Shown: positions 1 to 40,605 of the stretch, one piece after another
Position numbering within the stretch: the stretch's first letter is position 1
How the letters are laid out: each line of letters begins with the position of its first letter
NCBI GenBank assembly: GCA_002392405.1
Contig: DGGY01000039.1
Location: forward strand, 1 to 40,605
DNA from: Treponema sp. UBA3862
GTDB lineage: Bacteria > Spirochaetota > Spirochaetia > Treponematales > Treponemataceae
Direction: 5' to 3'
DNA length: 40,605 nucleotides
The notes under the pieces: model-generated
Databases searched by the model: none
Told to the model about the DNA's origin: nothing
Seen by the model: only the letters and a program-made list of their open reading frames with translations
Translations under genes and position numbers: made by a program

Positions 1-290
1 TAAAAATCATCGGTGCGCGTGAAGGTGAAAGAAACCATGAACCTTTATGGCTTGATGAAGAAAAACCCCAGAAAACAAAATACGAAAAACTTCTGGAACT
101 CAAAAATATTGAAATCATGGACGAAATCTTAGAATCACTTTTAGCAAAACTTTATCCTGTATGTTATTATGAAAAAGAAAACGGCGATTTATTCAGGGAC
201 AAGGACTATCTTATAAAAGAACTCTGTAAAGTAATTCCGTCGCTGGATGATTACTATAAAAATACTAAAAATAATTCAAAAACACTTTAG
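1..290 (+). CDS. C-terminal end of a CapD/PglF-like nucleotide-sugar dehydratase (partial)
   Basis: The reading frame is open from base 3 and stops at TAG 288-290, giving about 95 residues of a protein whose start lies outside the window. The first residues, KIIGAREGERNHEPLW, resemble the C-terminal 'G.RPGEK..E.L' segment of UDP-N-acetylglucosamine 4,6-dehydratases, membrane-bound or soluble enzymes of surface-sugar synthesis. The next gene is a sugar-type PLP aminotransferase, the usual partner enzyme (dehydratase, then aminotransferase), which supports the call. From memory, T. pallidum has a similar cap5D-spsC neighbourhood; this is not verified. The fragment lacks the Rossmann and catalytic regions, so the family call is moderate. 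Confidence 0.55.
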   Translation, partial: KIIGAREGERNHEPLWLDEEKPQKTKYEKLLELKNIEIMDEILESLLAKLYPVCYYEKENGDLFRDKDYLIKELCKVIPSLDDYYKNTKNNSKTL

Positions 291-304
291 GAGCATTTTT
301 TTTG

Positions 305-1507
305 ATGGAAAAATTAAAAGTACCTTTCTTTAAGCCTTCATTTTCTCAGGAAGAAAAAGATGCTGTTCTTGAAGTAATTGATTCCGGATGGCTTACAACA
401 GGAAAAGTAACTCACAGGTTTGAAGAAGAATTTGCCGCTTACACAGGCTCTAAATATGCGCTTGCTGTTAATTCAAATACAAGCGGAATGATTCTTGCAA
501 TGGAAGCCTGCGGCGTAAAACAGGGAAGATATGTTATTACAACGCCCTACACTTTTGTCTCCACAGCCGCAAGTGCGGTTCACCTTAACGCAGATGTTCT
601 TTTTGCAGATACAGAAGAAGATTCCTACTCTATTTCACCTTCTTCAATAAAAAAAATCCTTGAAACTTTAAAAAACGAAGGCAGAGTGAATAAAGTCAGC
701 GCAATCGTTCCTGTTCATATTGCAGGAAATCTCTGCGACATGAAATCAATCCGCGCACTTGCAGAAGAATATTCAACACCTGACAATAAAATATATGTAA
801 TCGAAGACTGCGCACATTCTTTTCCAAGCAGAACAAAGGACGGTTTTGCAGGCACTTTAGGAGACGCAGGAATTTTCTCTTTTTATGCCACAAAAACCAT
901 GACCACAGGCGAAGGCGGAATGATTACCACTTCAGACAGCACTCTTGAGGCAAGAATGAAATGCATGCGCCTTCACGGAATGAACAGGGATGCCTGGGAC
1001 AGATACACAGGAGAAAAAGCCAGCTGGGAATATGATATAATTGCACCTGGTTTTAAATCAAACCTTCCTGATATTTTGAGCGCAATCGGACGGGTTCAGT
1101 TAAAAAAAGCAGAAGAATTTGATAAAAAAAGAAAGGCAATTGCTTTCCGTTACAACGAAGCATTCAAAAATATTCCTTTTATCACTCTTCCGCCGGACGG
1201 AGAAGGAAACGCCTGGCATCTTTATCTACTTCAGTTAAAACCTGAACAGCTCACCTGCAGCCGTAACGAGTTTGCAAAAGAACTTCAGGAGAAAGGCATT
1301 GGTATTTCAATGCACTTTATCACGATATATAATTTTTCATGGTGGAAAGAAAAATACCCTGAGTATACACCAGAAACTTTTCCTAACGCTGAAAAACATT
1401 ATCAGAACACAATCTCCCTGCCTTTATGGCCTGATATGACTGAAGAAATGGCAGAAAAAGTAATAAATACAGTTCTTGAAACAGGTAGAAAATACAGTGT
1501 GCGCTAA
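305..1507 (+). CDS. DegT/DnrJ/EryC1/StrS family PLP-dependent sugar aminotransferase
   Basis: About 400 residues, full length for the family. It transfers an amino group, normally from glutamate, to a keto-sugar nucleotide in cell-surface polysaccharide or glycan synthesis in the cytoplasm. The PLP Schiff-base lysine lies in FSFYATKTMTTGEGG (about residue 197), and the Asp that contacts the pyridine nitrogen is in VIEDCAHS (about 168). AGGAG at 289-293 overlaps the stop codon of the previous gene. An in-frame TTG at 302 is possible, but ATG at 305 is the more normal choice. It follows a dehydratase-like fragment, so the two probably act in sequence. The substrate cannot be read from the sequence. 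Confidence 0.9.
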   Translation: MEKLKVPFFKPSFSQEEKDAVLEVIDSGWLTTGKVTHRFEEEFAAYTGSKYALAVNSNTSGMILAMEACGVKQGRYVITTPYTFVSTAASAVHLNADVLFADTEEDSYSISPSSIKKILETLKNEGRVNKVSAIVPVHIAGNLCDMKSIRALAEEYSTPDNKIYVIEDCAHSFPSRTKDGFAGTLGDAGIFSFYATKTMTTGEGGMITTSDSTLEARMKCMRLHGMNRDAWDRYTGEKASWEYDIIAPGFKSNLPDILSAIGRVQLKKAEEFDKKRKAIAFRYNEAFKNIPFITLPPDGEGNAWHLYLLQLKPEQLTCSRNEFAKELQEKGIGISMHFITIYNFSWWKEKYPEYTPETFPNAEKHYQNTISLPLWPDMTEEMAEKVINTVLETGRKYSVR

Positions 1508-3626
1508 ACGTAAAACACAGCAGAATGCAAACCTTCTCTTCTCTGATGACTTTTATTCTGACCTCCGCGAGGAAGGAATGCTTTATGCTTCAATTTTACG
1601 AAGTCCTGTACCAAAAGGAAAAATTCAGGATTTAAAAATTAATGACCTCCCTGAAAATACATATTTTTTCGGCTGGGATGATATCCCCTCAGCAAAACAT
1701 ATAAAAATTCTTGAAACACAAATTCCTCTTTTTGCACAGGATGACATAAGTTATTCCGGACAGCCTTTAGGAATAATTGCAGGGAATGACCGCAAACTTG
1801 TAAGAAAGCTCTGTAAGAATATAAAGATTGATATTGATGAACACTTTTTCTATGAAGAAAAAGAAGAATCAAATATTCTTGCCAGAAGGGAAATAAAATA
1901 CGGAAAAGATTACGAACCGGAAGAAGACGATATAACTGTCGAAGAAGAATGGGAATCAGACATAAACGTCCAGAATTATTCTGAAACTAACGGTGCTTTA
2001 TGTATTTGCAAAAACGGAAAACTTTATGTCAAAACTCCTAATCAGTGGATTTCAAATTTAAGAAAAAATCTTTCAGCAGTTACAGGAATTGACTGTGAGA
2101 ATATCTTCATCACACGGACAAAACTTCTTTCAAAAAATACAAACATTCTCTGGCTTAATACGCTATTGTGCTGTCAGTGCGCTGTAGCCTGCATAAATCT
2201 AAAAAAGCCTGTAAAACTTGAACTTACAAGAAGTGAGCAGCAGTCTTATGCAGAAAACACGTCCTCAGTAAAAATTTCTCACAAAACGACAGTTTCTAAA
2301 ACAGGTCTTATTAAGGCAATGGATGTTTTAATCCATGTCAACGCAGGCGCCTATAATCCGTTTGCACAGGAAATAGCAGACCGGCTGGCAATTTCAAGTA
2401 CAGGCGTTTACAACTGCCCGTCCATAAAAATATCTTCAAATATTTACAAAAGCCATTCAATTCCTTCATCAATCGATTTTTCTATTATCAATTCTAAGGC
2501 GTTTTACGCAATTGAAAACCAGATGAACCTGATTTCACTCAAAACAGGCATAGATCCTCTCCAGCTCAGGCTCCTTAATTTAAAGACAGAAGCTAAACAG
2601 AACAAAAATTCCATTATCTTTGAAACAGGCCGCTCAAAAGACGCATTGGAGGCAATCGCAAAAAAAAGTATTTTCTTAAGAAAAAATGCCGTTTACAAAA
2701 TCAGGGACGAACACAGATTTGAAAATGACAACGCATCACCTTATGCTCCTCCTGTCAGAGGCATTGGACTTGCCTGTGCGCTTGAAGGAACAGGATTTGC
2801 AGGTTCCCAGTTTCTCAAAAAAAGCCTTTCAATTGAATTAACCTGTACAAAAGAAAAAGAACTTTATATCAGGGGAATTCCTTCTTCAAAAAATATCTGG
2901 ACAATATGGCAGCTTCTTTCTTCATCAATAACAGGAATCCCGCCAGAGAAGATTTTCCTTGATACAAACTTCAACAGCAAGACTGAACCTGAAAATCCTG
3001 AAACTACAGATGCCTCAATTGCAATAAATACAAAACTCATTCAAAAGGGGTGTGAGGCTCTTAAAACTAAAATCGCCTCAAAAGATTCTCTTCCTGTAAC
3101 TGTAAAGAAAACTTTTATGGTTAATCAGAATAAAAACTGGGATGAAAAGAATTTCACGGGAAAGCCTTATTCAAGCACAACTTTTGCCGCAATGATAATC
3201 GAACTGGAACTGGATCTTGCCCTTTACACTCCTCTGCTCCGCGGCATTTATTTTATTATAGATGCAGGAAAAATTTTAAATCCAAAAACAGCTGAAACTT
3301 CTATTAAAAACGCAATACAGGAAGAATTAAGGGAAGTAATCGAGGATGAAGAAATTGAAGCAACTTCAATTTCAATCCAGTTCATGCAGTCAGACGATGA
3401 ACCTAAGCAGATTGGAGAAATTGTAGCCTCCCTTCTGCCTGCAGCATGGGCTTCAGCCTTATCACAGGCAGTCGGAAAAACAATAACCCACATGCCGGTT
3501 CAGACTGACACTATATACAAACTTACAGAGAAATTAAAAACCGCATGGAAAAAAGCCCGTCTGGAACAGATGCAGAATACAAATGAAGAGGAAAAATCAG
3601 ATGAAGATTCCGGTAACAATAAATAA
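1497..3626 (+). CDS. Xanthine dehydrogenase-family molybdopterin-binding subunit, divergent
   Basis: About 709 residues. The overall order matches the large subunit of molybdenum hydroxylases (xanthine dehydrogenase, quinoline 2-oxidoreductase): the N-terminal a/b hammerhead (GMLYASILRSPV), SGQPLGIIAG, PVKLELTRSE, NAGAY, the 'GIDPLQLRLLNL' segment and a C-terminal QIGEI segment where the family has its catalytic Glu. However, the canonical GGGFGGK loop is replaced by TKLLSKNTN, the RGFG loop is absent (IDFSIINSKAF), and the GQG-type loop reads SSKNIWT. Cofactor binding or activity may therefore be altered. GTG 1497 is chosen because it gives only an 11-nt overlap with the aminotransferase; TTG 1476 is an alternative. 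The next two genes encode the iron-sulfur and FAD subunits. Confidence 0.8.
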   Translation: MCAKRKTQQNANLLFSDDFYSDLREEGMLYASILRSPVPKGKIQDLKINDLPENTYFFGWDDIPSAKHIKILETQIPLFAQDDISYSGQPLGIIAGNDRKLVRKLCKNIKIDIDEHFFYEEKEESNILARREIKYGKDYEPEEDDITVEEEWESDINVQNYSETNGALCICKNGKLYVKTPNQWISNLRKNLSAVTGIDCENIFITRTKLLSKNTNILWLNTLLCCQCAVACINLKKPVKLELTRSEQQSYAENTSSVKISHKTTVSKTGLIKAMDVLIHVNAGAYNPFAQEIADRLAISSTGVYNCPSIKISSNIYKSHSIPSSIDFSIINSKAFYAIENQMNLISLKTGIDPLQLRLLNLKTEAKQNKNSIIFETGRSKDALEAIAKKSIFLRKNAVYKIRDEHRFENDNASPYAPPVRGIGLACALEGTGFAGSQFLKKSLSIELTCTKEKELYIRGIPSSKNIWTIWQLLSSSITGIPPEKIFLDTNFNSKTEPENPETTDASIAINTKLIQKGCEALKTKIASKDSLPVTVKKTFMVNQNKNWDEKNFTGKPYSSTTFAAMIIELELDLALYTPLLRGIYFIIDAGKILNPKTAETSIKNAIQEELREVIEDEEIEATSISIQFMQSDDEPKQIGEIVASLLPAAWASALSQAVGKTITHMPVQTDTIYKLTEKLKTAWKKARLEQMQNTNEEEKSDEDSGNNK

Positions 3627-4086
3627 TGAAAAAATAATACTGGACGAAAATCCTGAAGAAAAACTTCTCTACGCATTAAGAAAACGCGGATTTATCTCAA
3701 TTAAGCGCGGCTGTGAAGAAGGAAAATGCGGTTTCTGCACTGTACTCTTAAATGACAAGCCTGTTTCAAGCTGTCTTATTCCTGTCGGCATAGTAAAAGA
3801 CTGCAGCATCATTACCCTCGAATACTTTTCAAAATCAAAAGAATATGAAGACATAAGCGAAGGTTTCAGGAAAGCAGGAATTGAACTTTGCGGCTACTGT
3901 AATTCCTTCAAATATTTTTCCGTTTACCGTCTTTTAAAAGACAATTACAGGCCTGCAAAAGAACAGCTCTTAGAACTTACTGCAGAAGACAAATGTTCCT
4001 GCACAGAGCAGACAGCCTTTATGAACGGAATTCTTTATGCCACCGCAAACCGCCATGAACGCGAAGGAAGGAAAAAGAATGTCTAA
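3601..4086 (+). CDS. Molybdenum hydroxylase [2Fe-2S] iron-sulfur subunit
   Basis: 161 residues, normal for the small subunit of xanthine dehydrogenase or CO dehydrogenase-type enzymes. It carries two [2Fe-2S] clusters that pass electrons from the molybdenum site to FAD. The N-terminal plant-ferredoxin cluster is visible as RGCEEGKCGFC followed by a fourth Cys in VSSC. The C-terminal helical cluster is CGYC, then 31 residues, then CSC. All eight cysteines are present, unlike the eroded large subunit. ATG 3601 is preferred over an in-frame ATG at 3583 because AGAGGA lies just upstream of it. It overlaps the large-subunit gene by 26 nt and the FAD-subunit gene by 8 nt, so translation is probably coupled. 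Confidence 0.9.
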   Translation: MKIPVTINNEKIILDENPEEKLLYALRKRGFISIKRGCEEGKCGFCTVLLNDKPVSSCLIPVGIVKDCSIITLEYFSKSKEYEDISEGFRKAGIELCGYCNSFKYFSVYRLLKDNYRPAKEQLLELTAEDKCSCTEQTAFMNGILYATANRHEREGRKKNV

Positions 4087-4882
4087 AAATTATCAGATTT
4101 ACTATGCAAATTCGCTTTCAGATATTTTCTATCAGTTAAAATCAATCAATGCAGTAGAAATTGTAAGCGGCTGCACTCAGAACAAAAAACTTCCTGAAAT
4201 CTCCCTTTGCGTAAGAAACATAAAAGAACTCAATTTTTCAGTAAAACACGAACGATCCTTTGATTTCGGTCCGGAGATTACTCTTTCTGAAATCCTTAAA
4301 ATAGACCCGTCTAAACTGCCTTCAGTTTTTTACGAAGCTGTTAAATCTATCGCAAATACAAATATCAGAAACATTGCCACACTGGCAGGTAACATCTGTG
4401 CAAAAGAATACAGGCATACTCTCTTTGCCCCGCTTACAGCCTTAGACGCCCGTCTGGAATTAAAAAACGAAACGCAGACAGTTTATCTTCCAATGACAAA
4501 ATTTACAAAAATACCTGAAAGTTTTGTACTTACAAAAATCAGTGTTCCTGTAAATGAATGGGAAGTAAGCATTTTTAAACGGCTCGGCCCGTCACACATA
4601 ATTACAGAAAATTCAGCTTCATTTGTATTTCTTGCAAACACCTTAAAAGGCCAGCTTTCCGACATAAAAATAGCATTTGCAGGTCCTTTCAGCCTTAGAA
4701 GCCTTGAACTTGAAAACACCATCTTAGGGGCTTACCTTCCGCTAAAAGACAGTGCCATAGCAGATTTCATTGAAAACGCCTCAAAACTATACGATGAATT
4801 GAGTGACGGCCTCAATGTTCCTCAGGTCTTACGGTCTCAGTTCTTAAACCTTGTAAAATTTTCCCTTGAACAGCTCACTTAA
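4079..4882 (+). CDS. Molybdenum hydroxylase FAD-binding subunit (CoxM/XdhB-like)
   Basis: 267 residues, a usual length for the FAD subunit that hands electrons from the iron-sulfur clusters to the final acceptor. The family signature TNIRNIATLAGNIC (FAD pyrophosphate loop), followed by FAPLTALDARLELKN, is clear. The N-terminal 'GGT' FAD loop seems weak (SGCTQNKKLPE). A good GGAAGG precedes ATG 4079, which sits inside the end of the iron-sulfur gene as ATGTCTAA. This is the last gene of the + operon; it converges with queA with only 2 nt between stop codons, so no terminator fits in between. Confidence 0.85.
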   Translation: MSKNYQIYYANSLSDIFYQLKSINAVEIVSGCTQNKKLPEISLCVRNIKELNFSVKHERSFDFGPEITLSEILKIDPSKLPSVFYEAVKSIANTNIRNIATLAGNICAKEYRHTLFAPLTALDARLELKNETQTVYLPMTKFTKIPESFVLTKISVPVNEWEVSIFKRLGPSHIITENSASFVFLANTLKGQLSDIKIAFAGPFSLRSLELENTILGAYLPLKDSAIADFIENASKLYDELSDGLNVPQVLRSQFLNLVKFSLEQLT

Positions 4883-4884
4883 GT

Positions 4885-5943
4885 CTATTTAATGAGCATG
4901 CAGTCACCATACGAAAAGAAATGATACTTTTTATCAACTGCATGACTGTAGGCATTTAAGATATTTTCCCTGCCCGCAAAGGCACTTACAAGCATAATCA
5001 GCGTGCTTTCAGGTGTGTGAAAATTTGTAAACATCTGGTCTACACATTTAAACTTATAGCCCGGGTACATAAAAATGTGAGTAGAAGAAGAACCGCCTTT
5101 AACAAAGCCGTTTTCATCTGAGGCTGACTCAAGCGTACGCACGGAAGTTGTTCCTACGGCAAGAACAGGTCTTCCCTCTTTTTTTGCCCTGTTTATCTTT
5201 TCTGCCGTATCAAAAGGAATCGTATAAACTTCTTCATGCATTTTATGGTCTTCAATATTTTCAGCACGCACAGGCAGGAAAGTTCCAAGTCCTACATGAA
5301 GCGTTAAAAAACACCTTTCAATTCCTTTTGCATCAAGTCTTTTAAACATTTCATCAGTAAAATGAAGTCCCGCCGTAGGACAGGCAGAACTTCCCGTCTC
5401 TTTTGCATAGATTGTCTGATAGCGTTCAGAGTCAGTGTCATCATCTTCACGGCGGATATATGGAGGAAGCGGAATGTGTCCGTTTCTTAAGAACCAGTCG
5501 TCATCAAGCGGAGAGTCAAAACTAATTGTTCTGAATTCACTGCCTTCATCTCTTTCATTTGGTATTATTGTTCCTACAGAACCGTCATTGAAGCAGTATT
5601 TATTACCCGGTTTGATCTTTTTAGCATTACGGACCATCGTATGCCATATTTTTAAATCTGCGCTCATCTGATTTAAAAACATAAACTCACGTTCAATCTT
5701 CGCTCTTTCATCAGCGTCCTCAACAATTTTAATTCCGTAACAGCGGCTTCTTCTTACCTTTGAATTATTAAAAACCATCAGAGTGTCAGGAGAAATAAGA
5801 TCAGGGAGGTCATCCATCCTTAAATCCTGAATTTTTCCGTCCTTTCTGCCTAAAAGCATAAGATTATCCTGACCGCGCACTCCAGAAGGTTTCTGCGCAA
5901 TCAGTTCTGAAGGTAAATCAAAATTAAAATCACTAAGTTTCAT
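4885..5943 (-). CDS. queA: S-adenosylmethionine:tRNA ribosyltransferase-isomerase QueA
   Basis: 352 residues, full length. It transfers and isomerises the ribosyl part of SAM onto 7-aminomethyl-7-deazaguanine in tRNA to form epoxyqueuosine, in the cytoplasm. Family features are the N-terminal MKLSDFNFDLPSELIAQKP, MVFNNSKVRRSR, PTAGLHFTDE, the HVGLGTFLPVR segment, GTTSVRTLE and the C-terminal NFHTPESTLIMLVSAF. ATG 5943 is chosen because it matches the family start and has AAAAGGA upstream. The frame stays open further upstream only because it runs through a GC-rich repeat. It follows ruvB in the same direction with 121 nt between them. Confidence 0.97.
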   Translation of the reverse strand: MKLSDFNFDLPSELIAQKPSGVRGQDNLMLLGRKDGKIQDLRMDDLPDLISPDTLMVFNNSKVRRSRCYGIKIVEDADERAKIEREFMFLNQMSADLKIWHTMVRNAKKIKPGNKYCFNDGSVGTIIPNERDEGSEFRTISFDSPLDDDWFLRNGHIPLPPYIRREDDDTDSERYQTIYAKETGSSACPTAGLHFTDEMFKRLDAKGIERCFLTLHVGLGTFLPVRAENIEDHKMHEEVYTIPFDTAEKINRAKKEGRPVLAVGTTSVRTLESASDENGFVKGGSSSTHIFMYPGYKFKCVDQMFTNFHTPESTLIMLVSAFAGRENILNAYSHAVDKKYHFFSYGDCMLIK

Positions 5944-6064
5944 CGTTTTTCCTTTTAGAGGGGCGTCCCGCTTCGCGGCCGGGTGCTCCGGCCTGCTTCG
6001 CGCCTTCGGACGCTCACGCTCATCCGCCTGAGGCGGACTAAAGGGCCTATGCCCCCTGACGCAT
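5944..6064. repeat. GC-rich hairpin island between ruvB and queA
   Basis: This 121-bp gap is strikingly GC-rich against AT-rich surroundings. It contains several short perfect inverted repeats: GGCCGG/CCGGCC around 5978-5993, TCCGCC-TGA-GGCGGA around 6023-6037, and GGGC/GCCC around 6043-6054. Because it has no stop codons in one frame, it creates a false N-terminal extension of queA. It looks like a dispersed, REP-like intergenic element; its function is unknown, but it could dampen or stabilise the ruvB-queA transcript. Confidence 0.6.
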
Positions 6065-7114
6065 TTAAAATAATGTTCCCTGACCGTTAGACCTGTCTTT
6101 ATATTCAAGCCCTAAGTGTTCATAAGCCTTTGCAGTTACAATTCTTCCTCTCGGAGTACGCTGCAAAAGCCCGCACTGAATAAGATAAGGCTCATAATAA
6201 TCTTCAAGCGTATCCTGTGCTTCCCCGATACTGATGGCAAGGGTTTCAGCCCCGACTGGACCGCCTCCAAAGTTTTTTATGATTGAAAGCAGGATTTCAC
6301 GGTCGTACTTTTCAAGCCCCATTTCATCAATTTCAAGCCGGACAAGTCCGTCTTTTACTGTTTTTAATGTAATACAGTTCTGCCCTTCAACCTGGGCAAA
6401 ATCCCTCATTCTTCTTAAAACACGGTTTGCAACGCGCGGAGTACCGCGGCAGCATTCTGCAAGTAAAAGAGCAGCATCATCGGCAATCTGAATATCAAGA
6501 ATTCTGGCACTCCGCTTTATGATTAAAGAAAGTTCATTATGTGTATAAAACTCAAACCGCGGAATAAAACCAAACCGGCTTCTTAACGGGCTTGAAACAC
6601 TGCCAGCCTTAGTTGTAGCACCTACAAGCGTAAATGGCGGAATCGGAATTCTGACCGTTCTTGCAGCAGAGCCCTGCCCTATAATCCAGTCGAGTTCAAA
6701 ATCTTCCATTGCAATATAAAGCATTTCTTCAATCGCAGGTTTCAGGCGGTGAATTTCATCAATAAAAAAAACTGTCCTTTCAGTTATTGTTGATAAAATT
6801 CCTGCAAGGTCTTTTGGTTTATCAAGCGCAGGAGCACTTGTTACCTTAAAATCAACACCAAGTTCATGTGCAGTAATCTGAGCAAGAGTAGTTTTTCCAA
6901 GTCCCGGTGGACCGATTAAAAGAAGATGATCGAGCGGTTCCTGCCTCTGTTTTGCCGCCTGGATAAATGTAGAAAGATTTCTTTTTACGCCTTCCTGACC
7001 AAGAAAATCAGAAAGATACTGAGGCCTTAATTTGTTTTCCTGCTCTTCATTATCCCTTATATCGGCGCGGACAATTGAAGATATTCCGTTATCAAAATTC
7101 TTTTCGTCAGACAT
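6065..7114 (-). CDS. ruvB: Holliday junction branch migration ATPase RuvB
   Basis: 349 residues, a full-length AAA+ motor that drives branch migration of Holliday junctions with RuvA. Walker A is [10 protein letters not shown] (about residues 67-76), Walker B is FFIDEIHRL (about 115-123), the sensor region is [17 protein letters not shown], and the C-terminal winged-helix ends in [17 protein letters not shown]. The ATG at 7114 follows the ruvA stop codon directly, with no intergenic base, so the two subunits are almost certainly cotranslated. Confidence 0.98.
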
Positions 7115-7723
7115 TTAAGAAAGCTCCACAATTGCACGTCGGAAAATTATTTCTTCTTTTTCTTTCTGTGTTTTATCGTTTAATTCGTTTTCAAGACGCG
7201 AAGAAAGTTCAGAAATTTTTAATTCCACGTTTTTCTTGTCAAAACCCATATTTACAAGAGAATCAATCACATCGCTGAACAGAGAATTTTTAGGAAGACG
7301 GACAGTATTGACCTCATCATTTAAGGTAAGTTTTCCCTTAAGCGCGAGCATCATTTTTGCGGCAGTTTTTTTGCCTACTCCCGGGATTTTTTCAAGCAGA
7401 GCGGTTTCTCCATTTTCAAGTATATCTTTAAGCTGTCTGGAAGTAGCACTGCTCATTATTTTTACAGCACCTTTAGGACCGACTCCGTCAACTTTTATTA
7501 ATTCAAGAAAAAGACTTCTTTCTTCTGAATTTGCAAATCCGTAAAGACACATAAGCTGTTCTGTATGCTGAAGAAAAGTATAAACCTTAGCGGACTGACC
7601 GGGAGCAGGAAGAAGCTCAAGATTTGAATCAGGAACGCAGATATCCCACTCTATACCGTTATTCTCAAGAAAAAGCTGTCTTGGAAGTTTTGCAGTAACT
7701 GTTCCGGAAATCGAATTAAACAT
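7115..7723 (-). CDS. ruvA: Holliday junction DNA-binding subunit RuvA
   Basis: 202 residues. RuvA forms the tetramer that holds the four-way junction and recruits RuvB. Visible are the N-terminal OB-fold (MFNSISGTVTAKLPRQ), the acidic-pin region, the two helix-hairpin-helix motifs (KVDGVGPKGAVKIMS and KIPGVGKKTAAKMML) and a short C-terminal RuvB-binding domain (DVIDSLVNMGFDKKNVE). It lies 9 nt after ruvC and abuts ruvB, forming a complete ruvCAB block. Confidence 0.97.
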   Translation of the reverse strand: MFNSISGTVTAKLPRQLFLENNGIEWDICVPDSNLELLPAPGQSAKVYTFLQHTEQLMCLYGFANSEERSLFLELIKVDGVGPKGAVKIMSSATSRQLKDILENGETALLEKIPGVGKKTAAKMMLALKGKLTLNDEVNTVRLPKNSLFSDVIDSLVNMGFDKKNVELKISELSSRLENELNDKTQKEKEEIIFRRAIVELS

Positions 7724-7732
7724 AAAACTATT

Positions 7733-8293
7733 TTAACAGATTTTTAAATTGTAATGAAGATGTGTAATTGCACCTGCAAGGGCATCAGCGGCATGGTCCG
7801 GCTTTGGCTGAACTTCAAGTCCTAAAAGAATTTTTACATATTTTTCAACGAGTTCTTTATCAGCCTTTGTGCTCCCTGTAACAGCCTGCTTAATCTGATT
7901 GGGTTTATATTCACACAAGGGAATTGCATTCTGAGCAAGAATTAAAGTGCACACACCCTTTGCTTCAGCAACTGATATCCCTGATGTAACATTTTTAACA
8001 AAAAAAAGCTCTTCCATTGAGGCTTCAGTCGGTTTAAACTCATTTATTACGGCCTGAAGACTAGAAGCAATTTTTAAAAGTCTTTCAGACAGGCTTTCAC
8101 TGCTTTTTGTTGAAATACAGCCGTAACTTACCATTCTGTATCTGCCGTTACAGTAATCGACAATGCCAAAACCGGTATTTGCAAGCCCGGGATCAATCCC
8201 GATTACCCGCCTGACATGAGAAAAATCTGTATTTTTTTGAGTTCCACCCTTTGTTCCGGGAAGATTTCCAAAGTTTTCTGCAGGGCCTTTCAT
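7733..8293 (-). CDS. ruvC: Holliday junction resolvase RuvC
   Basis: 186 residues. RuvC cuts Holliday junctions symmetrically after RuvAB positions them. The RNase H-like fold shows GIDPGLANTGFG with the first catalytic Asp, the Glu of SMEELFF and the C-terminal DHAADALAGAI acidic pair. ATG 8293 is chosen. A longer frame to 8365 would be translated through a terminator-type hairpin (8316-8343) and is unlikely. No strong Shine-Dalgarno is seen (AGG about 11 nt upstream). A strong hairpin directly upstream suggests that expression depends on read-through from yebC or on attenuation. Confidence 0.95.
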   Translation of the reverse strand: MKGPAENFGNLPGTKGGTQKNTDFSHVRRVIGIDPGLANTGFGIVDYCNGRYRMVSYGCISTKSSESLSERLLKIASSLQAVINEFKPTEASMEELFFVKNVTSGISVAEAKGVCTLILAQNAIPLCEYKPNQIKQAVTGSTKADKELVEKYVKILLGLEVQPKPDHAADALAGAITHLHYNLKIC

Positions 8294-8315
8294 AAGTAAC
8301 AAACCTAAAAAAAAT

Positions 8316-8343
8316 AAAACCACGGAAAACCTTCCGTGGTTTT
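8316..8343. terminator. Bidirectional intrinsic terminator or attenuator upstream of ruvC
   Basis: A 12-bp perfect stem with loop aacc (CACGGAA/TTCCGTG core) is flanked by T-runs on both strands. On the minus strand it sits between yebC and ruvC, only 22 nt before the ruvC ATG, leaving no room for a separate promoter downstream of it. Confidence 0.7.
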
Positions 8344-8353
8344 TTATTCTTAT

Positions 8354-8484
8354 ACAGAACAGCACAAGGATGCGCTGTTCTGTCAGGCAGGAATTTTCAA
8401 AAAAATTGCTGCATCCATATTCAACAAAAGCAGCGCACGGATGCGCTGTTCTGTCAGGCAGGAATTTTCAAAGAAAATTCCTGC
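8354..8484. repeat. Two-copy hairpin repeat between yebC and ruvC
   Basis: A 34-bp sequence occurs at 8368-8401 and again, identically, at 8439-8472 (71-bp period). Each copy takes part in inverted repeats: ACAGAACAGC (8354-8363) with GCTGTTCTGT (8374-8383), CAGCGCA/TGCGCTG around copy 2, and a perfect 12-bp stem GCAGGAATTTTC/GAAAATTCCTGC (8458-8484). The corresponding stem of copy 1 has decayed, as if the element duplicated in tandem and then drifted. Confidence 0.75.
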
Positions 8485-8518
8485 AAATATAAAAATCCAT
8501 GGATGGATTTTTATATTT
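8485..8518. terminator. Perfect 15-bp hairpin just after the yebC stop
   Basis: AAATATAAAAATCCA (8485-8499) and TGGATTTTTATATTT (8504-8518) form a perfect stem with loop tgga, starting 2 nt after the yebC stop codon. The minus-strand 3' arm is T-rich rather than followed by a clean T-run. It may be a terminator or a 3'-end stabiliser for yebC mRNA. Confidence 0.6.
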
Positions 8519-8520
8519 AA

Positions 8521-9261
8521 TTATTCCATTTCGAAGTCATCAGGATATTCAGCTGTATGATATACGTTCTGAACATCATCATTGTCTTCAAGTTTGTCGA
8601 TAAGTTTCTGAACTTTTGCAGCTGTATCTTTATCAACCGGTGTGTATGCATCTGGTACAAGACCAACATCAGCAGAAAGTGTTTCAAAACCTTTTGCTGT
8701 AAGGGCATCTGCAACTGCTGAGAATGCATCTGGTGTTGTTGTTACTGTGATTACACCGTCTTCATTAACGATATCATCAGCACCTGCTTCAAGAGCAGTT
8801 TCCATTACTTCGTCTTCATTTACTTTTTCAGCATCAAGTTCAATTGTACCCTTGCGCTGGAACATGCGGCTTACAGAACCAGTTGTTCCCAGGTTTCCGC
8901 CTGATTTAGAGAAGATGTTGCGTACATCTGCAGCAGCGCGGTTATGGTTATCTGTAAGAACTTCAACCATTACTGCAACTCCACCCGGAGCGTATCCTTC
9001 GTAAACAAGTTCTTCATATGATGTTGCACCGTCTTCACCAGTACCCTTTTTGATAGCACGTTCAATGTTATCTTTAGGCATGTTAGCAGCACGTGCCTTG
9101 ATGATTACAGTACGGAGACGAGGGTTTGAGTTAGGATCCCCGCCGCCCATTCTTGCTGCAATAGAAATTTCCTTAATGAATTTTGTGAACAGCTTACCGC
9201 GTTTTGCATCGGCAATACCTTTAGCATGTTTAATGGTTGCCCACTTACTATGTCCTGACAT
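8521..9261 (-). CDS. yebC: YebC/PmpR family protein (translation factor or regulator)
   Basis: 246 residues, full length. The N-terminus MSGHSKWATIKHAKG is the family hallmark, followed by DAKRGKLFTKFIKEI, the 'GYAPGGVAVMVEVLTDNHNR' block and an acidic C-terminus. Members have been described as DNA-binding regulators and, more recently, as helpers of translation through proline-rich stretches. A strong AAGGAG precedes ATG 9261. It lies immediately upstream of ruvC, the same linkage as in many bacteria. Confidence 0.96.
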   Translation of the reverse strand: MSGHSKWATIKHAKGIADAKRGKLFTKFIKEISIAARMGGGDPNSNPRLRTVIIKARAANMPKDNIERAIKKGTGEDGATSYEELVYEGYAPGGVAVMVEVLTDNHNRAAADVRNIFSKSGGNLGTTGSVSRMFQRKGTIELDAEKVNEDEVMETALEAGADDIVNEDGVITVTTTPDAFSAVADALTAKGFETLSADVGLVPDAYTPVDKDTAAKVQKLIDKLEDNDDVQNVYHTAEYPDDFEME

Positions 9262-9395
9262 GGATAACTCCTTAAAATAAATTACGAATGAATATAATAA
9301 TTTATCATAAAAATAAAGTTTTTATCAACACCCCAGTAAAATCCCGGAACTGCCGCTCAAAGATTTTACGGGGTATCTTAAGTTTTTTAAGATTA

Positions 9396-11624
9396 CTAAA
9401 ACTTCCTTAAAAATGAACCTGCAGCACCTGAAACAGCAGATGCAGCCTTGTTTCCTGCAGAAGAAGCTGCCTTTTTAGTTAATTCAGATTTTTTGGAATC
9501 AAGCTGTTTATTGATTAAATCAAGACTTGATTTCTGGCCGTCCAGCTGTGAAGAAATTCCTGAAAACTCTGAAAGATATTTCTGAGCACCTTCAGAAGAG
9601 CCAAGCTGTCCTGAAAGCGAAGAAAGGGCCTTTTCTTTTACGGCAGCAGTTTCTTTTTCAGCAATTTTTGAAACGGCACCGGCAAGGAGACGGTCAAAGT
9701 CTGTAGTAATTGCAAGATCTATTCCGTCTTTTTCACTGAAGGCAAACTTTGCCTTTGCATCAAGCGAATTGATTGAACTTAAAGCAGAACTGTAGATTCT
9801 TGAAGCAGTTTCTGAACCAAGTTCTCCTGCAGAAACCTTTGCAGGATTCATATTAACGCGTGCAAGACCTGAAAAACTGTAATCCTCATCCGCAGTAAGT
9901 TCTGCCTCAACAACTGAATTTCCTTCAAACTTTGGTACACAGTCAGCACCGGAAGCCTTTCCAAGGTCAAGTGTAAGAGGGAAATTATTTCCTGAATACT
10001 TACCTGCAATAAGAGGTGCAGAAGTATTTTCTCTTGCATCTACTGTAAGTATAGCATTGTGAAGGCGTTTTTCCTGAGCATAATTGCCTTTAATAATCCA
10101 CGGTTCACCACGCTTATTCATATCACTTGAAATATTTGTGGCGAGGATTTCAAGGCCGTTTCCTGAACCATGAGCTTTTTCAATTAGAAATTTAGGAACC
10201 CGGTCTGTTTTCCAGAATACATAACGGCCAGGGAATCTTCTGCTCTCTTTTTTTGCTTTTTCAACAGCCTTTTTATTTGCTTCTTCTGCTTCTTTTGAAT
10301 CACCGGAACCTTTCATCGAACCAGCATAAGAAATCAGCTGTTTAAGATAAGGATAATACTGTCCTAAAAGACCGTATCCTGCCTGATTTAACGCATCACT
10401 TACTGCTTCTTTTGCCTTTGAAACATCAAGAACAGATACTGCATCAGATAAAAGCTTTTTATCAGCAGCAACAGCATCATTGAGTTTTTTCTTAAGTTCA
10501 TTTACACGCTTCTGATCAGCACTGTAAGAAGAAAGTGAACTCTCCATTTCTTTTTTAGAAGACTGGACTGCAGATAAAGCACTTTCAATCTGTTTTAAAA
10601 GCCCCGGAATTTCTGCAGCATTTACCTTTGAAACATTGAGTGAAGTAAGGGATTTTGCAGCATTCTGTGCATCCTCAACGCTTTTCTTTAATTCTTCAGG
10701 CTTATTCTTCCACTTTTCTACAATAGCCTTAAGTTCTTCTTCAACTTCTTTTGCAGTTTTCTGAGACTGAAGGTTATCCTTAACATTCTCAGTTATGGCA
10801 TTTGGATCATACATTGCAAAAAGATCTGTAATCGCCTTTTTTGCTTTCTCAGGATCATTGCCGGTCTTCGCTTTTACTGAAGCATAGAATCCTGTCGAAT
10901 CATTTTTCTCTGCCTTTTCTTTTGCAGATTTAGGTTTTACAGGAAGTTTACCGCTTTCCTTTCTTTCCGTACCCAGGGCGATTCCTGTTATTTCAATATT
11001 TTCTGCATGAAACCTTCCGCGCAGAAGATTTGCAAGATTGAAGTTAAGGTCAAGTTTTTCAAATTCAAAGATATTCTTAAACTCATCATCAGAAGAAGCC
11101 TGGGCAAGATTATTTACTGTAAGCTGTGCCCCAAGAATTTCTACATTTACTGAAGAAATATCACATTTTGCACCGAATATTCCCTGCATTGTTGAGCGGA
11201 TTGCCATTTTTGCAACAGGATTTTTGAACACTGTTACCGTAATTCCTACAACAGCAATTACAGAAGCAACTGCAATAAACGGAGCTGCCTTGAATCTGCC
11301 TTTATTAGCCTTTATTTCTTTTGCAAGTGTCTTTAAACGCTTAAGTTCAGCTTTTGTAAACTCAGCACCTGTGCTTACGGCAAGAACTTCGTTTCCTTTT
11401 TTATCTTTACTGGTCTTAAAAAGTGACTTAACATATTCTTTATCAGAAGCAACATAAAGCTTTTTTAAAATCTGCTTTTCAAAATCCTTAGGTTTATAGG
11501 ACTTTTTAAAAAGTGCAGGAAGTTTAGATGCATCTGCTTTTTTTTCTGCTTTCTTGACCTTTTCAGGTGCAGCTTTTTTTGAAGCAGGTTTTGAAGTTTT
11601 CTTTATTTCTTTCTCGCTCATCAT
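9396..11624 (-). CDS. TIGR03545-type large envelope protein, AsmA-like
   Basis: 742 residues. The first about 110 residues are rich in Lys and Ala and probably cytoplasmic. One hydrophobic segment follows (about residues 113-132, FIAVASVIAVVGITVTVF), then an AsmA-like periplasmic part (SSVNVEILGAQLTVNNLAQA), a long charged coiled-coil region (about 280-460), a b-rich segment and a Ser/Ala/Gly-rich C-terminal coiled coil. The match to the uncharacterised family TIGR03545 is by recollection and is backed by the neighbour: that family is typically paired with TIGR03546, which is exactly the upstream gene here. Its ATGATG start overlaps that gene's TAA, with AGGAGA before it. The function is unknown; a role in outer-membrane or lipid homeostasis is inferred from AsmA similarity. 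Confidence 0.75.
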   Translation of the reverse strand: MMSEKEIKKTSKPASKKAAPEKVKKAEKKADASKLPALFKKSYKPKDFEKQILKKLYVASDKEYVKSLFKTSKDKKGNEVLAVSTGAEFTKAELKRLKTLAKEIKANKGRFKAAPFIAVASVIAVVGITVTVFKNPVAKMAIRSTMQGIFGAKCDISSVNVEILGAQLTVNNLAQASSDDEFKNIFEFEKLDLNFNLANLLRGRFHAENIEITGIALGTERKESGKLPVKPKSAKEKAEKNDSTGFYASVKAKTGNDPEKAKKAITDLFAMYDPNAITENVKDNLQSQKTAKEVEEELKAIVEKWKNKPEELKKSVEDAQNAAKSLTSLNVSKVNAAEIPGLLKQIESALSAVQSSKKEMESSLSSYSADQKRVNELKKKLNDAVAADKKLLSDAVSVLDVSKAKEAVSDALNQAGYGLLGQYYPYLKQLISYAGSMKGSGDSKEAEEANKKAVEKAKKESRRFPGRYVFWKTDRVPKFLIEKAHGSGNGLEILATNISSDMNKRGEPWIIKGNYAQEKRLHNAILTVDARENTSAPLIAGKYSGNNFPLTLDLGKASGADCVPKFEGNSVVEAELTADEDYSFSGLARVNMNPAKVSAGELGSETASRIYSSALSSINSLDAKAKFAFSEKDGIDLAITTDFDRLLAGAVSKIAEKETAAVKEKALSSLSGQLGSSEGAQKYLSEFSGISSQLDGQKSSLDLINKQLDSKKSELTKKAASSAGNKAASAVSGAAGSFLRKF

Positions 11625-12133
11625 TATTCTCCTGCCATTGAAACAATTTTTGAAAGAAGAGGAAGTTTATTGATTACTTTTGCAATCTTAGAATTGCGGA
11701 TAAAATCAGCCGCATGCTTTCTCCACACAGCTACAAGAGCGCGTCCTGCAAAATAAAGCGGGATATATAAAGCAAGACCGCACAGGAAACTTCCCATAAC
11801 AACAGTATTATTAAACTTTGTAAAAGCCACAAAAGGAATATCAAGCAGCGTGCCGAACACGGGTGCTAACGACGGAATTGTAAGGAATGCATAGCCGATT
11901 CTGTCAAACAGCCCGTCAAAGGCTGGAGAAACTGCAGAACCGATAAGAATCATTACAAGATAAGCAGGTTTATTAATTCTGATAAAGAGAATAAATACCA
12001 TCACAAGATACCACAGAAGATTGTTCTTTGGCATAAGTCCAAGAATTGCACCGCAGGCAAAAGCGTGGGCAATTTCTGCAGGATTAACATTACCGTTAAA
12101 AGCCTGTAAAAGTTTTATTAATTTCTTAAGCAT
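11624..12133 (-). CDS. TIGR03546 / DUF2062-like small membrane protein
   Basis: 169 residues with several hydrophobic segments (AFACGAILGLM, LLWYLVMVFILFI, AYLVMILIGSAV, SFLCGLALYIPLYFAG). The opening 'LLQAFNGNVNPAEIAHAFACGAILGLMPK' region resembles DUF2062 proteins of the TIGR03546 type. It is the first gene of a two-gene unit with the TIGR03545-like protein and overlaps it by one base. The ATG has no Shine-Dalgarno but lies exactly 6 nt after a TAAAAT -10 box, so its mRNA is probably leaderless. The function is not known. Confidence 0.8.
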   Translation of the reverse strand: MLKKLIKLLQAFNGNVNPAEIAHAFACGAILGLMPKNNLLWYLVMVFILFIRINKPAYLVMILIGSAVSPAFDGLFDRIGYAFLTIPSLAPVFGTLLDIPFVAFTKFNNTVVMGSFLCGLALYIPLYFAGRALVAVWRKHAADFIRNSKIAKVINKLPLLSKIVSMAGE

Positions 12134-12139
12134 ATTAAT

Positions 12140-12169
12140 ATTTTACCACATCAAAACAAAATGATACAA
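12140..12169 (-). promoter_or_regulatory. Leaderless promoter of the TIGR03546/TIGR03545 unit
   Basis: On the minus strand, -35 TTGTAT (12169-12164), an 18-nt spacer and -10 TAAAAT (12145-12140), then 6 nt to ATG 12133. The start of transcription would fall on the A of the ATG. It is interleaved with the neuB promoter on the other strand. Confidence 0.6.
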
Positions 12170-12170
12170 T
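12142..12170 (+). promoter_or_regulatory. Putative neuB promoter
   Basis: -35 TTTACC (12142-12147), a 17-nt spacer and -10 TACAAT (12165-12170), with ATG at 12181. No Shine-Dalgarno is present in the few bases after the expected start, so the leader would be absent or about 3 nt. Its -35 overlaps the opposite gene's -10, and its -10 overlaps the opposite -35. Confidence 0.5.
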
Positions 12171-12180
12171 TATTTTAAAA

Positions 12181-13299
12181 ATGAACAGAAAAACAGTTAT
12201 CGTTGCAGAAATAGGTACTTCACATTCAGGAAATTTTGAAAAAGCCGTTAAACTGATGGACACGGCAATCGAAGCGGGCGCAGATGCAGTAAAGTTTCAG
12301 TGGGTCTACGCAGATGAAATTCTTCATCCTGATACGGGGTATGTAAATCTTCCGGGAGGAAAAGTAAGGCTTTATGACCGTTTCAAAGAACTTGAAGTTG
12401 AGCCTGAGTTCTTCAAAAAATGCCTTGACTACGCTCATTCAAAAAACACAGCTTTCATGTGCTCTCCTTTCGGCCTGAAATCCCTTAAAGAACTTCTGGA
12501 AATAAACCCCGATTACATAAAAATCGCAAGCCCTGAACTCAATCACATTCCGCTGCTAAAATCTCTTGCAGACTACCGCAGAAATGTAAAATGCATTCCG
12601 GCAGTTATTTCCAGCGGAGTTTCAAAAATTGAAGATATTGAAAAAGCAGTCAGCATTCTTGGAACACAAAACCTTACCCTGCTTCACTGCATCACCTTCT
12701 ACCCTGCCCCGGAAGAACAGTACAACTTAAAGCTTATAAAAACTCTTTCAGACAGATTCAAAATTGATACAGGGGTCAGCGACCATTCCCTGGATCCTGT
12801 CTTAGTTCCATGCCTTTCTGTAAGTCAGGGAGCGGCAATGATTGAAAAGCACATAACTTTAAGCCGCCTTACTGACGGACTTGATGATCCTGTAGCTTTA
12901 ACGGGGGAACAGTTTGCCCTCATGTGCCATACAGTACACCAGAGCGAAGCAGTTATGCGCCATTACGGGACTGCTCTGGGAGAAAAAGAAATTATACGAC
13001 AACTCTCAGAAGAACACGGACTGGAAAGAATCACTGCCATTCTCGGGGATGGAATAAAAAAACTCGCACCTGCAGAAGAAGCAAATTACGGAAGAACAAA
13101 CAGAAGCCTTCATTATCTTAATTCACTCAAAAAAGGCCACGTAATAAGGGCAGAAGATATTGCAGTTTTAAGGACAGAAAAAGTTCTAACTCCAGGCATT
13201 CATCCGGACTTTTTAGAAAAAGTAACGGGCTTAAAGCTTTCACAGGATGTAACTGGCGGTGACGGCGTACAGAAAGAACACTTTGAGTTTTTTCAATAG
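12181..13299 (+). CDS. neuB: NeuB-family sialic acid (nonulosonate) synthase
   Basis: 372 residues. The family condenses phosphoenolpyruvate with an N-acetylhexosamine-type sugar to make nine-carbon acids (sialic, legionaminic or pseudaminic). The TIM-barrel part begins AEIGTSHSGNFEKA and continues with AGADAVKFQWV, CSPFGLKSL, IKIASPEL and VSDHSLDP. A C-terminal SAF (antifreeze-like) domain is visible from about residue 300 (RSLHYLNSLKKGHVIRAEDI). The catalytic region differs from textbook NeuB (GTSHSG for GINHNG), so the sugar product is uncertain. No CMP-transferase or epimerase gene lies next to it; flagellin glycosylation is a reasonable guess for a spirochete. hisS follows after 37 nt. 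Confidence 0.85.
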   Translation: MNRKTVIVAEIGTSHSGNFEKAVKLMDTAIEAGADAVKFQWVYADEILHPDTGYVNLPGGKVRLYDRFKELEVEPEFFKKCLDYAHSKNTAFMCSPFGLKSLKELLEINPDYIKIASPELNHIPLLKSLADYRRNVKCIPAVISSGVSKIEDIEKAVSILGTQNLTLLHCITFYPAPEEQYNLKLIKTLSDRFKIDTGVSDHSLDPVLVPCLSVSQGAAMIEKHITLSRLTDGLDDPVALTGEQFALMCHTVHQSEAVMRHYGTALGEKEIIRQLSEEHGLERITAILGDGIKKLAPAEEANYGRTNRSLHYLNSLKKGHVIRAEDIAVLRTEKVLTPGIHPDFLEKVTGLKLSQDVTGGDGVQKEHFEFFQ

Positions 13300-13324
13300 T
13301 GTTCCCCAAAAAACATAATTTCGT

Positions 13325-13330
13325 TAAAAT
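13325..13330 (+). promoter_or_regulatory. -10 box of leaderless hisS
   Basis: TAAAAT (13325-13330), then 6 nt, then ATG 13337. No Shine-Dalgarno is present. A -35 at 13302-13307 (TTCCCC, 17-nt spacer) is weak. The spacing matches the other leaderless candidates in this window. Confidence 0.45.
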
Positions 13331-13336
13331 AAAGTT

Positions 13337-14644
13337 ATGGCAGATTTAATTCAACCACGCGTCCTTAAGGGATTCCGCGACATATTACCGGCAGGAGAAA
13401 TCCAGAGAGCCGGACTGATGGAAAAAATTACAAAAGTTTACCGTTCCTACGGTTTTGTTCCGATTGACACACCTGTTCTTGAATACTCTGAAATTCTTCT
13501 GAGAAAATCAAACGGAGAAACAGAAAAACAGGTTTTCCGCTTTCTTGACAACGGAAAAAGAGATGTAGCCCTCCGCTTTGACCTTACTGTTCCCTTCGCC
13601 CGTTTTACAGCTGAACACGAATCTGAACTCTACTTCCCTTTCAAGCGTTACCATCTTGCAAAAGTATGGCGGGGAGAAAAACCTCAGGCAGGCCGCTACC
13701 GCGAATTCGTTCAGTGTGACATTGATACTGTAGGCTCAGATTCTGCCGCTGCTGATTTTGAAATCTTAAGCATCATGCGCGCTGCTCTTGCTGAAATCGG
13801 TGTAACTGACATTACAATTCACGTAAATCACCGCGGAATCTTTAACCGCTTCCTTTCTAAAATTGGTGTATCTGAAAAGTCAGAAGACATTCTCCGCTCT
13901 GTAGATAAACTTGCAAAAGTTGGAGAAGAAGAAGTAAAAAAAGAGCTTCTTGAATATACTGCATCTGAAGAAAAAGCACTTCTGATTTTAAAATACATTA
14001 AAGGAAGCAGTGATTTTGAAAGCACCCTCAACATGATTGAAGAAATGGCAGGAGGAGCAGACAGCGACTCTAAACGCATGAGGGAAATCTGGGGAATGAT
14101 GAAAGCCGCAGGAATTGAAGCCACTTATGTTCTTGATCCTGCTATCACCCGCGGTCTTGATTATTACACAGGCGTTGTCTACGAAACTTTCCTCAACAAG
14201 CTTCCTTCAATCGGTTCTGTCTGCTCAGGCGGCCGCTACGATAATCTTGCAGGTCTTTATACAAAAACAAAACTTCCAGGTGTGGGCGCATCAATCGGAC
14301 TTGACCGTTTGATTGCCGGTCTTGAACAGCTTGGAATCATCAGCAGCAAAGGCTCATATCTTGATGCAGAAATCTACTGTATGGATGCTTCACTTTCCGT
14401 TCATTACCAGGGCGTTGCAGCAAAACTCAGGGAAAAAGGCGTTAATGTTGAAGTTTTCCCTGAGGCAAAAAAAATGGGACAGCAGTATGCCGTTACTGAT
14501 GCTAAATCAATTCCATGGGGAATATTGATCGGCACAAACGAAGCACAGAAAAATGTTCTGACCCTTAAAAAACTTGCAACCAGAGAGCAGTTTACAGATT
14601 TGACTGTTGAACAGGCTGCAGAAAAGATTTTAGCTGAAAAATAA
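13337..14644 (+). CDS. hisS: Histidyl-tRNA synthetase
   Basis: 435 residues, a class II aminoacyl-tRNA synthetase that charges tRNA-His. Seen in order are PRVLKGFRDILP at the N-terminus, motif 2 region RYHLAKVWRGEKPQAGRYREF, the His-specific segments LDPAITRGLDYYTGVVYE and SVCSGGRYDNL, motif 3 GVGASIGLDRL, and a C-terminal anticodon-binding domain (about 335-435). ATG 13337 matches the family start; it has no Shine-Dalgarno and follows a -10 box by 6 nt. Confidence 0.97.
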   Translation: MADLIQPRVLKGFRDILPAGEIQRAGLMEKITKVYRSYGFVPIDTPVLEYSEILLRKSNGETEKQVFRFLDNGKRDVALRFDLTVPFARFTAEHESELYFPFKRYHLAKVWRGEKPQAGRYREFVQCDIDTVGSDSAAADFEILSIMRAALAEIGVTDITIHVNHRGIFNRFLSKIGVSEKSEDILRSVDKLAKVGEEEVKKELLEYTASEEKALLILKYIKGSSDFESTLNMIEEMAGGADSDSKRMREIWGMMKAAGIEATYVLDPAITRGLDYYTGVVYETFLNKLPSIGSVCSGGRYDNLAGLYTKTKLPGVGASIGLDRLIAGLEQLGIISSKGSYLDAEIYCMDASLSVHYQGVAAKLREKGVNVEVFPEAKKMGQQYAVTDAKSIPWGILIGTNEAQKNVLTLKKLATREQFTDLTVEQAAEKILAEK

Positions 14645-14656
14645 AAGCCATGCGGA

Positions 14657-14700
14657 GGCAGAAAAACTACTTTAATTCAGAAAGTGCTTTTTCTGCCTTT
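14657..14700 (+). terminator. Probable hisS terminator inside the end of the next gene
   Basis: GGCAGAAAAA (14657-14666) pairs with TTTTTCTGCC (14688-14697), followed by TTTAATTT. The loop is long (21 nt). It lies 12 nt after the hisS stop and overlaps the 3' end of the converging lipoprotein gene. Confidence 0.5.
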
Positions 14701-15023
14701 AATTTATTCGAAAACACTTCAAGCGTATTTTCAGGAAGCCAGCCTTCTTCAACGCTGTACCATTTTTCACTGTTACCGTCTGTATTTACAAAACAATTTC
14801 CTTCAGAGCGGCGGATTGCACCACGTCTTAAGTGTTTAGTAACGGCTGACTCATAACCTGCATTTTCATGACATGGAACATAAGGCGAAAGAATCAGAAT
14901 CCACTCTACCCCTGGAGCTGTATCTTTTTCATCCTGGGGATTAAGAACAAGCGGCTGGTCTTTTCTCGAACAGGCAGTAAAAATCATTGAGACAATAAAA
15001 ATAAAAAGAAAAAACTTTTTCAT
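14667..15023 (-). CDS. Small lipoprotein, possible SH3-like domain
   Basis: 118 residues. An N-terminal lipoprotein signal MKKFFLFIFIVSMIFTAC ends in a Cys lipobox, so it is predicted to be anchored in the envelope. After the signal come two further Cys-containing segments and a C-terminal stretch WYSVEEGWLPENTLEVF that is reminiscent of bacterial SH3-like domains. The similarity is weak and read by eye. ATG 15023 is chosen because it begins the signal peptide; ATG 15035 is possible. Its start lies just past the stop codon of the upstream Nudix gene, without a good Shine-Dalgarno, which suggests reinitiation. Confidence 0.7.
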   Translation of the reverse strand: MKKFFLFIFIVSMIFTACSRKDQPLVLNPQDEKDTAPGVEWILILSPYVPCHENAGYESAVTKHLRRGAIRRSEGNCFVNTDGNSEKWYSVEEGWLPENTLEVFSNKLKAEKALSELK

Positions 15024-15027
15024 TCTG

Positions 15028-15447
15028 TTAAACATCCGGTAATGACTGTGCAAGATATTTACAGATCTGAGGATAGATAAGCATATCTGAATCAACAAAA
15101 TTCAGCTGTGGAATTTCAGCAAGTTCTGCCCATCTGTATTCTGTATGTTCTGTAAGTGTAAATTTTTTTTCCAGTCCGTTATGCGGAAACTGAACAAGAT
15201 AGGCATGCAGCGAAAACTCATCGCTGTTATGCTTAAAAGACGCTTCAGCAATTCTGTCGCCTACAGTAACTTCTACACCGAATTCTTCCTGGAGTTCACG
15301 GACAATTGAGTCTTTTTCATCCTCACCTTCTTCAACTTTTCCACCGGGAAATTCCCAGCGCCCACCCATCTGTCCTACTGGATTGCGGTGTGCTATAAAA
15401 ACTTTTCTTCCGTCAAAGGCGATGCACGCAATTGAAGTTCTGTTCAT
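15028..15447 (-). CDS. Nudix hydrolase, MutT-like
   Basis: 139 residues. The Nudix box is complete: GGKVEEGEDEKDSIVRELQE followed by EFGVEV (GX5EX7REUXEEXGU). The start RTSIACIAFDGRKVFIAHR, with GRWEFPGG, is typical of the MutT/8-oxo-dGTP diphosphatase type that cleans oxidised nucleotides. The substrate is not certain, because the same fold cleaves many nucleoside diphosphates. The Shine-Dalgarno GGAG is about 12 nt from the ATG, which is rather far. It is coupled to the following lipoprotein gene. Confidence 0.88.
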   Translation of the reverse strand: MNRTSIACIAFDGRKVFIAHRNPVGQMGGRWEFPGGKVEEGEDEKDSIVRELQEEFGVEVTVGDRIAEASFKHNSDEFSLHAYLVQFPHNGLEKKFTLTEHTEYRWAELAEIPQLNFVDSDMLIYPQICKYLAQSLPDV

Positions 15448-15500
15448 TTATGTTCAATTCTCCAGGCTGTATTTATATTAGTGTAATTCTATCTGAAATC

Positions 15501-16022
15501 TTAAAGGAATAAAACTCTAGGAAAAATAAAGTGAAGGACAGCTGCAATCAGACAGAAAATACCAAGATATTTTCTTCCGCCGATAAAAACTGAAGTTACA
15601 AATGACGGCATTCTTAAAGTAAGGTCTGTTTTCTGTGAATAGAACTCTATTAAAAGGGCAAAACATGCAGCAAGCCCTGCACAGGCTGGAATCAGATCAC
15701 CGATAACAGGAACATCGTCCTGAACAGTTGAAAGCAGCTTCATAAGTCCTGTAAGTCCAGAGAGAATTGCAATTACCAGGCGGAAAGTCATATCATCAAA
15801 GAAAGTGCCTTTAGAATTAACGGCAAACTCAAGTTTTTTATCAAAAAGCGAATCATCTTCACCATTTTCTGCAGAATCACTTTCCATGCCTGCATTAATG
15901 GTCTCTCCAATATCAGAAGATGCTTCAGGTGCGTTTTTTTCGCTCATAAAATTTGTGGCATAAATAAGGATGATGCCTGCAATTATATTCAGAAGTATCG
16001 AAAGAAAATAAAACTGTAACAT
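15501..16022 (-). CDS. Conserved-type membrane protein of unknown function
   Basis: 173 residues. There is an N-terminal transmembrane helix (FYFLSILLNIIAGIILIYA), an acidic loop of about 60 residues (MESDSAENGEDDSLFDKK), then three hydrophobic segments (LVIAILSGLTGLMKLL, IPACAGLAACFALLIEFY, YLGIFCLIAAVLHFIFP). No catalytic motif is recognised. ATG 16022 is chosen: GGAGGAG lies 5-7 nt upstream, while the GTG at 16028 would overlap that Shine-Dalgarno. It sits in a minus-strand run with another small membrane protein and a large lipoprotein, so an envelope role is likely. Confidence 0.75.
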   Translation of the reverse strand: MLQFYFLSILLNIIAGIILIYATNFMSEKNAPEASSDIGETINAGMESDSAENGEDDSLFDKKLEFAVNSKGTFFDDMTFRLVIAILSGLTGLMKLLSTVQDDVPVIGDLIPACAGLAACFALLIEFYSQKTDLTLRMPSFVTSVFIGGRKYLGIFCLIAAVLHFIFPRVLFL

Positions 16023-16064
16023 TTTCACTCCTCCGGTTACACTTTTTTTATAAAAACCGTAAAA

Positions 16065-16631
16065 CTATCTTTTTTCCACAGCAGCTTTAAGGTTTACGGT
16101 TTTCTGATTAATTAAAACATCTGCTTCTACACTTACTATATCATAATCATGTAAAGTTGTCCTTAAAAAAGTCCTTGGTTCAATTAACTGCTGCAAAAAA
16201 AGCTGCTTTTCGACTGCTTCTTTACTGGAATCCCTGTAAATCACCTCAATCTGAGCTGCCGCCGGAACACAATTGACTTCATCAGCCCCCGTTTTTTTAT
16301 CAATCTGAAGGCTTACATAAACGGTCTCTTCAAAAGAAAACGCTGAAAGATTATATGAAAACAAACCAGAAGAAGCTTCATTTCTTTTGTTAAAGATGCC
16401 AAGAAAAACTATCACTACAAAACAGACTACAAGGGTAAAAAACATAAAACGATTTGCGCGGGTCTGGACAAGAGCTTTAAAAAGACCAGGTCTGTAGGCC
16501 TTAAAAGTGCCTTCATAGTATTCTTTAACAAGTTTAGGTGCTTTTTTAACACGCTCATCGCGGTTATAGTGAAACACCATCTGCTCTTCTAAAGAATCCT
16601 CTTTTGTTTCTTCAAAACTGTTTAAGTCCAT
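16065..16631 (-). CDS. Single-pass membrane protein of unknown function
   Basis: 188 residues. A charged N-terminal cytoplasmic part (about 60 residues, with KLVKEYYEGTFKAYRPG) is followed by one strong transmembrane helix (FMFFTLVVCFVVIVFLGIF, about residues 63-81) and a b-rich outer domain of about 100 residues. No known domain is recognised. AAAGGTG precedes the ATG. It starts 11 nt after the lipoprotein gene, so the two are cotranscribed and may work together at the inner membrane. Confidence 0.75.
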   Translation of the reverse strand: MDLNSFEETKEDSLEEQMVFHYNRDERVKKAPKLVKEYYEGTFKAYRPGLFKALVQTRANRFMFFTLVVCFVVIVFLGIFNKRNEASSGLFSYNLSAFSFEETVYVSLQIDKKTGADEVNCVPAAAQIEVIYRDSSKEAVEKQLFLQQLIEPRTFLRTTLHDYDIVSVEADVLINQKTVNLKAAVEKR

Positions 16632-16642
16632 AAGAGCACCTT

Positions 16643-17878
16643 TTAATTCATAAATCCGCTTACAAGAGAATCAGTTCTCCACCAGGTAATCTGTGCGTTA
16701 TTATTTTTTATGAAAAGTCCTGAGATAATACCGTTTCCGCTTAAACACATTGAATAATAGAGCATCTCACTGTGATTAATGTTAAGTACACGTTTTAAAA
16801 TTTTCTGACCGTCCGGATGCACCATCTGAACAAGACAGCCTTTATCTACAGGCAGCATGAAAAAGAACCATCCTGAATCAGTAACGCCAAGGAAGTCAAA
16901 GGGAACTGGAAAAACTTCTTTACTTAAGTTTTCACTTATACTGTCTTCAAAAGGAGGAATATCAAGTCCTTCCTCATAAAAACCTGTCTCTGCATCAAGC
17001 GGATAAAGCATTGTTTTTTCGTAATCAATACCGGACTGTACTTTTGTAGCAGGATCAAGATAATTCTGGAAATAATTTACCAGTACATAAAGTTTATGAG
17101 TTTCATTATCAGGAATAACCTTTTCAAGACAGACAAAATAAACATTTTCAGTTTCTGACTGCTCCTTAAGTTTTGGAACAGAGCCGTCATTGAAAGGAAT
17201 TTTATAAAGCAGATAGCCCCTGCTGTTAAACCAGAAAACAACAGGTCCTTCATTCTGTTCACAGACAACTACGAGTTCATCATTTTTTGTTGCATGAACA
17301 GATTTTATAAACGGGAAAGGAGTTCCGCCCGGTCCCTGCTGTCCCAGATAATCAATAAAACGTCCTTCACCGTTAAAGCGCAGTACAATGTAATTCAAAA
17401 GAACTTTATTTTCAGTATCAAACTCCTGTCTTTCAGCCGGGAGGGTATCAACTGCATAAAGTGTTTTTTTAGAATCTACTGTCAAAGGACCGAGTGTATT
17501 AAAAGGATAGGCAATTGCTTTTTTTGTAGAATTCAGGGAATTTTCTGAGGCAAATGAAGGTTTTTTAGTGATTTCTTCATTGTAAAAAAGACTTAAAAGA
17601 TCCCCGTAAGAATTTAATTCCATGATTTTTTTTGACTCGCCGTTGGCAATAAAGAAAAAACCGTCAAGCATGGTCATGTGGGTATTAATACTACCGGTAG
17701 AACTTAAATTAAAGAGATTAAGCTCATCTTCAAAGCTTCCGTAATTTATTGTAAAAAGCTCATTTCCCTTAACGGACGCAACAGTTTTTGAGCGGCTGCA
17801 TGAAACAAAAGAGAAAAAAAGACTCCCGCATAAAAATAAAAGACAGGTTCTCGTAAATATAGAAACATTTTTAATCAT
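16643..17878 (-). CDS. Large lipoprotein, probable beta-propeller (spirochete LIC_12708-like)
   Basis: 411 residues. The signal peptide ends in the lipobox SFVSC (about residue 27), so it should be a lipoprotein. The mature part has repeated short b-strand blocks of the form 'DSKKTLYAVD', 'VLRFNGEGRFIDYLG' and 'FNSRGYLLYKIPF', as in NHL/6-bladed propellers. I recall a spirochete-only lipoprotein family of this architecture (LIC_12708); that assignment is unverified. It heads a minus-strand unit divergent from secA and probably provides a binding or scaffolding function. Confidence 0.7.
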   Translation of the reverse strand: MIKNVSIFTRTCLLFLCGSLFFSFVSCSRSKTVASVKGNELFTINYGSFEDELNLFNLSSTGSINTHMTMLDGFFFIANGESKKIMELNSYGDLLSLFYNEEITKKPSFASENSLNSTKKAIAYPFNTLGPLTVDSKKTLYAVDTLPAERQEFDTENKVLLNYIVLRFNGEGRFIDYLGQQGPGGTPFPFIKSVHATKNDELVVVCEQNEGPVVFWFNSRGYLLYKIPFNDGSVPKLKEQSETENVYFVCLEKVIPDNETHKLYVLVNYFQNYLDPATKVQSGIDYEKTMLYPLDAETGFYEEGLDIPPFEDSISENLSKEVFPVPFDFLGVTDSGWFFFMLPVDKGCLVQMVHPDGQKILKRVLNINHSEMLYYSMCLSGNGIISGLFIKNNNAQITWWRTDSLVSGFMN

Positions 17879-18028
17879 ACCGTTAAAAGAATATTAAATT
17901 GAATTAACCCCGTCAACATAAGTCTAAAAGCAAAGTGCCTTAAGATGCGGCTGTCCGGATATTTTTATGGACTTAAAATTTACACAGTCTGTTTGTTTTT
18001 TACTATTCTTAAGTCTATTTTTTGTGTA

Positions 18029-18034
18029 TATTAT
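18029..18034 (+). promoter_or_regulatory. -10 box of leaderless secA
   Basis: TATTAT (18029-18034), then 7 nt, then ATG 18042. The region has no Shine-Dalgarno. A possible -35 is TTCTTA at 18006-18011 (17-nt spacer). Confidence 0.4.
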
Positions 18035-18041
18035 TAATATT

Positions 18042-20822
18042 ATGTTAGACAAAATTTTTACCGCCATTTTCGGGTCTCAGAATGACCGTGATGTAAAAAA
18101 ACTTAAGCCCATCGTTGCAGCAGTAAATGCAAAAGAAGAATGGGCAAAATCCCTTTCTGAAGAAGATTTTCCAAAACAGACACAGCTTTTTAAGGAGCGC
18201 CTTGCAAAAGGAGAAACTCTCGACGACATACTTCCGGAAGCCTTTGCTCTCTGCCGTGAAGCCGCTTTCCGTGTACGCGGAGAACGTGCCTATGACGTAC
18301 AGATAATGGGTTCCATCAACCTCCATCTTGGACGTATTACAGAAATGAAGACTGGTGAAGGTAAAACCCTTGTTGCAGTTGCGCCTTCTTACCTTAACTC
18401 CCTCACAGGAAAAGGCGTTCATGTAGTAACCGTAAACGATTACCTGGCAGAACGCGATGCCGCTACCATGCGTCCTGTTTTTGCATATCTTGGCTGTACT
18501 ACAGGTGCAATTCTTTCAAACATGGACAACGAAGCCCGCAAGGCTGCATACAACTGTGATATTACTTACGGAACAAACAATGAACTTGGTTTTGATTACC
18601 TGCGTGACAACATGCAGATTGATTTAAGCCGTAAAGTTCAGCGCGGTTTCAACTACTGTATCGTTGACGAAATTGACTCCATCCTCATCGATGAAGCAAG
18701 AACCCCTCTCATCATTTCAGGCGCAGGTGAAGACGATACTTACAAGTACTACGAAGTCGACAAATATGTCGGAGAATTCGAAGAAGTAGAAAAAGATCCT
18801 GCTATCGATGATTATCCTGATGAAGTAAACATGACTCCTGAAGAGAGGGAAGCTTTAAAAGGTGACTATAAAATCGATGAAAAATCAAAGCGAGTTTCCT
18901 TTACAAACAAAGGTATGCTCCACATTGAAAAGATTCTTCACCAGCATAACCTTATCAGCGCTGATTCAAAACTTCAGGATGAACAGAACTTTGAATACCT
19001 GCACTACTTTACTCAGGCTTTAAGAGCTCACCTTCTCTATCAGAATGATGTTGACTATGTTGTAAAAGACGGTCAGGTTCAGATTGTAGACGAATTTACA
19101 GGCCGTATTCTTGAAGGAAGACGTTACTCAGACGGACTTCATCAGGCAATTGAAGCCAAGGAACATGTAAAAATTGCACAACGTAACCGCACAATGGCTA
19201 CAGTTACCTTCCAGAACTTCTTCCGCATGTACTCAAAACTTTCAGGTATGACAGGTACTGCCCAGACAGAAGCAGTTGAATTTGCAAAAATCTATAAACT
19301 CGATGTAGTAGCAATTCCTACAAACCTTCCTGTTGCAAGAATTGATGAACAGGATGAAGTTTACCTCAACGAAGATGATAAATGGCGTGCAATTGTACGT
19401 GAAATTAAAACAGCCCATGAAAAAGGACAGCCTATTCTTGTCGGAACTGTATCAGTTGAAAAGTCAGAACATCTTTCTGCCCTCCTTACAAGTGCAGGAA
19501 TCCGTCATGAAGTATTAAATGCTAAAAATCATGCCCGCGAAGCTTTAATCATTGCTGAAGCAGGTGCAAAGGGTGCTGTAACAGTTGCTACAAACATGGC
19601 AGGACGCGGTACAGACATCAAGCTCGGCGGAAGCTATGAAGCACGTGCCGTAAAACGCGCAGGCACAAATGCAACACCTCAGCAGCTTAAAGAGGCCGTA
19701 GAAATCGAAAAAGAAAAATGGAAGGCTGACTACGAAGAAGTAAAGGCTTTAGGCGGTCTTTATGTAATCGGTTCTGAACGCCATGAATCACGCCGTATTG
19801 ATAACCAGCTCCGCGGTCGTTCCGGCCGTCAGGGAGATCCTGGACGTTCAAAATTCTTTATTTCAATGGATGATGATTTAATGAGGCTTTTCGGCGGAGA
19901 ACGCATGAAAGGAATCATGACTAAAATCGGCATGAATAATGATGAACCTATTTATCATCCATGGCTTACCAAAGGAATTGAAAACGCCCAGAAGAAGGTT
20001 GAACAGAGAAACTTTGAAATCCGTAAAAACCTCATTGATTATGATGATGTTTTAAATGACCAGAGGGAATTCATTTACGAGCAGAGAGATTCAATCTTAG
20101 CCGACGACAGACTTTCAGAAAGAATCATGAACACTGCAAAAGATTATCTTGACCAGTGGTTTGACGAATACGCATCCAATAAAAAGACAGGACTTTCAAC
20201 ACTGCTCGATGAAATAAGGGAAAATTTTGGAGTTCAGCTTCCGGCTCAGGAAACAACTGAAGAAGCAGTTCTTGCACTTCTCCAGAATGATCTTACTGAG
20301 AAAGAAACACTCGTAGGTCATGAACAGTTCAATATGTTCATCCGTTACCAGTATTTACAGCTTATCGACAAAAAATGGCTCGACCAGCTTGAATATCTTG
20401 ACGGATTAAGGGAAGCAGTTCACCTCCGCTCTTACTCACAGAAAAACCCTCTTACAGAATACAAGATTGACGGTTTCAACGCCTTTGAAGAAATGATTGA
20501 AAACATCCGTCTTACAATCGCAGGACGTGTAATCAAGGTAAGGGTTCAGATAAACGCAGCACCGCAGCCTGTTCAGCGCAATATCAGGATGAATGCACAG
20601 CACTCAGAAAGCCAGTCAATGAGCCAGGCTGCAAATGAAGCAGAACAGAGCAGAAGTTCTTCTGTAAATGCATACCAGAGCCGTCAGGCAGCAGGCCGTG
20701 TAATGGCAAACGGAAGACAGGGTGCGTCAGTTACTGTAAAAAGAACAGTTCCAAAAGTAGGAAGAAACGATCCGTGTCCATGCGGAAGCGGAAAGAAATA
20801 TAAGCAGTGCTGCGGTCGCTGA
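18042..20822 (+). CDS. secA: Preprotein translocase ATPase SecA
   Basis: 926 residues. SecA is the cytoplasmic motor that pushes unfolded proteins through SecYEG. Visible are the start [20 protein letters not shown], Walker [12 protein letters not shown] (about 102-112), the DEAD-type [19 protein letters not shown], the second-domain [14 protein letters not shown] and [10 protein letters not shown], and the C-terminal zinc motif [16 protein letters not shown] 18042 matches the family start; the frame extends 25 codons further upstream, but that part is hydrophobic and unlike SecA. The last codons and the stop lie in the first copy of a 44-bp repeat. Confidence 0.98.
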
Positions 20823-20910
20823 TGCGACCGGCCAAGATACAAGTCTCTTGCATGCGGTCGCTAAAGCGCGACCGGCCAAGATACAAGTCTCTTGCATGCG
20901 GTCGCTAAAG
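20811..20910. repeat. Direct repeat beginning inside the secA stop region
   Basis: Copies lie at 20811-20852 (42 nt), 20853-20896 (44 nt) and, partial, 20897-20910. Each unit holds an inverted repeat GCGGTCGC/GCGACCGG and a second small one CAAGA/TCTTG. The first copy supplies the last codons (Cys-Gly-Arg) and TGA of secA. Confidence 0.85.
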
Positions 20911-20934
20911 AAGCAGCCCACAGAGAGTAAAGAT

Positions 20935-20969
20935 TAAAAAAGGTGCGTTGTGAACGCACCTTTTTTTTT
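20935..20969. terminator. Bidirectional terminator between secA and lepB
   Basis: GGTGCGTT (20942-20949), a short loop GTG and AACGCACC (20953-20960), followed by T9 on the plus strand and by T6 on the minus strand (plus-strand A-run at 20936-20941). It serves both converging genes. A separate palindrome CCTGCCGGCAGG lies at 20988-20999. Confidence 0.9.
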
Positions 20970-21017
20970 CGAAATTTCAGGCCCCGCCCTGCCGGCAGGA
21001 TTTTCTTAAGCTTAAAA

Positions 21018-22838
21018 TTACTTTCCTGTTAAACCAGGAACTCCGCGTCTTGTTACAGGCCAGAATCTATAGCAGGCAGTACCTAAAATTTTTGAACGGT
21101 TTACATACTGCGGTTCAAGATTTGTGTAATAAGTTACGGAATACGGGTCCAGTTCTGAAAGTGCGGTTAGCCACTGATTATATGAATGTCTCATATCAAG
21201 GGAATTAAAGCGGTTGTCCCCCATCATAAAATAGCAGTTTTCAGGAATGTACTGAGGATTGCCGTTATCATCATTTGCAGGGAAAATCTTCATATTCCTT
21301 AAATCCATAAGCGCAGTATAAAGATTAAGCATATAAGCTGTCTGAAGGTTTTCTTTAATCTTATTATCATTCTGAATGTCAGAAACTGAACTTCCGTTTA
21401 CCAGAAGAAGCGCATCCCTTACAATCAGTTTCCCGATTGTCTGCTTAAACATAAGGTTAAGCTTAAAGCAGGCCTCACTGTATAAATCACCTTCAAAATC
21501 ATGATGAAGATTATCTGTCCACTCTGTCATAAAACTGTTAAACCATCGCTCACCATCTGTACTGCTCAAAAGCATTTTTGCATAACCGTGGTGCATCGAA
21601 AGCATGTAATTTTCCCAGAGATTTTTCTGCTCACTGAGAGAAGTTAAATCACTGTCAGTTCTTTCACCGGTATAACGGTTAAAAGCCGACTTAAAGCGTT
21701 CACTCAAAGTCTTTGCTTCTACCGCAAAAAGAGAAACATCAAATTCATTGCGTTCTTTTTCGCATTCAAGCATCAAATCGTAATTTTCCTGGCTTAAAAC
21801 ATAACTGTCTTTTGTTAAGCCGCGTTTTATTGATTTTTTTACCTCGTTTAAGTTCCATTCAGCCCAGTCACTGTCTTTTGTAACCGCCTGCCATTCATCA
21901 GATGTCCTGGTTCTTGAATAAAGAATACCATCCTGCATCATAAGCTGTTCTCCGGCAACACCTGTCACACGCTTTACAAGAGGATCAGCCTTAGGATTCC
22001 CCCCCTCATCCACATTTAAATTTACAGTAGTCAGGGTACACATGTAGACAAGCTGGCTTATAAAAGTTTTTACTTCACTTTTACGGTCATCTGCATAATG
22101 AGGATTTCTGAAAATTACGATATCTCCCCTCTTGTATTTTTTTAAATAAGGAAGACCTACATCTGAAAGAGGAAATTTAGGTCCGCTTGCACTCTTAAAT
22201 ACAACAACACGATCGCGGATTAAAAATTCAGGGACCATGGATTCAGAAGGAATTTCATAAAGCTGGACAATAAAAATATTTAAAAGAAGAACCATAAAAA
22301 CAGCCTGAACAAGAGCATCAAGCCAGCTTAAAAGTTCCCAGCCGATATGTTTTGGATAAATTTTGAAAGTATTTTTTGCTGAAAGCGGAATTGAAATACA
22401 CCAGCCGCTTTTACCGCGCTCAGAAAATTTATGTGAAGTACAGTATTTTTTCCATTCAGGATCAACTGCTTCAATTCTTTTTGGATTAAGATACCGGAGA
22501 ATCCATAAATCAAGAAAACTTGTAACACACCAGAAAACAACACTCACAAAATCAAGAAAAAATGGAGTACCGTTATTTCCGGATCGCCTTAAAACAAATG
22601 CAATCAAAAGCACATACGGCTTATACTGTAAAAGTTCACGGAAAATGCTGATATAGTTAAGATTATTCTTAATAAAAAGCTCAACATAACCAGATTTATA
22701 AACAAACCAGGTAAAAGCAAGGCAAACCGGTAAAGAAAAAACTGATATATCAAAATTAAATGAAAGATTTAAAACTGCGAAGACAAGTGATGATAAAACC
22801 ACTGCTAAAGATAATGATTTTAATTTATTTTTGTTCAT
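21018..22838 (-). CDS. lepB: Signal peptidase I with a very large internal insertion
   Basis: 606 residues, against roughly 190-320 in most bacteria. It cleaves signal peptides at the outer face of the inner membrane. Several N-terminal hydrophobic segments precede a last one (about 175-195) and the catalytic Ser box PSESMVP (Ser about 200). Then come RGDIVIFRNP, the general-base Lys in DPLVKRVTGVAGE (Lys about 289) and the distal GDNRFNSLDMR box (about 540-546). Between the Lys and GDNR boxes lies an unusual insert of about 230 residues, mostly helical and charged. ATG 22838 is chosen because a perfect extended -10 lies 6 nt upstream; an in-frame ATG at 22865 would be upstream of that promoter. 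Confidence 0.93.
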   Translation of the reverse strand: MNKNKLKSLSLAVVLSSLVFAVLNLSFNFDISVFSLPVCLAFTWFVYKSGYVELFIKNNLNYISIFRELLQYKPYVLLIAFVLRRSGNNGTPFFLDFVSVVFWCVTSFLDLWILRYLNPKRIEAVDPEWKKYCTSHKFSERGKSGWCISIPLSAKNTFKIYPKHIGWELLSWLDALVQAVFMVLLLNIFIVQLYEIPSESMVPEFLIRDRVVVFKSASGPKFPLSDVGLPYLKKYKRGDIVIFRNPHYADDRKSEVKTFISQLVYMCTLTTVNLNVDEGGNPKADPLVKRVTGVAGEQLMMQDGILYSRTRTSDEWQAVTKDSDWAEWNLNEVKKSIKRGLTKDSYVLSQENYDLMLECEKERNEFDVSLFAVEAKTLSERFKSAFNRYTGERTDSDLTSLSEQKNLWENYMLSMHHGYAKMLLSSTDGERWFNSFMTEWTDNLHHDFEGDLYSEACFKLNLMFKQTIGKLIVRDALLLVNGSSVSDIQNDNKIKENLQTAYMLNLYTALMDLRNMKIFPANDDNGNPQYIPENCYFMMGDNRFNSLDMRHSYNQWLTALSELDPYSVTYYTNLEPQYVNRSKILGTACYRFWPVTRRGVPGLTGK

Positions 22839-22844
22839 AACAAT

Positions 22845-22853
22845 ATTATAGCA
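22845..22853 (-). promoter_or_regulatory. Extended -10 promoter of leaderless lepB
   Basis: On the minus strand TGC-TATAAT (22853-22845), then 6 nt, then ATG 22838. This is a perfect -10 hexamer with an extended TGN element. No convincing -35 is seen. Transcription should start at the ATG itself. Confidence 0.6.
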
Positions 22854-22871
22854 AAAAGGCTTCAAACACTC

Positions 22872-22877
22872 TATACT
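22872..22877 (+). promoter_or_regulatory. -10 box of leaderless fumarase gene
   Basis: TATACT (22872-22877), then 6 nt (atgcct), then ATG 22884. It fixes the start at the second ATG, because the first ATG (22878) would lie before the expected transcription start. It is divergent from, and very close to, the lepB promoter. Confidence 0.5.
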
Positions 22878-22883
22878 ATGCCT

Positions 22884-24557
22884 ATGAGCACTAAATATAC
22901 ATTTAATAAAGACGATTATGATTTTATTCCATTCAATAAAGGAGAAACTTCAGAATTTTCTCCTGACACTAATAAAGACTATAAAATAACAGTATTTGAC
23001 TCAAAAGTCCTGAGTCAGGCTGCATACCTTGCTTTTGAAAGACTATCCTTTACTTTTACAAAGGAACATTTAGAAAATATCATTAAGGCTGCCCTCTCCC
23101 CTGATGCATCAGAAAACGACCGCTACGTCTTAGCCTGTATCTTAAAAAATGCCCAGACATCATCACAAAAAATATTTCCATTATGTCAGGACACAGGAAT
23201 TGCAAATATTTTTGCCTGGAAAAAAGGAAATATTCTCACCAGAAGCAGCAGCGGCACAACTGAAACACAGGAGCTTTCTTCAGGAGCAGCACGGCTGTAT
23301 GATGAAAAAAAACTGAGGTTTTCAACAACCTGCCCGCTTAATTTTTATGATGAAAAAGATCCGAAAAATAACATGCCTGCCCAGGTGACAGTCTTCAGTG
23401 AAGAAAGCTGTCTTGCACCACTTCCTGAGTTTGTAAAAAATGCTCCTTCGTCTTCCTATAATTTTATTTTCTGCGCTAAAGGAGGCGGCTCTTCAAATAA
23501 AACAAGTTTTGTTCAGGGTACTAAAGCAAGCCTTAATAAAGAATCAATTAGAAAATTCCTTAAAGAACAGATTTCACACTTCGGAACAAGTGCCTGCCCG
23601 CCTTACACAATCGCTTTCGTGGCAGGAGGTTTAAGTCCTGAGCAGAACCTTCTGACATTAAAACTTGCAACCTGCGGAGCCTATGACAAAATGACATATG
23701 AGCCAAATCCTTATGGCTTCCGCGACAAAGAGATAGAAGAAGAAATCTTAAAAATTGCTGCAGAAACCGGTTACGGAGCACAGTTTGGAGGAAGCAGATT
23801 CTGTCTTGATGCCGTAGCAGTCCGTCTTCCGCGTCATGGCGCAAGCTGTCCTTTAAGCACAGGCGTAAGCTGTTCAGCGCACAGAAACCTGAAAGTTACT
23901 CTGACAAACGAAGGAATATATCTTGAGAAAACAGTAGAAAATCCTGCAGGGCTCGAGCATTTTGATGAATGCACTAAAATTCTTGATAACTCTTCAAACA
24001 CTGCCGGTCAGATATCCGTTAATACAGAAATTTCAATGGAATCGACCTTAGAGCAGCTTAAAAATGCAAAGGCAGGAGACAGAGTCTTACTTTCAGGGGA
24101 AATTCTTGTTGCAAGGGATGCTGCACATGCCAGATGGAAGAAACTTACTGATGAAGGAAAGGATCTTCCTGAATATACAAAAAAATACCCTGTATGCTAT
24201 GCAGGTCCTGCACGCACACCTGAAGGAAAAATAATCGGTTCGTTCGGACCGACAACTGCAGGAAGAATGGATTCCTATGCAGATCTTTTAATGAGCCGTG
24301 GGGCTGCACTTGTAACACTTGCAAAAGGAAACAGAAGCAGACAGTGGATTGACGCCTGTAAGAAATACAAGGCCTTTTATCTTGGTACACCGGGTGGAAT
24401 TGCAGCTTTTATCGCTTCAAATTACATCATTTCACAAAAAATCATCGATTACGAAGACCTTGGAATGGAAGCAGTACGTCTGGTTGAAGTAAAAAATCTC
24501 CCGTGTTTTGTTATAACTGACAGGACCGGAAAAGATTTCTATGAGGATAAAAAATGA
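22884..24557 (+). CDS. fumA: Class I fumarate hydratase (fused alpha and beta domains)
   Basis: 557 residues. It is an oxygen-sensitive [4Fe-4S] enzyme that interconverts fumarate and malate. The alpha part shows PLCQDTGIANIF, AKGGGSSNKTSF, CPPYTIAFVAGG and the Cys-rich HGASCPLSTGVSCSAHRN. The beta part, from about residue 380, shows AGPARTPEGKIIGSFGPTTA, followed by the R-M-D-S-Y segment, and AKGNRSRQW. Other class I hydro-lyases (tartrate dehydratase) share this fold, so the substrate is not fully certain. The stop overlaps the start of the Hpt gene (ATGA). In an anaerobic treponeme it would serve malate/succinate fermentation. Confidence 0.88.
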   Translation: MSTKYTFNKDDYDFIPFNKGETSEFSPDTNKDYKITVFDSKVLSQAAYLAFERLSFTFTKEHLENIIKAALSPDASENDRYVLACILKNAQTSSQKIFPLCQDTGIANIFAWKKGNILTRSSSGTTETQELSSGAARLYDEKKLRFSTTCPLNFYDEKDPKNNMPAQVTVFSEESCLAPLPEFVKNAPSSSYNFIFCAKGGGSSNKTSFVQGTKASLNKESIRKFLKEQISHFGTSACPPYTIAFVAGGLSPEQNLLTLKLATCGAYDKMTYEPNPYGFRDKEIEEEILKIAAETGYGAQFGGSRFCLDAVAVRLPRHGASCPLSTGVSCSAHRNLKVTLTNEGIYLEKTVENPAGLEHFDECTKILDNSSNTAGQISVNTEISMESTLEQLKNAKAGDRVLLSGEILVARDAAHARWKKLTDEGKDLPEYTKKYPVCYAGPARTPEGKIIGSFGPTTAGRMDSYADLLMSRGAALVTLAKGNRSRQWIDACKKYKAFYLGTPGGIAAFIASNYIISQKIIDYEDLGMEAVRLVEVKNLPCFVITDRTGKDFYEDKK

Positions 24558-24892
24558 GCGCAGTATTTGACAGAAAAGCAGCCCTTGAATTAGTAGATAA
24601 TGATGAAGAACTCTTAAACATACTTCTTGAAACCTTTCTTGAAACAGAGTTTTCACCTGAACATCTTGAAGAACTAATTTCATCAGGAAAAAAAAGTGAA
24701 GCAGCAAGTTATACACACCGCGTAAAAGGAGCAGGAAGACAGCTTGCAATGCAGGCACTTGCTTCAAGCGGACAGGAACTTGAAGACGTACTCCGTGAAA
24801 AAAAATCAGGCGATATAAAAGCCTTAACACAAGTATTTTACAGTGACTATCTTAATGCCCTGGAAACAATAAAAAAAGAACTTTCAGATTAA
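24554..24892 (+). CDS. Stand-alone Hpt (histidine phosphotransfer) protein
   Basis: 112 residues, one four-helix Hpt domain. The phospho-accepting His is His55 in SYTHRVKGAGRQLAM, matching the AHRLKGAA pattern; a Gly/Ala-rich helix turn follows. Such proteins shuttle phosphate between hybrid histidine kinases and response regulators. No kinase or regulator gene lies nearby. It overlaps the fumarase stop by 4 nt (ATGA) with GAGG upstream, so its level is tied to fumarase translation, an unusual pairing. Confidence 0.82.
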   Translation: MSAVFDRKAALELVDNDEELLNILLETFLETEFSPEHLEELISSGKKSEAASYTHRVKGAGRQLAMQALASSGQELEDVLREKKSGDIKALTQVFYSDYLNALETIKKELSD

Positions 24893-24933
24893 AGACAAAG
24901 CAAAAATAATAAAAGTCTCACTCTGCCCTTTCC

Positions 24934-25665
24934 CTAAAAAATCACCCTTATATCGGGGAAAAACTCTTCTCCCCGAAGTTCAAAAGCTTTCTCATATACT
25001 TTCAGAATATCTTCTGAAAGAGTTTTATCCTCACCTTTTAAAGTCTGATAAGGAGCGTCTGTTTCCAGGAAAATATTTGCGGCAGGAAGTTTTTTAACAC
25101 ATTCAGAAGCACTCTTTTTTCCGTTTATTAATGGCTTTCCAAAAGAAAAATAAGCATTCACACCTTTATCAAGCATCGAAAGAGCCTCTATCAGTGTTCC
25201 TGCCCATGAATGAAAAACTACTGCCTTGAGTTTTTTTAATTCTTTTATATCACGGAAAAACATTTGAGCAGATTTTCTGCCGTGGATTACTAGAGGTTTA
25301 TTATAATCAAGAGCAAGGTTAAGCTGAAGTTTCCAGACTTTCTCCTGCTCATTAACTGTCTGTTTCAGCTGTTGTGTATAAAAATCAAAACCGCACTCAC
25401 CCACTGCGTCACATTCATTTGATTCTAAGAGTTCAGTTAAAAAAGTTTTTAAACTCATATCAGGGTTTTGCGGATGAATACCCGCTGCTGTAAAAATTTT
25501 TACGCGGTTCTGATCCTTTCCCGAAAGATTTTGTTCAATAATTTTTTTTTGAAACTCTGCTTCTTCACGGGAAAAAACACACGAAAGAGCACAATAGTCA
25601 CTGCCGGACGGCAGAACAGGAAGAGAAGAATGTGGCAGATGAAGGTGTGAGTCGCAAATCAGCAT
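24934..25665 (-). CDS. tatD: TatD-family metal-dependent hydrolase (DNase)
   Basis: 243 residues, near family length. The amidohydrolase-type metal ligands are all present: DSHLHL at the N-terminus, GIHPQN, GECGFDF (Glu ligand), VIHGRK, FHSWAG and the final ETDAPY. Family members act as 3'-5' exonucleases or general DNases. The N-terminal part between DSHLHL and GIHP is shortened or divergent relative to typical TatD. No Shine-Dalgarno is visible directly before ATG 25665, and the upstream 100 nt are very AT-rich. It converges with the Hpt gene. Confidence 0.88.
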   Translation of the reverse strand: MLICDSHLHLPHSSLPVLPSGSDYCALSCVFSREEAEFQKKIIEQNLSGKDQNRVKIFTAAGIHPQNPDMSLKTFLTELLESNECDAVGECGFDFYTQQLKQTVNEQEKVWKLQLNLALDYNKPLVIHGRKSAQMFFRDIKELKKLKAVVFHSWAGTLIEALSMLDKGVNAYFSFGKPLINGKKSASECVKKLPAANIFLETDAPYQTLKGEDKTLSEDILKVYEKAFELRGEEFFPDIRVIF

Positions 25666-25769
25666 AAATTTATAAAAAATTAAAAAATCCTTAATGTTTT
25701 TTTTATTATACCGAAAATATTAATGTACGGAATATATTTTGCGAAAAACAAACGCAGGAGGAATATAAA

Positions 25770-25982
25770 ATGGGTACATATACACTTAAAAGCATTGGTA
25801 AATCAACTGACTACATGACAGTAGTAAGGGAGATGGATGACGGCTATGTTGTACGCATCGTACGTGATGAAGACGGTTATGAAGATGTTACAACAGACTA
25901 CATCAGCAAAGCTTTATTTGATTCTTGCATCCGCACTGGTTACCTCACAAAAGTTGCTGCAGTTGTAGAAGCAAGCGCTTAA
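25770..25982 (+). CDS. Small 70-residue protein, unknown, strongly translated
   Basis: 70 residues with no signal or membrane segment: a short, regular protein of b-strands and turns (TDYMTVVREMDDGYVVRIVRD) and an acidic mid-part (RDEDGYEDVTTDY). No family is recognised. It has the strongest ribosome binding site in the window (AGGAGG with 8 nt to ATG) and codon use that looks normal for the genome, so it is a real and probably abundant gene. It stands alone, divergent from tatD and convergent with miaA. Confidence 0.85.
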   Translation: MGTYTLKSIGKSTDYMTVVREMDDGYVVRIVRDEDGYEDVTTDYISKALFDSCIRTGYLTKVAAVVEASA

Positions 25983-25994
25983 GTTAAAAATAAT

Positions 25995-27011
25995 TTAAAA
26001 ATTTTCTTTTATAAGATTTAAGGCTGCCTTAAAGCGGGTGTCCACCGGCATCTCTTCTGGCAGCCAGTTTATTTTTATCCCCTTCTTTTCCATTCCACGG
26101 AACCAGGTTTCCTGTCTTTTTGCAAACTGTCCTATTGCAAGATTTAATAACTCAAAAAGTTTTTCCTTAGATTCTATTTTTCCTTCAAGATATTCACTTA
26201 CAAAACGGTACTCAAGCCCAAGACTTTCAAGTCTTTCCCAGGAAGCACCTTCTTTCCCGTCTGCACCTTTTTCATGAAGATTCTTAACTTCTTCAATCAG
26301 GCCATTATCAAGACGGAGTTTTAACCTGTCAGTAATTCTTTTTCTCACCAGATTTCTCTCAAGAGTTGTTCCAATTACAAGAGGCTTAACTTCTGGGCGC
26401 TCCTGAAGGACTTTTTTTCTTAAGATTTTATATTCAGGTGAATTATTAAAGCGGTTTAAAAGAATTGCCTTAATAATTCTGTCCTTATCTCCGAATTCAC
26501 TTGTATTATGAAGTTTTTCTTTTTCTTTAATTAATATCTGTTTTAATTCTTCATAAGATAGTTCCTGTAATTTTTCTTCTTCGTTTTTATCGGGCGTAAA
26601 GGGAATCATATCGTAATTGTGCAGAATTGAATCAAGATACATTCCTGTTCCGCCAACAATTACCGGGAGGACATTTCTTTCAAGACAGTCAGAAAATGCT
26701 TTATAAAAGTCAGAAACAAAATCATAAAGAGAATATTCGTAAGATAAATCTGTAACATCAATTAAATGATAGGGAACATTATAAAAACCGTCTTTAATTT
26801 TTTCTTTTAAAGAAGGATTTAATTCAAGAGCGTAAGAAGAAGGTATTTTAAAATCTTCAAGGTCTTTGCCGCTTCCAATATCAAGTCCTTTGTAAACCTG
26901 ACGGCTGTCTGCACTTATGACTTCACCGTTAAGGCAGGCAGCAAGACGAACTCCTATTGCAGTTTTTCCGACAGCGGTAGGCCCTAAAACAAAAACACAG
27001 TTATACGACAA
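25995..27011 (-). CDS. miaA: tRNA dimethylallyltransferase MiaA
   Basis: 338 residues with the TTG start at 27011. It adds a dimethylallyl group to A37 of tRNAs that read UNN codons. The P-loop LGPTAVGKTA is near the N-terminus, followed by EVISADSRQVYKGLDIGSGK, PYHLIDV, VIVGGTGMYLDSI and, near the end, a QFAKRQETWFR box. TTG 27011 is preferred because AGGGAAGG sits directly before it, after the rlmI stop; ATG 27053 is an alternative that would overlap rlmI by 29 nt. It is the last gene of the lon-rlmI-miaA unit. An insertion near residue 185-200 is treponeme-like at most. Confidence 0.93.
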   Translation of the reverse strand: MSYNCVFVLGPTAVGKTAIGVRLAACLNGEVISADSRQVYKGLDIGSGKDLEDFKIPSSYALELNPSLKEKIKDGFYNVPYHLIDVTDLSYEYSLYDFVSDFYKAFSDCLERNVLPVIVGGTGMYLDSILHNYDMIPFTPDKNEEEKLQELSYEELKQILIKEKEKLHNTSEFGDKDRIIKAILLNRFNNSPEYKILRKKVLQERPEVKPLVIGTTLERNLVRKRITDRLKLRLDNGLIEEVKNLHEKGADGKEGASWERLESLGLEYRFVSEYLEGKIESKEKLFELLNLAIGQFAKRQETWFRGMEKKGIKINWLPEEMPVDTRFKAALNLIKENF

Positions 27012-27024
27012 TACACCCTTCCCT

Positions 27025-28275
27025 TTAAGCCTGTACAACCCTGCAGACAGCACATTTTAAATATTCAGATTTAGGATATCCTGCAAGAACAGGATGATCA
27101 GGACCTGCACCGTACTTTGCGAGAATCTGAACTTTCTTTTTTGAGTCCTCGGCTGCCTTCATTATCATTCCGTAAAAATGAACAGAATCAAAAAAATAAG
27201 AACAGGAACAGGTGACTAAAATTCCGTTTTCAGTTAAGAGCCTCATTGCCCTCAGATTGATTTCCTTATAACCGCCGTAGGCTTTCTGAATGTTTTTTGC
27301 ATTTTTTGTAAAGGCCGGAGGATCAAGTATGATAAGGTCAAACTTTTCACCTTTTGCCTCATAATCTTTTAATACATCAAAGACATCGGCACAGACAGCG
27401 CTCATTTTTTCGCCTGCCTTATTAAGTGAAATATTTCTGTTAACCATATCAACGGCTTCCTGACTTAAATCTACACTTATAACCTCTTTAGCGCCGCCTT
27501 TAAAACAGTTGAGCCCAAACGCTCCTGTATGTGTAAAGGTGTCAAGAACACGCTTACCTTCGGCAAGTTTTCCGACTTCCTTTCTGTTGAATTTCTGGTC
27601 CAGGAAATATCCTGTTTTCTGTCCGTGCGCAATATCAACTTCAAGGAGAACATCGTTTTCACGGATTGTAATTACATTTTCCCTTTTTTCACCAAGCCAT
27701 CCTGCTTTTTCTTCAAGACCTTCTTTTTCGCGGACAGATGCATCATCACGCTCGTAAATACCATGTGGTCTGATAATCTTTTTTAAAGCATCGAGAATTT
27801 CTTTTCTGAAAACCTCACAGCTTAAAGAAAGAAACTGGACAACAAGATAAATATTTTTCTTTACATCAACATAACGTTCAACAATAAGACCTGGAATAAA
27901 GTCAGCTTCGCCGTACACAAGACGGTAACTGTCCTTCATGGAATAATAGAATTTTCTTAAATCATAGGCATCCTGAATCTTTTTAGCATAGAATGCTGCA
28001 GGATCTGCCATAATTACATCTGCATGCTCTCTTCCGATAAGACGCACAGTAATCCTGGACTTTCTGTTAATTACACCTGTTCCTAAAAATCCGCCTGCGT
28101 TTGCAAAAACTTCAACAATCTGACCGTCTTTCACCCTGCAGTCTGCAAGAGAAGTCTGATTAACTCCGTTCTTTTCTTCAAACTTTACATGTGAAATTTC
28201 ATTATCGAAAACCCAGGGAAAGCCCTGCTGAATTTCTGTTTCTTCATTTTTATTTAAAAACACACGTGGAAACAT
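27025..28275 (-). CDS. rlmI: 23S rRNA (cytosine-5) methyltransferase RlmI-like
   Basis: 416 residues. It has an N-terminal PUA-like domain (PRVFLNKNEETEIQQGFPWVF), the EEHVDVK-like central region and a SAM-binding Rossmann domain (RVLDTFTHTGAFGLNCFKGG; LIILDPPAF). The catalytic Cys lies in VTCSCSYFF. These are the marks of RlmI, which methylates C1962 of 23S rRNA in E. coli. A good AAAGGATG precedes ATG 28275, and it follows lon by 12 nt. Confidence 0.92.
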   Translation of the reverse strand: MFPRVFLNKNEETEIQQGFPWVFDNEISHVKFEEKNGVNQTSLADCRVKDGQIVEVFANAGGFLGTGVINRKSRITVRLIGREHADVIMADPAAFYAKKIQDAYDLRKFYYSMKDSYRLVYGEADFIPGLIVERYVDVKKNIYLVVQFLSLSCEVFRKEILDALKKIIRPHGIYERDDASVREKEGLEEKAGWLGEKRENVITIRENDVLLEVDIAHGQKTGYFLDQKFNRKEVGKLAEGKRVLDTFTHTGAFGLNCFKGGAKEVISVDLSQEAVDMVNRNISLNKAGEKMSAVCADVFDVLKDYEAKGEKFDLIILDPPAFTKNAKNIQKAYGGYKEINLRAMRLLTENGILVTCSCSYFFDSVHFYGMIMKAAEDSKKKVQILAKYGAGPDHPVLAGYPKSEYLKCAVCRVVQA

Positions 28276-28287
28276 TTTAACATCCTT

Positions 28288-30975
28288 TTAGAATCCGTAA
28301 TCTGCACTTTTTTTACCGTTTTTTAACGGCTTAAAAACCTGCGTCATAACTTCCATTGCATGACGCACAGGAATAAATTTAATTCCACTCTGAACGATAT
28401 CAGGAATTTCTTCAAGGTCGCGTTCATTTGCTTTTGGAATAAAAATTGTTTTTATGCCGTTTCTTTTGGCTGCAACAGTCTTTTCACGAAGTCCGCCTAT
28501 AGGCATTACAGCACCGGTAAGGTCAAGTTCACCGGTCATCGCAGTATTTTCTTTTATAATTCTGCCTGTAAAAAGTGAAAGGAAAGCGGTTGCCATGGTA
28601 ATACCTGCACTTGGTCCGTCTTTTGGAGTTGCTCCTTCGGGAATATGCAGGTGAACAGCATTTTTATCAAACCATTCACTTTCTTTAATCTGATTTTGAA
28701 TCGCATAGGATTTAGCCCAGTTAAAGGCAATCTGAGAAGACTCTTTCATTACATCGCCCATCTGCCCTGTAAGAATAAGGCCGCCCTTACTGTCAGGATA
28801 AGTAATTGCCTCAATAAGAAGTGTATCGCCTCCCATGCTTGTCCATGCAAGACCAATACAGGTTCCAGGAACTTCTGCCTTTTTTATTATGCTTTCATCA
28901 AAGACCGGTTTTCCAAGATATTTATCAAGATCCCCGGCATCAATTTCATATACGCGGTCTTTAATTTGAAGTGAATCCCCGTTTTCAATTTTGGACACTT
29001 TACTGAGCTTTTTTATATCTGCAGGTATTTTTGTAAGTTCTTCAGTTACTAACTTACGGTGAATTTTATCGATGCATTTTTCATAATTACGCACGCCTGC
29101 TTCTCGTGCATATTCTTCTGCAATTCTGCTCAGTGCTGCTTTGGTATATTTTACCTGATTTTTTTCAAGTCCGTTCTTTTTAAGGTTTTTAGGAATCAGG
29201 TATTTACGTGCAATCTCAAGTTTTTCCTGATCTATATAACCTGAAAGCTGGATTATTTCCGCACGGTCAAGCAGAGGCTCAGGAATTGTATCAAGAGAAT
29301 TTGCAGTAAGAATAAAAAATACATTGCTTACATCAAACGGAAGATCAAGATAATTATCACGGAATGAAACATTTTGTTCAGGATCTAAAACTTCCAGAAG
29401 TGCACTTGCAGGATCTCCCTGTGCGCTGGATCCCATTTTATCAACTTCATCAAGCATGAAGACAGGAGACTTATTCTTAGTGATTTTTAAGCCCTGAAGG
29501 ATTTTTCCAGGCATTGCACCGATATAAGTTCTTCTGTGTCCTTTAATTTCAGCCTCATCACGCATACCGCCGACACTGAAGCGGTAAAAAGGTTTGTTCA
29601 TTGCATCTGCAATGGAGTGTCCTATGGATGTTTTTCCCACACCAGGAGGGCCTGCAAGAATTAAAATTGAACCTTTATTATCTTTTCTTAATTTTCTAAC
29701 GGCAAGATATTCAATAATGCGTTTTTTTACATCATCAAGACCGTAATGATCTCTTTCAAGAACTTTATATGCCTTTGCAAGATCTAATTCTTCAGTTGAG
29801 GTATCATTCCATGGAAGGGCACATAAAAGTTCAAGATAATTTCTGCTTACAAAATATTCTGAAGACTGAGGATCCATCAGCTTAAACTTTTCAAGCTCAT
29901 TCTCTGCTGTTTCCTTTACTTCGCCCTCAAACTTAAATGATTCGATTTTCTCTTTAAACTTAGTGTATTCATTACCTTCGCCGTCAAGCCCTACACCAAG
30001 TTCATCCTGAATTGCTTTCATCTCTTCGCGTAAAAAGTATTCACGCTGATTCTTTTCGATTTTATCGTTAAGCTCATTCTGGATTTTTTTCTGCATACGA
30101 AGAAGTTCCTGTTCTTTTTTAATAAAAACAAGAACCTGCTCAATTCTGGAACGGACATTAAGATTTTCAAGGACTTTCTGCTGTTCGGTCTTATCAACAT
30201 TAAGTATTGAAGCAATAAAATCTGCAATCTTTCCCGGATGATCGATATTAACCATGTTAAGGCGCATTTCTTCAGAAAAGAGAGGATTATTATCGCTGAT
30301 TTCCTTCATTTCACTGATTAAAGCCCTCGTAAGTGCTTTTGTTTCAAAAGTATCATCTTCTTCATCTTCAAGATACTGAACTGCCGCTACTACAGGATTT
30401 TTTGCAGAAAGAGCCTTTCTGACCTTGAAACGCTTTACAGTAGAAACAAAAATATTTATTCCGCCGTCAGGAAGATTGATTTTTTTAATAATTCTGACTG
30501 CAGTTCCAATATCATAAAGGTCATTTACCGTAGGATTTTCAGTTTCATTTTTTGTAAGTACAAGACCTACAAAACCGCCGTTAGACCAGGCTTCTTCAAC
30601 AGTTTTTACGTCGTCAGAATTAGAAAGAATAATCGGAGTGAAAATTCCAGGAAAAATCGGATGTCCATTTAAGCCGATAAGCGGAAGTTTTACAGGCAGC
30701 GTCTGGTCAACAGTAATTATTGACCCGAAAGGAGTATTTTTTTCTTCTTTTTTATTTTCTTTTGCTTTTTTTGAAGAACCAGATTTTTCTTTTTTTCCTT
30801 TCTTCCCGTCGTCTTTGGTTACAACAACTTCAACATCAACAGGAACGTCTTTTCCTTCAATGTGTTTTGAAATTAAATCATCAATTGCATTTTTAATCTG
30901 CTCTGTTACAGACTGCTCATCCTGATTTTCATCTATAATAATCTCATCATCGATATTTTTATCATTTTTAGCCAT
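28288..30975 (-). CDS. lon: ATP-dependent protease Lon (LonA type)
   Basis: 895 residues. Lon is a cytoplasmic AAA+ serine protease that degrades damaged and regulatory proteins. An N-terminal extension of about 90 acidic and Lys-rich residues (GKKGKKEKSGSSKKAKENKK) precedes the substrate-binding domain. The AAA+ module has Walker A GPPGVGKTS and FMLDEVDKMG, and the protease domain has the catalytic Ser in DGPSAG (Ser about 789) and Lys in GLREKTVAAK (Lys about 832). The ATG has no Shine-Dalgarno but a well-formed promoter ends 6 nt before it. It heads the unit lon-rlmI-miaA. Confidence 0.98.
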   Translation of the reverse strand: MAKNDKNIDDEIIIDENQDEQSVTEQIKNAIDDLISKHIEGKDVPVDVEVVVTKDDGKKGKKEKSGSSKKAKENKKEEKNTPFGSIITVDQTLPVKLPLIGLNGHPIFPGIFTPIILSNSDDVKTVEEAWSNGGFVGLVLTKNETENPTVNDLYDIGTAVRIIKKINLPDGGINIFVSTVKRFKVRKALSAKNPVVAAVQYLEDEEDDTFETKALTRALISEMKEISDNNPLFSEEMRLNMVNIDHPGKIADFIASILNVDKTEQQKVLENLNVRSRIEQVLVFIKKEQELLRMQKKIQNELNDKIEKNQREYFLREEMKAIQDELGVGLDGEGNEYTKFKEKIESFKFEGEVKETAENELEKFKLMDPQSSEYFVSRNYLELLCALPWNDTSTEELDLAKAYKVLERDHYGLDDVKKRIIEYLAVRKLRKDNKGSILILAGPPGVGKTSIGHSIADAMNKPFYRFSVGGMRDEAEIKGHRRTYIGAMPGKILQGLKITKNKSPVFMLDEVDKMGSSAQGDPASALLEVLDPEQNVSFRDNYLDLPFDVSNVFFILTANSLDTIPEPLLDRAEIIQLSGYIDQEKLEIARKYLIPKNLKKNGLEKNQVKYTKAALSRIAEEYAREAGVRNYEKCIDKIHRKLVTEELTKIPADIKKLSKVSKIENGDSLQIKDRVYEIDAGDLDKYLGKPVFDESIIKKAEVPGTCIGLAWTSMGGDTLLIEAITYPDSKGGLILTGQMGDVMKESSQIAFNWAKSYAIQNQIKESEWFDKNAVHLHIPEGATPKDGPSAGITMATAFLSLFTGRIIKENTAMTGELDLTGAVMPIGGLREKTVAAKRNGIKTIFIPKANERDLEEIPDIVQSGIKFIPVRHAMEVMTQVFKPLKNGKKSADYGF

Positions 30976-30981
30976 ACTTAT

Positions 30982-31010
30982 AATTTAATGATAAAAACAC
31001 TCGCCGGCAA
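30982..31010 (-). promoter_or_regulatory. Leaderless promoter of lon
   Basis: On the minus strand, -35 TTGCCG (31010-31005), an exact 17-nt spacer, -10 TAAATT (30987-30982), then 6 nt to ATG 30975. No CIRCE or other heat-shock element is seen. Confidence 0.65.
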
Positions 31011-31015
31011 GTAAT

Positions 31016-32758
31016 TTATTTTTTAGATTTTACAGCAGGCGTCTTAGTTTTTGAAGCATTTTTCTCAGCAGAAACCTGGGAATCAGAAGTGTCTTTTTTT
31101 TCATCCATTCCGACATTCAAAAACAATTCATCCTGATACCAGTCTAAAATAAGGGAATAAAGAGAGTCTTCATAACCTTCACACTTTGCAAGGAATTTTA
31201 ATACAGAACCCGTTTTTATTTCACTTACATCAACCTCATCCAGCAGAACCCATTTTCCCCTGTAAGAAAGATAGAATTTAGTCTTACCTGAAAGTGATTT
31301 ACCGCTTTCCCTGTCATAACTTAAAGCATGCACTGTTACGGGACGCTTAACATTTTTAAGGTTATTAACTTTAAAAGTTACGCTCTTATCTTCAACTTTT
31401 AATGACTGCCACATTACATAAGGACCGACAGCGATTTTTACACGGTATTTTCCAGGCCTTAAGTATACAGGACTTGTGACGAATTTTTTATTTTTAGAAG
31501 AAGCATTAACTTCAACTTTTTTCCCGTCAACAACTTTATATTCTTTTTCCTCATAGAAAATACGGCGGCTGTTTTTTACTTCAGGAATATTCTTTCCGTC
31601 ATCAACAAAAAAGAAAGAACGTACAGGAAGGTCAGAATCAACTGAGGAGGTTGACGGCAGCTGAAGATTAAGGACAACACTCTTATACCAGTGACTTAAT
31701 ACAGTTTTATGAACATATCCCTTGTTCCATACCCACCAGCAGACACAGGCCAGGGCAGCAGCGCCCAGAACTGAAAGCAGGATTTTTTTGCTTTTTTCAC
31801 TTTTTCTTTCAAACGGCGGTACCGTAAACTGTCTTTTTGTCAAAACTGTCTGAGCCAGACATACACGGATTCTGTGTGTATCATAATGAGAAAGATACTT
31901 TTTAACGATTTTAATTACCGGATCAATTGACTGATAACGGCGCGCAGGATTTGCCTTAAGCATTTTCCTTATCATTCGGCAGATAACAGGAGGAATTGAT
32001 TTATCGATTTTCCTTGGATTTACATACTTGCCTTTTTTAATTTTTTCAAGCGTAGCTTCATTGAGTGCCGATGGAAAAGGTTTGGTGCCAGTCAGCATTT
32101 CATAAAGCATTACGCCCATTGAATAAATATCTGCCCTTTTATCAACACTGCGGCTGTCAGTTATCTGCTCTGGAGACATATAGGCAGGGGTTCCTAATGT
32201 TACTCCATGCTGGGTAAGGCCTGAATCCATCATAACAGTAGCTTTTGAATCATCACTGGTATCAGGAACACTTTCTTCTTCACTTTCAGAGGAAGCAATT
32301 CCAAAATCTGCAAGTTTAATCTCGGCACGTTTTGAAATTAAAATGTTACCGGGCTTAATATCTCTGTGAACGATTCCCCTGGCATGAGCAAATTTAAGGG
32401 CCATGCAGGAATCCTGAAAAATAAGAAGTGCAAGCTCAGTTCCAAGGGCAACCTGTTTATCAAGAACCTGAGAAAGAGAAAGGCCTTCAACAAATTCCTC
32501 AACAATGTAGTGACTCGAACCTTCAACAAAGTAATCAAAAAGATGAACGATATAAGGGCTCTGCATATCAAGAAGAATCTGCGCTTCCCTCTTAAAACGC
32601 TCTTTTACGATTTTATTGTTGCGGATTGTAAGTTTTTTAAGAATAACCTGTCTTTTTAATGAAGGATGAATGGCCTTATAGACAGCACCCATTCCGCCTT
32701 TTGCGATGAGACCTAAGATTTTATATTTACCGATTACTTCAGGAATTTTCTCAGCCAA
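31016..32758 (-). CDS. Membrane-anchored Hanks-type Ser/Thr protein kinase
   Basis: 580 residues. The kinase domain (about 10-290) has the glycine loop IAKGGMGAVY, the VILKK lysine (Lys41), the helix-C Glu (about 58), HRDIKPGN (Asp133), DFG (Asp151) and a long activation loop, then GTPAYMSPEQ. One transmembrane helix follows (about 325-345), then an outer domain of about 220 residues with b-rich PEGA-like sections but no PASTA repeats. The TTG start has GGAGG 6 nt upstream. It is the last gene of the operon after an FHA protein and a phosphatase, so it probably forms a sensor that signals through phospho-Thr binding. Confidence 0.94.
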   Translation of the reverse strand: MAEKIPEVIGKYKILGLIAKGGMGAVYKAIHPSLKRQVILKKLTIRNNKIVKERFKREAQILLDMQSPYIVHLFDYFVEGSSHYIVEEFVEGLSLSQVLDKQVALGTELALLIFQDSCMALKFAHARGIVHRDIKPGNILISKRAEIKLADFGIASSESEEESVPDTSDDSKATVMMDSGLTQHGVTLGTPAYMSPEQITDSRSVDKRADIYSMGVMLYEMLTGTKPFPSALNEATLEKIKKGKYVNPRKIDKSIPPVICRMIRKMLKANPARRYQSIDPVIKIVKKYLSHYDTHRIRVCLAQTVLTKRQFTVPPFERKSEKSKKILLSVLGAAALACVCWWVWNKGYVHKTVLSHWYKSVVLNLQLPSTSSVDSDLPVRSFFFVDDGKNIPEVKNSRRIFYEEKEYKVVDGKKVEVNASSKNKKFVTSPVYLRPGKYRVKIAVGPYVMWQSLKVEDKSVTFKVNNLKNVKRPVTVHALSYDRESGKSLSGKTKFYLSYRGKWVLLDEVDVSEIKTGSVLKFLAKCEGYEDSLYSLILDWYQDELFLNVGMDEKKDTSDSQVSAEKNASKTKTPAVKSKK

Positions 32759-32773
32759 AATAAACCTCCGCTT

Positions 32774-33799
32774 TTAGCCCTGCATTGACTTAACGCTGTA
32801 AATATCAGTTTCAGGATTGAATTTTCTTCCAGGCTTTACTACAGCAATGTTTTCTTCTTCAGGATTATGAATCTGAATATATTTGCCGCGCTGTCTTTTA
32901 AAAAACTTCCCTTCAACAGGACGATGACCGCCAATCCAGACCACCTGACGGCAGTTTTTCTTTATTAAATTCATTATGGATTTGGAAACAGAACCTGAAA
33001 GTGCACTGCCGTTTCCTGTCCAGGTAAGAGCAAGAACAACATCTGAATGTCTTCTGTAATTAATAATTTTTCTTTTAGTAAGGGGAACAGAAGGCTCTGC
33101 ATGGCTTACTGCAAGATTTGGAAATATAGCGCACAAAGGAAGCGAATGTTCAAAGCAGCTCAAAAGATAAATCACTGCATCATCATAAAACTCTGCCATA
33201 AAGCGGTAGACCATCTCCCCTTCTGCAGCCATTTTATAAAAAGGATGATTACCCCTTCCTTCTTCATTTAAAATATTTTCATGATTTCCTTTAAGACAGT
33301 GAAAGCTTTCAGGACAGGCAAGTTTTAATTTCATTACCATTAAAAGCAGATTCAGATTCTCAACCATTTCTTCTGTCATGGCCTTACTTAAAATATTTCC
33401 CTCTCTGAACTCTAAAAATGCTTTTTTCCAGCGCTGATAGCCCCTTATTTCAGAATGAAAAATATCGCCTACACAAACAAGGTAAATAAGATTTTTCCGG
33501 CAGGCATCAAGGATACTAAGGGTTTGATCACCAATTTTTACAGAATAATCTAAAATATGCATTAAAAAATAACGCCGCGCATGAAGGTCAGGAATGACTA
33601 TAACAGGCTTATCATTTTCCATGCCGCAAAAATCGAGCAGACCGCCTGAAAGTTTTTCTTTTGAACTTTCGCGGGGTCTGTAGGACGGATTCTCATTCTC
33701 AAGAAGAGAAACAGTACTCCCGATTATAGAAACAAGTTCTTCGTAAGAAGGAAGAGAAGCACAATTGCGTAAAGAAAAAAGTTCAGTTCTGAGGCTCAA
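32774..33799 (-). CDS. PPP-like calcineurin-type phosphoesterase, likely Ser/Thr protein phosphatase
   Basis: 341 residues. The metal-binding order of the PPP fold is present in altered form: PDLHAR (Asp71, His73, in place of GDIHG), CVGDIFH (Asp112, lacking the following DRG), KGNHEN (Asn172, His173), SHAEP (His233) and GGHRPVEG (His292). Two dinuclear metal ions would hydrolyse phosphate esters, here plausibly reversing the neighbouring kinase. The start is TTG 33799, with AGGCGA upstream overlapping the FHA stop. Other phosphoesterase substrates cannot be excluded. PP2C, the commoner bacterial partner, is absent from this operon. Confidence 0.8.
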   Translation of the reverse strand: MSLRTELFSLRNCASLPSYEELVSIIGSTVSLLENENPSYRPRESSKEKLSGGLLDFCGMENDKPVIVIPDLHARRYFLMHILDYSVKIGDQTLSILDACRKNLIYLVCVGDIFHSEIRGYQRWKKAFLEFREGNILSKAMTEEMVENLNLLLMVMKLKLACPESFHCLKGNHENILNEEGRGNHPFYKMAAEGEMVYRFMAEFYDDAVIYLLSCFEHSLPLCAIFPNLAVSHAEPSVPLTKRKIINYRRHSDVVLALTWTGNGSALSGSVSKSIMNLIKKNCRQVVWIGGHRPVEGKFFKRQRGKYIQIHNPEEENIAVVKPGRKFNPETDIYSVKSMQG

Positions 33800-33811
33800 A
33801 ATTCAGTTCGC

Positions 33812-34156
33812 CTATGAAAGAACAAGATTTACAGAACCAATGGTAATTTTATCTCCGGGATTAAGTTTTACATATTTATCATTCGGGATTCTTCTGCCAT
33901 TAATAAAAGTTCCGTTCGTAGAGTTTTCATCTTTAATAAAAAAAACATCCTTAATTCTCTGAATTGTTGCATGAACACGGCTTGCAAGTTTATTATCAAC
34001 CACAATGCTGCAGTCACTTGAACGGCCTATAGTCATTTTAGCAACAAGATTGATTTTCTTTTTATTAAACATGAGGTAAGAAACCTGTGCACTGTCAGCA
34101 ATTTTTTCCAGATGCTGTCCAACTGGTGAACTAGTTACTATTGTTGTATCCTGCAT
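33812..34156 (-). CDS. FHA-domain protein (phosphothreonine reader)
   Basis: 114 residues. The FHA domain shows the key residues KMTIGRSSDCSIVVDNKLASRVHATI and, later, NSTNGTFINGRRI, ending LNPGDKITIGSVNLVLS; this fold binds phospho-Thr peptides. The first about 30 residues (MQDTTIVTSSPVGQHLEKI) contain Thr-Thr that could itself be a kinase target, as in other FHA proteins. ATG 34156 is chosen because a full promoter ends 6 nt before it; an upstream extension in frame is a hydrophobic artefact. It heads the FHA-phosphatase-kinase unit. Confidence 0.93.
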   Translation of the reverse strand: MQDTTIVTSSPVGQHLEKIADSAQVSYLMFNKKKINLVAKMTIGRSSDCSIVVDNKLASRVHATIQRIKDVFFIKDENSTNGTFINGRRIPNDKYVKLNPGDKITIGSVNLVLS

Positions 34157-34162
34157 GATTAA

Positions 34163-34191
34163 ATTATACACCCTTAGAAAAAAAATCGCAA
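34163..34191 (-). promoter_or_regulatory. Leaderless promoter of the FHA-phosphatase-kinase unit
   Basis: On the minus strand, -35 TTGCGA (34191-34186), a 17-nt spacer, -10 TATAAT (34168-34163), then 6 nt to ATG 34156. It lies just after the terminator of the preceding gene. Confidence 0.7.
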
Positions 34192-34211
34192 AATCTTCAA
34201 TAAAAATGCGA

Positions 34212-34252
34212 AAAAAAAACAGAAAAAAAACGGCCATCTTTAAAGATGACCG
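34212..34252 (-). terminator. Intrinsic terminator after the secreted acidic protein gene
   Basis: An 11-bp stem with one mismatch (CGGTCATCTTT/AAAGATGGCCG on the minus strand, 34252-34231) is followed by T8 and a second T-run. It separates the protease/lipoprotein unit from the FHA unit. A second small hairpin CCTGAA/TTCAGG lies at 34265-34281. Confidence 0.8.
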
Positions 34253-34290
34253 CTTAATACCTGTCCTGAAAAAAATTCAGGCCGGAACCA

Positions 34291-34917
34291 CTATTTTTTA
34301 GGTTCTTCTTTAGGATTTTCTTTTAAATCTGCACGATAAAGGTCAAAATGCTTTTTAGTAACTTTATCAAGAGCTTCCTGGGCAAGTTCATATTCATCAA
34401 CATGAGAAGTCTTTTTGAATACAAAATCATAGCCTGCAGTTTCAAAATAGAAGGAACCGATATACATAGCCTGAACACCTTCAGGAACATCAATGTTAAA
34501 ATCAAACGGCAGCCAGATATAAGAATTCTGAACACCGAAGAAGGCATATTTTACCATTCCTGAAAACTTGAGGTTTCTTGTCTTTTTATTAACCTTATAG
34601 CGGGCAGCAAAAAATTCTCCGTCCTCAAAAAGAACTTTAGGATTGTCATCAACAAAATCCTCATAGTCATCATCATAATCATCAGGATCTTCCGGAGCAA
34701 AAGGAATGTAATAGACAGGTTTGTCATTAATGTATTTTTCATCTACCCCGCGTGTTTTTGCAATAAAGTTGAGATCAGCATCTGATTTTACAACAATACG
34801 GCCGATAAGGATAACATCATTTTTTCCCGGATTACCTACTTTTTTATCAGCAGAAAAAGCAGGAAGTACAAAAAGAACACAAAGTGCCAGACTTAAAATA
34901 CTAATTCTTGTTTTCAT
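34291..34917 (-). CDS. Secreted acidic protein of unknown function
   Basis: 208 residues. A signal peptide, MKTRISILSLALCVLFVLPAFSA, is cut about residue 23. The mature part has an acidic stretch DDYDDDYEDFVDDN and a b-rich second half (SGMVKYAFFGVQNSYIWLPF). No domain is recognised. GAGGAGA lies before the ATG, which overlaps the end of the upstream lipoprotein gene by 17 nt. The two gene products may share a substrate or partner in the periplasm. Confidence 0.8.
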   Translation of the reverse strand: MKTRISILSLALCVLFVLPAFSADKKVGNPGKNDVILIGRIVVKSDADLNFIAKTRGVDEKYINDKPVYYIPFAPEDPDDYDDDYEDFVDDNPKVLFEDGEFFAARYKVNKKTRNLKFSGMVKYAFFGVQNSYIWLPFDFNIDVPEGVQAMYIGSFYFETAGYDFVFKKTSHVDEYELAQEALDKVTKKHFDLYRADLKENPKEEPKK

Positions 34918-35497
34918 TATTTATCTCCTCGATTCTTGCATTGATTGCACTTTCCCAGGCTGTTCCCTTATAAAGCTTAAGAGCGCCTTTTAATACCATT
35001 TCTTCATATTCAGCAGACTTTTCAATTTTTTCAGCCTTAGAGCCTTCTTCAAATGTATTTGTTGAATAAGCACCAATGTAATAAAGACCAGGCTTTTTAG
35101 GAATTTTAATTACGAGCGGATTAATAGCCCCCTGCATTGAATAATACCAGTTATAAATTGTGGTATAACGTCTGTTTCCAATGTAATAGGAATCTTCTCT
35201 GTAAGCTCTTTCAAGAATATAAGTTGAACCAGGAGCTACAGGTTTTGAAATAAAATTCTGGCTTTCCATAAACTGATAGTCAGGCTCAAAATCAGGATTC
35301 ATCTGAGAGAAACCTTCCATTGCTCCCATAGTATTAAAATTTCCATAGAAAACAACAGAATCTTCTGGTGTTCCTACTGCAGCCTGATACTCTTTTTTAT
35401 GTTTAGTAGAAGTACCTAAAGCTGCTCCCATCGACATACAGCCTGTAAAAAATACAGTGAGTAAAGCTGCAGCCGTTAAAGTTAAAAGTTTTTTCAT
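34901..35497 (-). CDS. Lipoprotein of unknown function
   Basis: 198 residues with a lipobox, LLTVFFTGC (Cys about 20), so anchored in a membrane. The remainder is a mixed b-rich domain (GNFNTMGAMEGFSQMNPDF, RYTTIYNWYYSMQGAINPL). No family is recognised. AAGGAG is a good Shine-Dalgarno. Between it and the protease gene lies a weak hairpin followed by four Ts, which may lower the level of the downstream genes relative to the protease. Confidence 0.82.
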   Translation of the reverse strand: MKKLLTLTAAALLTVFFTGCMSMGAALGTSTKHKKEYQAAVGTPEDSVVFYGNFNTMGAMEGFSQMNPDFEPDYQFMESQNFISKPVAPGSTYILERAYREDSYYIGNRRYTTIYNWYYSMQGAINPLVIKIPKKPGLYYIGAYSTNTFEEGSKAEKIEKSAEYEEMVLKGALKLYKGTAWESAINARIEEINNENKN

Positions 35498-35542
35498 TTG
35501 AACAAACTCCTTAAAAGCACCGCATTTGCAGCGCTGTTTTTT

Positions 35543-37339
35543 TTAGAATGAAATTACTGCGTAAAGTGAAAGAGCGCGGTTCATAAATGAATCAGGATCC
35601 CCGATATCAGAAAGGCTTCTGTCAGTATCCCAGTCCATCCATGGTTTTAAATACAACTGTTTAAAGCCTGCTCCAAAACCAAAATGAACGTCTCCGTCAC
35701 AGTTAAATATAAACTGAGCACCAGCCTCAATTGCATAACCGATAAATACAAAATCGCCGCCGTAAGCCAGATTTCCAACAATCTTAGCATAAGGACTCAC
35801 ACCAAAACTTCCCATTTTTACAGGAACACGGAAGCCGCCGCCCATACCAAATGCAGCAACATCTTCCTCGTGGCCGTAAATATCAACTGATTCAGAATGG
35901 AACATAATGCTTGTTCCCCAGATTCCCCCGCCGTTTTCAAAGAAATCTGCACTTACCCTTATTGCAAGGTCTTTTCCGTTTAAGCTTGATTCTACACCTG
36001 CAGAAAGAACAGTGTTATCCCAGCTGTTAATTTCAGGACTTTCAAAATAAGAAGATGATTCTGATTTTTCAGTCTTTTTATTATTCTTCTTTGAAGATGA
36101 TTTTTTAGATGCATTTTTTGAGTCTTCTTCTTTTGCATCAGAACTGATTTTTTCAATGCGCCATAAACCGTGTTCTTTCTTCCAGGTCAAAGTAAATTTT
36201 GCAGCCTTTTCAGAATCAGAAGTATATTCAACTCCATAAACACCGTCAGTTTCAGAAATACTACCTGCAGAATACTTGGCACCGTCATTTGATTCAGCAC
36301 TGTATTTTTTCCATAACTGATAGGCACAGGCATAGCGGAGACCTTCAGCAGGATCATAACTGAAAGCATCAAGAACAGAGCTGCGTACTTTTGAAGGAGC
36401 AAAATGAAGAACAGAATCAAAATCTTTCTGTCCCTGAGTTGAAGCCCTTTCGTAAGAAATGTATTTTGCAACCGAAGTAAAATTACCGCTTAAATCCATA
36501 AGCACTTCAGCAAGTTTTTTAGAACGTTCCTCAAGCGCTTTTTTAGAATCACTGTCATCAGCCTTTTTCTGAGCCTTATTAATCATAGTAAGAATAACAG
36601 AAGAAGGAATGGCAAAATTAGTTGAATCACGGTAAGTAGCTTTCCAGGTGTTAATACCGGCTACTTCATAACCTGCAGTGCCCTTAGAAGAAGAAATCAT
36701 AAGAGGACCGCCTGAGTTTCCGCCGTCAACCTGAGCCGAATGCTGGATTAAAGGAGAAACAGCAGGATCAAGAAGATCCTTTATACGAGCCCTTGCATTA
36801 GTAACAGTTCCTTTTCCAAGCTGCCATACAGGAGAACTTCCGAGTCCAGGAAATCCAGCCGACCATACTTCCTGACCGTCAGAAACAGCAGAAGAAGAAA
36901 GAGTAAGGCCTTTTTTGAAAGGTTTTTCACCGTCCTTAAAACCTAGAATTGCAATATCAATTTCATCATCAGTTAAAAGAACAGTAAGATTTTCATACTT
37001 TTTCAATTCACCGCTGTCAGCATCCTCAAATTCAATGGAAGCAGAAGCAGCCTGTGAAACTACATGACGGTTCGTGATAACATAGTTAGTTCCGTCAGCA
37101 GCAACATAAACAAAGCCTGAACCAAAAGTTCCTTTAAGATAAGAATCTACATAATTAGCGTATGTAGAACTTCCGTTTTCTTTTAATTCATCACGATAAT
37201 TTTCAAAGTATTTTACATGTTCAGGAAAATACTGCTGGCGTACAACTCCTACATAGTCACGAATCTGAGAGAAGCAGAACGGAGTCAGTAAAAAAAGAAA
37301 AAGCGATGTAAAAAGCTTTCTGATAAAACTCTTGTGCAT
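35543..37339 (-). CDS. Secreted trypsin-like protease with probable C-terminal outer-membrane beta-barrel
   Basis: 598 residues. A signal peptide (about 1-24, TPFCFS) is followed by an S1-type serine protease domain with His92 (TNRHVV), Asp128 (EIDIAIL) and Ser209 (GGNSGGPL) in the right order. A helical stretch follows (about 255-330), then a b-rich domain and a Ser/Lys-rich linker (SKKNNKKTEKSESSS). The last about 160 residues alternate hydrophobic and polar residues in strands with many Gly and aromatic residues and end in a terminal Phe (YAVISF), the signature of outer-membrane b-barrels. No PDZ domain is seen, unlike DegP. GAGGA precedes the ATG. Confidence 0.85.
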   Translation of the reverse strand: MHKSFIRKLFTSLFLFLLTPFCFSQIRDYVGVVRQQYFPEHVKYFENYRDELKENGSSTYANYVDSYLKGTFGSGFVYVAADGTNYVITNRHVVSQAASASIEFEDADSGELKKYENLTVLLTDDEIDIAILGFKDGEKPFKKGLTLSSSAVSDGQEVWSAGFPGLGSSPVWQLGKGTVTNARARIKDLLDPAVSPLIQHSAQVDGGNSGGPLMISSSKGTAGYEVAGINTWKATYRDSTNFAIPSSVILTMINKAQKKADDSDSKKALEERSKKLAEVLMDLSGNFTSVAKYISYERASTQGQKDFDSVLHFAPSKVRSSVLDAFSYDPAEGLRYACAYQLWKKYSAESNDGAKYSAGSISETDGVYGVEYTSDSEKAAKFTLTWKKEHGLWRIEKISSDAKEEDSKNASKKSSSKKNNKKTEKSESSSYFESPEINSWDNTVLSAGVESSLNGKDLAIRVSADFFENGGGIWGTSIMFHSESVDIYGHEEDVAAFGMGGGFRVPVKMGSFGVSPYAKIVGNLAYGGDFVFIGYAIEAGAQFIFNCDGDVHFGFGAGFKQLYLKPWMDWDTDRSLSDIGDPDSFMNRALSLYAVISF

Positions 37340-37436
37340 AAAAAATCCTCACTACAATTTTTTGTTATATTATCAAATTTACAGAAAGTATTCAAATCAA
37401 ATCTATGAATATTGAGATTTATCAGGATGCATAAGG

Positions 37437-37769
37437 CTATTTTACGTAACAACTTTTATGCAGGGCACATCGGGGATTAAAAAAAGATGAACACTTTCTG
37501 CATTTTACAAGGCTGCTGTACTCATCATAAGAATACAAGGTGCCGCAGACACCGCACATTACGCTGTCATTTTCATTACTGTCAACCGGGGAAAAAGCGT
37601 GACTCTCAGCCATATCATGACACTTATAGCAGGAATAAAACTTTCCGCATTTACCGCATCTGTTTGCAATAATATCAAGTTTTGAAGCGTAATGAATGCA
37701 CCGCCCCTCATCATCAGTGATGAAACCATAAATATCTCTTGATGTCTTTCCCGCTTTCAAAGCATTCAT
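37437..37769 (-). CDS. CHY-type zinc-finger protein
   Basis: 110 residues. The order of Cys/His pairs fits the CHY zinc finger: GRCIHY, CGKCGKFYSCYKCHDMAESH, CGVCGTLYSYDEY, CRKCSSFFNPRCALH. Such proteins bind several zinc ions; relatives include mitochondrial Hot13 and ubiquitin-ligase finger domains, but bacterial members have no known function. ATG 37769 is chosen; an upstream ATG at 37814 is poor. Before it lie TGC-TATTCT and a 7-nt T-run, a leaderless-type layout. Confidence 0.78.
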   Translation of the reverse strand: MNALKAGKTSRDIYGFITDDEGRCIHYASKLDIIANRCGKCGKFYSCYKCHDMAESHAFSPVDSNENDSVMCGVCGTLYSYDEYSSLVKCRKCSSFFNPRCALHKSCYVK

Positions 37770-37818
37770 AAAAAAAAGAATAGCACATATCTCTTTTTTT
37801 TTGCAGCAGGTCACTTCA

Positions 37819-37961
37819 AGCCCCGATATATCCTCTTTTACACACTATAGTAACAGTCTCAAATCCCGCTTTCCGCGGCTCCGGCGTCACAGCGCCTCCG
37901 GTAGCCGGGCCGTCCGTGTCCGTCCCGGCTACCCGCATCCGCGGCCGCTCCAATCGGGGCT
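37819..37961. repeat. GC-rich palindromic island bounded by a short inverted repeat
   Basis: The 9-bp inverted repeat AGCCCCGAT (37819-37827) / ATCGGGGCT (37953-37961) bounds about 125 bp. Inside, from about 37865, is a dense GC-rich block with GGTAGCCGGG (37900-37909) / CCCGGCTACC (37924-37933) and GGCTCC/CCTCC-type steps. It stands out from the AT-rich flanks. The whole gap 37770-38169 has no convincing gene; open frames there are artefacts of GC content. Confidence 0.6.
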
Positions 37962-38169
37962 GGGATGGAAAAATATAAAGGAGAAGTCTTTTCATCCTCA
38001 CATGAATTATAAGATACCGCCTAAGAATCCGGCCCTGTTCCTGATTCTTTTCTGCCATAATAATTCGCTCATATAAATCTCCAGTATTTGTTTTTGACAC
38101 AGTTTTAGAACCGTGATAGATTTAGTTTAATATTACAAAAACATAATCTTAAAAAGGCAATGGTAATTT

Positions 38170-39348
38170 ATGAAGAGAGTTTTATTTGTACTTACAATCA
38201 TTTTGTCTTTAATTTCCTGTACAACAGAAGTAACAAAAATAATAAATGATGAACCTAAGAAAGTCGTTCACTACAAAGTAAATTACAATAGTTCATACGA
38301 GGGCACGCCTGACAGTTTCGTATGCGAAAGCGGTTATGTCTTAACAGAAGAAGATTTACCGGTAATAAACCGCGAATATCATTCTTTCATAGGTTGGTAT
38401 GATGAAAAAGGGATAAAAATCTCAAAGGGATATAAAGTATTATATGATATAATTTTAGAGCCAAAATTTGAATGGGACACACAACATTACCGGTATTTTT
38501 TCAGGACGGGAGATTTTTATATTGATGACAAAGGATATAAATGCTCTAAACCTAACGGAAAGCTGATAAGTTCGACAGTAAATCCATTTGAAATTAAGGC
38601 TTATATTGGTGGACAATTAACATTTTTATTATGTGATTATTTCTTTTCATCAAGAAATTTTGAGTATAAAAACAATGATATCTTTATTTCTAGTGAAAAT
38701 GGAATTAATGTAGACCGCCGTGATAAGTTTTGTGGATTTAAATCCTTATCAAAAAAAGAAAATAGTTTTAATCAATTCTCTATTATTAATGAGCATGCTT
38801 TGTATACGAATCTATCTGATATTGATTTTTCTCATACTTATTCTATTTTTCATTTAGGCGGATTTATTAAACATACTTGTAATCCTTGTGATTATACATG
38901 GGATGAAATATCTTTTTTAGCCTTATACGATAAAACAGAAGACTCTTATAGTATTATATATATTAATAATGACGGTTGTTTGTATAAGAAAGATAATCTC
39001 ACTTATGAAATGGATGATGTTTTTAGGAGTAGTGTCCTGTACCAAGAAGTTTTTGAAGAATGGTCAGGGGATTGGAGTAAAAAAGACAATAATAATGCTC
39101 CCAAAATTAAAACAGTAAAACTTAATGAAATAATATTTGGAGTTACCTCACAAAATTTATTATCTTACTATGATTCTTCTAATAATCAGTTATTAGGTGC
39201 ATATCGTATTCTTCCATATTATTCTGATGAAAATTATAATTATCCTGATGCACCTTATAATGACCAGAAGTTTTTTAATGAACTTGAATTTATGAATATG
39301 GAACAAACAAACAATGATGTCTATCTTGAACTGTGGCATTTCGATTAA
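38170..39348 (+). CDS. AT-rich lipoprotein with an InlB/Listeria-Bacteroides-type repeat
   Basis: 392 residues. The lipobox ILSLISC (Cys about 17) predicts a lipoprotein. Residues about 33-95 match one InlB B-repeat-like b-grasp unit (HYKVNYNSSYEGTPDSF to SFIGWYDEKG to ILEPKFE), often found in surface adhesins. The rest (about 100-392) is not recognised. Base composition and codon use are more AT-rich than in the neighbours, pointing to recent acquisition. The Shine-Dalgarno AAAGG is weak and about 13 nt away. The 3' end overlaps a small antisense ORF. Confidence 0.8.
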   Translation: MKRVLFVLTIILSLISCTTEVTKIINDEPKKVVHYKVNYNSSYEGTPDSFVCESGYVLTEEDLPVINREYHSFIGWYDEKGIKISKGYKVLYDIILEPKFEWDTQHYRYFFRTGDFYIDDKGYKCSKPNGKLISSTVNPFEIKAYIGGQLTFLLCDYFFSSRNFEYKNNDIFISSENGINVDRRDKFCGFKSLSKKENSFNQFSIINEHALYTNLSDIDFSHTYSIFHLGGFIKHTCNPCDYTWDEISFLALYDKTEDSYSIIYINNDGCLYKKDNLTYEMDDVFRSSVLYQEVFEEWSGDWSKKDNNNAPKIKTVKLNEIIFGVTSQNLLSYYDSSNNQLLGAYRILPYYSDENYNYPDAPYNDQKFFNELEFMNMEQTNNDVYLELWHFD

Positions 39349-39473
39349 CACTGATATATATAATATTCGATAACCTTACCCTCTTTAACTGTAACGCTCG
39401 ACTGTAAAGTATCTACAAAGCTTCTCTTAAAGTGGGTAAATTTGGTTCTCGGATTAAACCATTTTTCAATCAT
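39345..39473 (-). CDS. Small 42-residue ORF, possible gene or remnant
   Basis: MIEKWFNPRTKFTHFKRSFV begins a 42-residue frame of natural-looking composition that ends CAGTGTTAA, overlapping the lipoprotein's stop on the other strand. GATAAT with exactly 6 nt to the ATG (39485-39480) gives it the same leaderless layout as other genes here. No family is recognised, and it could be a decayed fragment. Confidence 0.3.
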   Translation of the reverse strand: MIEKWFNPRTKFTHFKRSFVDTLQSSVTVKEGKVIEYYIYQC

Positions 39474-39476
39474 AAA

Positions 39477-39557
39477 CTAATTATCTTTTATTACTGACGG
39501 CAGTGTTGGTGTTTCAATACTCTTGAAAGCATTTTGATTTATTTTGTCTGTAAAATT
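39477..39557 (-). pseudogene. Truncated coding tail next to the outermost 5S-tail copy
   Basis: A frame reading NFTDKINQNAFKSIETPTLP and ending SVIKDN-stop has a protein-like composition but no start codon. It begins exactly where the 34-bp 5S-tail repeat (39558-39591) ends. It looks like the C-terminus of a gene cut by recombination at the repeat. This is a reading by eye only. Confidence 0.3.
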
Positions 39558-39591
39558 AACAGGACAAAAAAAAGCTGGCAGCTACCTACTT
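39558..39591 (-). repeat. 5S rRNA tail copy 1 (34 bp)
   Basis: Identical over 34 bp to 39990-40023, which is the 3' end and trailing T-run of the true 5S gene. On the minus strand it holds the 5S 3' end GTAGCTGCCAGC and T8. Confidence 0.9.
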
Positions 39592-39596
39592 AAACA

Positions 39597-39906
39597 AAAC
39601 GCTACGCGTTTCGTTTGAATGTAAGGAAGGATTATATTTTCGCTGGCGCGAAACTCAATTGTGTGCATGGAGGCACACTCACCGGAAAACTATGACAGCA
39701 GTTTACTGCTGTCAATAAACAGAAAACAGGGATGTTTTCTGTTTATACGCATGCTGAAAAGTAGGTTCATTCACTGAGTCAAAAATATATTTACTGTAAA
39801 TTAATTAATAACTGATGTTTAAAATAAAAAAGCTGGCAGCTACCTACTTGGCGGCACTTCGTGCCTTGCAGGTAGGGAAGATTTTACCGTGCGCAAAATG
39901 CGCACG
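39597..39906. repeat. Array of seven different perfect hairpins
   Basis: Stems: 39597-39611 (AAACGC), 39638-39653 (TTTCGC), 39661-39678 (GTGTGC), 39693-39714 (TGACAGCAG, loop TTTA), 39715-39746 (13 bp, ATAAACAGAAAAC), 39853-39865 (GGCAC) and 39888-39906 (CGTGCGCA, loop AAA). They do not share sequence. An outer stem GCAGGT/ACCTGC (39868-39873, 39907-39912) encloses the last one. The whole gap 39474-40005 contains no convincing intact gene. Confidence 0.8.
39826..39849 (-). repeat. 5S rRNA tail copy 2 (24 bp)
   Basis: It shares 24 bp with the 5S 3' end but lacks the CAGGAC side that copies 1 and 3 have. It splits the hairpin region into two spacers, 39592-39825 and 39850-39989. Confidence 0.85.
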
Positions 39907-39928
39907 ACCTGCCCCGCACTGTGCAGAC

Positions 39929-39945
39929 CTGCACATGCGGGAAAG
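39929..39945 (+). repeat. Inverted 17-bp piece of the 5S gene
   Basis: CTGCACATGCGGGAAAG on the plus strand is the exact reverse complement of 40021-40037 inside the 5S gene, about 75 bp away. It could pair with the 5S 3' region or mark an inversion junction. Confidence 0.85.
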
Positions 39946-40005
39946 AAATTTTACTGATTCTTTTCTGATTTACTGTGGCTATGAAATTCAACAGGACAAA
40001 AAAAA

Positions 40006-40113
40006 GCTGGCAGCTACCTACTTTCCCGCATGTGCAGTATCATCGGCGTAAGAGAGCTTGACTTCCGTGTTCGGAATGGGAACGGGTATTACCTCTCCAC
40101 TATGGCCACCAGC
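40006..40113 (-). rRNA. rrf: 5S ribosomal RNA
   Basis: On the minus strand it begins CTGGTGGCCATAGTGGAG and contains the universal CCGAACACGGAAGTCAAGC region and GCCGATG, ending GTAGGTAGCTGCCAG. The ends pair as helix I. The length of about 108 nt is a little short but within range. A T8 run follows the 3' end. It lies 127 bp after 23S in the usual order. Confidence 0.97.
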
Positions 40114-40240
40114 ATTTTAATCTGATTAATTTGTCTTATGCATTCAAGTTATACAGGCCTGCACAAAACTTTTTTGTAAAAGTCTTTTCGAAAGAAACTT
40201 AAGGCAGACATCCTTTTTTTAAGGATGGAAACGATAATAT

Positions 40241-40605
<365 letters not shown>

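What the first reader, a model, noticed from the sequence alone, without database searches (positions are those of the whole stretch)
12131..37785. Widespread leaderless transcription: -10 boxes sit exactly 6-7 nt before the ATG of unit-heading genes
Seen directly: TAAAAT-N6-ATG (TIGR03546 gene, 12133), TAAAAT-N6-ATG (hisS), TATTAT-N7-ATG (secA), TGCTATAAT-N6-ATG (lepB), TATACT-N6-ATG (fumarase), TTGCCG-N17-TAAATT-N6-ATG (lon), TTGCGA-N17-TATAAT-N6-ATG (FHA gene), and less clearly the CHY gene and neuB. None has a Shine-Dalgarno. Operon-internal genes (yebC, rlmI, the 34917 and 35497 lipoprotein genes, the 16022 gene, the FAD subunit) do. With the normal 7-nt step from -10 to +1, transcription would begin on the A of the ATG. 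That so many independent genes share this spacing is unlikely by chance. Essential genes (secA, hisS, lepB) use it, which would make leaderless initiation a main route in this organism, as reported in actinobacteria and Deinococcus but, to my knowledge, not as a headline feature of treponemes.
Basis: partly seen in the sequence, partly recalled or inferred. Interest (0 to 1): 0.75.

Follow-up and report, generated by a model that had tools for sequence, protein, structure and literature searches.

The report
Leaderless genes in a gut Treponema
In this gut treponeme a sizeable minority of genes that head transcription units, several of them essential, have their promoter placed so that the messenger RNA should begin at or within about three bases of the start codon, a way of starting known from other bacteria but little described in treponemes.

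Summary
For secA, relatives share TATATT-N9 rather than TATTAT-N7. One more gene was missed: LIC_12708, TTGACG-N17-TATTCT-N9. neuB has a longer spacer; the CHY gene stays unresolved.

It is not chance. In the own-genome sample 40 of 279 unit-heading genes carry a strong -10 at -12 to -15, against 13.9 in control windows and 9.8 in shuffles; operon-internal genes are near background. TTG lies exactly 17 bp further upstream in 29 of 92 such genes. A model trained only on leadered promoters spikes at the same offsets. The placement is kept in 29 of 32 hisS and 25 of 28 lepB loci of the family, against 1 of 24 hisS loci outside.

It is a secondary route: net 9-14% of unit heads, 5-9% of genes in three congeneric samples. 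Leptospira dRNA-seq and a 2011 survey already showed the kind in spirochaetes. No RNA 5' ends were available.

The parts
11624..12133 (-). TIGR03546/DUF2062 gene, leaderless by promoter geometry
12140..12145 (-). -10 TAAAAT, N6 to ATG, TGG before it; -35 TTGTAT at 12164-12169, spacer 18
   Evidence: N6/N7 kept in L126 and L075
12165..12170 (+). neuB -10 TACAAT, N10 to ATG at 12181 (leader about 4 nt); overlaps the -35 of the divergent TIGR03546 gene
   Evidence: N8 in L126
13337..14644 (+). hisS (histidine--tRNA ligase)
   Evidence: TIGR00442
13325..13330 (+). hisS -10 TAAAAT, N6 to ATG; weak -35 TTCCCC 13302-13307
   Evidence: placement kept in 29 of 32 Treponemataceae loci
16643..17878 (-).
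   Evidence: NF047780
17888..17916 (-). LIC_12708 promoter: -35 TTGACG (17911-17916), N17, -10 TATTCT (17888-17893), N9 to ATG (N6 in L073)
18042..20822 (+). secA, start at 18042
   Evidence: NF009538/TIGR00963; start shared within the window's clade
21018..22838 (-). lepB (signal peptidase I)
   Evidence: TIGR02227
22845..22853 (-). lepB extended -10 TGCTATAAT, N6 to ATG; weak -35 TAGAGT 22868-22873
   Evidence: 25 of 28 usable family loci; TGn in 20 of 25
22849..22877 (+). Fumarase promoter: weak -35 TAGCAA 22849-22854, N17, -10 TATACT 22872-22877, N6 to ATG at 22884; interlocked with the lepB promoter
22884..24557 (+). Class I fumarate hydratase, start at the second ATG
28288..30975 (-). 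lon
   Evidence: TIGR00763
30982..31010 (-). lon promoter: -35 TTGCCG 31005-31010, N17, -10 TAAATT 30982-30987, N6 to ATG
33812..34156 (-). FHA-domain gene, start 34156
   Evidence: FHA families, below their cut-offs
34163..34191 (-). FHA promoter: -35 TTGCGA 34186-34191, N17, -10 TATAAT 34163-34168, N6 to ATG
   Evidence: score 13.8
37777..37782 (-). CHY zinc-finger gene -10-like TATTCT after TGTGC, N7 to ATG at 37769; no -35; unresolved
   Evidence: PF05495

Best explanation
These are ordinary sigma-70-type promoters (-35 TTGNNN, 17-bp spacer, -10 TATAAT-like; at lepB an extended TGn -10) placed so that +1 falls on the A of the ATG (N6) or 1-3 nt before it (N7-N9). RNA polymerase should therefore make messages with no leader or almost none, which ribosomes must start on from a 5'-terminal AUG without a Shine-Dalgarno contact, presumably by the 70S/IF2-favoured route known for leaderless mRNA (recalled, not tested). 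It is a common secondary mode: about one in five heads with a recognisable promoter, beside a majority of SD-led genes. It is conserved at particular genes (hisS, lepB) across most Treponemataceae genera read, and alternates with SD-led initiation at others (secA, lon). Shown here: promoter identity by sequence, placement, statistics, conservation. Inferred: the actual 5' ends and the mode of translation.
For: Strong -10 at -12 to -15 in unit heads: own genome 40/279 (shuffles mean 9.8, max 19), congeners 35/189 (7.1, max 13) and 17/100 (3.3, max 9); operon-internal genes 5/163, 1/72 and 2/35; E. coli 0/105; the Deinococcus deserti plasmid used as positive control, TANNNT at -12/-13 in 12/95 against 1.2. 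TTG at exactly 17 bp in 29 of 92 pooled TA-led heads, 0-7 at each other spacer of 8-31. A matrix trained on 55 leadered promoters spikes at offsets 12-15: best promoter there in 60 of 277 promoter-bearing genus heads, 24 of 127 in three other genera, 5 of 22 in G070, 0 of 36 in G089 and 0 of 19 in E. coli. The excess remains without TAA/TAG hexamers (hits 28 vs 10.1, 23 vs 6.5, 15 vs 2.9), so it is no stop-codon artefact. Almost nothing at offsets 8-11 in the three congeneric samples: 1 against 10.2 expected from offsets 30-130. hisS 29/32 family loci, in 13 of the 15 genera read, against 1/24 outside; lepB 25/28, in 11 of 12 genera (genera). hisS keeps TTG at 17 bp in 22 of 29, lepB keeps TGn in 20 of 25. 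TA-led starts are ATG in 90 of 92 against 434 of 476 (Fisher P 0.03).
Against: No RNA data. In G020 the plain hexamer test shows no excess (7/91, control 6.3, shuffles 4.1), although the matrix does. Start calls come from my own gene finder, not benchmarked; it missed the true hisS start and the CHY gene. secA and hisS have poor -35 matches in the window, and at secA a site 26 nt upstream scores better (6.1 against 2.0). lon lies 40 nt behind a co-directional gene, so a longer read-through message is possible. SD depletion is not independent evidence (3/102 at internal ATGs with the hexamer). In 2 of 32 hisS loci neither signal was seen, and L158 looks SD-led, its start being uncertain.
Confidence: 0.86

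Rival explanations
1. Chance: in a 38-40% GC genome TA-rich hexamers are common and the reader picked the matches.
For: TANNNT is frequent: control mean 21.7 of 279 heads per two offsets in the own genome. The window taken alone is only mildly richer than its genome (P 0.06-0.15).
Against: Shuffle maximum 19 against 40 observed; TTG-17 spike; independent matrix; conservation across genera.
Confidence: 0.02
2. Real promoters, but the true start codon lies further downstream, so the messages have normal leaders.
For: It happens: at fumarase the first ATG abuts the -10 and the second is the start.
Against: The ATG at N6-N9 is the position shared by orthologues: offset 0 in 30 of 32 hisS loci, and the secA start is shared within the window's clade. 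A systematic artefact would not give a sharp edge at offset 12.
Confidence: 0.04
3. The genes are leaderless from the near promoter but also have other promoters or read-through, so leadered messages carry most of the translation.
For: lon sits 40 nt behind a co-directional gene; in the window secA a better-scoring site lies 26 nt upstream (6.1 against 2.0).
Against: The near promoter is conserved in place across genera at hisS and lepB, which suggests that it is used; no strong SD is seen before the lon or secA start.
Confidence: 0.15
4. The AT-rich hexamer is a translation signal (S1 binding or unstructured start region) and not a promoter.
For: Nakagawa 2017 notes that AT-rich bias at -20 to -10 can also reflect S1 sites (passages).
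Against: A TTG element at exactly 17 bp and exact hexamer placement fit a promoter, not S1; operon-internal genes are near background.
Confidence: 0.03

Closest known systems
Leaderless mRNAs of Leptospira interrogans (PMC5243855, passages read)
   Same: Spirochaete; primary 5' ends at or within 10 nt of many start codons (184 identical to the start at 30 C).
   Different: Mapped by dRNA-seq there; beyond sigma-54 sites no promoter motif was identified there, whereas here the -10/-35 is clear.
TA-led genes of Zheng et al. 2011 (PMC3160421, passages and one table row read)
   Same: TANNNT about 12 bp upstream of the start, above dinucleotide shuffles; Spirochaetes listed with 6 of 18 genomes, mean 3.9% (1.8-6.9%).
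   Different: The word Treponema does not occur in its held main text; the net shares here, 5.2-9.0% of genes (another method), lie within or above that range; conservation of single treponeme genes was not seen in the passages.
-10 region adjacent to ORFs in Deinococcus-Thermus (PMC12340547, passages read)
   Same: Same architecture: -10 a few bases before the ORF, strengthened by a -35 at a fitting distance.
   Different: About 30% of ORFs on average there; lower here. Its domain-wide figure may include spirochaetes; I could not see it.
Leaderless transcriptomes of mycobacteria (PMC3898074, PMC4633059: search listing only)
   Same: Leaderless transcripts common, by their titles and abstract starts.
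   Different: Another phylum, high GC (recalled), mapped by RNA sequencing.

Membership tests
TA-led leaderless genes (Zheng 2011) | TANNNT about 12 bp upstream of the start, above dinucleotide shuffles | tested here: met
   strong TANNNT forms at 12-15 in 40/279, 35/189 and 17/100 heads, each above the maximum of 200 shuffles
TA-led leaderless genes (Zheng 2011) | No Shine-Dalgarno before the start | tested here: inconclusive
   6/92 against 276/476, but the hexamer itself blocks the SD window (3/102 at internal ATGs)
Leaderless mRNA | 5' end at or within a few nt of the start codon | not testable with these tools
   no RNA data held
Sigma-70-type promoter | -35 hexamer about 17 bp upstream of the -10 | tested here: met
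   TTG at spacer 17 in 29/92; hisS 22/29
Leaderless-rich genomes (Actinobacteria and Deinococcus-Thermus, over 20% of genes in Zheng 2011) | More than a fifth of all genes leaderless | tested here: not met
   net 5.2, 8.8 and 9.0% of genes, strict hexamers only, so a low estimate

The most novel reading that the evidence does not exclude
Treponemataceae keep an ancient, selected class of leaderless essential genes (hisS in 13 of 15 and lepB in 11 of 12 genera read, with secA and lon in parts of the family and murC and rsgA in this genome) that is translated as a group by ribosomes starting on 5'-terminal AUGs, so that the supply of such ribosomes or of IF2 sets aminoacylation and secretion together when SD-led translation falls.
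Probability: 0.12. Interest if true: 0.7.

Novelty: new member of a known kind. Interest (0 to 1): 0.45.

Why it matters
It would put a major family of host-associated spirochaetes on the list of bacteria with a sizeable leaderless fraction, give start-site rules for annotating their genes (gene finders that lean on an SD may misplace such starts; not tested here), and give ready promoter models (TTG-N17-TATAAT-N6-ATG; TGnTATAAT-N6-ATG). The gene-by-gene conservation (hisS, lepB) and the leaderless/SD alternation at secA make it possible to ask what keeps a gene leaderless. It is not a new mechanism.

Tried and rejected
Codon-usage gene finder: too conservative, replaced by a 3-periodic Markov model. 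First footprint tally dropped loci lying on the minus strand; redone with both strands. An earlier hisS tally (30 family loci, 18 with SD) mixed orthologues with paralogues: one search shows 7 named loci at 71-79% identity and 22 at 32-35%; the 7 all show a -10 before the ATG by eye and the rest were set aside. TatD itself has its best-scoring promoter site 45 nt upstream and looks leadered. I first guessed that the 17878 gene was a PPIase; it is LIC_12708 family. Stop codons at in-frame -12 as the cause of the peak: rejected. SD absence as independent proof: rejected. A search for CHY and FHA homologues in held loci found none. Function enrichment of the leaderless set was not tested; 10 window proteins and 10 of the 33 own-genome LL genes were named. 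Gene calls were not compared with the annotated E. coli or D. deserti starts; all controls use my own calls.
Full report
WHAT WAS CLAIMED.

THE ORGANISM. The window is one contig (C33) of a 1.59-Mb, 65.5%-complete assembly. Its SecA pairs with Treponema berlinense (88% identity, starred branch) among unnamed rumen and gut Treponema MAGs.

CHECK OF THE BOXES. Corrections: fumarase fits only with the second ATG (22884), which the 4 orthologous loci found support. secA has two overlapping hexamers; a strong hexamer at offset 15 (here TATATT-N9) is present in 27 of the 32 leaderless-like rows, so a leader of about 3 nt is likelier than none. A further gene, LIC_12708 (17878, -), has TTGACG-N17-TATTCT-N9-ATG and N6 in relative L073. 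neuB has TACAAT-N10. The CHY zinc-finger gene has TGTGC-TATTCT-N7 without a -35 and no homologue in the held loci.

STATISTICS. Genes were called de novo (3-periodic Markov model; starts chosen from coding score and start codon only, blind to upstream signals, except in the refinement). A unit head is a divergent gene or one with a same-strand gap of at least 40 nt or at least 20 nt. Strong -10 means TATAAT with at most one change, keeping TA and the final T. At offsets 12-15, heads (mean of control windows; mean and max of 200 shuffles): own genome 40/279 (13.9; 9.8, 19); G001 35/189 (9.1; 7.1, 13); G050 17/100 (3.9; 3.3, 9). Other genera of the family: G020 7/91 (6.3; 4.1, 10: no excess), G034 7/97 (3.8; 1.9, 6), G023 8/88 (3.5; 2.4, 7). 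Same class G070 4/80 (1.8; 0.9, 4). Same phylum G089 0/77 (3.5; 1.7, 6). E. coli 0/105 (2.0; 1.5, 7). D. deserti plasmid 3/95 (0.5; 0.1, 2), and TANNNT at 12-13 12/95 against 1.2. Operon-internal genes are near background, though in small samples G050 (2/35 vs 0.6) and G034 (2/42 vs 0.8) are a little above (all).

INDEPENDENT PROMOTER TESTS. Among 92 TA-led heads of 568 pooled from three congeneric genomes, TTG stands at spacer 17 in 29 and in 0-7 at each other spacer from 8 to 31; 3,052 equal hexamers inside genes show no such peak. A matrix trained on 55 promoters lying 20-120 nt upstream, none of them leaderless, spikes at offsets 12-15 in the genus and in G020 and G034, weakly in G023 and G070, not in G089 or E. 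coli; the D. deserti plasmid, whose promoters differ, gave no hits there either. In the congeneric samples almost none falls at 8-11 (1 against 10.2; Poisson 4e-4). Its best site gives a 0-3 nt leader in 60 of 277 genus heads with a promoter and in 24 of 127 in three other genera; no site reached the threshold in 291 of 568 and 149 of 276 heads. With start refinement and decoy offsets: G000 33/325 (decoys 6-11), G001 38/207 (8-11), G050 20/106 (3-6), G020 17/104 (3-7), G034 16/103 (1-5), G023 9/94 (1-3), G070 8/91 (1-3), G089 1/85 (3-10), E. coli 0/112 (0-5). Net excess of heads: 9.4% (95% 5.4-13.5), 13.7% (8.2-19.8) and 13.1% (5.5-20.8); 5.2, 8.8 and 9.0% of all genes. These are low estimates, as weaker boxes such as the one at lon are not counted.

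CONSERVATION. hisS: TANNNT at 12-15 in 29 of 32 Treponemataceae loci, in 13 of the 15 genera they cover; 2 had neither signal and one, from a 1.1-Mb genome, looks SD-led with an uncertain start. Outside the family 1 of 24 usable loci of 25 has it, in a row whose start I doubt, and 17 of 24 have an SD tetramer. In hisS TTG stands at 17 bp in 22 of 29. lepB: 25 of 28 usable loci of 29, in 11 of 12 genera, with an extended TGn -10 in 20 of 25. lon is mixed: 7 of 27 usable of 29 by TANNNT, 16 of 27 by SD tetramer (one row has both), some of the latter overlapping a TTGAC-N17-GATATT-N6 arrangement by eye, 5 with neither. secA: of 64 rows labelled (window, 60 other Spirochaetota, 3 Clostridia), 32 leaderless-like, 28 SD, 4 other. 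On a quick SecA tree the two states need at least 6 changes; 29 of 31 rows in the group holding the window (support 84, not starred) are leaderless-like, while the T. bryantii rows and their kin are mostly SD-led with the -10 further up. The anti-SD end of 16S is intact in the 16 of 60 family genomes where the pattern was found, including two congeners; it was not found in the other 44, the own draft assembly among them, which I ascribe to missing or variant rRNA ends without having checked. The two modes thus coexist.

MECHANISM. Shown by sequence: sigma-70-type promoters at a fixed distance from ATG, kept across genera. Inferred: +1 at or within 3 nt of the ATG, and initiation on a 5'-terminal AUG. 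Two divergent pairs (12133/12181 and 22838/22884) have interlocked promoters, the -10 of one overlapping the (weak) -35 of the other, so RNA polymerase should serve one direction at a time (inference).

WHAT IS KNOWN. L. interrogans has many leaderless mRNAs by dRNA-seq (PMC5243855, passages). Zheng 2011 predicted them in 6 of 18 Spirochaetes at 3.9% on average, range 1.8-6.9% (PMC3160421, table row). Nakagawa 2017 gives six Spirochaetes a negative mean on the component that could mark leaderless genes (PMC5397173, passages). A 2025 T. pallidum transcriptome and a Borrelia map were opened at passages only; the Borrelia text does not contain the word leaderless and the T. pallidum one is not among the papers holding leaderless and Treponema. 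Searches for leaderless with Treponema, spirochete, spirochaet and Treponema denticola listed no paper whose title or start of abstract reports leaderless transcription in a treponeme; subscription papers are not held, so this is no proof of absence.

VERDICT. A real, conserved, ordinary-mechanism feature. A secondary rather than main route; a new member of a known kind.

Noticed in passing
window 12140-12170 and 22845-22877: Two divergent gene pairs have interlocked promoters: the -10 of each overlaps the (weak) -35 of the other on the opposite strand, with 47 and 45 bp between starts. The lepB/fumarase arrangement recurs in L073, L074 and L126. In three congeneric samples the leaderless class held 5 of 12 divergent genes with a 30-59 bp gap, against 1 of 4 (<30), 2 of 20 (60-99), 26 of 94 (100-199) and 17 of 102 (200 or more); small numbers.
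   Followed up: partly
   Followed up: yes
secA upstream, L072-L147: Orthologous secA genes alternate between leaderless-like and SD-led starts within Treponema, at least 6 changes on a quick SecA tree.
   Followed up: partly
window 40005-40605 (-): 5S rRNA and the 3' end of a 23S rRNA at the contig edge; no tRNA found in the window.
   Followed up: no
L158: In the 1.1-Mb single-contig family member (G025) hisS looks SD-led (GAGG 9 nt before the first ATG of the frame), unlike most of the family; its start is uncertain.
   Followed up: no
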